Shown here in pieces: positions 1 to 64,000 of a stretch of 64,000 nucleotides of DNA. The DNA comes from Mesorhizobium sp. (GTDB lineage Bacteria; Pseudomonadota; Alphaproteobacteria; Rhizobiales; Rhizobiaceae), in NCBI GenBank assembly GCA_004020545.1, contig SAQE01000011.1, positions 1-64,000 of the forward strand, read 5' to 3'. The notes under the pieces are model-generated. The model ran no database searches, was not told where the DNA came from, and was given only the letters and a program-made list of their open reading frames with translations. The position numbers were made by a program, and so were the translations under genes. The first letter of the stretch is position 1; each line of letters starts with the position of its first letter.

Positions 1-1
1 C

Positions 2-40
2 GCCAACTATTTCAAGGCCGCTGGATATGACCCGGATTAA
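2..40 (+). CDS. 3' end of an unidentified gene (partial)
   Basis: An open frame enters from the left edge and ends at a TAA (positions 38-40), giving a 12-residue tail, ANYFKAAGYDPD. The residues are plausible protein sequence, but the piece is too short to name a family. The 160 bases that follow are AT-richer and hold no gene. Confidence 0.4.
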   Translation, partial: ANYFKAAGYDPD

Positions 41-202
41 ATCGGACGTGCTCTAAATTCGGGTTCGTTTTACAAAACAGATACAATATTTTTGCAGGTT
101 CCGTAATCGCTTTCACATACGCCGACGACCTCTACTTCCATGCTTATCGTGCAACTGAGACGAAATCAGCTGACGTGACGAGCGTCCGCAGAAGGGGGTT
201 GT

Positions 203-637
203 ATGCAATTGAATAAAAAGCTCCTGGCGATCATCGGGAAACGCTTTCCTGCCATCTACGATGTGATCCCGCACGGACCACAGGGTGGGCTTGTGCGGGT
301 CGCACTCAATCCGCAGCCGCTGCCGCCGCATGAACTGGGCGCAGCGGTCGCTGACGAATTTGTCCGCCATGCGTGGGTGGCCGAGCGAGGCGGGCTCGAT
401 ATGAAAGCGCTGTTGAGCGACCTCGATGACTGGTGCCCCACACGACCGAAGATCCCGAAGCTTCCCCCTTGGTGGGGACCGTTTCCGGAGCCGGAGCCGC
501 GCCCCGATTGGTTCGTGGACTACCATTTGGGATTTGCCGCACGGCTGTCGGCGGTCGCAACAGGCACACGCCTGGATGAGACTCTTGACCAGGTGATCGA
601 CCGTTCCCTAACGGCAATCGAGGCGGTGAAGCTCTGA
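203..637 (+). CDS. hypothetical protein with an NPQPLPP motif
   Basis: A 144-residue cytoplasmic protein with no signal peptide or membrane segment. A purine-rich ribosome binding site (AAGGGGG) lies a few bases before the ATG. The central part is rich in proline and tryptophan (PKLPPWWGPFPEPEPRPDW), and residues 37-43 read NPQPLPP, a motif I know from uncharacterised bacterial proteins. The N-terminal third is basic and the C-terminal helix is acidic. I cannot assign a function. It is a single-gene unit, closed by the strong terminator that follows. Confidence 0.6.
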   Translation: MQLNKKLLAIIGKRFPAIYDVIPHGPQGGLVRVALNPQPLPPHELGAAVADEFVRHAWVAERGGLDMKALLSDLDDWCPTRPKIPKLPPWWGPFPEPEPRPDWFVDYHLGFAARLSAVATGTRLDETLDQVIDRSLTAIEAVKL

Positions 638-673
638 CGAGATGCTGCCAAAGCCGAGGGCTGTGAACAATCG

Positions 674-699
674 AAGGGCGCCGCGAGGGCGCCCTTTTT
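674..699 (+). terminator. rho-independent terminator after the 203-637 gene
   Basis: A perfect 9-bp stem, AAGGGCGCC / GGCGCCCTT, with a GCGAG loop, runs straight into TTT. It lies 37 bases past the stop codon of the upstream gene and just before the stop of the convergent rimO. Confidence 0.85.
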
Positions 700-726
700 G
701 TTGCGGTGTCTGCTTTCGCGCGGGTG

Positions 727-2040
727 TTATACCGCCGAGCCGTAGAGATCGTAGGCGTCGGCGCGGTCGACCTTGACCGTGACGATGTCGCCGGCGCGCA
801 ACGGCCGCCGCGACTGGATGTGCACGGAGCCATCGATCTCGGGCGCGTCATATTTGGTGCGGCCCTTCGCCGAGGTGCCGTGCGCCTCGTCGATCAGCAC
901 CGGCAGGCGTTTGCCGACCTTCTTGGCGAGCTGCGTCGCCGAGATCTTCTGCTGGCGCTGCATGAAGCGGTGCCAGCGCGCCTCCTTGATCTCCTGCGGC
1001 AGCTGCTCGAGGCCGAGGTCGTTGGAGCGCGCGCCCTTGACCGACTCGTATTTGAAGCAGCCGGCGCGATCGATTTTTGCTTCGTCGAGCCAGTCGAGCA
1101 GCATCTGGAAATCGTCTTCCGTCTCGCCCGGGAAACCGACGATGAAGGTCGAGCGGATGGCGAGATCCGGACAGACCTCGCGCCAGCCGCGAATGCGCTC
1201 CAGCGTCTTCTCGCCATGCGCGGGACGGCGCATGTTCTTCAGCACCTGCGGCGAGGCATGCTGAAAGGGGATGTCGAGATAGGGAAGGATTTTTCCCTCC
1301 GCCATCAGCGGAATGACGTCGGCCACGTGCGGGTAGGGGTACACATAATGCATGCGTATCCAGATGCCGAGCTTGCCCAGTTCCTCGGCGAGGTCGAGGA
1401 ACTTTGCGCGCACCTCGCGATCGCCGAACGTGCTTGTCTGGTATTTGATGTCGATACCGTAGGCGCTGGTGTCCTGCGAGATGACGAGGATTTCCTTGAC
1501 GCCGGCCTTGGCGAGCTTTTCGGCCTCGCGCAGCACGTCCGCGGCGGGCCGCGAGACGAGGTCGCCGCGCAGCGCCGGGATGATGCAGAAGGTGCAGCGG
1601 TTGTTGCAGCCTTCCGAAATCTTCAGATAGGCGTAGTGGCGCGGCGTAAGCTTGACGCCCTGCGGCGGCAGGAGATCGACGTAAGGGTCGTGGCTGGGGG
1701 GAGCGGCCTCATGCACCGCCGCCATCACGCTCTCATAGGCCTGCGGACCGGTGATCGCCAGCACGTTGGGGTGCTTCTCACGGATCACCTCCGGCTCGGC
1801 GCCGAGGCAGCCGGTGACGATGACGCGGCCGTTCTCCGAAAGGGCGGAGCCGATGGCGTCGAGCGACTCGTCGCGCGCGGAATCGAGGAAGCCGCAAGTG
1901 TTGACGACGACGAGGTCCGCGCCGTCATGCTTGCGCGCGATCTCGTAACCTTCGGCGCGCAGGCGCGTGATGATGCGCTCGGAATCGACGAGCGCCTTCG
2001 GGCAACCAAGACTGACGAAACTGACGCGAGGGGCAGACAT
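727..2040 (-). CDS. rimO: ribosomal protein S12 methylthiotransferase RimO
   Basis: RimO is a radical-SAM iron-sulfur enzyme that adds a methylthio group to an aspartate of ribosomal protein S12. At 437 residues it has the usual length. The N-terminal MTTase domain has the three cluster cysteines C13, C49 and C78. The radical-SAM CxxxCxxC motif is C145, C149 and C152 ([10 protein letters not shown]). A TRAM-like C-terminal segment (about residues 370-437) is expected to bind RNA. The opening [20 protein letters not shown] is typical of RimO and separates it from MiaB. The gene is monocistronic and converges on the preceding terminator. Confidence 0.95.
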
Positions 2041-2178
2041 AGGATTTTCCAGGCTTTTCGGGATCGGCGGCGCAATACCACACTAATTGCGGCATTGGTA
2101 TGGACTGGCCCTTGCCGCGGCAAAACACAGTGCGAAGGGCCGGCTTATCGGCCGGCCGAGCCCGCGCCGGAGGCGGCG

Positions 2179-2838
2179 TCAGCTCACTACATTGTTGACG
2201 TGCGGCCAGACTTCCATCGCGCCGCGGTAGACCATGTCGAGCGCGACGTAGAGGATGATCAGCAAGCCGACATAGGCAATCCAGCGGTAGCGGTGCAGCA
2301 GCCGGGCAATGAAGCTCGCGGCAAGGCCCATCAAGCCGATCGAGAGCACGAGCCCGATGACCAGCACCCAGAAATGATCCCGAGCCGCGCCGGCGACGGC
2401 CAGGACGTTGTCGAGCGACATCGACACGTCGGCAATGACGATCTGCAGGGCCGCCTGGCCGAGCGTCTTGCGCGGCGCCTTGCCGGCAATCAAGCTGTCG
2501 TGGTCGAGGTCGGAATTGGACAACGCCTCAGTGGCCTGCTCTTCTTCGGCCTGCGAGGTGCGCAGCTCGCGATACATCTTCCAGCAGACCCAAAGCAGCA
2601 GGATTCCGCCTGCCAGCAGCAGGCCGACGATTGCGAGCAGCTTGACAGTGACGGCGGCAAACAGGATGCGCAGCACCGTGGCCGCGAGGACACCGATGAG
2701 GATCGCCTTCTTGCGTTGGTCGGAGGGCAGCCCGGCTGCGGCAAGGCCTATGACGATGGCATTGTCGCCGGCAAGCACCAGGTCGATCGCGATGACCTGA
2801 AGAAGGGCGCTCAGACTTGCGGCGCTGAAAATATCCAT
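2179..2838 (-). CDS. TerC family (YjbE-type) integral membrane protein
   Basis: A 219-residue inner-membrane protein with about seven hydrophobic segments. Two internally similar halves carry the family signature acidic motifs: VLAGDNAIVIG near residue 21 and SLDNVLAVAG near 140. Proteins of this type are implicated in metal (manganese or calcium) export or tellurite resistance; the substrate here is unknown. An acidic loop (about residues 95-115) separates the halves. A ribosome binding site AAGGGG precedes the ATG. I looked upstream for a manganese (yybP-ykoY) riboswitch and found none. Confidence 0.85.
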   Translation of the reverse strand: MDIFSAASLSALLQVIAIDLVLAGDNAIVIGLAAAGLPSDQRKKAILIGVLAATVLRILFAAVTVKLLAIVGLLLAGGILLLWVCWKMYRELRTSQAEEEQATEALSNSDLDHDSLIAGKAPRKTLGQAALQIVIADVSMSLDNVLAVAGAARDHFWVLVIGLVLSIGLMGLAASFIARLLHRYRWIAYVGLLIILYVALDMVYRGAMEVWPHVNNVVS

Positions 2839-2896
2839 CGTCTGGAAGCCCCTTGCTGTTCGTCTTGTGTCGGCCGTCGAATATGCTGACGCTAGG

Positions 2897-2928
2897 GCGA
2901 TTCAGCGTTTGATAGAGTCGCTGATCGC
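2897..2928. repeat. imperfect inverted repeat upstream of the terC-like gene
   Basis: Arms GCGATTCAGCG (2897-2907) and CGCTGATCGC (2919-2928) pair around an 11-base spacer. It lies 60-90 bases before the terC start codon, so it could be an operator or a degenerate intergenic repeat. Confidence 0.5.
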
Positions 2929-2945
2929 TCTAAGTATTTGTTTTT

Positions 2946-2994
2946 ACGCAATTCCGGACGAGAAGCCGCTGCTCGCTTTTCCGGGAATTGCTCT
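2946..2994. repeat. rhizobial-type palindromic intergenic repeat, copy 1
   Basis: A 49-bp imperfect palindrome with outer arms GCAATTCCGG and CCGGGAATTGC. A close relative lies at 27921-27968 upstream of the D,D-peptidase gene. Both copies share the AATTCCGGACG start, an A-rich to C/G-rich middle and the CTTTTCC..GGAATTGCTCT end. Short mobile palindromes of this kind are common between genes in rhizobia. Confidence 0.7.
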
Positions 2995-3129
2995 ACGTGT
3001 GTGATTCCCGCACGTCAAGAGAACCATCCGGACCAAGCGCTTGTGCGTCGTCTTGTTCCACCGGAATCCATGTGGACTTCGCAGCCGGAGAAAAGGCTGA
3101 CCCAGGCCCGGCCGGCCGTGGCCGATCCA

Positions 3130-3519
3130 TCAATCATAAAGATTGTATTTTGCCCAGTCGGTTTCCGGGATCTCATCGCCGATCTTGTAGCGGAACTGCA
3201 GCACCTGCATGTGGTCGGGCGCTGTCTGGCATTTGAACTTCAGCCGGTACCATTGACCCTTGCTGCGAAAGGCGGCGCCGGGGCTCTTTATCGCATCGGC
3301 GCTCATCTGCGGCGTGGCGAAGGCATAAGCCACGACGCGATCAGCCTTGTAGTTGCGGTCGTCATGGCTGATCCGGTCGAGCACTTCCGCATCGCAACGC
3401 TGCTCGAGACGAGTCTGCGGATCGAGTTTCAGCAGGCCGGTGCGCAGCGCATTGTCCATCGCCTTGGCCGGCCAGGCCAGCGTCAGAGACGCCAGAACCA
3501 TCAGGCAGAGCTTTTTCAT
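3130..3519 (-). CDS. secreted DUF930 domain-containing protein
   Basis: About 129 residues with a classical signal peptide (MKKLCLMVLASLTLAWPAKA) and a mature DUF930 domain. Conserved family phrases are LDPQTRLEQRCD, ADRVVAYAFA, GAAFRSKGQWYRL and the C-terminal TDWAKYNLYD. The function of the family is unknown; it is restricted largely to Rhizobiales and is predicted periplasmic. An in-frame ATG six codons upstream (3537) exists, but the MKK start gives a proper signal sequence. Two conserved cysteines, in EQRCD and FKCQT, could form a disulfide. Confidence 0.85.
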   Translation of the reverse strand: MKKLCLMVLASLTLAWPAKAMDNALRTGLLKLDPQTRLEQRCDAEVLDRISHDDRNYKADRVVAYAFATPQMSADAIKSPGAAFRSKGQWYRLKFKCQTAPDHMQVLQFRYKIGDEIPETDWAKYNLYD

Positions 3520-3638
3520 GGGCGCGACAAGCAGCATATTCTGTCTGACAAATCAACGGGCGCGGGGGCGCGGCGTGGAGCCACAGCAAGGGGATGCCGG
3601 CAAGGCCAGATGCCACTGAGAGTTCGTCCCTGGCCGCC

Positions 3639-5081
3639 CTAGAACACACCGCCGATGCCGATGCCGCCACTGATATCAGGGGGAGGAGCGGCCGGGCGCG
3701 AGGGCTGCGGTTTGGAGGATCTTGCGGCCTTTCGGCCGGTTGCCGCCTTCCCGGATGCGGAAGCGGGATTGGAAGAAACCTTGGCCGGCGTGGTCCTTTG
3801 CGCGATCACCGGATCCCTGCAGACACGGCCCGACTGCAGGAACAGATCGCTCAGAAGTTCAAGAGTGGGTTCGGTCGACGACGTCGTCCGCTTCGTGTTC
3901 TTGTTGTAGTTGGCAACCGCGCGGACGGAGCCTTTGCCCCAATTTCCATCCACAGTCGCGCGGTAACAACCAAGGCGGCGCAACTCCGTCTGGATACTGC
4001 GCGCCAGGTCGGTTGCCTTCTGCTGCTCCGGCTCATTCGTGGACTTGCCGACGATCAGCGTTTCAAGGCCTGATACGACGCTTTGCCGGGCGCTCTCGAG
4101 GCTGGCGACTTGGGTGCCGGCCGGCTTGGTCGATGGATCGGGCGAGGCCGGAACTTCGACCGACCGCAATGTCTGCCCCACGATCATCACTGCCGTCTGC
4201 AAGTCGTTTGAGGCAAGTTCGACCTGCAGTTTTTCCTTGGCGGCGGGGTCCGACAGAATGCGCGACAGGCTGACGCTCAGTTGGACCGGATCGAGCACCT
4301 GCTGTTCGGTGAAATAGAACTGCTCGCGAAGGTTTGATTGATCCCAGGGCACCTGCCGCCCGAGCGTCAGCGCCTCGGTCCGGTTGCGTACACGGATCAT
4401 CATGTCCGAAATGCTGAGCCCGGGAATTTCTATGTTCTGCAACAGGGCGGTGGTGAAAGGGCTGTTGCTTCCCGCCCCATCGAGCGTGGTATTGCCGGGC
4501 TGAGTTGCGAAGGCAACGAAGGTATTTTCGCCTACCTCGACCTGCGCCAGGCCGTTAGCCGAATTCGCACCCTTTCCCATCGGGTTGTCACGGCAGGCGT
4601 CGAGGAAAATGAATGTCGGCCGCTCGCGCCGGGCAAACCTCGAGATGACGTCGTCGAGCCTGACGGCCCGTGCGGTCAGCTCCTCCAGATTTTTCGCATC
4701 CGGCGTGTCGACCGGCAGCAGAAAGTTCTCACCGTGAAGCTGCACGCCGTGGCCGGCGTAGAAGATCAGCACCGCGCCGGCGCTCGAAAGCTTGCTGTCG
4801 GCTTGCTGAAACAACCGGGCAAATCCGTCGGCGGACAGATCGGTGCCGCTCAGGACGTCGAAATTTAGCCGTTGCAGGCTCTCCGAAAGCTTTTTTGCAT
4901 CGTTGGTGGCGTTGGCAAGATGCGGGAGATGGCTTTGATAGTTGGAATTGCCGATGACGATCGCCAGCCGCTTACTCGGTTGCGGCGTCGCCTCTTGGTC
5001 CACCGCGGCTTGAACCTCGATCAAGCCGAACCATGAAAACAGCAGAACCGCCAGGATGCGCAGAAAGGGACCACAGGTCAT
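3639..5081 (-). CDS. secreted caspase-family (C14, metacaspase-like) protein
   Basis: A cysteine peptidase of clan CD, predicted to be exported. In the longest frame (ATG at 5138) the catalytic dyad is His130 (FYAGHG) and Cys182 (LDACRDNP). I prefer the ATG at 5081 because it begins a signal peptide, TCGPFLRILAVLLFSWFGL. The p20-like fold opens with RLAIVIGNSNY. After the peptidase domain come a linker, a segment with RRLGCYRATVDGNWGKGSVRAVANY that resembles peptidoglycan-binding repeats, and a low-complexity Pro/Ser/Lys tail ending in Gly-Ile-Gly repeats. The substrate is unknown. Single gene, with divergent space to the next gene. Confidence 0.85.
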   Translation of the reverse strand: MTCGPFLRILAVLLFSWFGLIEVQAAVDQEATPQPSKRLAIVIGNSNYQSHLPHLANATNDAKKLSESLQRLNFDVLSGTDLSADGFARLFQQADSKLSSAGAVLIFYAGHGVQLHGENFLLPVDTPDAKNLEELTARAVRLDDVISRFARRERPTFIFLDACRDNPMGKGANSANGLAQVEVGENTFVAFATQPGNTTLDGAGSNSPFTTALLQNIEIPGLSISDMMIRVRNRTEALTLGRQVPWDQSNLREQFYFTEQQVLDPVQLSVSLSRILSDPAAKEKLQVELASNDLQTAVMIVGQTLRSVEVPASPDPSTKPAGTQVASLESARQSVVSGLETLIVGKSTNEPEQQKATDLARSIQTELRRLGCYRATVDGNWGKGSVRAVANYNKNTKRTTSSTEPTLELLSDLFLQSGRVCRDPVIAQRTTPAKVSSNPASASGKAATGRKAARSSKPQPSRPAAPPPDISGGIGIGGVF

Positions 5082-5380
5082 GCCACGAACTCGTCTCAGC
5101 AGGCGACAGTCGTCAAGTCGCCGAAGCGCCTCGCCCACGGCGCCACCCCGCGCGCCTCGTCTCCGAAGACGCCGAAAATTTACATCAGAAACCGTCTCAA
5201 AGGAAGCGTAGCACTGGCCGATATTCGGAAAACACAGTCAGTCCCAACAAGATATAGGAAATCCAACCGGTTTTCTGATAGGATGCTCAGAGCATATCTG
5301 CCGTAGCTGTTGGTTGCACTTCCGATTTCCTACTATCGCATTGCTTGTATTGAATAAAATTGTTCAAGTTCGAGGGGAAA

Positions 5381-6487
5381 ATGACGATGAAGGCGGAAAA
5401 GCGGCTTCTGCGCCTTTGGGTCTTGGGCACGTTCTCAGTCGGCGCCGCAGCCTTTTTCATGCCGTCCAAGGCACGCGCCTGCATCGTCGACAACGACGGA
5501 ACCTTCCTGGACCCCAATTGCTATATTGGCGGCGCCGCCAATGGCGCGATTGTCGACACGTCGCTGGATGCGCTTCACGACATCGTTGATGACATCGTCG
5601 AGGCAGATGTCGGGCCGGCAAAGGCAGTTCCGCCGGCGCCGGTGCAAACGGCGCCTTTTGGTGTTTTCGCATCCGGCCAGTTTGCCCATACCGAGCATGA
5701 CGGCTTCAAGATATCGAACAGCGTCGACACTTTCGACGGGCCGCATTTCGACGTCGATGAATTTTCCGCCGCAATCAGCGTGGACTTCAATGCCGCCAAG
5801 CATTTCGGGTTCGACAATGAGCACGGCCTCAATCTCGGTCTGTTCGGCGGCTACGCTTCGGCCAAGGTGGGTGTCGACGCATTCGAGTTCTTCAGCGGCG
5901 GCGATGCCACCAACAGAAGCGGCATGTTCGGCGGTTATGGACTCTATCGCCATGACACCAGCTACATGCTTGTCGCCGCCTCGGCTTTCCTCGGCAATAC
6001 CGACGTCGATCGCGGGAGGCAATTCGGCAGCTATGACACACAGGGCTACGCAATAACCGGGTCCGTCGGCCGCATCTTCAACCTGACCGACCGGGTGCGC
6101 TTCGACCTGCGCGGCGGATTGCTGGGGGTCACCTTTACCGGCGATGCATATGAAGACAGCTTCGGCACCGACTACGGGAAGAGCCGTCTGTCCTTCGGCG
6201 CGGTCAAGTTCGAACCCGGCATCTATGTCGATTTTCAACTTGGAAACGGCATGGTGATCAGCCCCTATGCGCGGGCCGATGTCCAGCAGCGCTTCGGCTA
6301 TTCCAATACGGCCAGCGTCGATGGCGTGGAGAGCGAGTTCGACGACGCGGACTTCTCGGTGGCGCTGTACTCCGGTTTCAACCTGAAGGTGACGGGCTCG
6401 ACAACGCTCAGCACCGAAATTCGCGGCAAGTGGTCCGCGGACAGTACTACCGTCAGCGGCAAGCTGGGCCTGAAGATCGCCTTCTAG
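5381..6487 (+). CDS. outer-membrane autotransporter-type beta-barrel protein
   Basis: About 368 residues. I place the start at the ATG at 5381 because GAGGGG (5372-5377) is a good ribosome binding site; an upstream TTG also opens the frame. A signal peptide ends near AFFMPSKARA and is followed by CIVDNDG. Residues from about 110 on alternate hydrophobic and polar, in beta-strands such as GLFGGYASAKVG and GMFGGYGLYRHD, and the protein ends in phenylalanine (GLKIAF), the outer-membrane insertion signal. There is no obvious passenger domain. Calcium-like acidic stretches occur between strands. Likely a porin-like or autotransporter barrel. Confidence 0.75.
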   Translation: MTMKAEKRLLRLWVLGTFSVGAAAFFMPSKARACIVDNDGTFLDPNCYIGGAANGAIVDTSLDALHDIVDDIVEADVGPAKAVPPAPVQTAPFGVFASGQFAHTEHDGFKISNSVDTFDGPHFDVDEFSAAISVDFNAAKHFGFDNEHGLNLGLFGGYASAKVGVDAFEFFSGGDATNRSGMFGGYGLYRHDTSYMLVAASAFLGNTDVDRGRQFGSYDTQGYAITGSVGRIFNLTDRVRFDLRGGLLGVTFTGDAYEDSFGTDYGKSRLSFGAVKFEPGIYVDFQLGNGMVISPYARADVQQRFGYSNTASVDGVESEFDDADFSVALYSGFNLKVTGSTTLSTEIRGKWSADSTTVSGKLGLKIAF

Positions 6488-7236
6488 CCTTTCGGTCGCC
6501 GGCAAGAGCTCTTTCGCGCCAGCGGGCCAGGGCGTCGGCGATGTCGGGCTCAGGTTGAATCGGCAGGGAGCCCAGCCCGGCGGTTTCGGCTTTCCGGATT
6601 ATCCCAGAGTGTTTTCTCCGGCATCCTGATCCGCCGTCGCCCCTTCGTCTCCGGTGCCTGTATCCGACACTTGGCCATCGCCCGAGCCAGTCGGGGGAAG
6701 CACCGTCACGTCCATTCGAGCGATCCGGGATGCCGCTCTCCCTTGCGCGTTCGGCTCGCTGTCGCCCGCCTCCAAAACGGAGGCCTTTGCAAGATGGCCA
6801 ATGCTTTCGCCGCTCTTGCCGGGAAAAGCTGCTTCGGGTGATGGCTGAGGTCTGGTGGTACGCTGCACTGCACCGGCGTTGTGCTGGCTTCCAATCGGAG
6901 AGGTCATGGCTGCGCTCCAGGTGGATGACAGACGCAACATGACACGGCTGGCTGGTGCCAGGCTTGTGGCTGGCGTGGGCAAACACTGGGGCTTCGGGTT
7001 GTCGTATCTAGACCTGTCCAAACCCTGCCCGCGTTGGGGAGCATCGCAAATGATTGTCCAGAGAATGTCAGCAACCCATCAGACTTGGGTCGCATGCGGG
7101 AGGGACTGTAGAACCCCTTTTTCTTGCCCTCCAGCAACAGTATTGTTCTTCGAAAGTGCTGGAGGAGAATCCAGCCGGGTAGTTTCGAGTGCAGCCCCCG
7201 AAAAAGAACTACGCTGCGGAATACCTAGAACGAAGA
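6488..7236. other. 749-base stretch without a convincing gene
   Basis: No frame here has a recognisable family or a good ribosome binding site. On the minus strand, two overlapping frames (6599-7021 and 6453-6986) read like pieces of one broken protein: an acidic, Gly/Asp-rich part near 6602-6720, and in another frame a part with DIADALARWRERALAG near 6500-6560. They may be remains of a frameshifted gene, but I cannot identify it. Confidence 0.4.
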
Positions 7237-7422
7237 ATGTCAGCCATGCAGTTCACCGCCTTTCTGGATCCGTGCGACCAGTGGATGGTCTATGACCTAT
7301 TTTCCGATCTCCCGGCGGAGCTGCCGGGCAGACTGCTGCTTGGACTAACACAGACCGACGCCGAGCAGTTAACCGAGCAGGCGAACATGGAATTCGTGTT
7401 GATGCCGGCCGAATATAATTGA
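7237..7422 (+). CDS. small hypothetical protein
   Basis: A 61-residue acidic protein, MSAMQFTAFLDPCDQWMVYD and onward, ending LMPAEYN. I use the internal ATG at 7237; a GTG at 7189 would add 16 residues. The ribosome binding site is weak. No domain recognised. It converges with the remains of the dehydrogenase gene that follows on the other strand. Confidence 0.35.
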   Translation: MSAMQFTAFLDPCDQWMVYDLFSDLPAELPGRLLLGLTQTDAEQLTEQANMEFVLMPAEYN

Positions 7423-7740
7423 AGGCAGAACCGTCGAGCTCCGGTTTCCCAGGCATGATGCGCGTGTCGGCGATGGTTTCGGCAAAGCCATTACCGAATA
7501 AACCGCCAGGGGTTTGGAAGCCGGGTCGAACCTCACCGGCAAGTACATGTCGGGCCGCTTCCGCATCGGGATCGCCAAGCGGAAAGAGCCTGACACCCGC
7601 CCGAGACGGGCCGACCAGTGCCTCAAGCACCGCCGGTCTTGTTCGCGACTTGCAAGAACGAGGTCGAGTCCTGCAGACGCGGCATGCTCCGCTGCCATGC
7701 CGCCGGTGTAGCCGGCTCCATAGATCGTCAGTGTCTTCAT
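7423..7740 (-). pseudogene. broken saccharopine dehydrogenase-like NAD(P)-binding gene
   Basis: The N-terminus reads MKTLTIYGAGYTGGMAAEHA, a Rossmann nucleotide-binding start typical of the saccharopine dehydrogenase-like reductase family. After LVLASREQDR the frame must shift (near 7630) to continue as VLEALVGPSRAGVRLFPLGD. That second frame soon reaches EVRPGFQTPGGLFGNGFAET, which resembles the C-terminal end of such proteins rather than the middle. So the gene carries a frameshift and probably a large internal deletion. It is last in the operon with the NTF2-like, VOC and SDR genes, 22 bases downstream of the NTF2-like gene. Confidence 0.7.
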
Positions 7741-7762
7741 GTTGATGCTTCTTCTTTTGTGA

Positions 7763-8104
7763 TTACTCGAGATCGGCGTCGATGTGCGTGATCAGCCCAT
7801 CGGCATTGACCGAGATGTCCAGAAGGCCAATTTCGTGGCCGAAGTCACCGGTGAAATCGACCCGCACGCGAGCTCGGACCTCACTGATGTTCTCGATCGA
7901 GAGGAAGCGGGTGACCGTGTGATAGCTTATGAAGTATCGCTCGATGTAATCGCGGACGCCGGCGTGACCGTCAAAACGGTGGCCCGTCGACGGGTCGTCG
8001 ATCACCGTGTCCGGCGTGAACAAGGTCACCGCCGTGTCGGTATCGAAGGCGTTGGTTGCCGCGATCAGCGCATCTGCCATCGTGCGCAAGGTGTTGGCGG
8101 TCAT
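7763..8104 (-). CDS. nuclear transport factor 2 / SnoaL-like family protein
   Basis: A 113-residue single-domain alpha+beta cone protein. Family features are the N-terminal helix LRTMADALIAATNAFD, the FTPDTVIDDPSTG strand and the RYFISYHTVTRFLSIENI region. Such proteins act as small isomerases, hydrolases or stress-associated ligand-binding proteins; the ligand here is unknown. The start at 8104 is chosen because it follows the stop of the VOC gene by only four bases, implying co-translation. Longer frames upstream overlap that gene. Confidence 0.75.
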   Translation of the reverse strand: MTANTLRTMADALIAATNAFDTDTAVTLFTPDTVIDDPSTGHRFDGHAGVRDYIERYFISYHTVTRFLSIENISEVRARVRVDFTGDFGHEIGLLDISVNADGLITHIDADLE

Positions 8105-8108
8105 GGCG

Positions 8109-8510
8109 TCAATTCCCGTGCTGCCGGCTCTTGAAGACGAATTCGAGGCTGTAGCCGCCAGGGTCCCCGACCTGCGCCGCATAATAGCGGGGACCGCAGT
8201 GAGGCTGCGCCCCGAGTGGACGGATATCAGTCGCGCCGGCCGCCAGAGCTTCGGCATGAGCGGCATTCACCATCGCTTCGGAATCGGCGACGAAACCGAC
8301 ATGCACCGCGCCGGGTGCTACCGCGCCCTGTCTCAAGCAAGAGAACATCCGGCCCTTCGCACCGAAACCCTTGAGGTCGGGATGCCCCGCTGGTCCGTCC
8401 TTGCCGTCATAGTCGAGGAGGGTGGTGATCCCGAGGATCGCGAGCGCTTTTTGGGAAAAGGCAACGGAGAGAGCGGTATCGCTTACCGCAAGGAAGATGT
8501 GATCGAGCAT
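8109..8510 (-). CDS. VOC (glyoxalase/bleomycin-resistance fold) family protein
   Basis: A 133-residue metal-dependent VOC-fold protein. It starts MLDHIFLAVSD, with the first beta-alpha-beta-beta-beta unit. His4 and a C-terminal glutamate in GGYSLEFVFK are likely metal ligands, and a second module contains VHVGFVADS. Relatives include glyoxalase I-like lyases and dioxygenases; the substrate is not evident. It is the second gene of a minus-strand operon, 10 bases downstream of the SDR stop. Confidence 0.8.
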   Translation of the reverse strand: MLDHIFLAVSDTALSVAFSQKALAILGITTLLDYDGKDGPAGHPDLKGFGAKGRMFSCLRQGAVAPGAVHVGFVADSEAMVNAAHAEALAAGATDIRPLGAQPHCGPRYYAAQVGDPGGYSLEFVFKSRQHGN

Positions 8511-8520
8511 GTGAACTTCC

Positions 8521-9264
8521 TCAGATGGTGTAGCCGCCGCCGACTTCGATGTTCTGGGCGTTGATCCATCGATTTTCGTCGGATAGCAGGCTGGCTACCA
8601 TGCAACCGACGTCATCTGGTTCGCCGACGCGTCCGAGCGCCGTTTGCCTGGCGAGCAGCGCCTCAAATTCTTCGCTGAGGCCTCCGCCAAGTTCGGTGCG
8701 GATGGGTCCTGGCGCGATGGAGTTGGCGCGGATGCGGCGTTGGCCAAACTCCTTGGCCATATAGCGGCTCAGCACTTCAAGGCCGCCCTTGAAAGAGGCG
8801 TATGGCGCGACGCCGGCGGTGGCGACGCGGCTGGTCGCGCTCGTCACGTTCACGATGTGACCGCCAGCGCCCATGAGTGGCAACAAAGCCTGCGTGAGGA
8901 AGAACGGTCCCTTGAGATGCACGCGGAACAGCCCGTCAAACTCTTCTTCGGTCACCGTCGCGATCGGATTGTAGAGCCCGTACCCCGCATTGTTGACGAG
9001 GAAATCGAAGGTCTTGCTGTTCCAGGTCTTTGCCAGCGCTTCGCCGACTGCGTCGCGAAACGCAAGGAACGCAGCACTGTCGCCGACGTCCAATTTCATG
9101 GCGACGGCCTTACCGCCGTCGGCTTCGATCGTGCTGACGACCTTCTCGGCCGCTTCTCTGTTGCTGTTGTAGGTGAGGATGACGCCCATGCCACGCCTCG
9201 CGCTATGCACCGCGATGCTGGCGCCGAGGCCGCGGCTGCCACCAGTGATGATGACGATGTTCAT
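8521..9264 (-). CDS. short-chain dehydrogenase/reductase (SDR) family oxidoreductase
   Basis: A classical SDR of 247 residues. The cofactor-binding TGGSRGLG is at residues 7-14, NNAG at 91-94, and the catalytic Tyr155 and Lys159 form YASFK with a serine near 142. The PG motif (SIAPGPIRTE) and the C-terminal GGGYTI are typical of the 3-oxoacyl-ACP reductase-like branch. Substrate unknown. It heads an operon with VOC, NTF2-like and the broken dehydrogenase gene, and is transcribed divergently from the AraC regulator, which probably controls it. Confidence 0.9.
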   Translation of the reverse strand: MNIVIITGGSRGLGASIAVHSARRGMGVILTYNSNREAAEKVVSTIEADGGKAVAMKLDVGDSAAFLAFRDAVGEALAKTWNSKTFDFLVNNAGYGLYNPIATVTEEEFDGLFRVHLKGPFFLTQALLPLMGAGGHIVNVTSATSRVATAGVAPYASFKGGLEVLSRYMAKEFGQRRIRANSIAPGPIRTELGGGLSEEFEALLARQTALGRVGEPDDVGCMVASLLSDENRWINAQNIEVGGGYTI

Positions 9265-9396
9265 TTGGTGCTCCTTCGATTGGATGACCCAGTGATAGCC
9301 CCGGAGCCCTCACAGCCGCTCGCACGATCCTCTTCGAATCTTGCCTATTCCTGCTTTCCCGTTGAATGTGAGGCGCTTGTATGAAACACGAGACAC
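9265..9396. promoter_or_regulatory. divergent promoter region between the SDR operon and the AraC regulator
   Basis: 132 bases separate the two start codons, so both promoters must lie here. Back-to-back placement of an AraC-type regulator and an oxidoreductase operon usually means the regulator acts at this site. I do not see a clean operator and do not assign -35/-10 boxes. Confidence 0.5.
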
Positions 9397-10287
9397 ATGG
9401 ACACACAGCTTCAGGAACTCAGACAATTAGCGTCCCGGGCGGAGAACCGCCGCACGGAGACAGGTATTCCGCGTGTCGCCATGGTGCAGGGAGAGATTCC
9501 GGAACATCGACTTGCGGCGGTCTACGATCCCATGGTCAATCTAATTTTGACGGGTTCCAAGACCATGACCGTCGGCGACCGCACGTTTCGCTATGATCCC
9601 GCGACGTATTTCGTCATGTCGGTCGATCTGCCGGCGGTCGGCTCCGTGCATCCGTCGGATGATGGAGCCCCTTATCTCGCGATTAGCCTGACGCTGGAGC
9701 CGGCGATCGTTGCCAATCTGCTGGCCGACCTGCCCAAACCTGCCGGTGGTGAGCTCTACAGCCCTGGCTTCTCGGTCGCGCCAGTTACCCCTGAACTGCT
9801 CGATGCCTGGCTCCGTATGTTGCGCCTGATCGAGCACCCGAACGAGATCGCCGCGCTTGCCCCGGTCTATGAGCGCGAAATTCTCTTCCGTGTGCTGCAG
9901 GGGCCGCTGGACTGGATGCTGCGGGATATCGCGACCCCCGACACCGCTCTTTCGCGGATCGGCATCGCCATCCAATGGATCAGGGAGAACTTCGCCAAGC
10001 CGCTGCGTGTCGAGGCCCTTGCGGAGATGGCGGCACTCAGCGTTTCTGCCTTCCACCGTCACTTCAAGGCAGTGACGGCGCTCAGTCCGCTCCAGTACCA
10101 GAAGCATGTGCGGTTGCTACACGCGCGATCCCTTCTCGTAGCGGGAGAAGGCAACGCCACATCCATCGCGTTCGGTGTGGGTTACGAGAGCCCAACCCAG
10201 TTCAGCCGGGAATACGCGCGCCAATTCGGGCTGCCGCCGTCCAGGGACGCGGCAAGGTTACGGACCTTTGGTAAGTTGCGGAACTGA
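9397..10287 (+). CDS. AraC family transcriptional regulator
   Basis: A 296-residue regulator. The N-terminal AraC_N-type ligand domain (about residues 25-180) includes YDPMVNLILTGSKTMTVGD. The C-terminal double helix-turn-helix (about 195-285) has FAKPLRVEALAEMAALS and the second helix region AFGVGYESPTQFSREYARQF. The alpha-helix spacing and the GYESPTQFSREY signature are typical. It probably activates the divergent SDR operon in response to a small, unknown molecule. The start gives a full N-terminal domain; the ribosome binding site is weak. Confidence 0.88.
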   Translation: MDTQLQELRQLASRAENRRTETGIPRVAMVQGEIPEHRLAAVYDPMVNLILTGSKTMTVGDRTFRYDPATYFVMSVDLPAVGSVHPSDDGAPYLAISLTLEPAIVANLLADLPKPAGGELYSPGFSVAPVTPELLDAWLRMLRLIEHPNEIAALAPVYEREILFRVLQGPLDWMLRDIATPDTALSRIGIAIQWIRENFAKPLRVEALAEMAALSVSAFHRHFKAVTALSPLQYQKHVRLLHARSLLVAGEGNATSIAFGVGYESPTQFSREYARQFGLPPSRDAARLRTFGKLRN

Positions 10288-10473
10288 AGGTTCGCATGAG
10301 CAAGAGCGGAAGTAGGGATATAGAGGGAGATCGGCGGCGTTCGGCGGTAAGTCGTTCGTCAAATTGGCCATTTTGGTGCGCGGCCTGAGACATGGGTGAC
10401 GTTTTGTACCGCAGTCCACCATGTCTTAGGTACAAACTGTTACCTATGTCTCCGGGCCGGACACAGACTGACC

Positions 10474-10563
10474 TGGCGGAGGGAGTGGGATTCGAACCCA
10501 CGGTGAACTCGCGCCCACGCCGGTTTTCAAGACCGGTGCCTTAAACCGCTCGGCCATCCCTCC
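10474..10563 (-). tRNA. tRNA-Ser(TGA), interrupted target of an integrative element
   Basis: A 90-base class II tRNA read on the minus strand: 5' acceptor GGAGGGA (10563 down to 10557), anticodon loop CTTGAAA with anticodon TGA (10529-10527), a long variable arm, the T-loop GGTTCGAATCC, 3' acceptor TCCCTCC, discriminator G and an encoded CCA (10476-10474). The 5' half, nucleotides 1-43 including the anticodon, is duplicated at 24748-24792. So the present gene is a hybrid of chromosomal 3' half and element-supplied 5' half. Confidence 0.95.
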
Positions 10564-10565
10564 AA
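10521..10565. other. attachment site, left (attL), inside tRNA-Ser
   Basis: 45 bp identical to 24748-24792. It covers the tRNA from nucleotide 43 back through the anticodon and D arm to nucleotide 1, plus two bases of leader. Crossover probably takes place in the anticodon stem-loop. The base on the left side differs between copies (C at 10520, G at 24747), which fixes the boundary. Confidence 0.93.
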
Positions 10566-10617
10566 GCCTTGTTTTCGTTAGCTTTTTTGGCGTTTTGCGC
10601 TAGGCCATTTGGGGCCG

Positions 10618-10640
10618 TTGCTACCATTTTGCTACCGAAC
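10618..10640. repeat. subterminal direct repeat, left copy (candidate integrase arm site)
   Basis: A 23-bp sequence containing TTGCTACC twice, separated by three bases (TTGCTACCATTTTGCTACCG is its first part). An exact copy lies at 24613-24635 near the other end. Being inside both ends, with an internal tandem octamer, suggests arm-type integrase binding sites. The left copy sits just downstream of the integrase stop codon. Confidence 0.7.
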
Positions 10641-10644
10641 GTGC

Positions 10645-11832
10645 TCAGCTACCGGGCTTTACCGCGCTCCTGATCGCTGCGTCAACCGCCTCGGCGGCAT
10701 CGGCCTGCATTCCCGGCATGACGTGCGAATATAGGTCGAGCGTGATGCCGATCGTCGAATGACCTAAGCGCTCGCTGGCGACCTTTGGATGGACGCCGGC
10801 CGATAGCATCTGAGAGGCATGGGTATGGCGCAGGTCGTGGAATCGAATGCGGGGCAACTTTGTCTTGCCGAGCACGCGAATCCATTCGTGCGTCAGCGAT
10901 CGGGGCTGAAGCGGCTGGCCGTCGACCTGCGCGACGACGAAGCTGTCAGCTTCGGGACGAATGCCAAGCTTGAGCTGTTCCTCCGCCTGACGAGTGCGGT
11001 GCGCCTTCAACTCGGCGACGGTAGCGGCCGATAGTGCTACGGTTCTGGCCCTGCCTGACTTCGGTTCTTTGTAGCGCACGCCGTCATTTGTCTGTTCGGC
11101 GCTTTCGACGATCGACAGTAGGCGTAGGTTGTCGCCAAGCTCCACATGGCGCCAGCGCAACGCAAGGATCTCGCCGCGGCGCAGGCCGCACTTCACCGCC
11201 AACAGCATGGGGATGAACATGCGGGTTAGGCGAAGCTCTTCAATGAGCTGCGCGGTCTGTGCCGCATCGTAGGCGAGCATCTTCTTGCGCTCTACCTTCG
11301 GCGGCGTCGTGGCCGTTGCAGGGTTCCTAGACAGCCGATCCCATGTCACCGCCTGACCCAATGCCTTGATGAGGACGCGCCGGAAGTGGTGAACGGTTCT
11401 AGGCGCCAAGGGAGGCAGTGGCTTGAGCTCTTCGCCTTCCTTGCGTTTCCGGTGATCGGTGCGCGGCTTCGTCAGCGCATCCGTGAAGGCAGCGTCGATC
11501 TTGTCTGTCTTCAGCTTCGCAAGGATGACGGCGCCGATGAGGGGCACCAGTCCCTTCCGGCATATCTCAGCGTACCGCTCGAAGGTCTTTGGCGCGACCG
11601 ACGGCTTGATGAAGGTCAGCCATTCGTCAAGGAACTCGGCGACAGTCTGCCTCGTCGGTTCGACGTAAGTGCCGTGTTTCATTTCGGTAATGAGCCGAGC
11701 GCATTCCTCTTGCGCTCCGCGCTTCGTGCCGCTGAAGCTGTGCCATTTCCGGCGCCGCTTGCCTGCCTCGTCGTAGAGATCGAGAACAATGGCCCATTTG
11801 CCGGGGCTGCGTTCGGTGATGTGGCCCTTCAT
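10645..11832 (-). CDS. tyrosine-type site-specific integrase
   Basis: A 395-residue phage-type integrase. N-terminal arm-binding AP2-like domain (residues 1-50), SAM-like core-binding domain (about 60-170), then the catalytic domain with Arg218 (CGLRRGE), Lys258, His332 and Arg335 (HDLRHTH), His358 (LGHS) and the nucleophile Tyr368 (LYSH). All catalytic residues are present, so it should be active. It catalyses integration and excision at tRNA-Ser. The start overlaps the stop of the upstream regulator by four bases (ATGA). The C-terminus points at the tRNA, so read-through could transcribe the tRNA. Confidence 0.95.
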   Translation of the reverse strand: MKGHITERSPGKWAIVLDLYDEAGKRRRKWHSFSGTKRGAQEECARLITEMKHGTYVEPTRQTVAEFLDEWLTFIKPSVAPKTFERYAEICRKGLVPLIGAVILAKLKTDKIDAAFTDALTKPRTDHRKRKEGEELKPLPPLAPRTVHHFRRVLIKALGQAVTWDRLSRNPATATTPPKVERKKMLAYDAAQTAQLIEELRLTRMFIPMLLAVKCGLRRGEILALRWRHVELGDNLRLLSIVESAEQTNDGVRYKEPKSGRARTVALSAATVAELKAHRTRQAEEQLKLGIRPEADSFVVAQVDGQPLQPRSLTHEWIRVLGKTKLPRIRFHDLRHTHASQMLSAGVHPKVASERLGHSTIGITLDLYSHVMPGMQADAAEAVDAAIRSAVKPGS

Positions 11833-12446
11833 TTCGGATCCTTCCTCCGCTTGAGATCATCGGCCATCTTCAAGAGATCGTCGCGACCTGTCTTCGAGCG
11901 CGCGGCAACGTGGCCGATCTCGTCTTTGATCAGCCGCAGCTTGTGTTCATACCGCGTCCCCTTGTTGATCGGCGCTGAAGGGTCGGCGTCCTGAATTTCA
12001 AGCCATAGGGCGCTGGAAACGAAATCCTGCGTGTAGGCGAGAACGGCGTCGATGTCGCTCGGCGATGGACCTTTGATGTTTGGCCGCGGGTCGCCTTCAG
12101 GTCGCACGGCTTCCAACAGTCGGTTGATCGTCTTGACGGCGTTGTCAAACCAGGCCGGATCACTAAGCCAATTCCCGAGGCCCGCGGTGCCGACGCCACT
12201 CCATTGAACCGCCAAGGCGATAGTCCTCATCATCATGTAGGTCTGACTGTCTCCAAAGTTGTCAGCAATCTTTTCGTCATCAGAAAAAGTTCGGCGTAGC
12301 CGTCTCTGAATCTCGTCGGACAAGGTGCCGCCTCGAGCCGCTGCGGCCTTCTCAAGCTCGGCCTTCAACTCCGGGGCCATGCGCGATGAAAACACCACGG
12401 AGGGCCCGGGAAATTGTGTCTTGGGCTTCGGTCCGCGCTTAGCCAC
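11829..12446 (-). CDS. Arc-like (ribbon-helix-helix) regulator, putative
   Basis: About 205 residues. I choose the GTG at 12446 because AGGAG lies about eight bases upstream; the frame is open further to 12485. The N-terminus KRGPKPKTQFPGPSVVFSSRMAPELKAELEKAAAARGGTLSDEIQRRL looks like a basic arm plus a ribbon-helix-helix DNA-binding unit. The rest is helical and unknown. It overlaps the integrase start by four bases and is divergent from the excisionase-like gene, so it probably represses the element's early genes and itself. Family assignment is moderate. Confidence 0.7.
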   Translation of the reverse strand: MAKRGPKPKTQFPGPSVVFSSRMAPELKAELEKAAAARGGTLSDEIQRRLRRTFSDDEKIADNFGDSQTYMMMRTIALAVQWSGVGTAGLGNWLSDPAWFDNAVKTINRLLEAVRPEGDPRPNIKGPSPSDIDAVLAYTQDFVSSALWLEIQDADPSAPINKGTRYEHKLRLIKDEIGHVAARSKTGRDDLLKMADDLKRRKDPK

Positions 12447-12468
12447 GAATGCCTGCTCCTGAATTAAT

Positions 12469-12537
12469 CTTACAATTTGTCGCATAGGCCTATGGACCGC
12501 GTCAAGTACGCGCCCGTATTATCTTACACATTGTAAG
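12469..12537. promoter_or_regulatory. divergent control region with a CTTACA operator-like palindrome
   Basis: The perfect palindrome CTTACA-CAT-TGTAAG lies at 12523-12537, and a related half-site CTTACAATTTGT at 12469-12480. They sit between the outward-facing regulator (minus) and the excisionase-like gene (plus), 21 bases before the latter's ATG. Best read as binding sites for the RHH-type regulator or the excisionase. Confidence 0.65.
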
Positions 12538-12557
12538 CCAGAAAGGGGCTACACGGT

Positions 12558-12746
12558 ATGTCTGAACTACCCGAAATTCTCGTCATGACCGTTCCTGAAG
12601 CCGGTGCGAAGCTCGGCTTGGGCAGGAACGCCTCATATGAAGCCGCGGCGCGCGGCGACATCCCGACGATCAGGATCGGCAAACTGATCAAGGTGCCGAA
12701 GGCTGCTTTCGAGCGGATGCTCGCGAAGTCGGGGGAGGCCGCATAA
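12558..12746 (+). CDS. excisionase / AlpA-like helix-turn-helix protein
   Basis: A 62-residue MerR-like winged HTH of the excisionase family. MTVPEAGAKLGLGRNASYEA forms the helix-turn-helix and RIGKLIKVPKAAFERMLA the wing and C-terminal helix. Ribosome binding site GAAAGGGG. Such proteins bend attachment-site DNA to direct excision or act as activators in satellites. It is divergent from the RHH regulator and first in the rightward early operon. Confidence 0.85.
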   Translation: MSELPEILVMTVPEAGAKLGLGRNASYEAAARGDIPTIRIGKLIKVPKAAFERMLAKSGEAA

Positions 12747-12771
12747 TGCAAGCCGAGATAACGACGTGAAA

Positions 12772-12793
12772 CCGCCGCGATGGTGCGCGGCGG
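12772..12793. repeat. hairpin after the excisionase gene
   Basis: Perfect 8-bp stem CCGCCGCG / CGCGGCGG with an ATGGTG loop, 26 bases past the stop codon. No T-tract follows, so it may attenuate rather than terminate transcription. Confidence 0.45.
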
Positions 12794-12894
12794 CTCGGGT
12801 GGGATTTGGGTGTTCGGAAGTGCCCGGAAAATAGTCCTGCCCTGCCAACGCGTCAACCAGCGTGCGGTTTCTTCAATTGCAAGGAGAAATCGAC

Positions 12895-13071
12895 ATGTCA
12901 GCCAACTATCGCATTGCCGTCACCTGGCGCGGGCCGGGAAACGTCCGCCAGGACCAGACGGAAACCGTCAACGGCCTTTCGCAAATCTCCGAAGTGCTCG
13001 GCAGGGGACCGGACGGCTGGACCGTCGCATATGTGACGATCACCGAACTGACCAGCCGCAGGGGTGGCTGA
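12895..13071 (+). CDS. small hypothetical element protein (58 aa)
   Basis: MSANYRIAVTWRGPGNVRQD and onward, ending TITELTSRRGG. The start at 12895 has a strong ribosome binding site (AAGGAG, about eight bases upstream); an earlier ATG at 12862 lacks one. The protein is predicted all-beta with alternating polar and hydrophobic residues. No family recognised. It abuts the next gene (TGAGATG) and is probably co-translated. Confidence 0.65.
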   Translation: MSANYRIAVTWRGPGNVRQDQTETVNGLSQISEVLGRGPDGWTVAYVTITELTSRRGG

Positions 13072-13072
13072 G

Positions 13073-13366
13073 ATGGACGCGACCCCTGAAGTCGAAACCG
13101 TGGCGGTTGACGCCGATGAACTCGACGGCGTCGCCGACAATCTCCTCGATATCGAGTGCAATGCGGAGGAAATCGTCGAAGCCCTCACCCGGCTGCGCGC
13201 AGAGGCGACGATCGCCTTCGGCGGCCGCGGCTACGAATGGCGGGCAAAGCTGCCGCCTGATCTTCGCGATCTAATCGATGAGATCGAGGCGCTGGCTGGC
13301 GAGACCCAGTCCGACGCCAATTACGCCTGGCGCCGCCTGCGCAAGCTGCAAAGGGACAGCGGATGA
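13073..13366 (+). CDS. small acidic hypothetical element protein
   Basis: About 97 residues starting at the ATG 13073, one base after the previous stop codon; a GTG three codons earlier (13064) is possible. The N-terminal half is very acidic (VAVDADELDGVADNLLDIEC) and the C-terminal half is helical with YAWRRLRKLQRD. No domain recognised. It lies in the early operon between the excisionase and primase genes. An acidic DNA-mimic-like composition is notable but proves nothing. Confidence 0.6.
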   Translation: MDATPEVETVAVDADELDGVADNLLDIECNAEEIVEALTRLRAEATIAFGGRGYEWRAKLPPDLRDLIDEIEALAGETQSDANYAWRRLRKLQRDSG

Positions 13367-13436
13367 CCGGCGATGCCGGCTCCGATACGGCGTCGCCCTT
13401 TTCCAACCTCCAAAAACTGAAAAAGGAAACACGCAA

Positions 13437-14094
13437 ATGAACAATATTCCCGCCAGAAAGCAGAACTCGAACCCTGCTCTTGCCGGTATCGACGCCTACG
13501 AGGCTTTTGCCGACCAGGCCATTGGCATTGACGCCCAGCCTCGTCAAGTTCGTGCGCGGCGTCTGGTCAACCGGCACGGACAACGAGAAGATCGACGCCA
13601 ATGCCCGATTCCTGGCCGTGGTGACCGGCCTGCGGCACGGCCACATCAAATGGGAGGACGGCCAACCGGTCGATCGCCGCATGGTGCCGGTGCAGGACCA
13701 TCCGCTGCCGCCGGCCCGCACCGATCTCGGCGACCTCGACGAGACCGAGTGGCCGATCGGCAAGGACGGTGCACCCGCCGATCCCTGGCAATTCACCTTC
13801 GAACTGCCGCTGCTCGATCTCGAAAACTCAGCGCAGCGGCTTTATTCGACCCCGTCCTTCGGCGGCCGTCAGGCGATCGGCCGGCTGGCGCGGACCTATG
13901 CGCTACGCAAGAAGAAAGATCCCGGAAAATTGCCGGTCGTCGAGTTGGCCTGCGAAAGCTACAAGCACGCAACTTACGGCGTGGTCCAGAACCCGGTTTT
14001 GAAGATCGTCGACTGGCTCCCCGATCCAGACTGGTCGCCGCCGGAACCGCCGCCCGACGCATCGTCCGATCTCAATGATGAGATTCCGTTCTAG
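13437..14094 (+). pseudogene. conserved element protein split by a frameshift
   Basis: The ATG at 13437 has a ribosome binding site (AAAAGGAA) and reads MNNIPARKQNSNPALAGIDA then YEAFADQAIG. Near 13520-13535 coding sense moves to another frame, continuing TPSLVKFVRGVWSTGTDNEK to the stop at 14094 and ending SSDLNDEIPF. Both parts have good codon use and join into one protein of about 218 residues. No slippery heptamer is visible at the junction, so a sequencing error or a real one-base indel is more likely than programmed frameshifting. The part after the shift alone is about 190 residues. Function unknown; it directly precedes the primase-helicase gene. Confidence 0.65.
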
Positions 14095-14109
14095 GGAACG
14101 GAGGATGAT

Positions 14110-16239
14110 GTGGACGCGACTGCAAGTTCAAGCAGCACCATCCGCACCGAAACCGGGTCCGGTTCGGACCCGGTCGACAGGACGGCGATCGGCGACTTCC
14201 TTACCCTGCTGCACGAGCACGCCGCCGCCGCCCTGGAAGGCGTGGCAATGCCGGGCGTGCTGAACCTCTGCCGCTTCCTGCCCGACCGCGGCCTCGACGC
14301 CGTATTCCGCTTCCCGGTCGGCGACATTTCCGGCATGGCCGGCCAGGCGGTCGCCGATGCGCAGGCAGGCTTCAATGTCTATGTCGAGGGCCGCACCGTC
14401 CGGCGGGGACTCGGCCGCAAGGTGCGCGGGTCCGCCGCCGATACGGTCGGCGTCTTCGCCCTTGTCGTCGACAGCGACGCCGACAAGGGCAGGACCGGGC
14501 AAAGCCGGCTGGCGCCGTCGCTCACCGTCGAGACCTCGCCCGGCAATTGCCACCAATGGTTGTTTCTCGATCACGCCGTCGGTCACGCGGAGGCCGGCGC
14601 ACTCGGCGACGCCATGCGGCTTGCCGGCGGCGACAGCGCAACCGGCAAGCCCGACCAGCCTTACCGGGTCGCCGGGACGCCGAACTACCCGGACCAGCGC
14701 AAGCGCGAGCGTGGACGATGCACCTGCCGGACGCGCATCCTCTCCGCGTCGGGCGCCGTCTACGGCGCCGCGGCTCTGCGCAAGGCATATCCCCCCTCGG
14801 CAGGCTCGGAAGCCGGAAACGCCGGCGACGACGACGAAGACCTTTCGATCGACGAGCTTCTTGCCTTCCTTGATCCGAGGCTCAGGGACGACATCACGCG
14901 AGCGCCGGAACCGGGCGACGACCGCTCGGCGCGCGCCTTCAGCGTCATCATGCGGCTCATCCTGGAGGGCTTCAGCGACCGCGCCATAGCCAGGATCTTC
15001 GCGGCGCACCCGGACGGCATCGGTCAGCGCTATCAACGCAACGGCAAGGATCTCGGCGCCGACATCGCCCGCGCCCGCCGAAAGGCCAGCCAGCACCAGG
15101 ACGACCAGCCTGGCGCTGGCCAGGACAAGCAAGATCAGGCGCCGGGCGTGCGGCTGCTCAACTGGCACGAATACCGGCAGCGGCATGGCCACCAGGGCGG
15201 CACCTTCCTGATTAAGGAGCTGGTGCGCGCCGGCACGCTGATCTCCGTCAACGGCCGGCCCGGTGCCTGCAAAACCGCGCTGCTGCTCGAACTGGCCCGC
15301 TGCCTCGACGCCGGCGCACCGTTTCTCGACCGGGAAACGAAACCGAGCGTCGTCGTCTACATCGCCACCGAGGACGAGGCCGACATCGTCAACCGCCTGG
15401 AGGCGCTCGAACTCGACGGCGTGATGATCGTCGCCTCGGAGGAAGGCGTGCCATTGACGAAGCCCGACAAAGCCGCCGCCGTCATCAGGGAAGTGATCCG
15501 CCAGACGCGCGAAAGATTTCCGGGCCGGGAGATATTCATCCCGTTCGATACACTGCGCGCCGGCCTCGACGGGCAATCCGTGCTCGACGACCGCTTCACC
15601 AGCCCGGCGCTCAACAAGCTCAGAAAACTCGCCGAGGATGAAGGCGTCGTCATCTGCGTCGTCAATCATACCAACCGCGAGAACCCGAAGCAGACCAAGG
15701 GCGAAACCCTGGAAAGCGCGGTGGCGCTGGAACTGATCCTGCTTGAGGGAGAAGGCGGCTGGTTCGAACTGCATGTCGGCAAGAACCGGTCGGGGCCGCC
15801 GCGCCGGCAGATCGGCCGTCTGCGCTGCGCCTCGATCCAGGTCGGCGACGTCGAGGCGGCGATCATCGACCAGATCGAAAGCGTCGACGGCAGAGCCGCC
15901 GCCGAAAAGCCGCGCAAGCCGGGCGACAGCCAGGCGCTCATCCTGACCATCATGAGGAACGCCGTCCTCGATCATGGCTTTCCGTTCCGGCCCTATCCAG
16001 ACGGGCCGCAGGTGAAGGCGGTCAAGGAAACGCTGCTGCGCGAAACCTTCATCGAGCGGAAGGCCGGCGACGATCGCGATAACAAGCGCCGCAGCTTCGT
16101 GTCGGCGCTCAACCGGCTGCTCAACCGAACCCTGATGCGCGGGGAAAATACCGTGGGTGAAGGCGTCGTCTGGTTCGCCCGGAAGGACGACGAAACCGGA
16201 AACTTTGAAGGTTTCCGGTCAGCCGGGAGGGAAGCTTGA
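14110..16239 (+). CDS. primase-helicase fusion (RepB-like primase + RepA-like AAA ATPase)
   Basis: A 709-residue replication initiator. The N-terminal half (about 60-225) matches a RepB/archaeo-eukaryotic primase fold: DSD at 121-123, ETSPGNCHQW at 141-150 and PYRVAGTPNYP at 184-194 are the expected catalytic motifs. The C-terminal half (about 345-610) is a RecA-like hexameric helicase: Walker A is GRPGACKT (382-389), with YIATEDE and ICVVNHTNREN further on. Cys387 stands where glycine is normal in Walker A. A winged-helix-like tail follows. Start GTG at 14110 with GGAGGA just upstream. It would replicate the excised element. Confidence 0.85.
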   Translation: MDATASSSSTIRTETGSGSDPVDRTAIGDFLTLLHEHAAAALEGVAMPGVLNLCRFLPDRGLDAVFRFPVGDISGMAGQAVADAQAGFNVYVEGRTVRRGLGRKVRGSAADTVGVFALVVDSDADKGRTGQSRLAPSLTVETSPGNCHQWLFLDHAVGHAEAGALGDAMRLAGGDSATGKPDQPYRVAGTPNYPDQRKRERGRCTCRTRILSASGAVYGAAALRKAYPPSAGSEAGNAGDDDEDLSIDELLAFLDPRLRDDITRAPEPGDDRSARAFSVIMRLILEGFSDRAIARIFAAHPDGIGQRYQRNGKDLGADIARARRKASQHQDDQPGAGQDKQDQAPGVRLLNWHEYRQRHGHQGGTFLIKELVRAGTLISVNGRPGACKTALLLELARCLDAGAPFLDRETKPSVVVYIATEDEADIVNRLEALELDGVMIVASEEGVPLTKPDKAAAVIREVIRQTRERFPGREIFIPFDTLRAGLDGQSVLDDRFTSPALNKLRKLAEDEGVVICVVNHTNRENPKQTKGETLESAVALELILLEGEGGWFELHVGKNRSGPPRRQIGRLRCASIQVGDVEAAIIDQIESVDGRAAAEKPRKPGDSQALILTIMRNAVLDHGFPFRPYPDGPQVKAVKETLLRETFIERKAGDDRDNKRRSFVSALNRLLNRTLMRGENTVGEGVVWFARKDDETGNFEGFRSAGREA

Positions 16240-16346
16240 AAAACCGGACCGGAAACATTCCCCATCCAAGCTTCTTTCCGATATTTCCGGTTCTTCCGGA
16301 AACCGGAAACATCGGGGGATATAGGAACCTTTCCGATGTTTCCGGT
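16195..16346. repeat. cluster of ACCGGAAAC repeats, candidate replication origin
   Basis: The 9-mer ACCGGAAAC occurs at 16195-16203, 16248-16256 and 16302-16310. Its inverse GTTTCCGGT occurs at 16211-16219 and 16338-16346, with a one-mismatch copy at 16283-16291. The first pair forms a palindrome around seven bases. Two 17-bp direct repeats (16275-16291 and 16330-16346) differ at one base. The array overlaps the last codons of the primase-helicase gene and the intergenic space behind it, a position typical of iteron origins of phage satellites and plasmids. Confidence 0.7.
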
Positions 16347-16382
16347 CTGGTTTTGTTCACTCTCTCCAACGCGTGAAAAACG

Positions 16383-16793
16383 GTGGAAACCCGGGCCGCC
16401 ATCCGCCGAGCCGCCGCCATCCTTGCCGCGTCGCCCGACAGTGACGCGCGATCGGTCGGCGAGGCGCTTAAGGAGGCGCTGGCCGGCGACGATGGCCGGC
16501 TACAGACGTTCGGCCTGCGGCTGGATCAATCTACGGCCTCGCGTCTCGGCCGTCGCGACGAGGAACTGCGCGCTGCGGCTACTGCGTTCGGCCTCGACGC
16601 GGTGCAACTCGCCGAAATGCTCAGCCGCTATTTCGCCGCCGGCTGGCAACGCGAGAGCGGCTTATCCGAATGCCCGGCAGCGCGTATCGGCAAGGTTGAG
16701 CAGCACCTGTGGGCGGCGCTGAAGGCATGGCCACGTCCGGTGCACGAGCGACAATTGCGAAATGTTCTTCGCGGCAATGACGGCCGGTTTTAA
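16383..16793 (+). CDS. hypothetical element protein
   Basis: 136 residues from a GTG start without a clear ribosome binding site. It is Ala/Arg/Leu-rich and mostly helical (AIRRAAAILAASPDSDARSV). No family recognised. It follows the repeat cluster, in the same direction as the primase-helicase. Confidence 0.5.
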   Translation: METRAAIRRAAAILAASPDSDARSVGEALKEALAGDDGRLQTFGLRLDQSTASRLGRRDEELRAAATAFGLDAVQLAEMLSRYFAAGWQRESGLSECPAARIGKVEQHLWAALKAWPRPVHERQLRNVLRGNDGRF

Positions 16794-16848
16794 TTGCCGC
16801 GGCTTTCGATGACGATCCGATCGGAACACAATCGGGAGCGCTTCGGAA

Positions 16849-17889
16849 ATGGCAATCACCGTCGGCACCGGCGATCTCTACAGCGACGTGCGCGCTGTTG
16901 CACGGCGCAAGCTGTCGGCGGCCAGCGCCGCCTTTGTCAACACCATGGTGGCGCAGGCTGAGGATCACCGCGCCCTTTGGCAGTCGGCCAACGACAAACA
17001 ATCGAAGTTGCTGGCCCGCCTCCAGGAGGTCGAGGTTCGGCACGAACACATCCAGCGCCAAATCGACCATGGCTACACCCGTGTCGAGACGTTGGTCGAC
17101 GGAAACCAGATCAGCGCCGTCGTTAAGCTGCCGGCGAATGCACCGGAGGTCTTGGCTATCCGCAAAGAGTTGGCCGAGGCGCAGGCTGAATGGGAAAAGC
17201 AAACCGCCGTCGCCAACGAGCGCGGCAGCGTGGTGCGGTCCCATGAGCAACTGTTGCAATCGCTTGGAAAATATCTCGATCAGGTCGAGACCAAGCTCGA
17301 AGACGCGCCGGAAGCCAAGCCGCCAAAGAAGGCCGACGTATCGCTCCCGGCGATTGAAGCGAAGCGCGCCGAGATCGGTGTCTTGAAGGCGGCGCTCGAC
17401 GCGAACATGGCGGCGCCGGTTGCTACCGGTCAGCGCAAGAAGGAGGCGGCCGAGCTGGTGGCGCGCCTGGCCAGCGACGGTATCCCGCGCCTCGACATGG
17501 CGGCCGGCACGTTGCCCTTCGAATTTCCGCTGCTCACCATCAACCATACAGCCGTGGGAGCCGTGCCCGGTGGCCGCGAAGTCGTAACCACCAATGGCCG
17601 CGTCCACGTCCCGAATGCGATCGCTGTGCTGTGCTGGTTGTTTCCCGAATCGATGCTGGCGGCCATCCAAAAGGAAATCGACCTCGCCGGCGACGATGCG
17701 GCTGCGGTCGATGATGAGACGAGGGCCAAGCGTGACACCGAGATCATGGCGCAGATCCTCGAAGCTGAGCGCGAGGAGGAAATGTTGATCCGCGCGGCCC
17801 TATCCGCAGGGCTGACGATCCAGCGCAGGCCCGGTGCTGACGTGCGCGCGGTGTTGGCGATCGACGGTCCCCATCCTGCGAAACTGTGA
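16849..17889 (+). CDS. hypothetical coiled-coil element protein
   Basis: 346 residues. Residues about 35-190 are heptad-rich with long helices (LLARLQEVEVRHEHIQRQID; VLAIRKELAEAQAEWEKQ) and predicted coiled coil. Residues 190-290 are mixed alpha/beta with LPFEFPLLTINHTAVG, and the C-terminus is acidic. The second half has a short hydrophobic patch (AIAVLCWLFPESMLAAI) but no true membrane segment. Role unknown; by position it could be a structural or packaging-interference protein of the satellite. A ribosome binding site (GGAGCG) is about 10 bases upstream. Confidence 0.6.
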   Translation: MAITVGTGDLYSDVRAVARRKLSAASAAFVNTMVAQAEDHRALWQSANDKQSKLLARLQEVEVRHEHIQRQIDHGYTRVETLVDGNQISAVVKLPANAPEVLAIRKELAEAQAEWEKQTAVANERGSVVRSHEQLLQSLGKYLDQVETKLEDAPEAKPPKKADVSLPAIEAKRAEIGVLKAALDANMAAPVATGQRKKEAAELVARLASDGIPRLDMAAGTLPFEFPLLTINHTAVGAVPGGREVVTTNGRVHVPNAIAVLCWLFPESMLAAIQKEIDLAGDDAAAVDDETRAKRDTEIMAQILEAEREEEMLIRAALSAGLTIQRRPGADVRAVLAIDGPHPAKL

Positions 17890-17901
17890 AGGAGCGCACC
17901 A

Positions 17902-18159
17902 ATGAGCATGGCCTCAGAGATATACGCGAAGCGCCGCCGCGACCGCGCCGCCTACCAGCTCGGCGGCGCACCGCAGCCCGAGCCCGACGAGGCACCGAGC
18001 CCGGCACCAGCGGCCGACACGTTCGGCAAGATGCTGATTTACACCATGGAGAGCGAGGCGAGGACCAGCAACACCATGCCCGATGCGAAAGCCATCTTTG
18101 CCAAGCGGGCGGCACGGCGGGCGGCTTGGCCGGCAGGCTCGGGGGAGACGGAAGAATGA
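17902..18159 (+). CDS. small hypothetical element protein (85 aa)
   Basis: Starts MSMASEIYAKRRRDRAAYQL with a strong ribosome binding site (GAAGGAG), 12 bases after the coiled-coil gene. It has a basic N-terminus, a Pro/Glu-rich linker and a second basic segment with KAIFAKRAARRAAW. The two AK-R-ARR-A pieces look like an internal repeat (EIYAKRRRDRAAY and AIFAKRAARRAAW). No function assigned. Confidence 0.6.
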   Translation: MSMASEIYAKRRRDRAAYQLGGAPQPEPDEAPSPAPAADTFGKMLIYTMESEARTSNTMPDAKAIFAKRAARRAAWPAGSGETEE

Positions 18160-18364
18160 TGGACGGCGGGAACTCGCGAGGTGGAGCCGTCCGTCGTCGC
18201 TGGCCGGGTGGAGGGTGGCCCGCCCTGATCCGGCCGGCGGCTACCTACCCCGTCAGTAGGTTCCTTTTGCCGAGGCCAAACCTTATGCGGGGCGGCGCAG
18301 CCCGGAGGACGCGCGTTTTTGCGATTTCGAAATTTGCGTTTCGCTTCGCATTGGAGGCTGCTGA

Positions 18365-18835
18365 ATGACAGCCTTGGATACGCGAACCATAGCGAGGCTG
18401 ATTGACGTGACCCCGCGCCGTCTTCAGCAGCTCGCCCACGGGGGCTGGATCGAGCCGGCGGGGCGCGGGCAGTGGCCGCTTGTGCCAACCGTGCAGGGCT
18501 ACCTTCGATTTTTGAGGTCGCGCATAGGCGCGGAGAAGCCGTCGGCCGCAGCGCTTCACGACGCCAAGGCGCAGGAAATCGAGCAAAGGCTTCGTCGGCA
18601 GGATCGCGACTTGGTGACCATGGCAGAGGCCGCAGGCACCATCACGGAGGTCGGCGGCTTGTTCGAGGAAGCAATTCGCCGCCTGCCGCGCCGGATCTCC
18701 AAAGGCTCGCGCGAACGGCAGCGGCTTGCGGCCATTTGCGAATCGGAAGCCGACCGACTGGCTAGCCGTAACCGGCAAACGCTGGCCGCTTTGAAAACCG
18801 GGCGCGCCGACGACGAAACCGAGGAGGAGGACTGA
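18365..18835 (+). CDS. Nu1-like terminase small subunit
   Basis: 156 residues. The N-terminal winged helix-turn-helix (TRTIARLIDVTPRRLQQLAH, followed by GWIEPAGRGQWPLVPTVQGY) is typical of lambda Nu1-type small terminases. The C-terminal half is helical (oligomerisation). An acidic tail (DDETEEED) ends the protein. Small terminases recognise packaging sites on DNA. In a satellite this subunit redirects helper phage packaging. No large terminase subunit is present in the element, which fits that role. It is translationally linked to the next gene. Confidence 0.75.
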   Translation: MTALDTRTIARLIDVTPRRLQQLAHGGWIEPAGRGQWPLVPTVQGYLRFLRSRIGAEKPSAAALHDAKAQEIEQRLRRQDRDLVTMAEAAGTITEVGGLFEEAIRRLPRRISKGSRERQRLAAICESEADRLASRNRQTLAALKTGRADDETEEED

Positions 18836-18838
18836 ACC

Positions 18839-19348
18839 TTGGCGATCGTGGATCAGTTTGGCAGGCCGCTCCGGCGATACGCCCGACGGTCAGATGCCGA
18901 CCTCGACGCCGAAGTCGCGCAAGAACTCCGCGCCGAGCAGGCTAGGCGGAGGGCAACGACTTGTCCCGAAATTGCCGACAATGAGGCGGTAGCGGCCGAA
19001 GAGACCGTTTCGGCGGCCGAGCACGAGCGCGCATGTGCGGCGGCGCGGGTGATGGCCTATTCTCAGGCCTACGCCGAGGGCTTGGCCGAGGGAAAGAAAG
19101 CCGGTGCCGCTGCCGTCGACAAGCACTTTCTGGACATCATCAATGGCTGCCGGGGCGATGACGACAAGCTATTGGCCGCGCTCGCCATCGCAACTGAATT
19201 TCCGGAAATCACGGCGGTCGTCTGCGTCGGCATGGCCGAACGGCACTTCGCCGGCCATCGCCGCGGCGCGGCGGCGCTCGCCAATCGCGCGGCATTGCCC
19301 GACTCGCTGGCCTTGGCCAAAGCGCAACTACAGGCAGAAGGAGCCTGA
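18839..19348 (+). CDS. hypothetical protein, phage-like start
   Basis: 169 residues from a TTG start (18839) placed nine bases after GAGGAGGAGG, which ends the previous gene. The first residues, MAIVDQFGRPLRRYARRSDA, resemble the N-terminus of Mu-type portal proteins, but the rest (helical, Ala/Glu-rich, with AIATEFPEITAVVCVGMAER) does not. It is probably an unrelated element protein coupled to the terminase small subunit. Function unknown. Confidence 0.55.
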   Translation: MAIVDQFGRPLRRYARRSDADLDAEVAQELRAEQARRRATTCPEIADNEAVAAEETVSAAEHERACAAARVMAYSQAYAEGLAEGKKAGAAAVDKHFLDIINGCRGDDDKLLAALAIATEFPEITAVVCVGMAERHFAGHRRGAAALANRAALPDSLALAKAQLQAEGA

Positions 19349-19378
19349 CCATGGCAGAACGCAACGGCGATCGCCGTC

Positions 19379-20827
19379 CTAGCCCCCGTTGCCACCCGGC
19401 TGCGTCCTCGGCCCGAGGATCAACTCGCGATCGATCTTGAGCGGGTCCAGATACTGGGGGAACTCGAGCAAGACATCGATCAGGAACCGCAGCATGTCGG
19501 CCGCGGCCTTGCGTTCCGAGGCGTACCGCTCGTCCTCGGGCGCAAGCAGTTGCTTTTTGGATTTCTTTGCGTCGAGGCCGTGCACAATTCGCGACCGGAC
19601 ATCGTAGATATTCTTCACAGCGGCAGATACGTCGGTCGGCTTCATGCTTCCGCTCAGGGATGCGAGGGCCCCCGCCCGTATTCGCAGTTTGTAAGAGAGG
19701 GCCTGGTTTTCCTTGTCGCCGAGAAGCACCTCGATGCCTATGGTAGCGTCCAAGATCGCATCAACGGCATCGTCACGGGTCATGCAGGCGTTGAGGCGCT
19801 TGAGGGCTATCAAGACACGCTCCTCTCGTCGTTCTAAAATTCGGTTGTAGATCCGCTTGACGTCATCGAGCTGCGTTCTCGTAATTGCGGACTGTCCGCC
19901 TCCGGACCAGCCGTAGTTGTCAAAGGAGTTTGGGTACCGGCGGCAATTGGCACCGTAGACTGACGGAAGGTCGCAATAGAATTCCGTCGCCCAGCCACGC
20001 GGCAGAAAAAGGACCTGTGCATATCCGGTAACGGCTCCCGTCGCCGCTCTGAGGCTGGCCATAAACCGGTCAACCGTGTCTAGCGCGTCGCCTGAGGGCT
20101 CGTTTAAGCCGTTGCGCACGTTCTGCAGCGACTTGTTAGGAATGGACCAGCCATTCGACACGAAAGCATGGGTCGCCGCCGACACCACCCCTCGCTCGGC
20201 ACCTGAACCCCGACTGCCGATACGCGAGCGTGACAGCTGCGTCGCGCGAGGAATTCGGGCGATGTAGGTTGTTTCGTTCAGCCGGTATCGGTCGACTTGG
20301 AAGTGCGTCAAGGCGATCGGCACAACGAGGCGAACCTCAAGGCTGTCTTCCACTGTCCCGAAGAATGCTAACTTCAGGATATCTTGGCGCTTCCTCTTCT
20401 GTACCGGCCCGGTTCCGTACAACTGAAAGTACCGCTCGACGCAATCGCCGACCATTCGGTCGACGTAAGATTCGGAATAAGGCTCCTCCAATTGGAACTT
20501 CTTGCCCAACTCGTTCGACTTTAGGAACTCAATGAGTTCGGCGCCCGCAGGAAAATTCTCCTGCAGCCTCTCAGACATCAAGAGGCCAGCAAGTGAACGG
20601 GGTCGGAACACGCCGACGTAATCCTTCCGTGCCTTCTCGTTGTAAAAGCCAACCTCGCTGAAATAAGGAAACCCGCTCTCCGTCATGCCCATCGTTGGGT
20701 AGTCGTGATGCGTCCCGAAAGACCACCTAGTGTCGTCCAACGTCTTGATCACCGCAGCATGCAACTCGTCGAATGCTCCTTCTAAGAGCTTTGCGTACTT
20801 GCGTAGGTCTGGCTCTTGATTGGTCAT
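19379..20827 (-). CDS. HEPN (Apea-like) domain protein, candidate abortive-infection factor
   Basis: 482 residues. The C-terminal region (about 330-460) fits an Apea-like HEPN domain: AILDATIGIEVLLGDKENQA, then the RNase signature Arg411-x4-His416 (RSRIVHG), then long helices. The N-terminal 300 residues are unassigned. HEPN proteins with Rx4-6H are often ribonucleases in anti-phage or toxin systems. The gene runs against its neighbours, and its base composition is more AT-rich than the early element genes, as expected for exchangeable cargo. No antitoxin-like partner lies beside it. Confidence 0.7.
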   Translation of the reverse strand: MTNQEPDLRKYAKLLEGAFDELHAAVIKTLDDTRWSFGTHHDYPTMGMTESGFPYFSEVGFYNEKARKDYVGVFRPRSLAGLLMSERLQENFPAGAELIEFLKSNELGKKFQLEEPYSESYVDRMVGDCVERYFQLYGTGPVQKRKRQDILKLAFFGTVEDSLEVRLVVPIALTHFQVDRYRLNETTYIARIPRATQLSRSRIGSRGSGAERGVVSAATHAFVSNGWSIPNKSLQNVRNGLNEPSGDALDTVDRFMASLRAATGAVTGYAQVLFLPRGWATEFYCDLPSVYGANCRRYPNSFDNYGWSGGGQSAITRTQLDDVKRIYNRILERREERVLIALKRLNACMTRDDAVDAILDATIGIEVLLGDKENQALSYKLRIRAGALASLSGSMKPTDVSAAVKNIYDVRSRIVHGLDAKKSKKQLLAPEDERYASERKAAADMLRFLIDVLLEFPQYLDPLKIDRELILGPRTQPGGNGG

Positions 20828-21017
20828 TTTGGACTCGCGGTCGGAAGACTTTCATCTAAGCTTTAATCGACTTGCATCCTTTAGGATGGGCAAAAGAGAA
20901 TAACCAGTGGGTTCGGGGGGCGCAAAAAGTTGCCCGGGTCGCCGCCCGGCGGGGCCTCCCATGGACAGAATTTTTTCTACCTCAAATCGACCAGCTGTCC
21001 CTGTCTGCCATGCTTTG

Positions 21018-21042
21018 AGCCCGGCCATTGAGCCGGGCTTTT
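21018..21042 (+). terminator. rho-independent terminator in the element
   Basis: Stem AGCCCGGC / GCCGGGCT with a CATTGA loop, followed by TTTT. Oriented for rightward transcription, although no rightward gene lies just before it. The 190 bases before it (20828-21017) hold no gene. Confidence 0.7.
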
Positions 21043-21084
21043 CATTGTGCTTCGATGTTGCAGGGAAAAGGGCGGGTTAACACG

Positions 21085-21390
21085 ATGCCGATAGATCGAA
21101 AACTAGAAGCGAAGTTAGACAGAATAGGTGAGTGGCTAGCCATCGCGCTTCTCATCTTGATCGTAGTCGGCGGCACCTGGGGCGTTGTATGGCTCTATCA
21201 GAACGGGTGGTTTGCGTCCGGATTCAAAATTCTCATTGCGCTTCTGATAGGCAGCGGCCTGGCGTCGATCCGCTTTGGCGTGCTCGGCATTGGTCTTTTG
21301 CTCATGGCATTGGCCGGGCTCATGTTCGGGCCGTTCGGATTGCTTGCCGGTCTCTTGCTGACAATCGTCCTGTTACTGGCCAGACGCTAA
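21085..21390 (+). CDS. small membrane protein of the element
   Basis: 101 residues with about three hydrophobic helices: IGEWLAIALLILIVVGGTW, FKILIALLIGSGLASI and LGIGLLLMALAGLMFGPFG with a further C-terminal one. A short charged N-terminus (MPIDRKLEAKLDR) precedes. I use the ATG at 21085, with AAAAGGGCGG upstream. An earlier in-frame start (21028) is possible. It could be a holin-like or defence-associated membrane protein; nothing decides between these. Confidence 0.55.
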   Translation: MPIDRKLEAKLDRIGEWLAIALLILIVVGGTWGVVWLYQNGWFASGFKILIALLIGSGLASIRFGVLGIGLLLMALAGLMFGPFGLLAGLLLTIVLLLARR

Positions 21391-21423
21391 AGCCTGCTGT
21401 CTAGGAGGTTTTTCCCCTCGGTC

Positions 21424-21774
21424 ATGGAAAAATCGAAGCGCATAGGCGGCCGACCACCGCACAAGCCGAATCAAGCGCGACGCCAGATCGTCGAGTTTTT
21501 GGCCGGCGCCGCGATATCACAGGCGGAAATCTGCGCCGTTCTCGGGATCGATCGCAAGACGTTGCGCCGGCATTATCGGCGCGAACTGGACCGCGTCGCG
21601 GCGCGCGTCGAGACCGAGCTTGTCGGCGACCTTCTGCGAATTGCCGGCGGCAATGACGGTACAGCGCTGAAGGCCGTCATTTTCGCGCTCCGGTCTTGCT
21701 TCGGATGGAGCGAATTCGCGCCGCCGCGCGCCCGCAAGATGTTATTCAAGGTTGACGACCATATATATCGGTAG
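21424..21774 (+). CDS. phage terminase-associated HTH protein (GRPPHKP family)
   Basis: 116 residues. The order GRPPHKPNQARRQIVEFLAG, ISQAEICAVLGIDRKTLRRHYRRELD, then an Ala/Val-rich helix and FALRSCFGWSEF matches a family common in prophages of Alphaproteobacteria, usually encoded just before the terminase genes. AGGAGG lies 14 bases before the ATG, which is long. It supports phage relatedness of the element. Confidence 0.65.
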   Translation: MEKSKRIGGRPPHKPNQARRQIVEFLAGAAISQAEICAVLGIDRKTLRRHYRRELDRVAARVETELVGDLLRIAGGNDGTALKAVIFALRSCFGWSEFAPPRARKMLFKVDDHIYR

Positions 21775-21823
21775 CGCTTACAACGCTCGCGTGCCAATTT
21801 TCGCGAGTTCCGGGGATGATTCG

Positions 21824-22573
21824 GTGAACGAAAAATTACCAAAAAGACTGAAGTCGGATGCGATTCTTGAAGCGGTAATGGAAATACGTTTTGAGCCCGA
21901 TCCCTCTCTGGTTTCCGAGATCATTTTTGGCCGTTTTGCTGATGTCGATGAGTGGCGTGATTTCAGGCAGGCTCGACTTCCCACCGCCGATATCCCAGCG
22001 CCGATCCGGCGTGCAGACCCCAATTTCCGATACCAGCCTTCAATTGAGATGGCATCGGCCGATGGAGGGGTAGCCGTTCGCATTGGCCCTCAAGTTGTGA
22101 TGTACGCACAACGCGGGAGCTATCCCGGTTGGGACAAATTCGGTGCAGAGCTGGATAAGGTAATAACTCGTCTTTACCGGATTATTCCGAAAGTTCAGGT
22201 AAGTAGAATTGGCCTACGATACATCAATGCGCTGCGATCAGACGCTCACGAGGTCAAGGGCATTGATGATTTGGCTATCGGAGTTTCGGTTGCGGACCAG
22301 AAGCTGTCGAACAGCCTTAACCTAAACTTTAAGACCAACGTCGGCACCGATTACGAGACAATGTGTCGGATCGCAACGGTCGATCTGGCCGCAGGAAATA
22401 TACCAGAAGGCGCTACGGTGATTGTCGATATCGATGTGTACACGGGGGAGAACTATTCAACGAAGGACGCCGAGTCGGTGAAACACTGGGTCATTCAAGC
22501 GCACGATAAGGAGAAGGAAAACTTCTTCTTGGTACTTGGAAAGGAAGCGACGGCGAGGCTCCGGGAGGACTAA
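21824..22573 (+). CDS. TIGR04255 family protein
   Basis: About 249 residues from a GTG at 21824 (GGGGA upstream); the frame is open from 21752, overlapping the previous gene. The N-terminus LPKRLKSDAILEAVMEIRFE, the middle VSRIGLRYINAL and the C-terminal HDKEKENFFLVLG agree with TIGR04255, a sporadically distributed family of unknown function. It heads a tight three-gene operon, followed directly by TAA-ATG. The operon looks like horizontally moved cargo and a possible defence module. Confidence 0.7.
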   Translation: MNEKLPKRLKSDAILEAVMEIRFEPDPSLVSEIIFGRFADVDEWRDFRQARLPTADIPAPIRRADPNFRYQPSIEMASADGGVAVRIGPQVVMYAQRGSYPGWDKFGAELDKVITRLYRIIPKVQVSRIGLRYINALRSDAHEVKGIDDLAIGVSVADQKLSNSLNLNFKTNVGTDYETMCRIATVDLAAGNIPEGATVIVDIDVYTGENYSTKDAESVKHWVIQAHDKEKENFFLVLGKEATARLRED

Positions 22574-23146
22574 ATGACGGCGGCAAATAGAACGTCCGCA
22601 ACTCGCCCGATATTGGACGAGTGGGTGGAGAGATATGACAGACGTCTTGCCAAGTTGGAGAGGCGATACCTTCAACTGGCTGCTCATATGGCACAGAAGG
22701 CGTTAGGCAATGAGGTTCGGATTGAGCCTTACACCCCATACATCAACGCGCCTAATAGTTGGCTGCCGGTGCTGGAGGCCAGAATTAGAGATTCAATTTT
22801 TCCTGGAGAGGATGAGGGCGAGATATCGACGGAATGGCTCACCGAAGACGCGGCCAATGCTGCGATCGCGTTCTTTCGGACAGGAGCCGATTTGCTGCCA
22901 ACGGAACCGCATATCTACGCGACCAAGTCTGGAGATTTGGTCGCAGAATTTGAAACGCCAGCCGGGAGCATGACCGGCATCGTTTCTGACAACAAAACGA
23001 TATTGTTCGCGGTCTTGGCGACAAATCCACATGAACCGATCCAGAGTGTAATTCGCCGGGGTAGCAACCGATTTAGAGACGAACTCAGATCGTTCACACG
23101 AAAGCTGACCCCGAGTTCGCATGGCAAGATGGCAGCCCCAAGATAA
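22574..23146 (+). CDS. hypothetical partner of the TIGR04255 protein
   Basis: 190 residues. Its ATG directly follows the stop of the TIGR04255 gene and GGGAGGA precedes it, so the two are co-translated. A helical N-terminus (EWVERYDRRLAKLERRYLQL) is followed by a beta-rich centre (HIYATKSGDLVAEFETPAGS) that could form a sandwich. No domain recognised. It overlaps the next gene by 26 bases. Confidence 0.6.
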   Translation: MTAANRTSATRPILDEWVERYDRRLAKLERRYLQLAAHMAQKALGNEVRIEPYTPYINAPNSWLPVLEARIRDSIFPGEDEGEISTEWLTEDAANAAIAFFRTGADLLPTEPHIYATKSGDLVAEFETPAGSMTGIVSDNKTILFAVLATNPHEPIQSVIRRGSNRFRDELRSFTRKLTPSSHGKMAAPR

Positions 23147-23672
23147 GGTCGGACTTAACGAGCAGATTGGCCGTCGAATGTTCGATGAGCCGCTGCTTAA
23201 GGGGGCCGTCAGTCAGCCTGCGTTTGCCGGTATTTCTATCAACCATTTTATCGAGAAGCGCGGCGATGAAATTTCGCTCGACCGGATGGGTGCGAGTGGA
23301 CTCGACCGTAAGGTTGTAAAATATCTCTTGCCGCGAGCCATCGCGCACGGGCAAAGCTTTGGAAGGCCTCAACGGTTCGACGGTTGGGCGATCGTGGCGG
23401 CGAAAGAGTTGATGCAAGCGCGCGTCGGCCGAAAAGTCCCGGTGATTCCGTCACCGATCACTGACCAGGAACCGAACGACAACATCTATCACGCGCATGT
23501 AGTCAGGTCGGAGGGATTAGACCCATACGAGATGGCTTTGCATCTGCGCTATATCTTCCTGCAATTCGGAAAGATCGAGCAAAACAAGCCCGACGAGGAA
23601 ACGTGGTTCAGCCGACTTCGAGTGCACCCTGTCGCGCGCTGGCTTATTGCTCTACTTCCGGGCCGGAGCTAA
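23121..23672 (+). CDS. hypothetical third gene of the TIGR04255 operon
   Basis: 183 residues, overlapping the upstream gene by 26 bases. Reads MARWQPQDKVGLNEQIGRRM and onward. It is basic overall, with HAHVVRSEGLDPYEMALHLR in the middle. No catalytic motif or membrane segment is evident. The tight overlaps suggest the three products act together. Confidence 0.55.
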   Translation: MARWQPQDKVGLNEQIGRRMFDEPLLKGAVSQPAFAGISINHFIEKRGDEISLDRMGASGLDRKVVKYLLPRAIAHGQSFGRPQRFDGWAIVAAKELMQARVGRKVPVIPSPITDQEPNDNIYHAHVVRSEGLDPYEMALHLRYIFLQFGKIEQNKPDEETWFSRLRVHPVARWLIALLPGRS

Positions 23673-23772
23673 TCCTCCCGAAGCGCCGGCGAGGCCGCGT
23701 CCCACCCGAGCGCGCCAGAATAGCGGCCCGCTGGCGCGCGATCAGGCCGGGCAAGGGGCAATGTGCTCCCGG

Positions 23773-24111
23773 CTATTCGCCGCCGTTCCTTGGCCGCCTG
23801 CGCGCCGCTAATCCCCAAAGCGCCGCGAGATCGTCAAGGCTGGCACGCAGATTGTCGACCATCGTCAGACGGCCGCGCTTGTTGCCTGTGACTTCGGTCA
23901 ACGAGTGATCCTGTCCGATAAGAGATACCACAAGCCGGTAGTGGCGATCGCCGAGCAAGGCACGCGCGGCCGCAAGCTCGAAATAGAGTGCACGGAACTT
24001 CGCGGCGGCTGCGATCTGGTTTTCGGTAAGACATTTGCGGGCGGCTAATTCAGTGACGGCTTCGCCGGCCGGGAGCGGTTCGGGCGTGGAAACGTTCAAG
24101 AGAGCCGGCAT
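23773..24111 (-). CDS. small protein resembling DUF6456
   Basis: 112 residues on the minus strand. AAAAKFRALYFELAAARALL, the HYRLVVSLIGQDHSLTEVTG stretch and the C-terminal LRASLDDLAALWGL follow the layout of DUF6456-type domains found in phage and rhizobial proteins. Function unknown. It lies opposite to the TIGR04255 operon, near the right end of the element. Confidence 0.5.
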   Translation of the reverse strand: MPALLNVSTPEPLPAGEAVTELAARKCLTENQIAAAAKFRALYFELAAARALLGDRHYRLVVSLIGQDHSLTEVTGNKRGRLTMVDNLRASLDDLAALWGLAARRRPRNGGE

Positions 24112-24363
24112 GAGATGGAGTCCATCGGATAACGGCGGGGAGTGGCGACGACATGGGCGCGGATGATGCCACGACGGCGGGGAAAACGAAAAGCCGATTT
24201 TGCCCCAGATTTTCCCCCGACCGATTCGAGGGCGGCGCGGATGGCCACTAGATTATTTCCACAGGGACCGATCGCCCAGCTTCGAAATTTCGAACCGTCG
24301 ACCTCGAAATCACCATCCTCAAAAGCCTCGTCGCCGACATAAAGGCCGTATGAGGAATGCGTC

Positions 24364-24642
24364 ATGAAGGATGATCCCATACTCATCCCGACAGGCTGCG
24401 GCAGCTATGTGCGGGCATCGATCTCGCTGGCCGAACTACTGCGCCGCTACGATCTCGCCGACGCCCCACAGGATGATGACGAGGGAAGCGGTGATCGCCG
24501 CCTTCGCCCTGAAACTGCTCAGGACAGGAGGCTAAGCATTTTTGGGCCCCCCGCTGCCAATGGTGGCGGGCTGCTTGTCAGTACATGTCAGCGAGAACGC
24601 ACAGTGAACAGATTGCTACCATTTTGCTACCGAACTCGGTAG
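24364..24642 (+). CDS. small hypothetical protein at the element's right end
   Basis: 92 residues; GAGGA lies about eight bases before the ATG. The first 40 residues (MKDDPILIPTGCGSYVRASI, then LAELLRRYDLADAP) look like real protein; the rest, running into the right-end repeats, looks random. Possibly a truncated gene. The 250 bases before it hold no convincing gene. Confidence 0.35.
   Translation: MKDDPILIPTGCGSYVRASISLAELLRRYDLADAPQDDDEGSGDRRLRPETAQDRRLSIFGPPAANGGGLLVSTCQRERTVNRLLPFCYRTR
24613..24635. repeat. subterminal direct repeat, right copy
   Basis: Exact copy of 10618-10640. Here the tandem TTGCTACC units are followed after ACTC by the inverted GGTAGC, forming a small palindrome. 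It lies 112 bases inside the right attachment site. Confidence 0.7.
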
Positions 24643-24747
24643 CACGGAGCGCGATAGGCCGGGACGCAATGAACAGCAGAGAGGCCGGAAGCCTTGAAAA
24701 ACAAGGACTGCGCAGGACAAGACAGGGCAGGGCGGGACGCCAGCAAG

Positions 24748-24792
24748 CGGTTTTCAAGACCGGTGCCTTAAACCGCTCGGCCATCCCTCCAA
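24748..24792. other. attachment site, right (attR): displaced 5' half of tRNA-Ser
   Basis: A 45-bp copy of tRNA-Ser nucleotides 1-43 plus two leader bases, lacking the 3' half, so not a functional tRNA. It marks the right end of the integrated element and the junction with the remnant of a second element. Confidence 0.93.
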
Positions 24793-24863
24793 CTAATTGC
24801 TTTTATTGCGATTCTCTGTTTTTGCCGGACGGCTAAAACAGGCAGTTGCTACGCAATTTGCAA

Positions 24864-24959
24864 CTATTTGGCTTTCCGTTCGCTGCTTATAGCTGCCTGC
24901 AACGCGGCGTCAACTTGCTCGGCCGGATCTGCCTGCATTCCCGGCATGACGTGTGAATA
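24864..24959 (-). pseudogene. C-terminal remnant of a second tyrosine integrase
   Basis: Read on the minus strand, 24959-24864 gives YSHVMPGMQADPAEQVDAAL, then QAAISSERKAK and a stop. It aligns with the end of the intact integrase (YSHVMPGMQADAAEAVDAAI) but differs at several residues, so it is from a related, not identical, element. It begins at the catalytic tyrosine; homology stops abruptly at 24960. It sits behind the right att site as the intact integrase sits behind the left one. Confidence 0.85.
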
Positions 24960-24971
24960 GGGCAATCGCTT

Positions 24972-25861
24972 CTAGGGAAGCGGCAACGGTGTTTCGCTCA
25001 AAGTCCGCAGGTAGGCTATGACGTCTGCGCGCTGCTTTTCGTCCCGTAGACCCGGGAAAATCATATCCGTTCCGGGCAAAGCGAATGCGGGGTTTGCGAT
25101 AAAGGAATTGAGATCCTCAAAGGTCCATGTGCCACCAGCTTCCTTTAGAGTTGACGAATAAGGGACATCGCCTTGTGAAGCCTTCGGTCGCCCGACGACG
25201 CCCCACAGATTGACCCGTTTGGGAATCTTGAGGCTCGGCGATGAAAGATGACAGGCCCCGCACGTGCCGTCGAAAATTTCCTTGCCCGATTCAGCGCTTG
25301 CCGATGCAAGTTTTGCCGATATAGGCGCAATGGCCGGTCGTCCGGCGCCGTGACTGCGCAAATAGGCCACGACGTCTTCGTGACGACTGAGTTTGGCCAA
25401 ATGTATGGGCGGATTTCCGTTCGACGTCAGTGCGTTGACGTCGGCTCCAGCGTTCACAAGGTGGATGACGCATTGGAGGCAGCCTTTCTCGGCAGCCACG
25501 TGCAGCGGGGTTTGCGATTTCGCCACCTGATTTGGATTGGCCCCACGGTCGAGCAGCAGCTTCACGATGTCAGCGTAGCCACCCTTGTTGGCCGCGTAGA
25601 GCGGCGTTCTTTGCAACTGACGGGCAGGTTCATGTCCGCCCCGCGATCGATCAGAAGCTTCGCTATTTCGACATTCCCGCCTTCGCAGGCGATATAGAGC
25701 GCCGTAACACCGTCAACTTCGTTGACAGCGGCGCCCTTGTCCAAGGCGGAAGCCACCCCTGCGACGTCGCCATGTTTGACAAGATCACCCAGGCTGCTTG
25801 CGTGGGCGGGCAGGGTAAAGAGCCAAAGGACCCATAGAAGCCATATGTGTCGCTTGGTCAT
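24972..25861 (-). pseudogene. ankyrin repeat-cytochrome c protein, frameshifted
   Basis: Two frames form one protein. The first (25861 to about 25610) gives a signal peptide (MTKRHIWLLWVLWLFTLPAH) and the first ankyrin repeats, ending GADMNLPVS. The second continues LQRTPLYAANKGGYADIVKL with further repeats and then a class I cytochrome c: haem site CGACH, and DMIFPGL for the methionine ligand. A one-base shift near 25610 breaks it. The intact protein would be a periplasmic cytochrome. It lies beside the integrase remnant. Confidence 0.8.
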
Positions 25862-26583
25862 TGTGTCCTCCCGATGCGTTTGCGACTTCTAACTGCGAGA
25901 AGGATCGTCGGTGGCGCGAGGCGTTTGCCCGCGTGCAATCACGCAGCCGACCGACTTCACTGCTCGGAAAAGCGCGGAAGGTTGGTTCGCATTGCGGCAC
26001 CGGCTCCCCTGCACAAAGAAGAATTTTAGCAGATGCTTATTTAAAGGCCAAGGAGCACGCGGCGGCCCTTTGGGCTATGGGGGGAGGCGCAGACAAGGCC
26101 CGGTGGCTTCGGCTTCCGCGCCTTCCAGTCTAGTGGCAAAAAAGTCACGCGGCTTTAATATGCGGCGCTTCAACCAGGGCGCGCTTATTATCCATTTTAG
26201 CGAGGCGTACCGTCTTTCCCGCGAGGGGCAAACGGGGGCCACTGGAGCGCTCGCTGCGACAAACGTAGCGGGCGCTTCCCATCGCGCGATAGCGATCCCC
26301 CACCATCTTCACGAGGCGCTCGTCCCGGTGGCCGATAGGGCCGCGATGCCGGCGGACCGTGAGCATTCCCATCCTCAGTGTGTCGCGCCAAGACATGTCA
26401 ATCGTTGTGAGCGGCAGGCGGCTCGAACCTTGCCATAATCTCGCCCGGTTCCGGCCATAATCGATTAACATCGTGATAAGCAATTCCTGTGCACAAAGGG
26501 ATTGGGGATCAAAGTGTTGCTGGCATTCGCGGGCGCTTTGGCTCCGACTGGTGGCGGCGAGACTGTAGGGGACAATCGAAAAC
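25862..26583. other. 722-base stretch without a confident gene
   Basis: One minus-strand frame, 26145-26396, would encode an 83-residue basic protein (MSWRDTLRMGMLTVRRHRGP...) but has no ribosome binding site or known family. The promoter of rlpA is expected in the last 150 bases. Probably scar tissue between the element remnant and core genes. Confidence 0.4.
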
Positions 26584-27849
26584 ATGCAGACCTCGGCGCG
26601 CCCGCGTCTTCGTCGCGCTCCTGCTTTCGCGCTGTGCGCCCTGTCGGTGGTCCTGCTTGCCGGCTGCACATCCACGCCGCAGCCGAAGGCGATGCTCGAC
26701 AAGCGGCCGCGCTCCAAGGAATATTTCGCCGAATCCGAGTATGGCGTGAAGGCCAGCCCGCGCGTTGCCTTCATGCGGCGCGGCGGCGGACGCGACCAGC
26801 TCGGCAAGCCATACCAGGTGCGCGGCAAGTGGTACTATCCGAAGGAAGACAGGCACTACGCCAAGGTGGGTCTGGCCTCCTGGTACGGCGACGCCTTCCA
26901 CGGCCGGCTGACCGCCAATGGCGAAGTCTACGACACGGCGCAACTGACGGCGGCGCATCCGACCATGCCGCTGCCGAGCTATGCCCGCGTCACCAATCTC
27001 GAGACCGGCAGTTCGGTCATCGTGCGCGTCAACGACCGCGGCCCATATCATGAGGGCCGCATCATTGATGTCTCGGAACGAGCCGCGCAAATGCTCGATT
27101 ATGGCAAGGTCGGCACCGCAAAGGTGAAGGTCGAGTATGTCGGCCGGGCGCCGCTCGACGGCAATGACGACCAGTATCTTGTGGCCTCTTACCATCCCGG
27201 CAACAGGCGGCCTGATCCGTCCGATGGGCTGCCGACCGGCGTGATGGTCGCCATGAACGGCCCATCGCCCAGCCTGTCGGTAAGCGATGCGCCTCCAGCG
27301 GCCGTGCCGTTCCCCGGCCAGTTGACCAATTCGGGGCAGGCTTTTGCCGCGCAGCCTGGTCTGTCGGCGCCGTCTGAGCAACCGGCGATGTCGGCGCAGA
27401 CGCCGGGCGCCAGCGATGTCGTGCTGCCGGATTTCGGGCCGATCGTGCCGGAGCGGCCGGAGTTCCGGCTGCCGCAGAATTCACCCTTTGCCATGGCCTC
27501 GCTGTCCTACGCGGATGAGCGGGTCAAGCGTGCCGATGCCTTCGCCGCGCTCGACGCCAACGGCATGTCGCCGGCCGACATCCTGCAATCGTGGAAGAAA
27601 TCGAACCGCCAGGAACAGGCGCCGGGCTCGGACTATGTCGCCGCCGGTTCCTTCGACGACGCCACCGAAGCAAAGCGCGTAGCGGCGGCCCTCGAGCCGT
27701 TCGGCAGGACCGAAATCCAGCGCACCGAGCTCGACGGCGACGACTGGTATGCGGTCAACGTCTATCCGGATGGCCATGGCAGCATCGACGATGTGCTGCA
27801 GGCGGCCTGGTCGCACGGCGCGCCGGACGCATTGGTTGTGCGAAACTGA
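26584..27849 (+). CDS. rlpA: septal ring lytic transglycosylase RlpA-family lipoprotein
   Basis: 421 residues. Lipoprotein signal peptide with the lipobox LAGC (Cys28). The double-psi beta-barrel RlpA domain (about residues 98-185) has GLASWYGDAFHGRLTANGE, MPLPSYARVTN and VRVNDRGPYHEGRIIDVS, including the catalytic-type Asp and the family RGP. After a Pro/Ala-rich linker, a C-terminal SPOR-like domain (about 350-418) binds denuded peptidoglycan at the septum. It cleaves glycan strands lacking stem peptides. It heads a core cluster with dacF, tmk, holB and metG. Confidence 0.92.
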   Translation: MQTSARPRLRRAPAFALCALSVVLLAGCTSTPQPKAMLDKRPRSKEYFAESEYGVKASPRVAFMRRGGGRDQLGKPYQVRGKWYYPKEDRHYAKVGLASWYGDAFHGRLTANGEVYDTAQLTAAHPTMPLPSYARVTNLETGSSVIVRVNDRGPYHEGRIIDVSERAAQMLDYGKVGTAKVKVEYVGRAPLDGNDDQYLVASYHPGNRRPDPSDGLPTGVMVAMNGPSPSLSVSDAPPAAVPFPGQLTNSGQAFAAQPGLSAPSEQPAMSAQTPGASDVVLPDFGPIVPERPEFRLPQNSPFAMASLSYADERVKRADAFAALDANGMSPADILQSWKKSNRQEQAPGSDYVAAGSFDDATEAKRVAAALEPFGRTEIQRTELDGDDWYAVNVYPDGHGSIDDVLQAAWSHGAPDALVVRN

Positions 27850-27920
27850 TCAATTTCGCGCGCGCCGTTGATACGGCCGAAAAAACCCTGATAGCTTGGC
27901 CCCGCTGGGGTATTCTTTGC

Positions 27921-27968
27921 GCAATTCCGGACGGAAAAACCGCTCGGCGCTTTTCCTGGAATTGCTCT
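27921..27968. repeat. rhizobial-type palindromic intergenic repeat, copy 2
   Basis: Same palindrome as 2946-2994: GCAATTCCGGACGGAAAAAC opens it and TCCTGGAATTGCTCT closes it. It fills most of the 135 bases between rlpA and the D,D-peptidase gene and could form a stem-loop in a joint transcript. Confidence 0.7.
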
Positions 27969-27984
27969 GATTGGGTCGACATTC

Positions 27985-29163
27985 ATGCAGTTCCGCGTCT
28001 TTCAGCCTTTCGCCGGACTTGTGGGATTGGCGCTGATGCTGTTTTGCGCGGTGCCGGCGAGCGCGCAGCTTTTCGAAACCAAGGCGAGCCAGGCCTTCAT
28101 GATCGATGCCGATACCGGCACGGTGCTTTTCTCCAAGGATGCCGACAAGCCGATCCCGCCGGCTTCCATGGCCAAACTGATGACGATGGAGGTGGTCTTC
28201 AACGCTCTCAAGGCGAAGCGGATGACGCTCAACGACACTTTCGTCGTCAGCGAAAACGCCTGGCGCACCGGCGGCGCGCCGTCGGGAACCTCGACCATGT
28301 TCGCCAAGCTCAAATCGGCGGTCCGAGTCGAGGATTTGATTCAGGGCGTGACCGTGCAGGCCGCCAATGACGGCTGCATCGTGCTTGCCGAAGGCATGGC
28401 GGGCTCGGAGGCGAATTTCGCCGCGCAGATGACCGAGCGGGCCCGCGAGCTCGGCCTCTCGAAATCGACCTTCGTCAATTCGACCGGCCTGCCGGCGGAC
28501 GGCCAGCAGACGACGGTGCGGGAACTGACGATGCTGGCGCTGCATATCTGGCGCGACTATCCGGAGTTCTTCCACTATTACGGCCAGCCGGATTTCACCT
28601 GGAACAAGATCGCCCAGCGGAACCGCAATCCGCTTTTGGCCATGGGCATCGATGCCGATGGCTTCGTGGCCGGCGCGAGCGAGTCAGCCGGCTTCGGCAT
28701 TGTCGGCACGGTCAGCCACAGCGGCATCCGCGTGATCGCGGCGCTGAGTGGGCTGGCGAACGATCGCGAGCGTTCCGAAGAGGCGCGCAAGCTGCTCGAT
28801 TGGGGTTCGCGCTCCTTTCAGAAGACCGAAATCTTCGCCAAGGACGAGGTGGTCGGAGAAGCGCAGGTTTTCGGCGGTGCCCGATCCGGCGTGGCCTTGA
28901 AAGCCAAGGGCCCGGTGGACATCTTTCTGCCGATAGCCAACCGCGACAAACTGACCGCCAAGATCGTCTATGACGGTCCGGTGGCGGCGCCGGTGGAGGA
29001 GGGGCAACCGGTCGGGGAATTGCGCGTTTGGATAGGCGACACGCTCAGCCAGCGGACGCCGCTTTTCGCCGCCGAGAAGGTCGAGGTCGGCACGCTGCCG
29101 CAGCGTGCGCTCGACGCCGCCAAGGAACTCGCTGTCGGCTGGCTGCGTCAGAAACATTTGTGA
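27985..29163 (+). CDS. D-alanyl-D-alanine carboxypeptidase-family (S11) protein with altered active site
   Basis: 392 residues, secreted (signal peptide ending ASAQ). The fold is the DacF/PBP5 type: SxxK is present as SMAK (Ser61, Lys64). The SxN motif reads AAN (126-128; serine replaced by alanine), and KTG reads VAG (228-230). In active S11 peptidases these three motifs form the penicillin-binding site. It is therefore either strongly impaired, altered in substrate or non-catalytic. A C-terminal PBP5_C-like beta domain (about 285-380) is intact. Core position between rlpA and tmk. Confidence 0.88.
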   Translation: MQFRVFQPFAGLVGLALMLFCAVPASAQLFETKASQAFMIDADTGTVLFSKDADKPIPPASMAKLMTMEVVFNALKAKRMTLNDTFVVSENAWRTGGAPSGTSTMFAKLKSAVRVEDLIQGVTVQAANDGCIVLAEGMAGSEANFAAQMTERARELGLSKSTFVNSTGLPADGQQTTVRELTMLALHIWRDYPEFFHYYGQPDFTWNKIAQRNRNPLLAMGIDADGFVAGASESAGFGIVGTVSHSGIRVIAALSGLANDRERSEEARKLLDWGSRSFQKTEIFAKDEVVGEAQVFGGARSGVALKAKGPVDIFLPIANRDKLTAKIVYDGPVAAPVEEGQPVGELRVWIGDTLSQRTPLFAAEKVEVGTLPQRALDAAKELAVGWLRQKHL

Positions 29164-29238
29164 TCGGGCAGGCTCGTGGACCTTTTGCCGGACGGGAGCT
29201 ATGACAGCGGCCAGCGCGAGCAAAGGCATTCTCAGTTG

Positions 29239-29910
29239 ATGAGCGGATTTTTCATCACCTTCGAAGGCGGCGAAGGAGCAGGCAAGTCGACGCAGATCGA
29301 GCGGCTGGCGCGGCGCATGCGCGCCAAGAAGTACGAAGTGCTGGTCACGCGCGAGCCGGGCGGCTCGCCGGGCGCCGAAGCGGTGAGACATGTGCTTTTG
29401 TCGGGTGCCGCCGAGCCCTTTGGCCCGAAGATGGAGGCGATCCTGTTCGCCGCCGCGCGCTCCGACCATGTCGAGCAGGTGATCCGGCCAGCGATCGAAC
29501 GCGGATCGATCGTGCTCTGCGACCGCTTCATCGATTCCTCTCGCGTCTACCAAGGCGTCACCGGCGGGCTCGATCCGGATTTCATGGAGGCGCTGGAAGC
29601 CGTCGCCATCAACGGCTTGGTTCCCGACATGACGCTGATCTTCGATATCGACCCGGCCGAAGGCCTGAAGCGCGCGACGGCCCGCCGCGGCGTGGGGGAC
29701 AGCGCAGACCGTTTCGAGAAGGAAACTTTAGCCATCCACCAGCGCCGGCGCGAGGCTTTCCTGGCGATCGCCGAGGCGGAGCCGGATCGCTGCATTGTTA
29801 TCGATGCGGCGGCCGATCCCGAAACGGTGGAGAACGTCGTCACCGCGGCCGTGTTCGCGGTGCTGGAAAAGCGGATGCGGGTGCAAAGCAAGCAGGCGGC
29901 GCCGGCATGA
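29239..29910 (+). CDS. tmk: thymidylate kinase
   Basis: Phosphorylates dTMP to dTDP. About 223 residues from the ATG at 29239; the frame is open 21 codons earlier, but [18 protein letters not shown] is the usual start. Features: P-loop GGEGAGKS, the DR(F/Y) motif in [15 protein letters not shown], and the LID with [15 protein letters not shown]. The stop overlaps the holB start by four bases, so the two are co-translated. Confidence 0.95.
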
Positions 29911-30962
29911 TCTTCGAACGCATCGCTCCCGAACAGCACGACACGCTGGACGGTGTTCCCGAGCCGTCGGAGACGCCGCGGCTCATCGGCCATGCGCAGG
30001 CGGCGGGCATGCTTGCCGCCGCCTACCGCGCCGGCAAGCTGCCGCACGCGCTGATCCTGACCGGGCCGCTCGGTATCGGCAAGGCGACGCTCGCCTTCCA
30101 TCTGGCGCACCATCTTCTCAAATATCCGAACTTCACGGCCGCGCCCGACACGCTCGCCGTTCCCGACCCGGCATCGTCGCTGTTTCGCCAGATCGCCACC
30201 GGGGCGCATCCTTCGGTGCTGCATCTCACGCGTCCGGCCAACGACAAGACCAAGAGCTTCAAGACGGTGCTCACCGTCGACGAGATCCGCAAGGTCAGCC
30301 GTTTCCTGTCGATGACCTCGCATGACGGCAGCTACCGGATCGTCATCGTCGATCCGGCGGATGACATGAACACCAATGCCGCCAATGCCTTGCTCAAGAA
30401 TCTCGAGGAGCCGCCGGCGCGCACCCTGTTCATCCTGATCGTGCACGCGCCGGGGAGCCTTTTGCCGACGATCCGCTCGCGCTGCCAGATGGTGCGGCTG
30501 ACGCCGCTCGCTGCGGACGAACTGATGGCGGTGCTGGAAGGCATCGAGCCGCCGCCGCCCGACGATCCAGCGGCGCGCGCGGCGCTGGCGGAGCGGGCAG
30601 GGGGGAGCGCCCGCAACGCGATCCTGCTTACCCAATATGGCGGGCTGGAGATCGCCGGCGCGCTCGATGCGTTGGCGGCGGCGCCGAAGTCCGACATTGC
30701 CGCCGCCCATCGCCTCGCCGAGGCGGTCGCCGGCCGCGACCAGGCGATCCAATTCGATATCTTCAATCGGCGAGCGCTCGATCTCTTGTCGGCGGCGGCC
30801 AGCAAAGCAGCTTTAGCCGGCGATCTCGCCAGGGCCAAAACGCTGTCCGAGGCTTGGCATGAGGCGCTGAACACGATATCTGAGGCCGAGACCTACAATC
30901 TCGACAAGAAGCAGCACGCCCTGACCATGATCGATCGCCTGAATTCTGTGATGCGAATGTGA
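29907..30962 (+). CDS. holB: DNA polymerase III subunit delta'
   Basis: Clamp-loader subunit. 351 residues: an AAA+ fold with a modified Walker A ([13 protein letters not shown]), [12 protein letters not shown] sensor region, the [23 protein letters not shown] box typical of delta', and [19 protein letters not shown]. Overlaps tmk by four bases, the usual pairing in Alphaproteobacteria. The C-terminal collar domain ends at DRLNSVMRM. Confidence 0.95.
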
Positions 30963-30973
30963 CGGCTTTTTTG

Positions 30974-31008
30974 ATGCATGCCGTTGCCCACTTTTGGGCG
31001 GCATGCAT
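30974..31008. repeat. double stem-loop intergenic repeat (RIME-like)
   Basis: Outer arms ATGCATGCC (30974-30982) and GGCATGCAT (31000-31008), inner arms GCCCA / TGGGC around CTTT. The pattern of a GCATGCC...GGGCGGCATGC double palindrome resembles rhizobial intergenic mosaic elements. It lies between holB and metG. Confidence 0.65.
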
Positions 31009-31088
31009 TGGCCTCGGGATGGCAATCGCCATGCCGATAGGATATCCACCGCCACAACTCACATTCAGACATTCATGACGGTTCATTC

Positions 31089-32639
31089 ATGTCACGCGAC
31101 ACATTCTACATCACGACCGCGATCTCCTACCCGAACGGCAAGCCGCATATCGGCCATGCCTACGAACTGATCGCTACCGACGCGCTTGCCCGCTTCCAGC
31201 GGCTCGACGGCAAGGAAGTCTACTTCCTGACCGGTACCGACGAGCACGGCATCAAGATGCTGCAGACGGCGCGGAAGGAAGGTATTGCGCCGCGCGAGCT
31301 CGCCGACCGCAACGCTGCCGAGTTCAAACGCATGGCGAGCGCGCTCAACGCCTCCAACGACGATTTCATCCGCACCACCGAGGAGCGGCACTATGCGTCT
31401 TCGCAGGCGATCTGGAAGGCGATGGCCGCCAATGGCGATATCTACAAGGGCGGCTATGCCGGCTGGTATTCGGTGCGCGACGAAGCCTATTACGGCGAGG
31501 AAGAAACCGAGGTCCGTGCCGACGATATCCGCTACGGGCCGCAAGGTACGCCCGTCGAATGGGTCGAGGAGGAGAGCTATTTCTTCCGGCTTTCGGCCTA
31601 TCAGGACAAACTGATGGCGCTCTACGAAAGCCAACCCGATTTCATCGGTCCGGCCGAGCGCCGCAACGAGGTCATGCGCTTCGTCAAATCGGGTCTGAAG
31701 GACCTTTCGATCTCGCGCACCACTTTCGACTGGGGCGTGCCGGTGCCCGGCGACGAGAAGCATGTGATGTATGTGTGGGTCGACGCCCTAACCAATTACA
31801 TCACAGGCGTCGGCTATCCGGATGAAAAAGCTGAGAAATGGCGTTTCTGGCCAGCGGATGCGCACATCATCGGCAAGGACATCGTGCGCTTCCACGCCAT
31901 CTATTGGCCGGCCTTCCTGATGTCGGCGGGGATTCCGCTGCCGAAGCGCGTCTTCGGCCATGGCTTCCTGTTCAACCGCGGCGAGAAGATGTCGAAGTCG
32001 GTCGGCAACGTCATCGACCCGTTCACCATGGTCGAGCATTACGGCGTCGACCAGGTGCGCTATTTCTTCCTGCGCGAGGTGCCGTTCGGCCAGGACGGCA
32101 ACTACAGCCACGAAGCGATCGTCAACCGCACCAACGCCGATCTCGCCAATGGCCTCGGCAATCTGGCGCAACGCTCGCTGTCGATGATCGCCAAGAACTG
32201 CGGAGGCGCGGTGCCGAAGCGCGGCGAACTGGCCGAAGCCGACCGGGCAATCCTCGACCAGGCGGTGGAGGCGCTTGGGGTCGCGCGCAAGGCGATGGCG
32301 GAGCAGGGCATCCATCTGGCGCTGGCGGCGATCTTCAGCGTGGTGGCCGAAGCCGATCGCTACTTCGCCTCCCAGGAGCCCTGGGCGCTGCGGAAAACCG
32401 ACCCCGAACGCATGGAGACGGTGCTGTGGACGACCGCCGAGGTCGTCCGGCGGGTGACGGTGCTTTGCCAGCCCTTCATTCCGGCGTCTGCCGCGAAGCT
32501 GCTCGACCTGCTGGCCGTGCCGGCGGACAAGCGCAATTTCGAGCACGTCCACGCCGACCATGCGCTCGTGCCCGGCACGGCCCTGCCGGCACCCGAGGGC
32601 GTATTTCCGCGTTATGTCGAGCAGGACACCAAAGCCTGA
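31089..32639 (+). CDS. metG: methionine-tRNA ligase
   Basis: Charges tRNA-Met. 516 residues, the short form without the C-terminal dimerisation domain. Class I signatures: HIGH (His20-His23 in [12 protein letters not shown]) and KMSKS in [10 protein letters not shown] near residue 300. The zinc-knuckle CxxC pairs are missing, as in many alphaproteobacterial MetG proteins (MetG2 type). The anticodon-binding helical domain follows. The stop overlaps the start of the TatD gene (TGATG). Confidence 0.95.
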
Positions 32640-33433
32640 TGCTCGTCGACAGCCACTGCCACCTCGACTTTCCGGACTTCGCCGAGGAGCGGGGGACAAT
32701 AGTCGCCCGCGCCCTGGCGGCCGGCGTCGGCCGCATGGTGACGATCTCGACGCGCGTGAAGCGCTTTCAGCAAATCGTTGAAATCGCTGAAGCTTTCAAC
32801 GAGGTCTATTGCTCGGTCGGCACTCATCCTCACCAAGCGGCGGAAGAGCTCGACGTAACCGACGACGAGCTGGTGCGGCTTTCCAGCCACCCCAAGGTGG
32901 TGGCGATCGGCGAAGCCGGCCTAGACTATTTCTATGACCACGCGCCGCGTGAGGCGCAGGCGCAAGGGTTCCGCACACACATCGCCGCCGCGCGCCGGAC
33001 CGGGCTGCCGCTGGTCATCCATTCGCGCGATGCCGACGACGACATGGCGGCGATCCTCGAGGACGAGACAGGGAAGGGCGCCTTCCCCTTCATTCTGCAT
33101 TGTTTTTCGTCCGGGCGCAGGCTGGCCGAAGTCGGCGTTGCGCTGGGCGGTTATGTCTCTTTCTCGGGCATCCTGACCTTCAAGAACTCGACCGAGCTGC
33201 GCGCCATCGCCGCCGACGTGCCGCACGACCGTCTATTGGTCGAAACAGACGCGCCTTACCTTGCGCCTGTCCCGCATCGCGGCAAGCGCAACGAGCCCGC
33301 CTTTGTCACGAACACGGCAAAGGTGCTCGCCGAAACCATCGGCGTCAGCGAGGCTGAGGTCGCTGACATCACCACGGAAAATGTCTTCCGGCTGTTCACC
33401 AAGATGCCGCGCCCGGACATGGCGGGCACCTGA
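32639..33433 (+). CDS. TatD family metal-dependent hydrolase (DNase)
   Basis: 264 residues, TIM-barrel amidohydrolase fold. Metal ligands: HCHLD (N-terminus), GEAGLDYFYD, the LVIHSRDADDD histidine, HCFSSG, and ETDAPYLAPVPHRGKRNEP. Relatives are 3'-5' exonucleases acting in DNA repair or RNA quality control. Its ATG overlaps the metG stop, and the MBL-fold gene follows after three bases, so metG-tatD-MBL form an operon. Confidence 0.93.
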   Translation: MLVDSHCHLDFPDFAEERGTIVARALAAGVGRMVTISTRVKRFQQIVEIAEAFNEVYCSVGTHPHQAAEELDVTDDELVRLSSHPKVVAIGEAGLDYFYDHAPREAQAQGFRTHIAAARRTGLPLVIHSRDADDDMAAILEDETGKGAFPFILHCFSSGRRLAEVGVALGGYVSFSGILTFKNSTELRAIAADVPHDRLLVETDAPYLAPVPHRGKRNEPAFVTNTAKVLAETIGVSEAEVADITTENVFRLFTKMPRPDMAGT

Positions 33434-33436
33434 GAG

Positions 33437-34258
33437 ATGAGCGACCGGCTGCGCCTCACAATTCTCGGCTGCGGCTCGTCGCCCGGCACGCCGCGCATCA
33501 CCGGCGACTGGGGCAATTGCGATCCGACCAATCCAAGGAACCGCCGTATGCGCGCGGCGGCCCTTGTCGAGCGGATTGCCGCCGGTGGCGGCCGCACCAC
33601 GGTCGTCATCGACACCGGTCCGGACTTCCGCGAGCAGATGTTGCTTGCCTCGGTCAAACGCATCGATGCGGTCGTCTATACGCATCCGCATGCCGATCAT
33701 ATCCACGGCATCGACGACCTGCGCGGCTATGTGCATGAGCAGCGGCACCGTATCGATATCCATGCCGACGACCCGACGATGGGGCGGCTGCGCCAGGCGT
33801 TCGACTATTGCTTCGACACGCCGCCCGGCAGTTCCTATCCGCCGATCGTCAAGCCGCATCTCATCAACCACGCCAGGCCGGTGGTAATCGAAGGCGAGGG
33901 GGGTCCCCTCACCCTTGAACCGCTGCCGCAGATCCACGGCGATATCATCTCGTTGGGCTTCCGCATCGGCGGCCTCGCCTATTGCCCTGATATCAGCGAC
34001 TTCCCGGCCGCCACGGCAGAGCGGCTGCGGGACCTCGACATGCTGGTCATCGACGCGCTGCAGTACAACACCCATCCCAGCCATCTGTCGCTCGGCCAGG
34101 CGCTGGGCTGGATCGAGAAGCTGGCGCCGAAAAACGCCGTGCTGACGCATATGCACGTACCGCTCGACTACGCCGTGGTGATGGCCGAGACGCCGGCCCA
34201 CGTGGTGCCGGCCCATGACGGCATGGTGATCGAAACTCCTTATGAGTCCGCGTCATAG
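33437..34258 (+). CDS. MBL-fold metallohydrolase (PhnP-like)
   Basis: 273 residues. The metallo-beta-lactamase motif reads THPHADHIHGID, with further ligands at PLPQIHGDI, CPDISDF (aspartate) and a C-terminal HMH. The TILGCGSSPGTPRI opening is typical of a PhnP/phosphodiesterase-like branch. The substrate is likely a cyclic phosphate or nucleic acid, but unproven. Last gene of the metG operon. Confidence 0.88.
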   Translation: MSDRLRLTILGCGSSPGTPRITGDWGNCDPTNPRNRRMRAAALVERIAAGGGRTTVVIDTGPDFREQMLLASVKRIDAVVYTHPHADHIHGIDDLRGYVHEQRHRIDIHADDPTMGRLRQAFDYCFDTPPGSSYPPIVKPHLINHARPVVIEGEGGPLTLEPLPQIHGDIISLGFRIGGLAYCPDISDFPAATAERLRDLDMLVIDALQYNTHPSHLSLGQALGWIEKLAPKNAVLTHMHVPLDYAVVMAETPAHVVPAHDGMVIETPYESAS

Positions 34259-34284
34259 AGACGCTTGTTCATGCGGCTGACAGC

Positions 34285-34314
34285 CGATCGGGCACCAAGC
34301 CCGGCGCCCGATCG
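34285..34314 (+). terminator. hairpin after the metG operon
   Basis: Perfect 9-bp stem CGATCGGGC / GCCCGATCG with a 12-base loop, 27 bases after the stop codon, followed by TCTTC. The T-tract is poor, so termination strength is uncertain. Confidence 0.5.
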
Positions 34315-34448
34315 TCTTCAAGCATTCTTCGACAGTCAGCGACCGAGAATGTAGCAATTCCCAAGCCTACGCTGCGCCTGTCAGTTCCATAATCTATCTT
34401 ATGCGACTTTTTGGTGGAGCGGCGGCATATGCTTTATCGTCAGCCCCT

Positions 34449-35609
34449 TCAGCCTGCATCGCCCGGGATCGGGCTGGCGGATTGGAACGTGATCCCGTTC
34501 GGTCCCTTGCCGACGGCATAGGACTTCAGGACCGCCTGGTCCTTGACCGAGATCAGCGACACGGTGCCGTCGACGATGTTGGTCACGAAGACGAAAGCGC
34601 CGTCGTTGCTGACGGTGACGCCATGCGCTCCGGCGCCGGTGTGGATCGTCTTGACGACCTTGCCGCTCGCGACGTCGATGACGGAGACCGTGTCGTTCGG
34701 CTTGGCCTCGGTGCCCTGGTTGGCGACATAGACCAGGCGTCCGTCCGGCGCAGCGTACACCTGGATGGGCACCCTCCCGACGTCTATGCGCCCGACCACC
34801 TTGCGGGTAGCCGTATCGATCACCGCCACCTTGTTCTCGTCCCTGAGCGAGACATAGACACGGCTGCCATCCGGCGTGAAGCCGACCTGCACGGGAGCCT
34901 CGCCGACCTTGATCCGCGCAACTTCCTGGAGCTTGGCTGCGTCTATGGCTGATACGGTGCCGTCCTTGACATTGGCGACGTAGATGAACTTTCCGTCAGG
35001 GCCCATCCTGAGTCCGTGCGGGTAGTCGCCGGTGGGGACCGTCGCGATGGCTGCGCCGTTCTCGAGGTCGATCACGGAAACGATGTTGTGTTCGGAGTCC
35101 GTGACGAAGGCTCGTTTGCCATCGGGGTCAGCGATGACATGAGCCGGATGTGCGCCAGCGGGAATGGAGGCGATCGGCCCCGATGCCAGGTTGGCCGTGT
35201 CGAGAACGATGAGCTTGCCTCCGGCATCCATGTCCATTTCGCCCATGCCGCCCATCTTGCTGTGCTCAGAGCTCTGGTCGTTGCCATCGTGATCGTGCGC
35301 GGATTGCGGGACCCCCACCGCAAGCAGTCGGCCGGTGCCCAGGACGAACTGGACGTTGTGCGGCGCGATGGCGACCGCAAAAGAGTCGACCTTTCCGGTT
35401 GAGAGATCGATCCGGCTGATGGAGCCGCCCTGCTCGTCAGCCGTGTAGACGAAGCCTGAAGCGGGCTCTGCTCCCGCGGGCTTGACGAACAAAGCAACCG
35501 CGGCGACGGCCGCGGCTGCCATCAGGGCCAACAGCGTCATGCGTCGGGTGATGCCTGAGCGGTTTTCGACCGACAGGGCGACGGCACCGTATCTGCGTTT
35601 ATTTCTCAT
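34449..35609 (-). CDS. secreted YncE-like beta-propeller protein
   Basis: 386 residues from the ATG at 35609, with GAGGA upstream. N-terminal signal/anchor helix (MTLLALMAAAAVAAVALFV). The mature part is a seven-bladed propeller of YVTN-type repeats, for example KRAFVTDSEHNIVSVID, KFIYVANVKDGTVSAID and RVYVSLRDENKVAVID. A His/Met-rich loop (HDHDGNDQSSEHSKMGGMGE) could bind copper. It lies 21 bases downstream of the multicopper oxidase stop and is co-transcribed with it. Role: probably a periplasmic partner in copper handling; unproven. Confidence 0.82.
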   Translation of the reverse strand: MRNKRRYGAVALSVENRSGITRRMTLLALMAAAAVAAVALFVKPAGAEPASGFVYTADEQGGSISRIDLSTGKVDSFAVAIAPHNVQFVLGTGRLLAVGVPQSAHDHDGNDQSSEHSKMGGMGEMDMDAGGKLIVLDTANLASGPIASIPAGAHPAHVIADPDGKRAFVTDSEHNIVSVIDLENGAAIATVPTGDYPHGLRMGPDGKFIYVANVKDGTVSAIDAAKLQEVARIKVGEAPVQVGFTPDGSRVYVSLRDENKVAVIDTATRKVVGRIDVGRVPIQVYAAPDGRLVYVANQGTEAKPNDTVSVIDVASGKVVKTIHTGAGAHGVTVSNDGAFVFVTNIVDGTVSLISVKDQAVLKSYAVGKGPNGITFQSASPIPGDAG

Positions 35610-35629
35610 GATCTTGTCCTCGAAATCGG

Positions 35630-37090
35630 TCACGCGGAGTAGTCGACGACGGTCATCATGCCGGTCGCCATGTGATAGAGGTGGTGGCAGTGGAACGCCC
35701 ATGTCCCAGGGTTGGCGGCATCGAACGCCACCGTCACCTCGCGCATCGGCGGCACCCAGACGGTGTCGCGGACGGCTCCCGCGAAGCGGCGGCCGTCGAC
35801 GGCGACCACCTGGAAATGGTGGCCGTGCAGGTGCATGGGATGGCCCATCATGCTGGCGTTGCGCAGTGTCAGTTCGATGCGCTCCCCCTTCCGCACCGGG
35901 ATCGGCTGATGGTCGCCCCATGTCCTGCCGTTGAGCGTCCAGGAATAACCCTGCATCGTGCCGCCGATCTCGATGGGCTGGTTCCGGTCCGCAGGCGTCA
36001 CCGCCAAGGGCTTGGCGGCGACGAGACCGGACTCGAATGCAAGGTCGAGCGCGGTCGTGGCCTGTTCGCCAGCGGGCGCGATGCGCTTTACCGCGCCTCC
36101 CTTCGTTGCCAACACGAAGCCGGTGCGCTCGACACCGCCCTCGCGCAGTGCCAGGATCGGCCAGGCTCCCGCATCGTCCGGAATGCGCAGCCGGATGTCG
36201 ATGCGCTGGCCCATGGCGAGCGGGAAGCGGTGGCCGTGCACGGGAACGACAGGATTCCCGTCGACGGCGATTGCCTCGCCTTCGATCGATCCGGTGTCGA
36301 TCCAGAACGCCGTCGCGGTCGCTCCATTGATGAGGCGCAGCCGGACCGTGCCGTTCCGCTCGACTGCGAACACCTGCGGATCGTTCAGCGCGCGATCGTT
36401 CGCCAGGTAGGCGTCATACTCGATGTCGTTGACGTCCATGGGCATGGCCATGCCCTGCCCGCCCGACATGCCTTGCATATCCATGCCTGACATGTCCGAC
36501 ATGGAGTGGCCGGCCATGCCATTGGTTCCCGATGCGGGCGCTGATCCGGTCAGCCCGGCAAGCAACTCCTCGGGCGTCTTGAAGCTGAAATCGTGGAACA
36601 GCACCACCACGGGCTGCTCGTCCCTACCCTCATCGGCCGGATCCGTGACGATCAGTGGCGCGGCAAGGAGTTGCTGTTCCTGCAGCGTGTGGGCATGCAT
36701 CCAATGAGTGCCGGGTGCGGCGATGGGGAAGTTGTACTCATAGGCTTGGCCGGGCTTGAGCAACGGCTGCGGCAGGTCCGGCACGCCGTCCTGCCCGAAC
36801 GGCGGCGTAAGGCCATGCCAGTGGATCAAGGTTGGCGCGGCGAGCGCGTTTTCGAGCCGGACCTGGAAGCTGTCGGCTGCCGACATGGTAAGCCCATGCG
36901 TGCCGTCGGGCTGGATGAGACCGAAGACCTTGGCGGCACGGCCGGCAACGTCGATGACGCGTGTATCGGCCCGGATGATTGTGGACTTGGCCGCTCGCGC
37001 GGCATGAGCAGTGATCAGCGGTAGGACGACGCTCGCAGCGCCGGCAGCCGCCGTGGACGCCAGGAACTGGCGACGGGATATGGATTGCAT
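35630..37090 (-). CDS. Tat-exported multicopper oxidase (CueO/CopA-like)
   Basis: 486 residues. Twin-arginine signal SRRQFLASTAAAGAA. Three cupredoxin domains. Type 2/3 copper ligands: HWHG, HAH (WMHAHT), HPMHLHGHHF and the C-terminal HCHHLYHMATGM with the type 1 copper Cys-His and Met. A Met/His-rich loop after the second domain (HSMSDMSGMDMQGMSGGQGM) is typical of cuprous oxidases that detoxify Cu(I) in the periplasm. It lies between the small secreted protein gene and the propeller gene. Confidence 0.92.
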   Translation of the reverse strand: MQSISRRQFLASTAAAGAASVVLPLITAHAARAAKSTIIRADTRVIDVAGRAAKVFGLIQPDGTHGLTMSAADSFQVRLENALAAPTLIHWHGLTPPFGQDGVPDLPQPLLKPGQAYEYNFPIAAPGTHWMHAHTLQEQQLLAAPLIVTDPADEGRDEQPVVVLFHDFSFKTPEELLAGLTGSAPASGTNGMAGHSMSDMSGMDMQGMSGGQGMAMPMDVNDIEYDAYLANDRALNDPQVFAVERNGTVRLRLINGATATAFWIDTGSIEGEAIAVDGNPVVPVHGHRFPLAMGQRIDIRLRIPDDAGAWPILALREGGVERTGFVLATKGGAVKRIAPAGEQATTALDLAFESGLVAAKPLAVTPADRNQPIEIGGTMQGYSWTLNGRTWGDHQPIPVRKGERIELTLRNASMMGHPMHLHGHHFQVVAVDGRRFAGAVRDTVWVPPMREVTVAFDAANPGTWAFHCHHLYHMATGMMTVVDYSA

Positions 37091-37165
37091 TGTAAAGCTC
37101 TCATGTTTCGTGACTCGAGGCCGATTGACCGGCGGCGAAGCGCGCGGACGCGAGGGTTCGTGCGC

Positions 37166-37549
37166 TCAGGCGATCACGGTGAGCTTTGGAGGGCGCAGAC
37201 GAATCGGCACGTCTGCTGGAGAAGAAGCAAAGGGCGGTGCAGTCGCGACCGGCTGGGCGTGCGATGTCGCCACGAATGCTTGAGCGTCAACAGGAACACA
37301 AAGAGAACACCCCAAAGCGGAGGCAGAACACATTCCTTGATGGTAGGTGTGGCCAACGTCATTGCACGGAGCGTGACGGCCATCATGCCGGATCGCTGCG
37401 GAGTCATGATTATGCTGCGCTGCCCACTGGATGCCATGCGGAGCAGCGACCGCGTTGACGTGGCCGTGGAGGACCGTGGTCAACGCCATCAGCAGCGCAA
37501 GACAGATGGCCACCCCACGCAACACTTCGAAGTCGAACGAATGTCGCAT
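37166..37549 (-). CDS. small His/Cys-rich exported protein of the copper operon
   Basis: About 127 residues from the ATG at 37549; an earlier ATG at 37615 is possible. N-terminal hydrophobic segment (GVAICLALLMALTTVLHG), then a region rich in His and Cys (HNHDSAAIRHDGRHAPCND, HQGMCSASALGCSLCVPVDA). The layout resembles DUF2946/CopL-like copper-associated proteins. It is first in the minus-strand unit, 75 bases upstream of the oxidase. A copper-binding or sensing role is inference. Confidence 0.65.
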   Translation of the reverse strand: MRHSFDFEVLRGVAICLALLMALTTVLHGHVNAVAAPHGIQWAAQHNHDSAAIRHDGRHAPCNDVGHTYHQGMCSASALGCSLCVPVDAQAFVATSHAQPVATAPPFASSPADVPIRLRPPKLTVIA

Positions 37550-37615
37550 TGGGCCGCCCAGTTTTGATCGGATGATGCTCCGAACCAAATCCCTTCTTCC
37601 TGAATAGTGGGCCAT

Positions 37616-38046
37616 CCTGGAGCAATCATAACCTGCAGGAGCCAGCCGGAATTTGCGCTAAGTCAAAGAGACCGAGTCCGGCCGCGATGTGCCTTCGCCG
37701 CCTGTCGCCGCTGGATCACTTCAGATCCGATAGCTCAATATCAAGGAACCAGTGCCTGTCGGGCCGTCGCGCCGGGGCTGCTGGCGATTTCGGTGATGGC
37801 ATCGAACCGGTGAAGCAACTGGCCTGCCTCAAGCCGCTATCGCGCTGGGACTCATTTCAGGACCATCAAGAATGACCGCCTCGGCGCGCAGGATCCCATC
37901 CCACTTCGCCGCCATGTCACCTCCCGCAGTTCCACTCGCGAACGCTTTCGTCGAAGGACCACGTAATTCCGCCCGAGTCCGAAGATCGTTGCTTCCCGGA
38001 TGACAATCCGCGAGCCTGCATTTATGGGGCTCGATTCGAACTCGCC
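37616..38046. other. 431-base stretch without a confident gene
   Basis: It holds copy 1 of a diverged repeat (37774-37881). A minus-strand frame at 37852-38076 has no known features. The copper operon promoter should lie near 37560-37650; I see no clear CueR box. Confidence 0.5.
37774..37881. repeat. diverged 100-bp repeat, copy 1
   Basis: Matches 39797-39913 at many positions: GGCGATTTCGGTGATGGC, then a CGAACC...AAGCAACT..CCTGCC block, and CATCAAGAATGACCGC. Copy 2 ends at the agmatinase start codon, so this copy may be a duplicated upstream region or the remains of a mobile element. Confidence 0.6.
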
Positions 38047-38271
38047 GTGAACACGATACCGAAGGTTGTCACGCACAACTACGATCCGGAAGGCATCTTC
38101 CTGGCGAACCTATGCGATTTGCCTACGGCCGATGCCGAAAAAGTCCTGCAACGCATCCGTGATTCCGGCAAGCGGACCGTCAAGGCGAATTACCTTCAGA
38201 GAAGGTTCGACACTGAAGCTTGGTTGATTTGGGGGCCCGCTCTTCATTTCGGATCCGACCGGCCCGAATAG
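38047..38271 (+). CDS. small hypothetical protein, possibly truncated
   Basis: 74 residues from a GTG start with no clear ribosome binding site. The segment NYDPEGIFLANLCDLPTADA, then EKVLQRIRDSGKRTVKANYL and RRFDTEAWL, has the look of a conserved rhizobial protein. The tail after EAWL (IWGPALHFGSDRPE) does not, suggesting a disrupted C-terminus. Function unknown. Confidence 0.5.
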   Translation: MNTIPKVVTHNYDPEGIFLANLCDLPTADAEKVLQRIRDSGKRTVKANYLQRRFDTEAWLIWGPALHFGSDRPE

Positions 38272-38419
38272 AGTCTGGCCAGACCGTATCGTTCGGGTGC
38301 ATAGTCATTTCCAGGACTTCGCGGGCGGAATTGTCCGCAGCAATGATTATTGCCAGGTCCTGTCTCTTGTTCTGCATCCGTCCGCGATCCCGATGGGACC
38401 AGGCCACATGGAGGCGACC

Positions 38420-38857
38420 ATGCTGGTAAAGGAAGCGATGACGGGGAAAGTGCGTTGGTACTCCCCCGATACGCCGATACAGGAAGTCGCGCGCGTCATG
38501 CGCGATGAAGGTATCGGTTGCGTGCCGATCGGCGAAAATGATCGGCTCGTTGGCATGATCACGGATCGCGACATCACGTGCCGCGCCGTGGCCGCCAGCG
38601 AGAGCCTCGATAAGTTGACATGCCGCGCGGTGATGTCGCCCGGTATATTCTTCTGTTTCGAGGATCAGACCCTGGAACAGGCGCTTGGGCAAATGCAGGA
38701 GCGTCAGGTGCATCACCTTCCGGTTCTCAACCGGCAGAAACGGATGACAGGCCTCATCTCGTTGGGTGATGTCGCGCTGAAGGCCGAAAGTGCGATCCTC
38801 GCGCCGCTTGCCAAAATCGCCGCACGCGACGCTGAACGGCACTTGCGGGCCGCCTGA
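38420..38857 (+). CDS. CBS-domain protein
   Basis: 145 residues from the ATG at 38420, chosen because GGAGG sits a few bases upstream. Two CBS motifs: LVKEAMTGKVRWYSPDTPIQ with GCVPIGENDRLVGMITDRDI, and CRAVMSPGIFFCFEDQTLEQ with HHLPVLNRQKRMTGLISLGD. Such stand-alone pairs bind adenine nucleotides and act as energy or stress sensors. A helical C-terminus follows. Partner unknown; neighbours are a small hypothetical gene and the convergent phasin. Confidence 0.87.
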   Translation: MLVKEAMTGKVRWYSPDTPIQEVARVMRDEGIGCVPIGENDRLVGMITDRDITCRAVAASESLDKLTCRAVMSPGIFFCFEDQTLEQALGQMQERQVHHLPVLNRQKRMTGLISLGDVALKAESAILAPLAKIAARDAERHLRAA

Positions 38858-39021
38858 GGTTTTCAGGGGCGCTTTGCGACGAATGGGCTGGAGTGGCATG
38901 CGTGAACAGAACCTGGCATGCCGCCCCAAATATCTGCGATCGCATTGCAAAGCTTGGCGTTCGTACCCCTGTCCGCGCGCTATGACAGCTTGTTCCCTCG
39001 GACTCGGGTTAGCTTGAACAA

Positions 39022-39477
39022 TCAGGCGGCCTTGAGATTCTGCAGCACCTTCTCGAAGGCATCTTTGACCGGCTTGGAAACGTCGGTCGCCGCTTTGGTA
39101 GTGAGTTCCTGAAATTCCTTGGCTTGCTCGACACCCATTTCGACGCGCTTGCGCAGGAAGGTCGTCTGCAACTCAAAAACTTCCGGCAGCGACTTCGCAC
39201 GGACCAGAGCTTCGGCGTGCGAGAAATCAGCTTCGGCATTGGCGCGCAATGCGGCGATCATCTTCAGCGACAGTTCGTTGCCGACCGATTTCGCGGTTTC
39301 GGCGGTCGACTCAAGCGTCTTCCGGGCGTCTTCAGCGCCCGATTGGAATTTCGCAAGAGCTTCTTTCGACTGCTCCACGCCCTTTTCGGCGACTGCACGA
39401 AGTTGATCGGTGGCCTTGCCAGCGTCGACTGCCGGAAATTCGGCGGTTTCGGTGGGCTTGTCGGTGGTCTTGGACAT
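39022..39477 (-). CDS. phasin family protein
   Basis: 151 residues, nearly all helical. Phasin features: KGVEQSKEALAKFQSGAEDA, LKMIAALRANAEADFSHAEA, and LVRAKSLPEVFELQTTFLRK. Phasins coat polyhydroxyalkanoate granules in the cytoplasm. The strong ribosome binding site GGAGGATAGG precedes the ATG. Single gene; no PHA synthase nearby in the window. Confidence 0.87.
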   Translation of the reverse strand: MSKTTDKPTETAEFPAVDAGKATDQLRAVAEKGVEQSKEALAKFQSGAEDARKTLESTAETAKSVGNELSLKMIAALRANAEADFSHAEALVRAKSLPEVFELQTTFLRKRVEMGVEQAKEFQELTTKAATDVSKPVKDAFEKVLQNLKAA

Positions 39478-39903
39478 TTCCTATCCTCCGGTTGACGATG
39501 TGTCTCGCCCGCGCCCCAGAACAGCGAGAGCAGTATGTGGCAGTATTACCTGCAGTGCAACATTTTGTTGCAGCGCAATATATTTATATTTGAAACTGGG
39601 CTTTTCCTGCAGTCTTCAGAAGAAACAGGGCAGGAGGGGAGCCAATCAGCTGGCAACGCAGCGAAGGGATATGGCTAGGACGTCCGTGATGCGCCGTAGC
39701 ACCCCATTTCGCGTGGCAGAGTGCGGCTTTTGCAACAAGGTCGCAGGTCTGCTTCGCACCCTGCCCTGTTCGAACTTGGTTGCAACAATGCAAGCTTCGC
39801 CCCGGCTCGCTCGCGATTTCAGTGATGGCGTCGAACCGAACAAGCAACTAGCCTGCCCCAAGCTGCTCGTCGCGCCGGCATTGACAATCAAGGCCATCCA
39901 GAA
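39478..39903. other. 426-base stretch between phasin and agmatinase genes
   Basis: Carries the phasin upstream region (AT-rich near 39565-39600, with TTGTTGCAGCGCAATATATT) and copy 2 of the diverged repeat. Open frames here have no recognisable product. Confidence 0.5.
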
Positions 39904-39913
39904 ATGACCGCTT
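39797..39913. repeat. diverged 100-bp repeat, copy 2
   Basis: Counterpart of 37774-37881. It ends with CCATCCAGAAATGACCGC, which contains the start codon of the agmatinase-like gene. Confidence 0.6.
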
Positions 39914-40815
39914 CACCTTCCTTCCTCGGCTTTCCCGATCGCCTCGCAGAAGGCCGTACATCCCGCGCGGTGATCTTCGGAGCCGGTCACGGCAGCACCT
40001 ATCCCGGCAAGGACAGCAGCGGCTATGTCTTGGCCGCCGATGCAATCCGCGCCGCGAGCCAGGACGACGCTCCGCTGGTCGAACATTGGGATTTCGACCT
40101 CGGCGGGCCGCTATTCGACGGCAAGCCGGTCTGCTGCGTCGACGCCGGCAACGTCTTGACCATCATGCACGACAATGACGGCAACCGAGCCCGGATCGAC
40201 GCGAAGACACGCGAGGTCCTGGCAATGCCGGCCGTGCCGATCCTGCTCGGCGGCGACGATTCCGTGGTCATTCCCTTCCTCGCCGGCTTTACGGATCGCG
40301 GGCCAGTCTGGATCCTGCAGATCGACGCCCATATCGACTGGCGCGACGAGATCGATGGCGAACGCTACGGCTATTCGAGCCCGATGCGCCGGGCGAGCGA
40401 GATGCCGCATATCGCCGGCATCGTACAGGTCGGCCTGCGCAGCGTCGGCAGCGCACGCCTCGCAGAAATCGAGGCGGCGCGGCGCTACGGCAGCCGCTTC
40501 GTGACCGCCCGCGAGGTTCACGCCCAGGGCGTCGAAGCCGCTCTCAAGCATATTCCGGAAGGCGCGCGGGTCGTCGTCACCCTCGACTGCGATGGCCTCG
40601 ATCCCTCTATCATGCCGGGCGTGGCGGCGCGCACACCCGGCGGTCTCACCTACACGCAGGTGATCGAGCTGATCGCGGGCCTCGGCAAGCGGGCCAGTAT
40701 CGCCGGATTCGACCTCGTCGAGTTGTATCCTCCCGCCGACATTGACGGCCTCTCGGCGCTCACCGCAGCGAGGCTTATCGTCAATGCGATCGGTGTCATC
40801 GTCCGGCAGGGTTAG
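39904..40815 (+). CDS. agmatinase / arginase-family ureohydrolase
   Basis: 303 residues. Ureohydrolase metal-site motifs: ILLGGDDSV (family usually GGDHS), QIDAHIDWRD and TLDCDGLDPSIMPG. The aspartates and the His of DAHID are in place for a binuclear manganese site, but the first metal-binding histidine is replaced by Asp. Members of this family hydrolyse agmatine, guanidinobutyrate or similar compounds; the altered residue makes the exact substrate uncertain. Cytoplasmic. Single gene. Confidence 0.82.
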   Translation: MTASPSFLGFPDRLAEGRTSRAVIFGAGHGSTYPGKDSSGYVLAADAIRAASQDDAPLVEHWDFDLGGPLFDGKPVCCVDAGNVLTIMHDNDGNRARIDAKTREVLAMPAVPILLGGDDSVVIPFLAGFTDRGPVWILQIDAHIDWRDEIDGERYGYSSPMRRASEMPHIAGIVQVGLRSVGSARLAEIEAARRYGSRFVTAREVHAQGVEAALKHIPEGARVVVTLDCDGLDPSIMPGVAARTPGGLTYTQVIELIAGLGKRASIAGFDLVELYPPADIDGLSALTAARLIVNAIGVIVRQG

Positions 40816-40877
40816 ACCCGACTTCGGTCTCGAGACCATGCATGAGGCAACCGCCCTACCCCTATGGAAACGTTCCC

Positions 40878-41132
40878 TTATCGTTGCCAGAAGGGCAGCT
40901 TGGCGATCTCTTCGTCCACCTGATGTCTCGTCAAACCGATATCGTCGATCAGATGCGGATTGGTTTCCGAGATTCGTTTGAGATCCCAGCGAAAGTGCGT
41001 CTGCTCGCGCCAGTCCGCGACGATGCTTCGCAGGGTCGCCAGGCTGAAGCGCCGAGGCGACGTTTCCGACGGCCTTGTGACCGTTGCTCTGCACAGTGCC
41101 TGATGCGGCGCCGGGGTAAAAATATCGTTCAT
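40878..41132 (-). CDS. DUF1127 domain-containing protein
   Basis: 84 residues. The C-terminal DUF1127 motif reads RWDLKRISETNPHLIDDIGLTRHQVDEEI. Members are small arginine-rich proteins linked to RNA turnover, phosphate and stress responses in Alphaproteobacteria. AGGAGG is a strong ribosome binding site before the ATG. Lies divergent from the winged-helix/TPR gene. Confidence 0.82.
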   Translation of the reverse strand: MNDIFTPAPHQALCRATVTRPSETSPRRFSLATLRSIVADWREQTHFRWDLKRISETNPHLIDDIGLTRHQVDEEIAKLPFWQR

Positions 41133-41258
41133 GGCAACCTCCTGATGGTTGAGTGCCCGTAGGCGATCGACCTGAAAGAGGTTGAATTCTGCAGGAGGCG
41201 AACAGCGCCGTAATTAAGCCCTCCCAAATAGTTCCAAAAAGTTCCAAACGGACTATAG

Positions 41259-42776
41259 ATGCGCCGCATGCAGGGCTCGCGCTTCGCCTTCGGTCCATTC
41301 GTGCTTGATCCGGGTGCGGGAACGCTCCTTCGGAACGATGTCCCTGTTGCCGTTGGCAACCGCGGGATAAAGCTGCTTGCCGCGCTCGCTGGACGGCCCG
41401 GAGACATCCTGGGCAAGGCCGAGTTGATGGATGCTGCGTGGCCGGGCACGGCCGTCGAGGAAGGCAACCTCACCGTTCAGATCGCGCAGCTCAGGAAGCT
41501 GCTTGGTCCGGCCACCGATGGCGGTGAGTGGATCGCCACGGTTCCGCGCGTCGGCTACCGCTTCACGGGGGCGATCGAACAGCTTGGCGATGCGAAGCGG
41601 AAACCTTTGCCGCTGCCGGGCAAGCCGTCGATAGCCGTGCTGCCCTTCGTCAATTTCGGGAACGATCCCGAGCAGGACTCCTTCGCGGATGGGCTGACCG
41701 AAGACCTGATCACCGACCTGTCCAGGAACGCGGGCCTGTTCGTCATCGCGCGCAACTCGGTCTTCGCCTACAAGGGCAAGGCGATGGATGTGCGCGCGAT
41801 TGCTGAGGATCTCGGCGTGCGCTACCTGCTCGAAGGAAGCGCAAGGCGTGCCGCCGGCCGCGTGCGCATCAACGCGCAGCTGGTCGATGCGGTGAGCGGC
41901 GAACATCTGTGGGCGGAACGCTTCGATCGCAGCCTGGAAGATATCTTTGCCGTCCAGGACGAGGTGACGGCCAAGATCGTGGAGGCGCTGCTCGGGCGGC
42001 TGCGTGCACCGCCGCCGCGCAACCGGCCCAAGAACCTCCAGGCCTATGATCTGTGTGTGCGGGCGCGCAAGCTGATCGACGACTCGCCGCAGACGGCGCG
42101 GGAAGCGCATCTGATGCTGACGCGAGCGATCTCGCTCGATCCCGACTACGCCGAAGCCTATCGCTGGCTTGCCATGAACCACTGGATGGGATGGGTGCAT
42201 TGGGGCGAACCTATTGAGCCAAACCGCGGTCTTGGCCTGGAGCTGGCGCGCAAGGCCGTGGCGATCGATCCCAACGATGCCGGCTGCCACTGGGTGCTGG
42301 CCAACCTGCTTGCCTATGAGCGCCACTTCGACGAGGCGGATGCTGAATTCGCCAGGGCGATCGAGCTCGACCCGAACGATGCCGACACCTGGGCGACGAT
42401 ATCCGACATCGAGGTTCTGGCCGGGCAGATCGAGGAAGGCCTCGAGCACATCCGCAAGGCGTTCCGGCTGAACCCTTATCCGGCAAGCTGGTACTATCTG
42501 ACGCTCGGCCAAGCGCAATATGCGGCTGGCGAATACGAAGCCGCTGTCGAGACGCTGCGCAGGGACGAGACTTACAGGACCAGCTCGCGCCGTTTCCTGG
42601 CGGCAAGCCTTGCCCAGCTCGGCCGGCTCGACGAGGCGCGCGCGGAAGTCGAGATGTTCCTCGTCGCCAACCCGCATTTCACCACCAGCCACTGGGTCTG
42701 GACCGAGCCGTTCCGCGACGACGCTACGCTCAGGCATTTCGTCGACGGCTTTCGCAAGGCTGGTTTGCCGGAGTGA
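41259..42776 (+). CDS. winged-helix, TolB-like and TPR regulator
   Basis: 505 residues in three parts. An OmpR/PhoB-type winged helix (about 1-100; RFAFGPFVLDPGAGTLLRND, then WPGTAVEEGNLTVQIAQLRK and VPRVGYRF). A FlgO/TolB-N-like domain (about 120-245; KPSIAVLPFVNFGNDPEQDS and RYLLEGSARRAAGRVRINAQL). Then TPR repeats (about 260-480). This resembles the regulators often fused to adenylate cyclases, but no cyclase domain is present. Likely a DNA-binding regulator sensing protein partners; no receiver domain. Start ATG at 41259. Confidence 0.82.
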   Translation: MRRMQGSRFAFGPFVLDPGAGTLLRNDVPVAVGNRGIKLLAALAGRPGDILGKAELMDAAWPGTAVEEGNLTVQIAQLRKLLGPATDGGEWIATVPRVGYRFTGAIEQLGDAKRKPLPLPGKPSIAVLPFVNFGNDPEQDSFADGLTEDLITDLSRNAGLFVIARNSVFAYKGKAMDVRAIAEDLGVRYLLEGSARRAAGRVRINAQLVDAVSGEHLWAERFDRSLEDIFAVQDEVTAKIVEALLGRLRAPPPRNRPKNLQAYDLCVRARKLIDDSPQTAREAHLMLTRAISLDPDYAEAYRWLAMNHWMGWVHWGEPIEPNRGLGLELARKAVAIDPNDAGCHWVLANLLAYERHFDEADAEFARAIELDPNDADTWATISDIEVLAGQIEEGLEHIRKAFRLNPYPASWYYLTLGQAQYAAGEYEAAVETLRRDETYRTSSRRFLAASLAQLGRLDEARAEVEMFLVANPHFTTSHWVWTEPFRDDATLRHFVDGFRKAGLPE

Positions 42777-42831
42777 CGGGTCGGCGTGGCCCTCCAAACG
42801 GCCAGTCTATCCGGAAGTTGGAGGTCGCTCT

Positions 42832-43224
42832 CTACTCCTCAAAACGGCCCGTTGCGTCGCGATCGCGCTCGTATCGTCTGTTGAGCGGAAACGGCGGCAA
42901 CCAGGACTCGCGGCGGACGGTCCACAGTTCGTAGGTTGGCCTCAGTTGGTCAGGGGCATCCAGCGATCCCAGGCTGACTTCGATCTCGTCCGCGGTGCGC
43001 TCGAAAACGGACGAGCCGCAGCGCGGACAGAAAAACCGCCCGGCATAGTCGCGCGTTTCGCCAGCGATCGTCACCGCATCTTGAGGGAAAATCGCGGAAG
43101 CGTGAAACAGCGACCCGTGATGCTTGCGGCAGTCGAGACAGTGACAGATGCCGACCCGGTATGGGCGCCCCGACGCCACGATCCGGACGTTGCCGCACAG
43201 GCAACCACCCGTGAACCGGTCCAT
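42832..43224 (-). CDS. GFA (glutathione-dependent formaldehyde-activating enzyme)-family protein
   Basis: 130 residues. The zinc-binding motifs are GGCLCGNVRI, CHCLDCRKHHGS and CPRCGSSVFE. Members bind zinc; only some activate formaldehyde with glutathione, so substrate and role are open. Single minus-strand gene. Confidence 0.85.
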   Translation of the reverse strand: MDRFTGGCLCGNVRIVASGRPYRVGICHCLDCRKHHGSLFHASAIFPQDAVTIAGETRDYAGRFFCPRCGSSVFERTADEIEVSLGSLDAPDQLRPTYELWTVRRESWLPPFPLNRRYERDRDATGRFEE

Positions 43225-43438
43225 GCTGCGTCTCCTTCCAAAATCAGGCGGTCGGAACGTTTACAACGAACCGCGTCGAGCCGTCCATGAAAGCCGCCGA
43301 CCCTTTCGGCGGCAGGCTTTATGCGTCGGGAACTTCGACTTGAAGTGTAGAATTGTCCACGCCCCTGCCCTGCCGGCAATCTCGCCCTGCGCCGTCTCGC
43401 TTGCATGGCCCACAAGCCGAATTGCATAACTCGTCTCC

Positions 43439-43882
43439 ATGGCTGCCGAAATCTCCGACCGGATATCCGCTTTCGTCGAAGCGCTTCCATTGAAACCGGG
43501 ACTTCGCGTCCTGGAGATCGGATGCGGCCCTGGCGTTGCCGCCCGTGCCGTTGCTCGCCGTATCGGCTACGGCTTCATTCTGGCCATCGACCGTTCGAAG
43601 AAGGCCATCCGCCTGGCGCGGGCCGGATCTGCCGATGAGATGGCTTTGGGTCGTCTTGATTTCCGGCATGTGGCAATCGAGGATTTCGCGCTGAATCCTG
43701 GCGAGGCTCTTTTCGACGTCGCCTTCGCCATGCGGGTCGGGGCGCTCGACGGGCGTCACCCCGAGGCCCGCCGGGCGGCATTGGCGCGCATCAAGGCGGC
43801 CCTGAAGCCACATGGCAGGCTCTTCATTGACGGCGGCGATCCATTGAAGGAGGTCGATTTGGTCCGCGGCCTGCCGTCCTAG
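43439..43882 (+). CDS. SAM-dependent class I methyltransferase
   Basis: 147 residues, a compact Rossmann methyltransferase. Motif I is VLEIGCGPGVAARA, motif II AIDRSKKAIRLA, and then VAIEDFALNPGEALFDVAFA and LKPHGRLFIDGG. Substrate unknown. The C-terminus overlaps the stop of the next, convergent gene by four bases. Confidence 0.82.
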   Translation: MAAEISDRISAFVEALPLKPGLRVLEIGCGPGVAARAVARRIGYGFILAIDRSKKAIRLARAGSADEMALGRLDFRHVAIEDFALNPGEALFDVAFAMRVGALDGRHPEARRAALARIKAALKPHGRLFIDGGDPLKEVDLVRGLPS

Positions 43883-44289
43883 AAAAATCCATCGAGAAAC
43901 GCCGCTGTCTCGTCCGACACGCCGACGATCTTGTTTGTCGCCTGGCGATAGAATTTGAAGTTGAGCTCGGTCTCGGGCCGGCCGTCCTTCCAATCCTTGA
44001 ACCGCTTGAGATCGTCTCGGCCCAATCGCCGCGCGACCAATGCGGTACGGCGGATCGAAATGCTGACGCGCGGCGTCTGCCGATCGAGGTCAAGTTTCCT
44101 GGGGACGGCCTCGGAAGACGTGACCACGCCACGCGCGACAAGCCCCTGCCCGCCTTCGTTCTCGCTGGCGAACACGAAGATGGTGTCGCCTTCGGCGATA
44201 TGCTTGCCGCCATACATGGTTTTCTGCGCGGCGAAGGTGAATGTCTCCGCCTGCGGATCCGTGACCTCGGCCTTGATCGCGAACGCCAT
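43879..44289 (-). CDS. conserved hypothetical protein (EVE/PUA-like?)
   Basis: 136 residues from the ATG at 44289, which follows the epimerase stop by 14 bases. It is mostly beta: TFTFAAQKTMYGGKHIAEGD then TIFVFASENEGGQGLVARGV. The GD-x-IFVFASENEGGQGL phrase looks like a small-molecule or modified-base binding barrel, but I cannot confirm the family. Likely co-transcribed with the epimerase gene. Confidence 0.6.
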   Translation of the reverse strand: MAFAIKAEVTDPQAETFTFAAQKTMYGGKHIAEGDTIFVFASENEGGQGLVARGVVTSSEAVPRKLDLDRQTPRVSISIRRTALVARRLGRDDLKRFKDWKDGRPETELNFKFYRQATNKIVGVSDETAAFLDGFF

Positions 44290-44303
44290 GGCTTTGACGG
44301 CTC

Positions 44304-45176
44304 TCAGCCCAGACCGATCTGATAGCTCAGGGTCCGCTTGGCGCCCGGCGGGATCAGCATCACGCCCGGTTTGTCGGCGAATTCGCCGTCGAAATCGATA
44401 GGGCTTGCAGTGCCATGCCAGGGCTCGATGCACAGGAACGGCGCGCCGCCCGGCTTGGACCAGATGCCCAGTTCGTTGAAGCCCTGCCATGACATTTCGA
44501 TCGCCGGCCCACGCTCCGCTGCATAGCGGACGCTGGTGCTGGCCGGCCGGTCCAGGATGACCGCGTCATCGTCGAACAGTTTTTCAGCGAGCGTGAGCGT
44601 CTTGCCTCTGATGGGCGTGGGTTGCGGCGCTGGCAGCAGCAGACCGTCCTTCAGGCGGCGGATCGGCGCTGGTTCATCATCGGCAAAGGTCAGCCGGTAA
44701 GCTTCCTTGGCCAATTCCGGCAGCAGCGGCCAGTTGAAGGCCGGGTGGGCGCCGACCGAGGCCGGCAACACCTCATCGCCTGTGTTGGTAACCTCGAAGG
44801 TCACGCCAAGCTGCCGGGGTGCGAGGTTGTAGCTCACGGCCAGGCGGAAAGGGAATGGGTAGTGGGCACGGGTCCCGGCGTCGTCGGTCAGGACCAGCGT
44901 GCAGAAGGAAGGCCCCTGCTCCGCCCAGGCAAAGCGCCTGTCGCGGGCGAAACCGTGCTGCGTCATCGGATAATTCTGCCCGCCATGACGCAATTGATCG
45001 TCCTTGAGCCGGCCGACGATCGGAAACAGGATCGGAGACTGGCGCCTCCAGGCGGGACCTGCCTGCCACAACAGCTCCGTGCCCTCTCCATCGCGCAGGG
45101 AAACCAGTTCGGCCCCCTGCCCGACGATGGTTGCCGAGATGCCGTCACCGTGAAGTGTCAGGCTATCCTGTTCCAT
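44304..45176 (-). CDS. aldose 1-epimerase family protein
   Basis: 290 residues, galactose mutarotase-like beta-sandwich. Key phrases: ELLWQAGPAWRRQSPILFPI, MTQHGFARDRRFAW, VGAHPAFNWPLLPE and GAPFLCIEPWHGTASP; the two histidines and a glutamate are typical of the active site. It interconverts anomers of an aldose or a sugar phosphate; the substrate is unknown. Single operon with the small protein downstream. Confidence 0.88.
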   Translation of the reverse strand: MEQDSLTLHGDGISATIVGQGAELVSLRDGEGTELLWQAGPAWRRQSPILFPIVGRLKDDQLRHGGQNYPMTQHGFARDRRFAWAEQGPSFCTLVLTDDAGTRAHYPFPFRLAVSYNLAPRQLGVTFEVTNTGDEVLPASVGAHPAFNWPLLPELAKEAYRLTFADDEPAPIRRLKDGLLLPAPQPTPIRGKTLTLAEKLFDDDAVILDRPASTSVRYAAERGPAIEMSWQGFNELGIWSKPGGAPFLCIEPWHGTASPIDFDGEFADKPGVMLIPPGAKRTLSYQIGLG

Positions 45177-45286
45177 GCGTCCTCGCGGCTGGCCGATGTG
45201 CCCCCGCAGGCTAGCAAAAGGCCTTGCGTGAACTCAAGGGCAGAGGGTCGCGCGGCGTCTCACAGAACTGCGGTGAGCGCCGCCCC

Positions 45287-45325
45287 AAAAGAGCCGTGGC
45301 CGGAGGTTTTCCTCTGGCCACGGCT
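45287..45325 (-). terminator. terminator of the BI-1 family gene
   Basis: Read on the minus strand, a perfect 10-bp stem AGCCGTGGCC / GGCCACGGCT (arms 45316-45325 and 45292-45301) is followed by CTTTT. It sits 32 bases past the BI-1 stop codon. Confidence 0.85.
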
Positions 45326-45356
45326 TCGTTCGAAATGTTGCCTGATACGGCCCGGA

Positions 45357-46073
45357 CTACTCGCGCTCGCCGGTGAAATTCAACAATAGCTGGAAGATGT
45401 TGATGAAGTTCAGATAGAGCGAGAAGGCGCCGAAGACGGCGAGCTTCTGCTGCGATTCCGCGTCGAAATTCTCGGCATACTGCTCCTTGATCGTCTGCGT
45501 ATCCCAGGCGGTCAGGCCGATGAAGACGGCGATGCCGATCACCGAGATGGCGAACTGCAGCGCGGTCGAGCCGAGGAACAGGTTGACCAGGCTGGCTATC
45601 ACCACGCCGATCAGGCCCATGATCAGGAAGGACGAGAACTGCGTCAGGTCGCGCCTGGTTGTGTAGCCATAGAGGCTGGTGGCGCCGAACATCGTCGCGG
45701 CGATGAAGAAGGTGCGCGCGATGCTGGTGCCGGTGAACACCAGGAACACGGAGGCGAGCGACAGGCCCATGACGGCGCAGAAGGCCCAGAACATGGCCTG
45801 CGCGCTTGCCGCCGACATCGTCTGCATCTTGAACGAGAAGAGCATGACGAAGGCGAGCGGCGCCAGCATCACAACCCATTTCAGCGGGCTGGAGAAGATC
45901 GGCACATAGAGCGCCGGCGTCGAGGCCAGGGCGAAGGCGACGAGACCGGTGACGACGAGGCCGAGGCCCATATAGTTGTAGACGCGCAGCATGTGCCGGC
46001 GCAGGCTCTCGTCATAGACCGCGCCGGCCCGGACGCCGGCGCCCATTCGGTATCCCAGATTGGGGCTGTTCAT
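45357..46073 (-). CDS. Bax inhibitor-1/YccA family membrane protein
   Basis: 238 residues with seven predicted membrane helices. Family landmarks are the N-terminal LRVYNYMGLGLVVTGLVAFA and the C-terminal FGAFSLYLNFINIFQLLLNF. Bacterial BI-1 proteins are pH-sensitive calcium leak channels or modulators of FtsH protease. Here it is in the inner membrane, monocistronic. Confidence 0.92.
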   Translation of the reverse strand: MNSPNLGYRMGAGVRAGAVYDESLRRHMLRVYNYMGLGLVVTGLVAFALASTPALYVPIFSSPLKWVVMLAPLAFVMLFSFKMQTMSAASAQAMFWAFCAVMGLSLASVFLVFTGTSIARTFFIAATMFGATSLYGYTTRRDLTQFSSFLIMGLIGVVIASLVNLFLGSTALQFAISVIGIAVFIGLTAWDTQTIKEQYAENFDAESQQKLAVFGAFSLYLNFINIFQLLLNFTGERE

Positions 46074-46111
46074 TTGGGTTCTCCTTGGTTGGATCGGTTT
46101 GATTGGGCGTT

Positions 46112-46882
46112 TCAGTAAAGCGTTCGGGCCAGCTTTTCGGCGGCCCGGTCGAGATCGCCGGCATCGCCTCGTCCGACGACGGCGTAGGCCACCTCGCCGA
46201 TCTGGAAATAGGCGGATGAGATATCGCCCGAGGGCGCGACCGTCGGTTTCACCACGTCGAACGTGCCCGGCCTGATGGCGAACAGCGACACCAGGCCGAG
46301 GTCCTTCGTCTCGACCGCCATCTCGACGCTCGGCCCGAAACGCGACGGATAGATCTGCACGTCTCGTATCTTCCAGTCATCGGGAAGCGAGGGCATGACG
46401 ATCGCTGTCGCGGCGCGGATTTCGTCGGCATTGTAATTTGGCGCTTCGGCCTGAGATGGCATCGTCTCGCGCACCAGCGTCGTCCGGTGCGCGCTCACCG
46501 CTTCCTTGACATAGGCGGGCGGCTGCGTCGAGGCGACAACCTTGGTCACCGCGATCGACCCGAAGAAGCCGTTCGCGAGCCAGCCCGCCGCCACCAGCAC
46601 GGCGGCCGCCGCGGCCCGCTGCAGCACGGACAGGACACGATCTCGGGCAAGCGCCCTCTCCAGCCGGCGCGCCGCCTGGGTCGTTGCCGGGCGCGCCATG
46701 CCGCTTGGCCTGGCCAGCGCCACGCGCAACTCGTCGCGCGTTCTGAGATCGGACATCACCCGCGCAGCCACCTCGGGACGGGCGGACAGGAACGCCTCGA
46801 CCTCGATGCGGCGGGCAACGTCGAGCTGATCGTCGACATAGGCGTCGAGATCGGCATCGGTCACGGGATCAATAGTGGTCAT
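46112..46882 (-). CDS. anti-sigma factor, membrane-anchored
   Basis: 256 residues. The cytoplasmic N-terminus (DADLDAYVDDQLDVARRIEV, then RPEVAARVMSDL) is an anti-sigma domain without the zinc cysteines. One membrane helix (about 90-110, AAAVLVAAGWLANGFFGSIA) is followed by a periplasmic domain of about 140 residues. Overlaps the sigma gene by four bases. It should hold the upstream ECF sigma factor inactive until an envelope signal arrives. Confidence 0.83.
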   Translation of the reverse strand: MTTIDPVTDADLDAYVDDQLDVARRIEVEAFLSARPEVAARVMSDLRTRDELRVALARPSGMARPATTQAARRLERALARDRVLSVLQRAAAAAVLVAAGWLANGFFGSIAVTKVVASTQPPAYVKEAVSAHRTTLVRETMPSQAEAPNYNADEIRAATAIVMPSLPDDWKIRDVQIYPSRFGPSVEMAVETKDLGLVSLFAIRPGTFDVVKPTVAPSGDISSAYFQIGEVAYAVVGRGDAGDLDRAAEKLARTLY

Positions 46883-47430
46883 GACTCGTCTCCCACGATC
46901 CTGAGATGGCTCCTGGCTTTCGCCGAAGCGCCCTCCTCCATCTCGCGCAGCGCGGCACGCGCGCGGCCGATGCGCGACATCAACGTTCCGAGCGGCACGC
47001 CGCTGACTTCCGCTGCCTGGGCGTAGCTCAGCCCTTCGATGGCGACGAGATGCAGGGCGGAGCGTTGTTCTTCAGGTAGCGACAGAAAGGCTTCCCGCAC
47101 CTGCGAGAGGCGCACCGAATGATCCTGCGGCGCGGGTGTGCTGATATCGGCAAGTTGTCCGGCCTGCTTGATGCGCGCGGCTTCCGACCGGCGCGCGCGC
47201 ACGCCGTCGATGAAGATGTTGTGCACGATCGCGAGCAGCCAGGCGCGCAAATTGCCGCCCGAGCGAAAGGTGCTGCGCCGCTCATAGGCGCGCACCAGCG
47301 CATCATGGATCAGATCCTCCGCATCGGCGCTGTCGCGCGTCAGCGAGCGCGCGTAGCGCCGCAGCGACCCCAACTGCCCGACAATATCGAAGCGTGCCAT
47401 CGACCGTTTCATGCCCTGTTTACGGAGCAT
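46879..47430 (-). CDS. ECF-family RNA polymerase sigma factor
   Basis: 183 residues. Sigma region 2: RRYARSLTRDSADAEDLIHD then AYERRSTFRSGGNLRAWLLA. Region 4: LPEEQRSALHLVAIEGLSYA then QAAEVSGVPLGTLMSRIGRA. Start ATG at 47430; ATGs at codons 7 and 11 are alternatives. Paired by a four-base overlap with the anti-sigma gene. A 5-bp inverted repeat, GGGGA/TCCCC (47433-47448), sits immediately upstream. Confidence 0.9.
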   Translation of the reverse strand: MLRKQGMKRSMARFDIVGQLGSLRRYARSLTRDSADAEDLIHDALVRAYERRSTFRSGGNLRAWLLAIVHNIFIDGVRARRSEAARIKQAGQLADISTPAPQDHSVRLSQVREAFLSLPEEQRSALHLVAIEGLSYAQAAEVSGVPLGTLMSRIGRARAALREMEEGASAKARSHLRIVGDES

Positions 47431-47625
47431 GTGGGGACTTTAATCCCCGCCCGCCGCTTTCTTTTGCGATCACGGGACACGCCACCGACCGAAGACTTTG
47501 CCAGGTCGCCGGCTCGCCAGCCGTCCAGATGCCGACGCTTGTCCGCTCTCAGACATGGCGAACGGAAACTGCTGGCGCGGCGCGGCCGATTTGCGTATCA
47601 CTCCGCCGCCATTGGAGCCTCATCG

Positions 47626-48810
47626 ATGTTCGAAAACCTGCAGCCCGCGCCCGCCGACAAGATCCTCGCCCTGATCGGCCTCTACCGCGCCGATACGCGC
47701 CCCGGCAAGGTCGACCTCGGCGTCGGCGTCTACAAGGACCGGGACGGCAAAACACCGGTGATGCGCGCCGTGCGCGAGGCGGAGAAGCGCCTGCTCGCAA
47801 GCCAGGACACCAAGACCTATCTCGGCCTTGCCGGCGATACCGGCTTCAACGCCGCGATGATCAAGCTTGCCTTCAGCGAGAAGGCCGATTTTTCGCGTAT
47901 TCGCGCAGCACAGGCGCCGGGCGGATCGGGCGCGCTCCGACTGGTGGCCGAGCTTCTGCAGCGCACGCGTCCCGGCGCGACGGTCTGGCTGTCCGATCCG
48001 ACCTGGCCGAACCACCTGCCGGTGATGCGTGCCGCCGGCCTGCAGGTGCGCGACTATCCCTATTTCGACGCCGCGTCGGGCGCCGTGCGCTTCGACGACA
48101 TGGTGGCGGCGCTCAAGACCGCCAACAGCGGCGATATCGTGTTGCTGCATGGCTGCTGCCACAACCCGACGGGCGCCAATCTCGATGCCGCGCAGTGGGC
48201 CAAGGTCGCCGACGTGCTGCTCGAGCGCGGCCTGCTGCCCTTCGTCGACATCGCTTACCAGGGTTTCGGCGAAGGCCTCGACGCCGATGCCGCCGGACTG
48301 CGGCTGCTGGCCGACAAGGTCCCGGAAATGGTCGTCGCGTCGAGCTGCTCGAAGAATTTCGCTGTCTATCGCGACCGCGTCGGCGCCGCGATGATCATGG
48401 CCAAGGACGGCGCGCAAGCGGATGTGGCGATGAGCCAGATGCTGGCGGCGGCCCGAGCGCTCTATTCGATGCCGCCGGACCATGGCGCGGCGGCCGTGCG
48501 CATGGTGCTGGAAGACGCCTCGCTCAAGAGGGACTGGGAAGCTGAGCTCGAAGAAATGCGGCTGCGCATGCTCAGGCTGCGCGTCGCTTTCGCCGAGGCG
48601 TTGCGCCGGCAGTCCAACTCCGACCGCTTCGATTTCGTCGCCAGCCATCGCGGCATGTTTTCCCGCCTCGGGCTGACGGAAGCCCAAGTCGAGCGCCTGC
48701 GTACCGAGCATGCCGTCTATATGGTGGGCGACAGCCGCATCAATGTGGCCGGCCTACCGGAGGACGGCATGGACGATCTCGCCAAGGCGATCGTCTCGGT
48801 TCTCGACTGA
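47626..48810 (+). CDS. aromatic amino acid / aspartate aminotransferase (class I)
   Basis: 394 residues from the ATG at 47626. PLP-dependent type I fold: the NPTG motif (GCCHNPTGANLD), VDIAYQGFGEG, the lysine in SSCSKNFAVYRDRVGA and the C-terminal arginine in GDSRINVAGL. The start region (FENLQPAPADKILALIGLYR) and long GCCHNPTG motif are typical of TyrB/AspC (subfamily I-alpha). It transfers amino groups between aspartate/tyrosine/phenylalanine and 2-oxoglutarate. Divergent from the sigma factor. Confidence 0.92.
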   Translation: MFENLQPAPADKILALIGLYRADTRPGKVDLGVGVYKDRDGKTPVMRAVREAEKRLLASQDTKTYLGLAGDTGFNAAMIKLAFSEKADFSRIRAAQAPGGSGALRLVAELLQRTRPGATVWLSDPTWPNHLPVMRAAGLQVRDYPYFDAASGAVRFDDMVAALKTANSGDIVLLHGCCHNPTGANLDAAQWAKVADVLLERGLLPFVDIAYQGFGEGLDADAAGLRLLADKVPEMVVASSCSKNFAVYRDRVGAAMIMAKDGAQADVAMSQMLAAARALYSMPPDHGAAAVRMVLEDASLKRDWEAELEEMRLRMLRLRVAFAEALRRQSNSDRFDFVASHRGMFSRLGLTEAQVERLRTEHAVYMVGDSRINVAGLPEDGMDDLAKAIVSVLD

Positions 48811-48892
48811 AGGTCCGCGCAACTGTGGACAATAGGCTTTTGCGGGCCGGCGGGATTGGCCGCCTGCCGCTGCGCGCGCTAGGGTTCACGGC

Positions 48893-49717
48893 ATGAAACC
48901 CTCGAAGGACATTTCCCGGCTGATCGAGATCATGGCGGCGCTGAGAGCGCCAAAGACCGGCTGCCCATGGGATATCGAGCAGAATTTCTCGACCATCGCG
49001 CCCTACACGATCGAGGAAGCCTATGAGGTGGCGGACGCGATCGCGCGGGGTGATCTCGACGATCTGCGCGAGGAACTGGGCGACCTCTTGCTGCAGGTCG
49101 TCTATCATGCGCAGATGGCCGAGGAAGCCGGCGAGTTCGCGTTCGGCGACGTCGTCGAGGCCATCACCACCAAGATGATCCGCCGCCATCCGCATGTCTT
49201 CGGCGACGAGGAAGCGCGCAGCGCCGGCATGGCCAAGGGCATGTGGGAGAAGATCAAGTCGGCGGAGAAGGCCGACAAGCGCAACGCCCGCATCTTGCGC
49301 GGCCTCGACCCGGAGGACCACGGCAAGGGCTATCTCGACGGTGTGCCGGTTGCGCTGCCTGCCCTGACCCGTGCACTCAAGCTGCAGGAGAAAGCGGCCC
49401 GCGTCGGTTTCGACTGGAGCGAGGCGGCGCCGATCCTCGACAAAATCGAGGAAGAGATCGGCGAGTTGCGCGAGGCGCTCGCCACGGGTGATGCAGCGCC
49501 GATCAAGGACGAGTTCGGCGACATGCTGTTTGCCGTCGTCAACCTCGGCCGCCATTTGAAGCTCGATGCCGAAGCCGCGCTCAGCGGCACCAACGAGAAA
49601 TTCCGCTCGCGATTCCACTATGTCGAGCAAGCTCTGGAGGCCGCGGGCAGTACGCTTGAGAGAGCGACGCTGGACGAGATGGAAGCGCTCTGGCAGCAGG
49701 CCAAAAGCGCAAAATAA
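48893..49717 (+). CDS. mazG: nucleoside triphosphate pyrophosphohydrolase
   Basis: MazG hydrolyses NTPs and dNTPs to monophosphates. 274 residues with two MazG domains: the first has TGCPWDIEQNF, EEAYEVADAI and DLREELGDLLLQVVYHA (EExxE...ExxD metal-binding residues); the second repeats KIEEEIGELREAL and DEFGDMLFAVVNLGRHL. Full length. Convergent with hflX. Confidence 0.94.
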   Translation: MKPSKDISRLIEIMAALRAPKTGCPWDIEQNFSTIAPYTIEEAYEVADAIARGDLDDLREELGDLLLQVVYHAQMAEEAGEFAFGDVVEAITTKMIRRHPHVFGDEEARSAGMAKGMWEKIKSAEKADKRNARILRGLDPEDHGKGYLDGVPVALPALTRALKLQEKAARVGFDWSEAAPILDKIEEEIGELREALATGDAAPIKDEFGDMLFAVVNLGRHLKLDAEAALSGTNEKFRSRFHYVEQALEAAGSTLERATLDEMEALWQQAKSAK

Positions 49718-49725
49718 GCAGCAGG

Positions 49726-51114
49726 TTAACTGCCTGTCTTGCGGTGCAGCCTGCTCTCGATTTCCTGCCTGGCGCTGTGCGTCGCCGTCAGTGAGATGGT
49801 GACGCTGCCGTCCTCATTGTCGGTCCGTGAGACGACATCGCCGTTGCGGTAGAGCCAGTCGACCTGGCCGAGCTGGGCCGGGCTCAGCGTCACCGTCATC
49901 GTCTCAAGCTCACCCGACACTCTGGTCTCGATGAGCGCTTTCAGCGCGTCGATCCCCTCGCCGGTCGCCGCCGATATCGCGATCGGCGGCGCCTTGCCGC
50001 CGGCGCTCCCGGCCAGCAGGCGCTCGCGATTGCCTTCGTCGAGCAGATCGATCTTGTTCCACACCTCGATCACGCGGCCGGTGTCAGCGGCATCGACGCC
50101 GAGATCGCCAAGGATGCGCTCGACATCCTCGGCTTGCGCGGCAGTGTCGGGATCGGAAATGTCGCGCAGGTGCAGCACGAGGTCGGCCTCGACGACCTCT
50201 TCCAGCGTCGCCCGGAAGGCCGCAACCAGATGCGTCGGCAGGTCGGAGATGAAGCCCACTGTATCCGACAGGATGATCGGCGTGCCATGAGGCAGGCGCA
50301 CGCGGCGCAGTGTCGGGTCAAGCGTGGCGAACAGCATGTCCTCGGCGAGAACCCCTGCCCCGGTCATCCGGTTGAACAGGGTCGACTTTCCGGCATTGGT
50401 GTAGCCGACGATCGCCACGACCGGAAATGGCACCTTCTTGCGCTTGGCCCGATGCAGGTCGCGCGTGCGGCGAACCGTCTCCAGCTCATGTTTCAGCTTG
50501 GTGATCTTGTCTTGCAGGATGCGCCGGTCGGACTCGATCTGCGTTTCACCGGGGCCGCCGAGAAAACCGGCGCCGCCGCGTTGCCGTTCGAGGTGGGTCC
50601 AGCTCCGCACCAGCCGGCCCTTCTGGTAGTTGAGATGCGCCAGTTCGACCTGCAGTGTGCCTTCCTTGGTCCGCGCGCGCTCGCCGAAGATTTCGAGAAT
50701 CAGCCCGGTGCGGTCGAGCACCTTGGCGTTGAGTTCCTTTTCCAGATTGCGCTGCTGCACCGGCGTCAGCGGGTGGTCGACGATGACCAGTTCCGCCTTG
50801 CGCTCCTTCACGATGTCGGCGAACTCCGCCACCTTGCCGCTGCCGAGCAGCGTCGCCGGGCGAGGGTCGGCGACCGTCACCACCGCGGTGTGGACCGGAT
50901 TGAGATCGATGGCGCTGGCAAGGCCGACCGCCTCGTCGTGGCGGGCATCGGCCGAGCGACTCAGGCGCGGGCGGCTCGAATCGTCTTCACCGCGCGGCTG
51001 GCGCGTAAGCACCGGCACGATGACAACCGTCCGGGTCGGATCCTTGGCTTCCGGCCCGAGCTGGTGTCCCTGTTTTCCGCGAACGCTGCGGTCCGCGTCC
51101 TTTTCACGTGCCAA
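49726..51114 (-). CDS. hflX: ribosome-associated GTPase HflX
   Basis: 462 residues. N-terminal HflX domain with LATAIDLNPVHTAVV-type sequence and the VDHPLTPVQQRNLEKELNAK segment, a coiled linker, then the GTPase: G1 GYTNAGKST, G3 DTVGF, G4 NKIDLL. It splits stalled or hibernating ribosomes. It directly follows hfq (stop and start adjoin), the classical hfq-hflX pair. Confidence 0.94.
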   Translation of the reverse strand: MAREKDADRSVRGKQGHQLGPEAKDPTRTVVIVPVLTRQPRGEDDSSRPRLSRSADARHDEAVGLASAIDLNPVHTAVVTVADPRPATLLGSGKVAEFADIVKERKAELVIVDHPLTPVQQRNLEKELNAKVLDRTGLILEIFGERARTKEGTLQVELAHLNYQKGRLVRSWTHLERQRGGAGFLGGPGETQIESDRRILQDKITKLKHELETVRRTRDLHRAKRKKVPFPVVAIVGYTNAGKSTLFNRMTGAGVLAEDMLFATLDPTLRRVRLPHGTPIILSDTVGFISDLPTHLVAAFRATLEEVVEADLVLHLRDISDPDTAAQAEDVERILGDLGVDAADTGRVIEVWNKIDLLDEGNRERLLAGSAGGKAPPIAISAATGEGIDALKALIETRVSGELETMTVTLSPAQLGQVDWLYRNGDVVSRTDNEDGSVTISLTATHSARQEIESRLHRKTGS

Positions 51115-51360
51115 TCAGGCGCCCTGGCCTTCCTCGCCATCGAACATCTGTACCGGCTGGCTCGGCATGATCGTGGAAATGGCGTGCTTGTAGACGAGCT
51201 GGGAATGCCCGTCGCGCCGCAACAACACACAAAAATTGTCGAACGAAGTGACGACGCCGGTCAGCTTCACGCCGTTGATGAGGAAGATGGTAAGTGGATT
51301 TTTGCTCTTGCGAACTGAATTCAGGAACAGGTCCTGAAGGTTTTGCGATCGTTCCGCCAT
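51115..51360 (-). CDS. hfq: RNA chaperone Hfq
   Basis: 81 residues. Sm1: [20 protein letters not shown]; Sm2: KHAIST(I) motif, [18 protein letters not shown]. Hfq hexamer binds small RNAs and mRNAs at proximal and distal faces. The short C-terminal tail (DGEEGQGA) is typical of Rhizobiales. First gene of hfq-hflX. Confidence 0.96.
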
Positions 51361-51503
51361 TGTTTTTGTCTTTCGCCGATCCCCTTCGGTCTGCGGGCCA
51401 ATGCGCCAAATTACGCGGCGCCTGTCAAGCCAGCAAACCCCCTCTTGCCGTCAGCGCGGCAAGCAGAACGAGATAGTTGAGGTTCATTCCACCTTTGCGG
51501 TTA

Positions 51504-52367
51504 TCAGGCTGGACTTTTTTCCGCAATGTCAAAAAATGCCTGCCGCAACGAAAGTGTCATAGAGCCGGGATGGCCGTTTGCGATCGGCGCGCCGTCGATT
51601 TCGACCACCGGCATGGCGATCGTGGTCGCGGAACTGATGAAAGCCTCGCGCGCGGCCTTGGCTTCGGCGACCGAAAATCCACGCTCTTCGACCTTCAGAC
51701 CGAGCTTGGCGGCGACGTCGAACAGCGTCGTGCGCGTGATGCCCCGCAGGATGCCGTGCTCTGCCGGGCGCGTCACCAGAACGCCGTCGCTGGTGACGAT
51801 CCAGGCATTGGACGAGCCGCCTTCCTTGACAGTGCCGTCGGCATCGACGAACCAGGCTTCTTGAGCGCCGGCTTCCTTGGCCTTCTGCTTGGCGAGCACA
51901 TTGGGCAAAAGTCCGATGCTCTTGATGTCGACACGGTCCCAGCGATTCTCCGGCACCGTGATGACCTTGATGCCGGTCTCGACCCGCGTGGCAGCGGCAG
52001 CGGGATCGGCCTTGCGGGCGGTTATAACCAGAGCCGGCCTGGTGCCCGCCGCCGGAAAGAAGAACTCGCGGCCGGCGACGCCGCGCGTCACCTGGAGATA
52101 GACGAGGCCGTTGACGACATGGTTGCGGCGCACCACCTCGCGCAGCAGCAGCGGCAGCACACCCTCCGAGACCGGCCAGGCGATCGACAGTTCCTTCAGC
52201 GAACGCTTGAGCCTGGCCAAATGGCGCGGCATGTCGACGATAAAGCCGCGCGCCACCTCGCAGACCTCATAGACGCCGTCGGCGAACTGGTAGCCGCGAT
52301 CCTCGATATGGACACGGGCTTGAGCATGGGCGACGTAGCGCCCGTTGACATAGGCAATGCGCGGCAT
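51504..52367 (-). CDS. dat: D-amino acid aminotransferase
   Basis: 287 residues, class IV PLP aminotransferase fold. Conserved: RGYQFADGVYEV, RGVAGREFFFP, DIKSIGLLPNVLAKQKAKEA (catalytic Lys in DIKS), EGGSSNAWIV and GILRGITR. Makes D-alanine or D-glutamate by exchange with 2-oxo acids. It is downstream of ntrX by 79 bases, the usual rhizobial order. Confidence 0.9.
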   Translation of the reverse strand: MPRIAYVNGRYVAHAQARVHIEDRGYQFADGVYEVCEVARGFIVDMPRHLARLKRSLKELSIAWPVSEGVLPLLLREVVRRNHVVNGLVYLQVTRGVAGREFFFPAAGTRPALVITARKADPAAAATRVETGIKVITVPENRWDRVDIKSIGLLPNVLAKQKAKEAGAQEAWFVDADGTVKEGGSSNAWIVTSDGVLVTRPAEHGILRGITRTTLFDVAAKLGLKVEERGFSVAEAKAAREAFISSATTIAMPVVEIDGAPIANGHPGSMTLSLRQAFFDIAEKSPA

Positions 52368-52446
52368 GGAAACACCTCAGGACAATTCGGCTTTCTTAGG
52401 CGATTCCGCCGCTGCCGTAATGAACAATCGGGTGGACCAACCGGCC

Positions 52447-53808
52447 CTACACTCCGAGCGACTTCAGCTTGCGGTGCAAGGCCGATCGCTCCATGCCGAT
52501 GAACTCGGCCGTCTTCGAGATGTTGCCGCCGAAGCGGTTGATCTGGGCGATCAGATAGTCCTTCTCGAATTGTTCGCGCGCCTCGCGCAGCGGGAGCGCC
52601 ATGATGTGCTGGTCCGACTGGTTGGGCGTGCGCGGCATGACATCGCCGATCTCGGAGGGCAGAAGGTCGGCGGTGATCGGCGCATCGGCGTCGCCGCCGC
52701 GCGCCAGGATCATCAGCCGCTCGACATTGTTGCGCAACTGGCGGACGTTGCCCGGCCAATTATGCGCCTGCAGCACTGCTAAAGCGTCGTCGCCGATGCG
52801 GCGCGGCCTGATGCCGGCCTGGCGCGCGATCTGCTTCATGAAATTGTCGACGAGATACGGGATATCTTCGCGCCGCTCGGCGAGCCCCGGCACCATGACC
52901 GGAACCACCGCCAGGCGGTGGTAGAGATCCTCGCGGAAGCGGCCGTCGGCGATCATCGCCTCCAGGTTCTGCGAGGTGGACGAGATGATGCGGACGTCGA
53001 CCCTGACCCGCTTGGTGCCGCCTACCCGCTCGAACTGCTGCTCGACCAGCACGCGCAGGATCTTGTTCTGCGTCTCGCGCGGCATGTCGGCGACTTCATC
53101 GATGTAGAGGATACCGCGATGCGCCTCCTCCAGCGCGCCGATCTTGCGCTCGGTGCCGTTCGATTCGGTGCCGAACAGCTCGATCTCCATGCGCTCGGGT
53201 GTGATGGTGGCAGCGCTCAAGGTCACGAAAGGTGCGTTCTTGCGTGCCGACAGCGCGTGGATGGCGCGCGCCGTCAGTTCCTTGCCGGAGCCGGACGGGC
53301 CGATGATCATGACGCGGCTGTTGGTCGGCGCGACGCGCTCGATGGTCTGCCGCAACTGGCTCATCGCCGACGACATGCCGATCAGGTCGAAGGTCTCGCC
53401 GCTGCGCAGCTTGAGATCGGAGACCTCGCGCCGCAATTTGGACGTCTCCAGAGCGCGTTCGGCGATCAGGATGAGACGGTCGGCCTTGAACGGCTTCTCG
53501 ATGAAATCATAAGCGCCGCGACGGATGGCCGAAACCGCCGTTTCGATGTTGCCGTGGCCGGAGATCATCACCACCGGCATGTTCGGATGCATCGTCTTGA
53601 TCTCGTCGAGCAGCGCCAGACCATCGAGGCGCGAGCCCTGCAGCCAGATATCGAGGAAAATCAGCCGCGGCGCCCGATCTGCGATTGCTGCCAGCGCGCT
53701 GTCGGCATCATGTGCCGTGCGGGTTTCGTGACCTTCGTCGCTCAGGATACCGGCGACGAGTTCGCGGATGTCTTCCTCGTCATCGACGATGAGAATGTCA
53801 GACGCCAT
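52447..53808 (-). CDS. ntrX: nitrogen assimilation response regulator NtrX
   Basis: 453 residues from the ATG at 53808, overlapping ntrY by 11 bases. Receiver domain (DILIVDDEEDIREL, phospho-Asp in IFLDIWLQG). AAA+ domain with Walker A GPSGSGKE. The region where sigma-54 activators carry GAFTGA reads FGTESNGTERKIGALEE, so that loop is missing. C-terminal Fis-type HTH GNISKTAEFIGMERSALHRK. It acts with NtrY; lack of GAFTGA suggests it does not drive sigma-54 transcription. Confidence 0.95.
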   Translation of the reverse strand: MASDILIVDDEEDIRELVAGILSDEGHETRTAHDADSALAAIADRAPRLIFLDIWLQGSRLDGLALLDEIKTMHPNMPVVMISGHGNIETAVSAIRRGAYDFIEKPFKADRLILIAERALETSKLRREVSDLKLRSGETFDLIGMSSAMSQLRQTIERVAPTNSRVMIIGPSGSGKELTARAIHALSARKNAPFVTLSAATITPERMEIELFGTESNGTERKIGALEEAHRGILYIDEVADMPRETQNKILRVLVEQQFERVGGTKRVRVDVRIISSTSQNLEAMIADGRFREDLYHRLAVVPVMVPGLAERREDIPYLVDNFMKQIARQAGIRPRRIGDDALAVLQAHNWPGNVRQLRNNVERLMILARGGDADAPITADLLPSEIGDVMPRTPNQSDQHIMALPLREAREQFEKDYLIAQINRFGGNISKTAEFIGMERSALHRKLKSLGV

Positions 53809-56089
53809 TACCGACCTTTTCAGTTTCTCGTTCGTGTTCGTTGCGGCTTTCGCCGCGTGGCGGCGCGGCAACTACCACCGCCGGCGGCAGGATGATTGAG
53901 ATCATCGCGCCCCGGCCGCCGTGGAAATCCGGCGGCGCGTCGTGCAATTCGAGCCTGCCGCCATGGTCCTCCACGATCTTCTTGACGATAGCGAGGCCAA
54001 GGCCGGTGCCTTTTTCGCGCGTCGTCATATAGGGCTCGAGCAGCCTCTGCCGATTCTCGCGCGGCAACCCTTTGCCGTTGTCGATAACGTCGATTCTTAT
54101 GGCGCCATCTTGGCGCCCCGCTTGAATCCGGATTGTGCCGTCGGAACGGTCTTTCGCATCAAGTCCGTCAATGGCCTCGGCGGCGTTCTTGATGACGTTG
54201 CCGAAAGCCTGCGCCATCAGGCGGCTGTCGAACGTGCCCTTCAGCGGCTCGTTGCCGAAATCGCGCTCGAAGGCAATGTCGGAGCGACTGACCTCCACCA
54301 GGAACGACGCCTCGCGCAGCGATTCGCGCAGATCGATGACTTTCATCTCCGGTTTCGGCATGCGGGCGAAGGCCGAGAATTCGTCGACCATGCGGCCGAT
54401 GTCCTCGACCTGGCGGATGATGGTGTCGGTACACTGATCGAAGACCTCGCGGTCCTCGGTGATGACCTTGCCGTAACGGCGCCTGATGCGCTCGGCCGAG
54501 AGCTGGATCGGCGTCAGCGGGTTCTTGATTTCGTGGGCGATGCGCCGCGCCACGTCCGCCCAAGCCGATGAGCGCTGCGCCTGCACGAGATCGGTGATGT
54601 CGTCGACGGTCACGACATAGGATTTTTCATCCGAGCCTTCGTCACCTGCCTCAACAGTGATCTGGACATTGAAGGTCCGCTCCATGCCGGCGCGGAAGAA
54701 GGTCACCTGCTCACGATAGACCGGCTTGCCGGACTGGCGGCCGATTTCGAAGATGCGGCCGACATGCGGCAGGATGGCCGAGAGGTTCTGTCCGAGCGCG
54801 GCACTGGCCGAGATCGCCAGCATGGTTTCGGCCGAGCGGTTGACGATGGTGATGGTGCCGTAGGAATCGACGCCGATGACGCCGGCGGTGACGCCCTCCA
54901 GCACCGCTTCGGAGAAACGGCGCCGCTCGTCGATCAGATCCTTGGCCGACAGCAACTCGTTGCGCTGCGATTTGAGCTCGAGGATCATGTTGTTGAAGGT
55001 CTCGCCCAGCGAGGCAACGTCGCCATCGGATTGACGTACGGGAACGGCGACATCGAGATTGCCGGTCGCCACCTCGTCGGCCGCGCCGATCAGCTGGCGG
55101 ATCGGCCGCACCAGCCGGTCGGCGACCGCAATGCCGGTCCAGATCGCCGACAGGATGATGATCAGCGTCAGCGACAGATAGGGCAGCGCGAAGGCCACCT
55201 GGGAGGTGCGGCGGTTGTCCTCGAGGTTGCGGTACTCGTCTGTATTGGATTTGACGATCTGGCGCGCGCGGATCACTTCGGGGTCGACCAGCCGGATCGT
55301 GTAAAGGTAAAGACCCTCGATCTCGCGCAGCTTGACGATGGCGCCCATGATGTTGCGGGTGCGCGGTTCTATCAGCACCGGCTTGCCGTCGGCGGCGGTA
55401 TCGACAGCGCCGGGCGGCGGCTCGGGCATGGCGAAATCGGTGTCGGTCTTGGCGCTCATCACGAAGGAGCCGTCGGGCTTGATCAGCGCCGCATGCGCCA
55501 GCCCGCGGCCGACGGCTTCCTTGTTCATGAGATCGAGGAAACCGGTGCGGTCGAGGCCGTAGAGCGTGCGCGAGGCGTCGAGATCATAGGCCATCGACAG
55601 CGTCGTGCCCTGCAGGTTGCGAGCATTTTCCTGGACATAGGCATCCGCGATCGACAGCGAGGAATTGACGATGGTCTTAGTGCGGATTTCGAACCAGCGG
55701 TCGAGGCCGATGTCCAGCGTGATCGAGGCAATGATGGCCACCATGATCGCCGGAATGGCGGCGACCAGCGCAAACATGGCGACGATGCGCACATGCAGCC
55801 GCGAGGCTGCCCTGCCGTGCCGCCGGGCCATGACGATGCGACGCACCTCGCGGGCGACCAGCGCGATCAGGAACAGGACGAAGACGGCATTGAGCGCGAT
55901 TAGCGCCCAGGTAATGTCGGCGTCCGGCGCAATCGGCGTCGCGCCGACCAGGATCGCAAACGAGATCGCTGCCGTGATCATGGCGCCCACGATCGCGACC
56001 ACGCCAGGCAGCGCCAGCAGCCGGCGGCCGTCGCGAACGCCGGCCCGGTTGAAAAGCGGTTGGTTCAGTGTCGGAGCCTCAGCAGCCAT
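53798..56089 (-). CDS. ntrY: nitrogen sensor histidine kinase NtrY
   Basis: 763 residues. Membrane-anchored: three to four N-terminal helices (residues about 20-100), a periplasmic sensor loop, another helix near 305-325, then HAMP, PAS, HisKA ([20 protein letters not shown]) and HATPase (NVIKNAAEAIDGL; DNGKGLP; GTGLGLAIVKKI). Phosphorylates NtrX. The usual length and order for Rhizobiales. Confidence 0.95.
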   Translation of the reverse strand: MAAEAPTLNQPLFNRAGVRDGRRLLALPGVVAIVGAMITAAISFAILVGATPIAPDADITWALIALNAVFVLFLIALVAREVRRIVMARRHGRAASRLHVRIVAMFALVAAIPAIMVAIIASITLDIGLDRWFEIRTKTIVNSSLSIADAYVQENARNLQGTTLSMAYDLDASRTLYGLDRTGFLDLMNKEAVGRGLAHAALIKPDGSFVMSAKTDTDFAMPEPPPGAVDTAADGKPVLIEPRTRNIMGAIVKLREIEGLYLYTIRLVDPEVIRARQIVKSNTDEYRNLEDNRRTSQVAFALPYLSLTLIIILSAIWTGIAVADRLVRPIRQLIGAADEVATGNLDVAVPVRQSDGDVASLGETFNNMILELKSQRNELLSAKDLIDERRRFSEAVLEGVTAGVIGVDSYGTITIVNRSAETMLAISASAALGQNLSAILPHVGRIFEIGRQSGKPVYREQVTFFRAGMERTFNVQITVEAGDEGSDEKSYVVTVDDITDLVQAQRSSAWADVARRIAHEIKNPLTPIQLSAERIRRRYGKVITEDREVFDQCTDTIIRQVEDIGRMVDEFSAFARMPKPEMKVIDLRESLREASFLVEVSRSDIAFERDFGNEPLKGTFDSRLMAQAFGNVIKNAAEAIDGLDAKDRSDGTIRIQAGRQDGAIRIDVIDNGKGLPRENRQRLLEPYMTTREKGTGLGLAIVKKIVEDHGGRLELHDAPPDFHGGRGAMISIILPPAVVVAAPPRGESRNEHERETEKVGNGV

Positions 56090-56258
56090 ATCGCCGTCTA
56101 GAGTCGGTCATAGCGTCGGATGTATGCAACGCATTGTGGCGATTATGCAACAAGTGTGGCCGGGACGGAAATCTTTCCCCGGCTCATTCACGCAAAAGGG
56201 ACCATGCCGGTGATCCAATGCCGCCGAACGAGCCGGCCCGGCGATGCGATGGCTCGCG

Positions 56259-57080
56259 TCACTTCTCCAGTCGCGCCCGTCGCAAGCTGCGCGGCGTCTG
56301 CCCGATCTCGCGGCGCATCCAATGCGCCAGATGCGACTGATGCGCGAAGCCTGTCAGATAGGCCACCTCGCTGGTGCTGAGGTCGCTTCCCAGAATCAGG
56401 GAACGGGCACGCTCAACCCGGCGTCGCAGCACATAGCGGTGAAGGGTCGTGCCGGTCGCCGCCTTGAACCATGTCCTGAGATGCGAGCTGCTGGCGTTGG
56501 CGATGCGGCTCAGCGTATCGATCGTGAGCGGCTCGGAAAGATGTGCGTCGATATAGTCCAGGATACGTTTGAACTGCGCATCCGACAGTCGAACCGTTCG
56601 ATCCGTCTCCAAATCGTCGAGACCAACCAGCCGCACCGCAAGCGCGATGCCGACACTTTCGGCGAACAGAATCCCACCCGGCGAGCCTGCGTCTTGGTCG
56701 GTTTCAAGTGCCCGGACGAGGTATTCGATACGTTCGTCCCGAAGCAGGTGCCGCGTGTCGAAATGACGCGCCCTTACGCTGCCCTCAATCTCCGACGCCA
56801 CACCCTCGATCATGGCAGGCGGCAGGCGAACCTCCCTCGTTTCGAATGAGGTTTCAGCCTCGAACCCGCCCTCCTGTCCCGCGGGTACGAAATCAATGTC
56901 ACCAGCTCGCCGTAAGAAATATCGCCCGGCGTCATTGCAATAGGTGCGCGTCGCCGCGCTAGCATGAACCATGATGCGGTGATGATCCGCCCGCGGCAGC
57001 CGATAGGTGCCTGCTTCGACATGCCGGGAAGCGATTGATATGCCAGCCGAGGCCCGGGCCGAAGTGAACTGCGGATGCAT
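56259..57080 (-). CDS. AraC family transcriptional regulator
   Basis: 273 residues. A variable N-terminal domain and a C-terminal AraC double HTH (about 170-268): HLSEPLTIDTLSRIANASSS and SEVAYLTGFAHQSHLAHWMR. Divergent from the NAD(P)-binding protein gene, which it probably controls. The pair interrupts the ntrYX-ntrBC neighbourhood. Confidence 0.87.
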   Translation of the reverse strand: MHPQFTSARASAGISIASRHVEAGTYRLPRADHHRIMVHASAATRTYCNDAGRYFLRRAGDIDFVPAGQEGGFEAETSFETREVRLPPAMIEGVASEIEGSVRARHFDTRHLLRDERIEYLVRALETDQDAGSPGGILFAESVGIALAVRLVGLDDLETDRTVRLSDAQFKRILDYIDAHLSEPLTIDTLSRIANASSSHLRTWFKAATGTTLHRYVLRRRVERARSLILGSDLSTSEVAYLTGFAHQSHLAHWMRREIGQTPRSLRRARLEK

Positions 57081-57197
57081 GTGAAACGAGCCTCAAAATC
57101 ATGGCAGAACCTGCTCAACATTTGGCGGTTCCTGCGCGATTTTCAATGCCGAAGCCCTTTAGACCTGCGCCTCGTTTGCCAACGCAAAGAGGTTCAT

Positions 57198-58088
57198 ATG
57201 AGTTACTATGTTGTCGTCGGAGCAGGCCCGGTCGGGCGAGAGACGGCGCGCCTGCTCGGTGAGCAGGGACATGATGTCGTCCTCATAAGCAGGAGCGTCG
57301 GAGATATCGATTTGCCTGGCGTGCGCGCGAGGCAGGCGGACGCCACCGATGCCGCCGAACTTTCACGCATCAGCCGGGGCGCGCATGCCATCTTCATGTG
57401 CGCCATGGCGCCTTACCACCGGTGGCCGACTGACTTCTTTCCGATCGTCGACGGCACGGTGCGCGCGGCGGAGGCCGTTGATGCGAAGATCATCCTGCTC
57501 GGAAACCTCTACGGCTACGGCGAAAACGCCGACAGTTCCCTTCACTCAGGCTTGCCGCTCGACCCGACATCGAGGAAGGGCACTGTTCGGACGATAATGT
57601 GGCAGCGTGTGTCTCGAGCCAAGGTACCGGCCATCGAGGTGCGTTCCAGCGACTATCTGGGGTATGGCGCGGTCACCTACTTCTCGCTTCTCGCACTGCC
57701 ATCCATCGTTCAAGGAAAGCCTGTCGCCTTCTTGGGAGACCTCGACGCCGATCATGCCTGGGCTTTCATCAAGGACGTCGCCCGGACGCTCGTCGCGTCA
57801 GCATTCTACACAGGTGAATGGGGACGAGCCTTCCATGTCCCGTCGCAATACGCTTCGCCCCGCGATCTTATCCGCAGAACCGCGGCGATGCTCGGAAGGG
57901 AGGTTGCGCCAATGCGTTGCTATTCCATCGTCGAGATGGAAGCCCTGGGCATGCATGAGCTCGTGGAAATGAAATATCTCTTCGATCGCCCGCTGCTGGT
58001 CGATTCTTCCGATACCGAGCATCTCCTAGGCGTGAAGGCAAGCAGCCTTGATGTAATGATCGCGGACACCGTCAGAGACTATCTCTGA
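57198..58088 (+). CDS. NAD(P)-dependent epimerase/reductase-like protein (SDR extended/atypical)
   Basis: 296 residues from the ATG at 57198 with an AAAGAGG site upstream. Rossmann start YYVVVGAGPVGRETARLLGE, then LLGNLYGYGENADSSLHSGL and AWAFIKDVARTLVASAF. It resembles NAD-dependent epimerases/NmrA-like proteins; no catalytic YxxxK is obvious, so activity is uncertain. Divergent from the AraC gene. Confidence 0.78.
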   Translation: MSYYVVVGAGPVGRETARLLGEQGHDVVLISRSVGDIDLPGVRARQADATDAAELSRISRGAHAIFMCAMAPYHRWPTDFFPIVDGTVRAAEAVDAKIILLGNLYGYGENADSSLHSGLPLDPTSRKGTVRTIMWQRVSRAKVPAIEVRSSDYLGYGAVTYFSLLALPSIVQGKPVAFLGDLDADHAWAFIKDVARTLVASAFYTGEWGRAFHVPSQYASPRDLIRRTAAMLGREVAPMRCYSIVEMEALGMHELVEMKYLFDRPLLVDSSDTEHLLGVKASSLDVMIADTVRDYL

Positions 58089-58120
58089 ACCAATTATATG
58101 AAATGGAAACAAAGCGTTAC

Positions 58121-58138
58121 GCCCGTCGGCTGACGGGC
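58121..58138. terminator. hairpin between the epimerase-like gene and ntrC
   Basis: Stem GCCCGTC / GACGGGC with a GGCT loop, between two convergent genes. Read leftward, a T-rich patch (CTTTGTTT) follows a few bases later, so it may terminate ntrC. Confidence 0.45.
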
Positions 58139-58186
58139 TGAACAAACGAGATGGGGCCGGCAAAGCATCTGGCAGGCATCGAAGGT

Positions 58187-59643
<1,457 letters not shown>

Positions 59644-59647
<4 letters not shown>

Positions 59648-60786
59648 TTGCGGTCTCCTTCAGCTTCCTCGCCGGCGCCGGGCGAAGTCTCCTTCCAGGC
59701 CGGCATCAGGACGCGGAACGTGGTTCCGCGCTGCGTCGAATCGCATTCGATGATGCCGCCGTGCTCGCCGACGATCTTGGCGACCAGCGCCAGCCCAAGG
59801 CCGGAGCCGTTCGGCTTGGTGGTGATGAATGGGTCGAAGAGGATCGGCAGGATGTCCTCGGAAACGCCGGGGCCGTTGTCGTGCACGCAAAATTCCAGCG
59901 GCAGCGAGACGCGGTCCTGCGTTCCCGGCACGGAAACGCGGATGCCCGGCCGGAACGCCGTCGAGAGAACGATCTCGCCCTGCGGGTCGGCGCCGATCGC
60001 CTCGGCGGCATTCTTGACCAGGTTCAGGAACACCTGGATCAACTGGTCGCGGTTGGCAAAGACCGGAGGAAGCGATGGATCATATTCCTCCAAAATCTTG
60101 ATCCGCTTGGCAAAACCGTTCTTGGCGATTGCCTTTACGTGGTCGAGCACGACGTGGATGTTGACCGGAAAGCGCTCGATCGGCCGCTCGTCGGAAAACA
60201 CCTCCATGCGGTCGACCAGCGAGACGATGCGGTCGGTCTCGTCGGTGATCAGCCGGGTGAGAGCGCGATCCTCGTCGGAGGCCGACAGTTCGAGCAGTTG
60301 GGCGGCGCCGCGGATGCCGGAAAGCGGATTCTTGATCTCATGCGCCAGCATCGCGGCGAGGCCGGTGACCGAGCGGGCGGCACCGCGATGAGTCATCTGG
60401 CGGTCGATCTTGTCGGCCATCGACCGTTCCTGGAACATCACCACGACGGAGCCCGGGAACTCCGGCACCGGCGCGACATAGAGGTCGACCATCTTCTCGA
60501 TGCCAAGGCGCGGCGAGGAAACGTCGACGCGGTATTCGTTGACCGGCGCGTGGCGCTCGCGCACCTGGTCGACGAGAGTCAGCAGCGGGCTGCCGAACGG
60601 CACCAGCTTGGACAAAGTGTTGCGGGCGAGCATGGTGGCGCTAGAGCGGAAGAAATCCTCGGCATCCGCGTTGGCGAAAATGATGAAGCCGTCGGCATCG
60701 ACCATGATCACCGGGCGGCGGATGGTGTTCAGCACGATGTTGGCGGCATCCGCCATTTCGGCTGGCTGTGGAGCGCTCGCCTTCAT
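59644..60786 (-). CDS. ntrB: nitrogen sensor kinase NtrB
   Basis: 380 residues, soluble. PAS domain (about 12-120), HisKA with [20 protein letters not shown], HATPase with [19 protein letters not shown], and [13 protein letters not shown]. Kinase/phosphatase for NtrC under control of PII. Overlaps both dusB and ntrC by four bases, forming the classical dusB-ntrB-ntrC operon. Confidence 0.97.
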
Positions 60787-61811
60787 GCCGCGCTCCGCAG
60801 TTCGGTCGGCATGGCAGGATAGGCAAGAGCCTCGCGCAACCCCCGGACGACCTCCGCGGTCTCAAAAGAGGTGAGGATACGCTTCCGCTGCTCCGCCGAC
60901 GCCCTGGCCGCGTGCCGGTCGAGATACCAGCCGAGATGCTTGCGCGCCTGGCGCAACCCGCTTTCGACGCCGTAGAGCGAGAGCATGTCCTCGTAATGCG
61001 CAACGACGTAGTCGGCGAGCGCTTGCGGCGTTTCGGGAATGCCGTGCGTCGATGTATCGGCGGCAGCCGCCGCGACGCTGCCCGCGGCCCACGGCGCGCC
61101 GTAGTGGGCGCGGCCGATCATCACCGCGTCGGCGCCCGACTGTTCGAGGATCGTCGCCGCCTCTTCCGGCGAGCCGACGTCGCCATTGGCCACCACCGGG
61201 ATAGAGACTGCTTGCCTGACACGGGCAATGGCGCGCCAGTCGGCCTTGCCCTGATAGAACTGGCAGCGCGTGCGGCCATGCACGGTCACCATCCGGACGC
61301 CCGCCTGTTCGGCACGGCGCGCCAGCATCGGCGCATTGAGCGCGCTTTCGTCCCAGCCGAGCCGCATCTTGACGGTCACCGGCACGGAAACGGCGCCGAC
61401 CACCGCTTCGATCAGCGAGAGCGCATGATCGAGATCGCGCATCAGTGCCGAGCCGGCATAGCCGCCCGTCACCTTCTTCGCCGGGCAACCCATGTTGATG
61501 TCGATGATGTCGGCGCCCTCGCCGGCGGCGATTCGCGCGCCCTCGGCCATGTGCGCCGCCTCGCGGCCGGCAAGCTGCACCATATGGACAGGCAGCCCCG
61601 AATGGCGGATGCGCAAGTCGCAGCCGGCTCTGCCCTTGGCCAGTTCGCCGCTGGCCACCATCTCCGACACGACCAGTCCGGCGCCATGCGCATGGGCGCG
61701 CTGCCGGAATGGCTCGTCGGTGATGCCCGACATCGGCGCGAGGAACACGCGGTTGCGTATCTTCACGCCGCCAATGTCGAGTGGCGAAGCCAATGTGATC
61801 AATTCAGGCAT
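60783..61811 (-). CDS. dusB: tRNA dihydrouridine synthase DusB (NifR3)
   Basis: 342 residues from the ATG at 61811 ([20 protein letters not shown]); a longer frame to 61874 is less likely. FMN TIM barrel: [15 protein letters not shown], the catalytic Cys in [34 protein letters not shown] and [13 protein letters not shown]. Reduces uridine to dihydrouridine in tRNA. First gene of the ntrBC operon, as in most Rhizobiales. Confidence 0.95.
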
Positions 61812-61950
61812 GCACAAAAACCAAGCATGTTCAATTGCTGCACATTCTCTAGCCATATGCAAGGCGTTGTGCAACGCGCAATGACGTCACATTAAGGCGC
61901 ATTTTGGAAAATGCTGGCCTTCCCTTCGAGCCGCGACTAAGCCTCTCGCC

Positions 61951-63180
61951 ATGACCGACGCAAGTGAAAATCAGGGTTTGGACGCAGACGGCAAGGTGGG
62001 CGTGGTGATCGTCGCCGCCGGGCGCGGCGCGCGTGCCGGGCAGGCCGATGGACCGAAGCAGTATCAGCGCATCGGCGGCCGCGCCGTCATCGCGCACACG
62101 CTGGAGACGTTTCTTTCACATCCGAGAATTGGCCCGGTGGTCGTGGCGATCCACGCCGACGATGCCGAACTCTTCGAGCGCGCGGCGGGAGCGAATGCCA
62201 AGCGTGTTTTCGCGGTCACCGGCGGTTCGTCCCGCCAGGCCTCGGTTCGGCTCGGTCTCTTGGCATTGAGAGATCAGGCGCCGGGAAAAGTGTTGGTGCA
62301 TGACGCAGTGCGCCCGTTCCTTGATGCTGAGCTGATCGACCGCATCATCGACGCCATCGGGGAACGGCAGGGCGCGCTGCCCGCCCTTCCCGTCGCCGAC
62401 ACGCTCAAGCGGGAATCCGCTACGGGCATGATCGAGGAGACGGTGTCGCGGGCCGGACTTCATGCCGCCCAGACGCCGCAAGGCTTTCCGTTCTGGCCGC
62501 TGCTCGCCGCGCATGAAAAGGCGCATCATTTGGGCAAGTCCGAATTCACCGACGACGCAGCGATCGCCGAATGGGCGCATATTCCGGTCAAGATCGTCGC
62601 CGGCTCGCCGGACAATGTGAAGCTCACCTGGGCTAGGGATATCGCGATGGCCGACCAGCGGCTTTCCAACGCGCTGCCGCGCTTTCCGGACATCCGCACC
62701 GGCAATGGCTATGACGTGCATGCCTTCGAGCCCGGCGACCATGTCACGCTGTGCGGCGTCGCCATTCCGTATGATCGGAAACTCTCCGGCCATTCGGACG
62801 CCGATGTCGGACTGCATGCGCTTACCGACGCGCTGCTCGCCACCTGCGGCGCCGGCGATATCGGCACACATTTCCCGCCATCGGACCCGCGATGGAAGGG
62901 CGTTGCCTCGAAGATCTTCGTCGAGCACGCCGCGAAGCTGGTGCGCGAGCATGGCGGGCGCATCGCCAATGCCGACATCACGCTGATCTGCGAAGCGCCG
63001 CGCGTCGGGCCGCACCGCGAGGCGATGACGGCGGCGCTGGCGGCGATGCTCGGCATTGCGGCCGAACGCATTTCGATCAAGGCCACGACGAACGAAAAGC
63101 TCGGCTTTGTCGGCCGCGGCGAAGGCATAGCGGCGATCGCCACCGCAAGCGTGGTTTTCCCGGGAGATGTCCCCAAATGA
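61951..63180 (+). CDS. ispDF: bifunctional IspD/IspF enzyme
   Basis: 409 residues. N-terminal 2-C-methylerythritol 4-phosphate cytidylyltransferase (Isp[21 protein letters not shown] and [12 protein letters not shown]), then 2-C-methylerythritol 2,4-cyclodiphosphate synthase (Isp[45 protein letters not shown]). Two steps of the MEP isoprenoid pathway in one chain, the usual alphaproteobacterial fusion. Overlaps the CinA gene by four bases; divergent from dusB. Confidence 0.96.
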
Positions 63181-63671
63181 GCAACGCCGAACTCGCCATC
63201 GCCCTGCTCCAGGCTTGCCAGCAGCGCAGCATCATGCTGGCGACGGCCGAAAGCTGCACCGGCGGCATGATCATTGCCGCACTCACCGACATCGCCGGTT
63301 CTTCCGCCGTGGTCGACCGCGGCTTCATCACCTATTCCAACGAGGCCAAGATGGAGATGCTCGGCGTCTCCGCCGCAACGCTCGACGCGCATGGCGCCGT
63401 CTCGCGCGAGACGGTGCTGGAAATGGCGGCGGGGGCGCTGGCGCATTCGCGCGCCAGCCTTTCGCTTGCCGTCACCGGCATTGCCGGCCCGAGCGGCGGC
63501 TCGGCGGAAAAGCCGGTCGGGCTCGTCTGGTTTGGGGTTGCGCTCGCAGGCCAGCCGGTTGTCGCCGAGCGCCAGCTCTTTGCGCACAAGGGCCGCGAGT
63601 TCATCCGCCACGAGACGGTGCGGCACGCGTTGCAGCTTGGGCTGCGCGCGCTTGGAGCTGAGTCTGAGTGA
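63177..63671 (+). CDS. CinA-family nicotinamide-nucleotide amidase
   Basis: 164 residues, stand-alone C-terminal CinA domain: [24 protein letters not shown]-type [39 protein letters not shown]. Deamidates nicotinamide mononucleotide for NAD recycling. Start ATG at 63177 overlaps the ispDF stop. Last gene before the convergent COQ10-like gene. Confidence 0.92.
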
Positions 63672-63674
63672 AGG

Positions 63675-64000
63675 TCAGGCCGGCTTCGCGCCGTAGATCA
63701 CGCCCGCGCGCTTCTCGAAGGCTTCGGAGAACATGCGGAAGGCGCGGTCGAACATCGTCCCCATCAGCGCTCCGAGAATGCGGCTCTTGAATTCGTAGTC
63801 GATGAAGAAATGCACTTCACAACCGCGATCGGCCGGATCGAAGCGCCAGATGTTGCTGAGATATTTGAACGGGCCGTCGATGTATTTGACGTCGATGGCG
63901 TTCTCGTCCGGCTTCAGGAGCACCTGCGTGGTAAAGGTCTCGCGGATCGCCTTGTAGCCGATGCTCATGTCGGCGACGAGGATGGTCCGGCCATCGCGCT
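63675..64000 (-). CDS. COQ10/RatA-like START-domain protein (partial)
   Basis: The right edge cuts the N-terminus. The visible 108 codons read RDGRTILVADMSIGYKAIRE, then FKYLSNIWRFDPADRGCEVH and DYEFKSRILGALMGTMFDRA. It belongs to the coenzyme Q-binding COQ10 / ribosome association toxin RatA family, with a helix-grip fold. Probably aids ubiquinone function. The internal ATG at 63968 is not the start. Confidence 0.88.
   Translation of the reverse strand, partial: RDGRTILVADMSIGYKAIRETFTTQVLLKPDENAIDVKYIDGPFKYLSNIWRFDPADRGCEVHFFIDYEFKSRILGALMGTMFDRAFRMFSEAFEKRAGVIYGAKPA

Follow-up and report, generated by a model that had tools for sequence, protein, structure and literature searches.

A tRNA-Ser-Integrated Island of Mesorhizobium sp. 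as a Probable Phage Satellite Belonging to a Proposed Family Marked by a Helical Hairpin Protein

Phage satellites influence both the defence against phages and the movement of genes, and in the literature searched, with bioRxiv and most subscription papers outside its scope, we found no description of them in rhizobia. Among the closest described systems, the phage-inducible chromosomal islands (PICIs) are delimited by criteria that exclude phage structural genes (PMC6092414). In Vibrio cholerae, PLE satellites were recently shown to assemble chimeric tails around a tape-measure protein (TMP) that they encode themselves, and some capsid-forming PICIs (cf-PICIs) are reported with a putative tmp (both PMC12987554, the latter in the legend of Extended Data Fig. 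10). The element described here lies in the first 64,000 nucleotides of Mesorhizobium sp. contig SAQE01000011.1, a stretch that we call the window. It spans 14,227 bp (∼14.2 kb) between two exact 45-bp copies (Table 1), with no further exact 45-mer repeat in the whole 64-kb window. With PICIs of the SaPI/EcCI type it shares a size of ∼14 kb (the PICI range is about 12-15 kb), a tRNA att site, an integrase, an AlpA-like regulator, primase-type replication, and a terminase small subunit (TerS) without a detected large subunit (TerL); the PICI combination of integrase, replication module, and master regulator is present, the last assigned from an HTH match only. Family scans of 20 of the element's ORFs returned no match to TerL, portal, capsid, relaxase, or other structural or conjugation families, and no TMP. 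By these scans the element has neither the relaxase or conjugation genes that define an ICE/IME nor the capsid and packaging module of its own that defines cf-PICIs, which are likewise small islands with part of the virion gene set; it differs from PLEs in host and in having a TerS but no TMP. Several of its relatives do resemble PLEs (PMC12987554) in coding for a TMP themselves. The original prediction had described the matching ends, the integrase, divergent regulators, a primase-type gene, and the absence of structural and conjugation genes, all of which were borne out. Its assignment to the PICI plan stands as a satellite-like layout but not as strict membership: g9 marks the family, genes for a TMP, a protease, or a portal occur among its members, and because relatives carry such structural genes we did not file the element as a PICI.

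Table 1. Features of the integrated element (window coordinates) and the basis of each assignment
Feature	Position	Strand	Basis
tRNA-Ser(TGA), attachment gene, 5′ half = att core	10474..10563	-	ARAGORN
att copy, left end	10521..10565	.	exact 45-bp repeat
Doublet of TTGCTACC, probable arm-type site, left	10618..10640	.	23-bp exact repeat D4; similar doublets in L039
Tyrosine integrase, reading toward tRNA	10645..11832	-	PF00589 E 1.3e-21; phrog_1 E 2.8e-64; 65% identical to L039 integrase
Weakly Arc/CopG-like protein, 218 aa	11829..12485	-	phrog_228 E 0.0028; 60% to L039 12271-12858
AlpA/excisionase-like HTH_17 protein, 62 aa	12558..12746	+	PF12728 E 8.2e-8
Two small ORFs, 69 + 100 aa, no assigned function	12862..13366	+	ORF list
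phrog_9528-like protein, 204 aa	13480..14094	+	E 3.8e-15
Primase/AAA-ATPase replication protein, 709 aa	14110..16239	+	AAA_25 E 1e-16; phrog_906 E 6.1e-17
g8, small gene upstream of g9	16383..16793	+	iterated HMM family; pairwise E 5e-5 to L100
g9, hallmark protein, 346 aa, long helical hairpin	16849..17889	+	profile searches, predicted structure
ORF, 85 aa, no assigned function	17902..18159	+	ORF list
TerS-like (terminase small subunit)	18365..18835	+	phrog_57 E 8.9e-7
g12, homologue of gene between TerS and TMP in L034	18839..19348	+	37% over 84 aa, pairwise E 9e-10
Cargo: 482-aa protein; RSRIVHG resembles HEPN motif on visual inspection	19379..20827	-	motif only
Cargo: small hydrophobic-looking ORF	21055..21390	+	ORF list
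Cargo: HTH protein, phrog_12540	21424..21774	+	E 5.9e-17
Cargo: TIGR04255 family protein	21752..22573	+	E 4.7e-32
Cargo: two ORFs, 190 + 183 aa, no assigned function	22574..23672	+	ORF list and scans
Cargo: two ORFs, 112 + 96 aa; 112-aa one matches phrog_21451	23773..24386	-	E 3.7e-16
Doublet, probable arm-type site, right	24613..24635	.	23-bp exact repeat D4
att copy, right end	24748..24792	.	exact 45-bp repeat

The left 45-bp copy corresponds to the 5′ half of the tRNA-Ser(TGA) gene and contains its anticodon. In relative G047 this site is empty, with the tRNA and the right flank contiguous, and its sequence agrees with the two window pieces joined together at 232 of 260 positions. The distance from the tRNA to rlpA is 16.0 kb here and 0.33-6.0 kb in the 20 relatives examined, being <1 kb in 15 of them. 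Att sites that prophages never use are a further mark of PICIs; at the tRNA used here, more than one island type was found. L039, a 13.0-kb island with a 39-bp exact att pair, sits there too and carries a TMP in addition, and its integrase, Arc-like protein, and g9 resemble those of the window element at 65%, 60%, and 35%. We note that matching doublets of the form TTGCTACC-3 bp-TTGCTACC, absent from the original prediction, lie inside both element ends and are probably integrase arm sites. The 218-aa divergent regulator has a possible start at 12398, and its best match is a partition ATPase family (phrog_795, E 6e-4).

The family score of the TerS-like protein is modest, and the protein is 33% identical over 150 aa to one encoded just upstream of TerL in a G116 prophage. 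Its structure is predicted with a mean pLDDT of 82, for which Foldseek returned no significant match, and a profile search of solved structures with the corrected alignment (A7, L104 left out) gave no terminase match. The preceding alignment (A5) contained one wrong-strand row, and the terminase matches obtained with it (6hn7, E 7.6e-4; 1j9i, E 0.023) are not used as evidence because they were lost upon correction. None of the 18 pattern stretches found for the window TerS in viral_contigs was confirmed. The prediction had spoken of terminase-small-type genes in the plural; the second candidate (21424-21774) belongs to a family of unknown function and matches terminase families only at E 0.016-0.065, which leaves one. 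A second phrog_57 match in the same genome (C162:20711-20911) is weak, and its region, L046, has no match to element proteins.

The gene that ties this element to others is g9. A profile search of 397 genomes of the order matched 15, the element's own included; outside the latter, 22 g9 rows correspond to 19 places in 14 of the 397 genomes, and all 19 regions were fetched. An integrase is present in 18 of the 19, TerS in 9 (phrog_57, E < 1e-17), TMP in 8, and a head protease in 5; no TerS, TMP, protease, or TerL was detected in 5, the phrog_21 portal was found in none, and no island that we examined showed a complete head module. The product of g9 is predicted with a mean AlphaFold pLDDT of 90, its fold has no match at E ≤ 0.001 in the PDB or BFVD, and its profile meets only coiled-coil-type chance matches among solved structures (best E 0.027). 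In viral_contigs, the window g9 gave 4 pattern stretches, 0 confirmed, and the L129 g9 gave none. Elsewhere in the order, g9 recurs in islands together with g8 and TerS in some cases, which partly answers the expectation that a search would recover relatives: related islands exist, one in the same tRNA, but gene order is not fixed, with TerS before g8-g9 in L134 and after TMP in L100. Between the window element and L129, g9 and TerS are the shared part, the primases and integrases being not detectably alike pairwise. We consider that the window element is an integrated phage satellite of this g9-marked family, at a probability of about 0.7. In the window element, g9 and a tyrosine integrase are linked within one small island, and we note that the family is proposed from these same data, so that membership of the window element is no independent test of it.

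These islands could instead be decayed prophages, siphoviruses stripped of head and most tail genes that kept integrase, replication, and TerS. The original prediction had stated that the satellite reading would fall if close relatives were found to carry genes for TerL, a capsid, or conjugation, and the relatives yield a TerL-like protein in 1 of the 19 places (L139) and one portal on L220, a g9 contig. Decay would also agree with the phage-like order of TerS, protease, and TMP in several relatives and with a TMP in two pieces in L124 and a short one (513 aa) in L114, but it is expected to leave remnants more varied than islands bounded by att pairs and mostly of 11-15 kb. It fits poorly with a single genome holding five g9 islands at separate places, with TMPs of different PHROG families filling the same neighbourhood, and with the lack of a g9 match in 50,697 phage records (two queries) and of a g8 or g9 match in 6 prophage regions, and we regard it as unlikely.

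A satellite would depend on a helper, and the prediction of one is not matched by a resident phage: in the element's own assembly, neither a phrog_15 TerL nor a phrog_21 portal was found and TMP profile A2 had no match, the genome-wide searches having covered phrog_2 and phrog_15 TerL and the phrog_21 portal only. Elsewhere, a separate TerS-TerL-portal prophage occurs in 6 of the 22 island-bearing genomes. Within one genome, island and prophage TMPs are 39% alike over 759 aa in G446 and 65% over 796 aa in L220/L222. Lambda-type siphovirus prophages in G051 (C45) and G116 carry homologous TerS proteins (33-35%), that of G051 also a related TMP, and unlike the window element they possess full packaging and head genes (TerS-TerL-portal-protease). 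That no helper was seen in the genome, together with the cargo genes, would suit an integrative mobilizable element, or an ordinary genomic island, that spreads by conjugation, its TerS-like protein being a DNA-binding regulator or replication protein, and conjugative elements integrated in tRNA genes are common in Mesorhizobium; with no relaxase or other conjugation family matched in the 20 ORFs scanned and virion genes in the relatives, we find this explanation improbable. That the element is a dead satellite, once mobile and now fixed with TMP and helper gone, agrees with the lack of both a TMP and a resident lambda-type helper but is very improbable, as no interruption affects the integrase frame, either att copy, or either arm doublet and 11 of the 19 g9 islands are likewise without a detected TMP.

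For a satellite of the g9 family, the gene content suggests excision, replication with a helper, and packaging. An active helper phage would cause the element to excise and replicate from its own replication module, and the satellite TerS, pairing with a TerL of lambda type (phrog_15) supplied by the helper, would steer satellite DNA into the helper's heads. In many relatives, the satellite TMP, sometimes with a capsid-type protease, would from its place beside TerS replace the helper's counterpart to give chimeric particles, as in PLE. The window copy has either lost a TMP or never had one, and g9 is tentatively proposed to take part in assembling particles or in redirecting their size. We extend this picture only tentatively to an order-wide Hyphomicrobiales family that would hijack several siphovirus kinds via exchangeable TerS (DNA), protease (heads), and TMP (tails) to form chimeric virions, with g9 as its own assembly factor of unmatched fold and the window element as a cargo-bearing branch using helper tails unchanged. 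If so, a family with its own TMP drawn from different TMP families would mean that tail piracy had more than one origin, and genomes in which an island and a prophage have related TMPs would provide tractable pairs.

In the window element, the TMP slot is filled by a lower-GC cargo block, which may be anti-phage; it includes the TIGR04255 protein and the 482-aa protein with RSRIVHG, which we take to be a HEPN-like motif, and the latter protein has no family match at E ≤ 0.01. Several other candidates were set aside. Primase homologues in L041, L042, L044, and L045, whose gene maps point to different types of element, were not used, and pattern stretches for relatives of the 709-aa primase (95 in genome_contigs, 26 in viral_contigs) were in no case confirmed. 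A 702-aa protein of L137 is primase/RepA-like, and a 397-aa protein of L220 resembles a putative replication initiator of phage phi3LM21 and not a capsid. A scan of 144 ORFs from 18 att-bounded islands (A3) matched 89 PHROG and 36 Pfam families, and the 25 of each that were listed leave room for further virion genes. Among the matches listed, TerS is represented by phrog_57 (3 matches) and phrog_141 (2), head-maturation protease by phrog_17040 (3) and phrog_53 (2), and a "major head and protease" family by a single match (phrog_4523, E 1.7e-60). The best candidate for the source of this last match is L115 14777-15490, in an island without g9, two proteins of which have no phage match. Its 237-aa product shares 52% identity over 174 aa with a portion of a 673-aa L230 frame of protease-capsid type and is probably a protease only.

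The 14.2-kb island at tRNA-Ser(TGA) is best read as a phage satellite of a family marked by its 346-aa protein, g9, a reading to which we assign a probability of roughly 0.7 and in which induction and packaging are putative. The matching 45-bp ends of the original prediction were confirmed; the exact repeats that bound the element are the 5' half of the tRNA gene, and no other exact 45-mer is repeated in the window. Because the end with the integrase is also the one with the intact tRNA, the island is placed upstream of this tRNA; the integrase gene is oriented toward it. A TTGCTACC doublet is present just inside both ends, and similar doublets occur in L039, a 13.0-kb island that occupies this tRNA in a different genome.

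Features of the element and of related loci
Feature	Location	Coordinates	Detail
Element, with att repeats	window	10521-24792	window GC 0.625
Core	window	12558-19348	GC 0.648
Cargo	window	19379-24386	GC 0.564
482-aa cargo protein	window	19379-20827	RSRIVHG stretch
57-bp integrase-like piece	window	24903-24959	outside right att
Short TerL-like stretch	G000:C19	2373-2978	phrog_2
TerL-like protein	L139	7177-8643	phrog_2, E 2.9e-25
124-aa protein	L130	9396-9770	G322
124-aa protein	L131	10811-11185	G322
124-aa protein	L132	10656-11030	G322
347-aa protease/head-type protein	L208	6796-7839	G446 prophage

In a relative, G047 (L185), the tRNA-Ser directly abuts the sequence that starts after the right att in the window. 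The two window pieces, joined by script, are identical to this genome at 232/260 positions (tRNA stretch 91/92, flank 141/168). The region of rlpA gave matches in 87 genomes; among the 20 for which the upstream stretch was taken, the tRNA-to-rlpA distance is 329 to 6039 bp (<1 kb in 15), against 16,021 bp in the window, and in three (L184, L196, L197) the tRNA lies on the opposite strand. Judged by right flank (96%), G011 is the closest relative; next to its tRNA stands an integrase end resembling that of the window (572 bp, 85%). The 57-bp piece resembles the end of the integrase gene and is probably a scar left by an earlier insertion, because its flank also adjoins tRNA-Ser in G002 and G047 and lies ∼4 kb from the tRNA in G011.

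Family scans label integrase, HTH_17 excisionase-like, weakly Arc-like, primase/AAA, terminase small subunit (TerS)-like, and TIGR04255 proteins, bearing out the predicted integrase, regulators, primase, and TerS-type gene. The TerS call is based on a phrog_57 match (E 8.9e-7), on tblastn hits (E 1e-7 to 2e-4) in five phage records, of which three carry a terminase annotation, and on a G116 protein, 33% identical over 150 aa, that directly precedes a phrog_15 large subunit (TerL, E 8.5e-155) and then a portal; a TerS profile search of solved structures was not robust. The gene after TerS, g12, is similar to one between TerS and the tail tape-measure protein (TMP) in L034; in the window, a cargo gene, not a TMP, follows g12. 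This 482-aa cargo protein, which has no match in the family scans, carries a stretch that we take, by eye, to resemble the HEPN RNase motif, and is possibly anti-phage cargo.

Two tblastn queries with g9 against 50,697 phage records gave no match at E <= 0.01, and HMMs of g9 and of g8, the small gene upstream, matched none of six prophage regions. The AlphaFold model of g9 (mean pLDDT 90) combines a long helical hairpin with a C-terminal part that is also helical, and a fold search with it matched nothing at E <= 0.001. From its position near TerS, protease, and TMP, we would guess at a role in assembly.

Matches to the integrase, TerS, and g9 first led to TMP-bearing islands. To avoid selection on TMP or TerS, a g9 profile (window, L039, L040) was run on 397 genomes of the order; 15 matched, including our own, and the 22 other rows reduce to 19 places in 14 genomes, all mapped by means of iterated HMMs and an ORF caller of our own. 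The 19 places do not count as independent cases, since G322 holds five close kin (L129-L133) in different places, with g9 85-90% identical among the three compared (L129, L132, L133); window and L129 g9 share 34% identity over 258 aa. In L140, a stop falls within the g9 match and g9 is absent from the called genes. An integrase is labeled in 18/19 places (L138 excepted, and split in two in L143), TerS (phrog_57, E < 1e-17) in nine, with weak matches (E > 1e-4) in L139 and L144, TMP in eight (L129, L130, L132, L136, L138, L143, L145, L147; not counting a 90-aa fragment on the edge of the L146 stretch), and head-maturation protease in five (L135, L138, L140, L142, L147). One or more of TerS, TMP, protease, and TerL are found in 14/19; none was detected in L131, L137, L141, L144 (weak TerS only), or L146. 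On large terminase and structural genes in relatives the outcome is mixed, with a TerL-like protein in 1/19 places (L139), a phrog_21 portal in 0/19, and one portal in a further g9 island, L220. Apparent phrog_21 matches in G446 C16 and G225 were rejected, as they align to profile positions 560-787 and fall on the protease genes; the portals of six prophages match positions 8-554.

The g9-TerS-TMP order of these islands is common, not fixed: g9-x-TerS-TMP in L129, L130, and L132, g9-TerS-x-TMP in L106 and L040, g9-TerS-protease-x-TMP in L104, TerS before g8-g9 in L134, and TerS after TMP in L100. Exact repeats of at least 15 bp anchored on a tRNA were found in 18/30 loci tested, window included (span 7.1 to 18.5 kb; those of L133 and L141, at 15 bp, are weak), and among the tRNAs serving as anchors are those for Ser, Lys, Phe, Val, Gln, Asp, Asn, Met, Ala, and Arg. 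The same island neighborhood holds unlike TMPs, the best family being phrog_8462 in L039, phrog_28 in L129, and phrog_973 in L145.

For the TMP, the Vibrio cholerae PLE satellites offer a precedent from which we infer its role in g9 islands: as set out in PMC12987554, a TMP of their own is incorporated into PLE virions, tmp deletion lowers PLE11 transduction by about 99.9%, and both PLE-like elements and cf-PICIs are listed with putative tmp genes. Taken by itself, the window element conforms to those PICI criteria on which its sequence gave a clear answer; the satellite part of the original prediction is probably right, but the family is not filed as PICI because the PICI criteria (PMC6092414) exclude structural genes.

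Candidate helpers were sought by TerL (phrog_2, phrog_15) in 22 island-bearing genomes, those of L100, L104, L106, and L220 not among them. Hits fall inside an island in G277 only; the rest are on different contigs or at a distance of tens of kb. G319, G225, G196, G446, G428, and G366 each have a separate TerS-TerL-portal prophage. Island and own-prophage proteins share 39% identity over 759 aa in G446 (TMP) and 45% over 368 aa in G428 (protease); G366 and G319 gave no comparably close match. The 124-aa protein near TerS in G322 islands has a 36-aa stretch in common with the G446 prophage protease/head-type protein (56-64% identical) and is perhaps a head-protein mimic. Our own assembly yielded no phrog_15 TerL, phrog_21 portal, or TMP-profile (A2) match; its single short phrog_2 stretch is perhaps a gene transfer agent remnant, and short matches of similar profile range also occur in G062, G087, G020, and G078. 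The contigs of L220 and L222 both bear IMG number 2842447887 and are presumably one genome. L220 (13.8 kb) carries g8-g9-replication initiator-x-protease-TMP-portal plus an integrase, its portal being the exception to their absence from g9 islands, and its TMP and that of the 65-kb L222 contig share 65% identity over 796 aa; judged by sequence, the L220 island and L222 prophage appear to be a satellite-helper pair.
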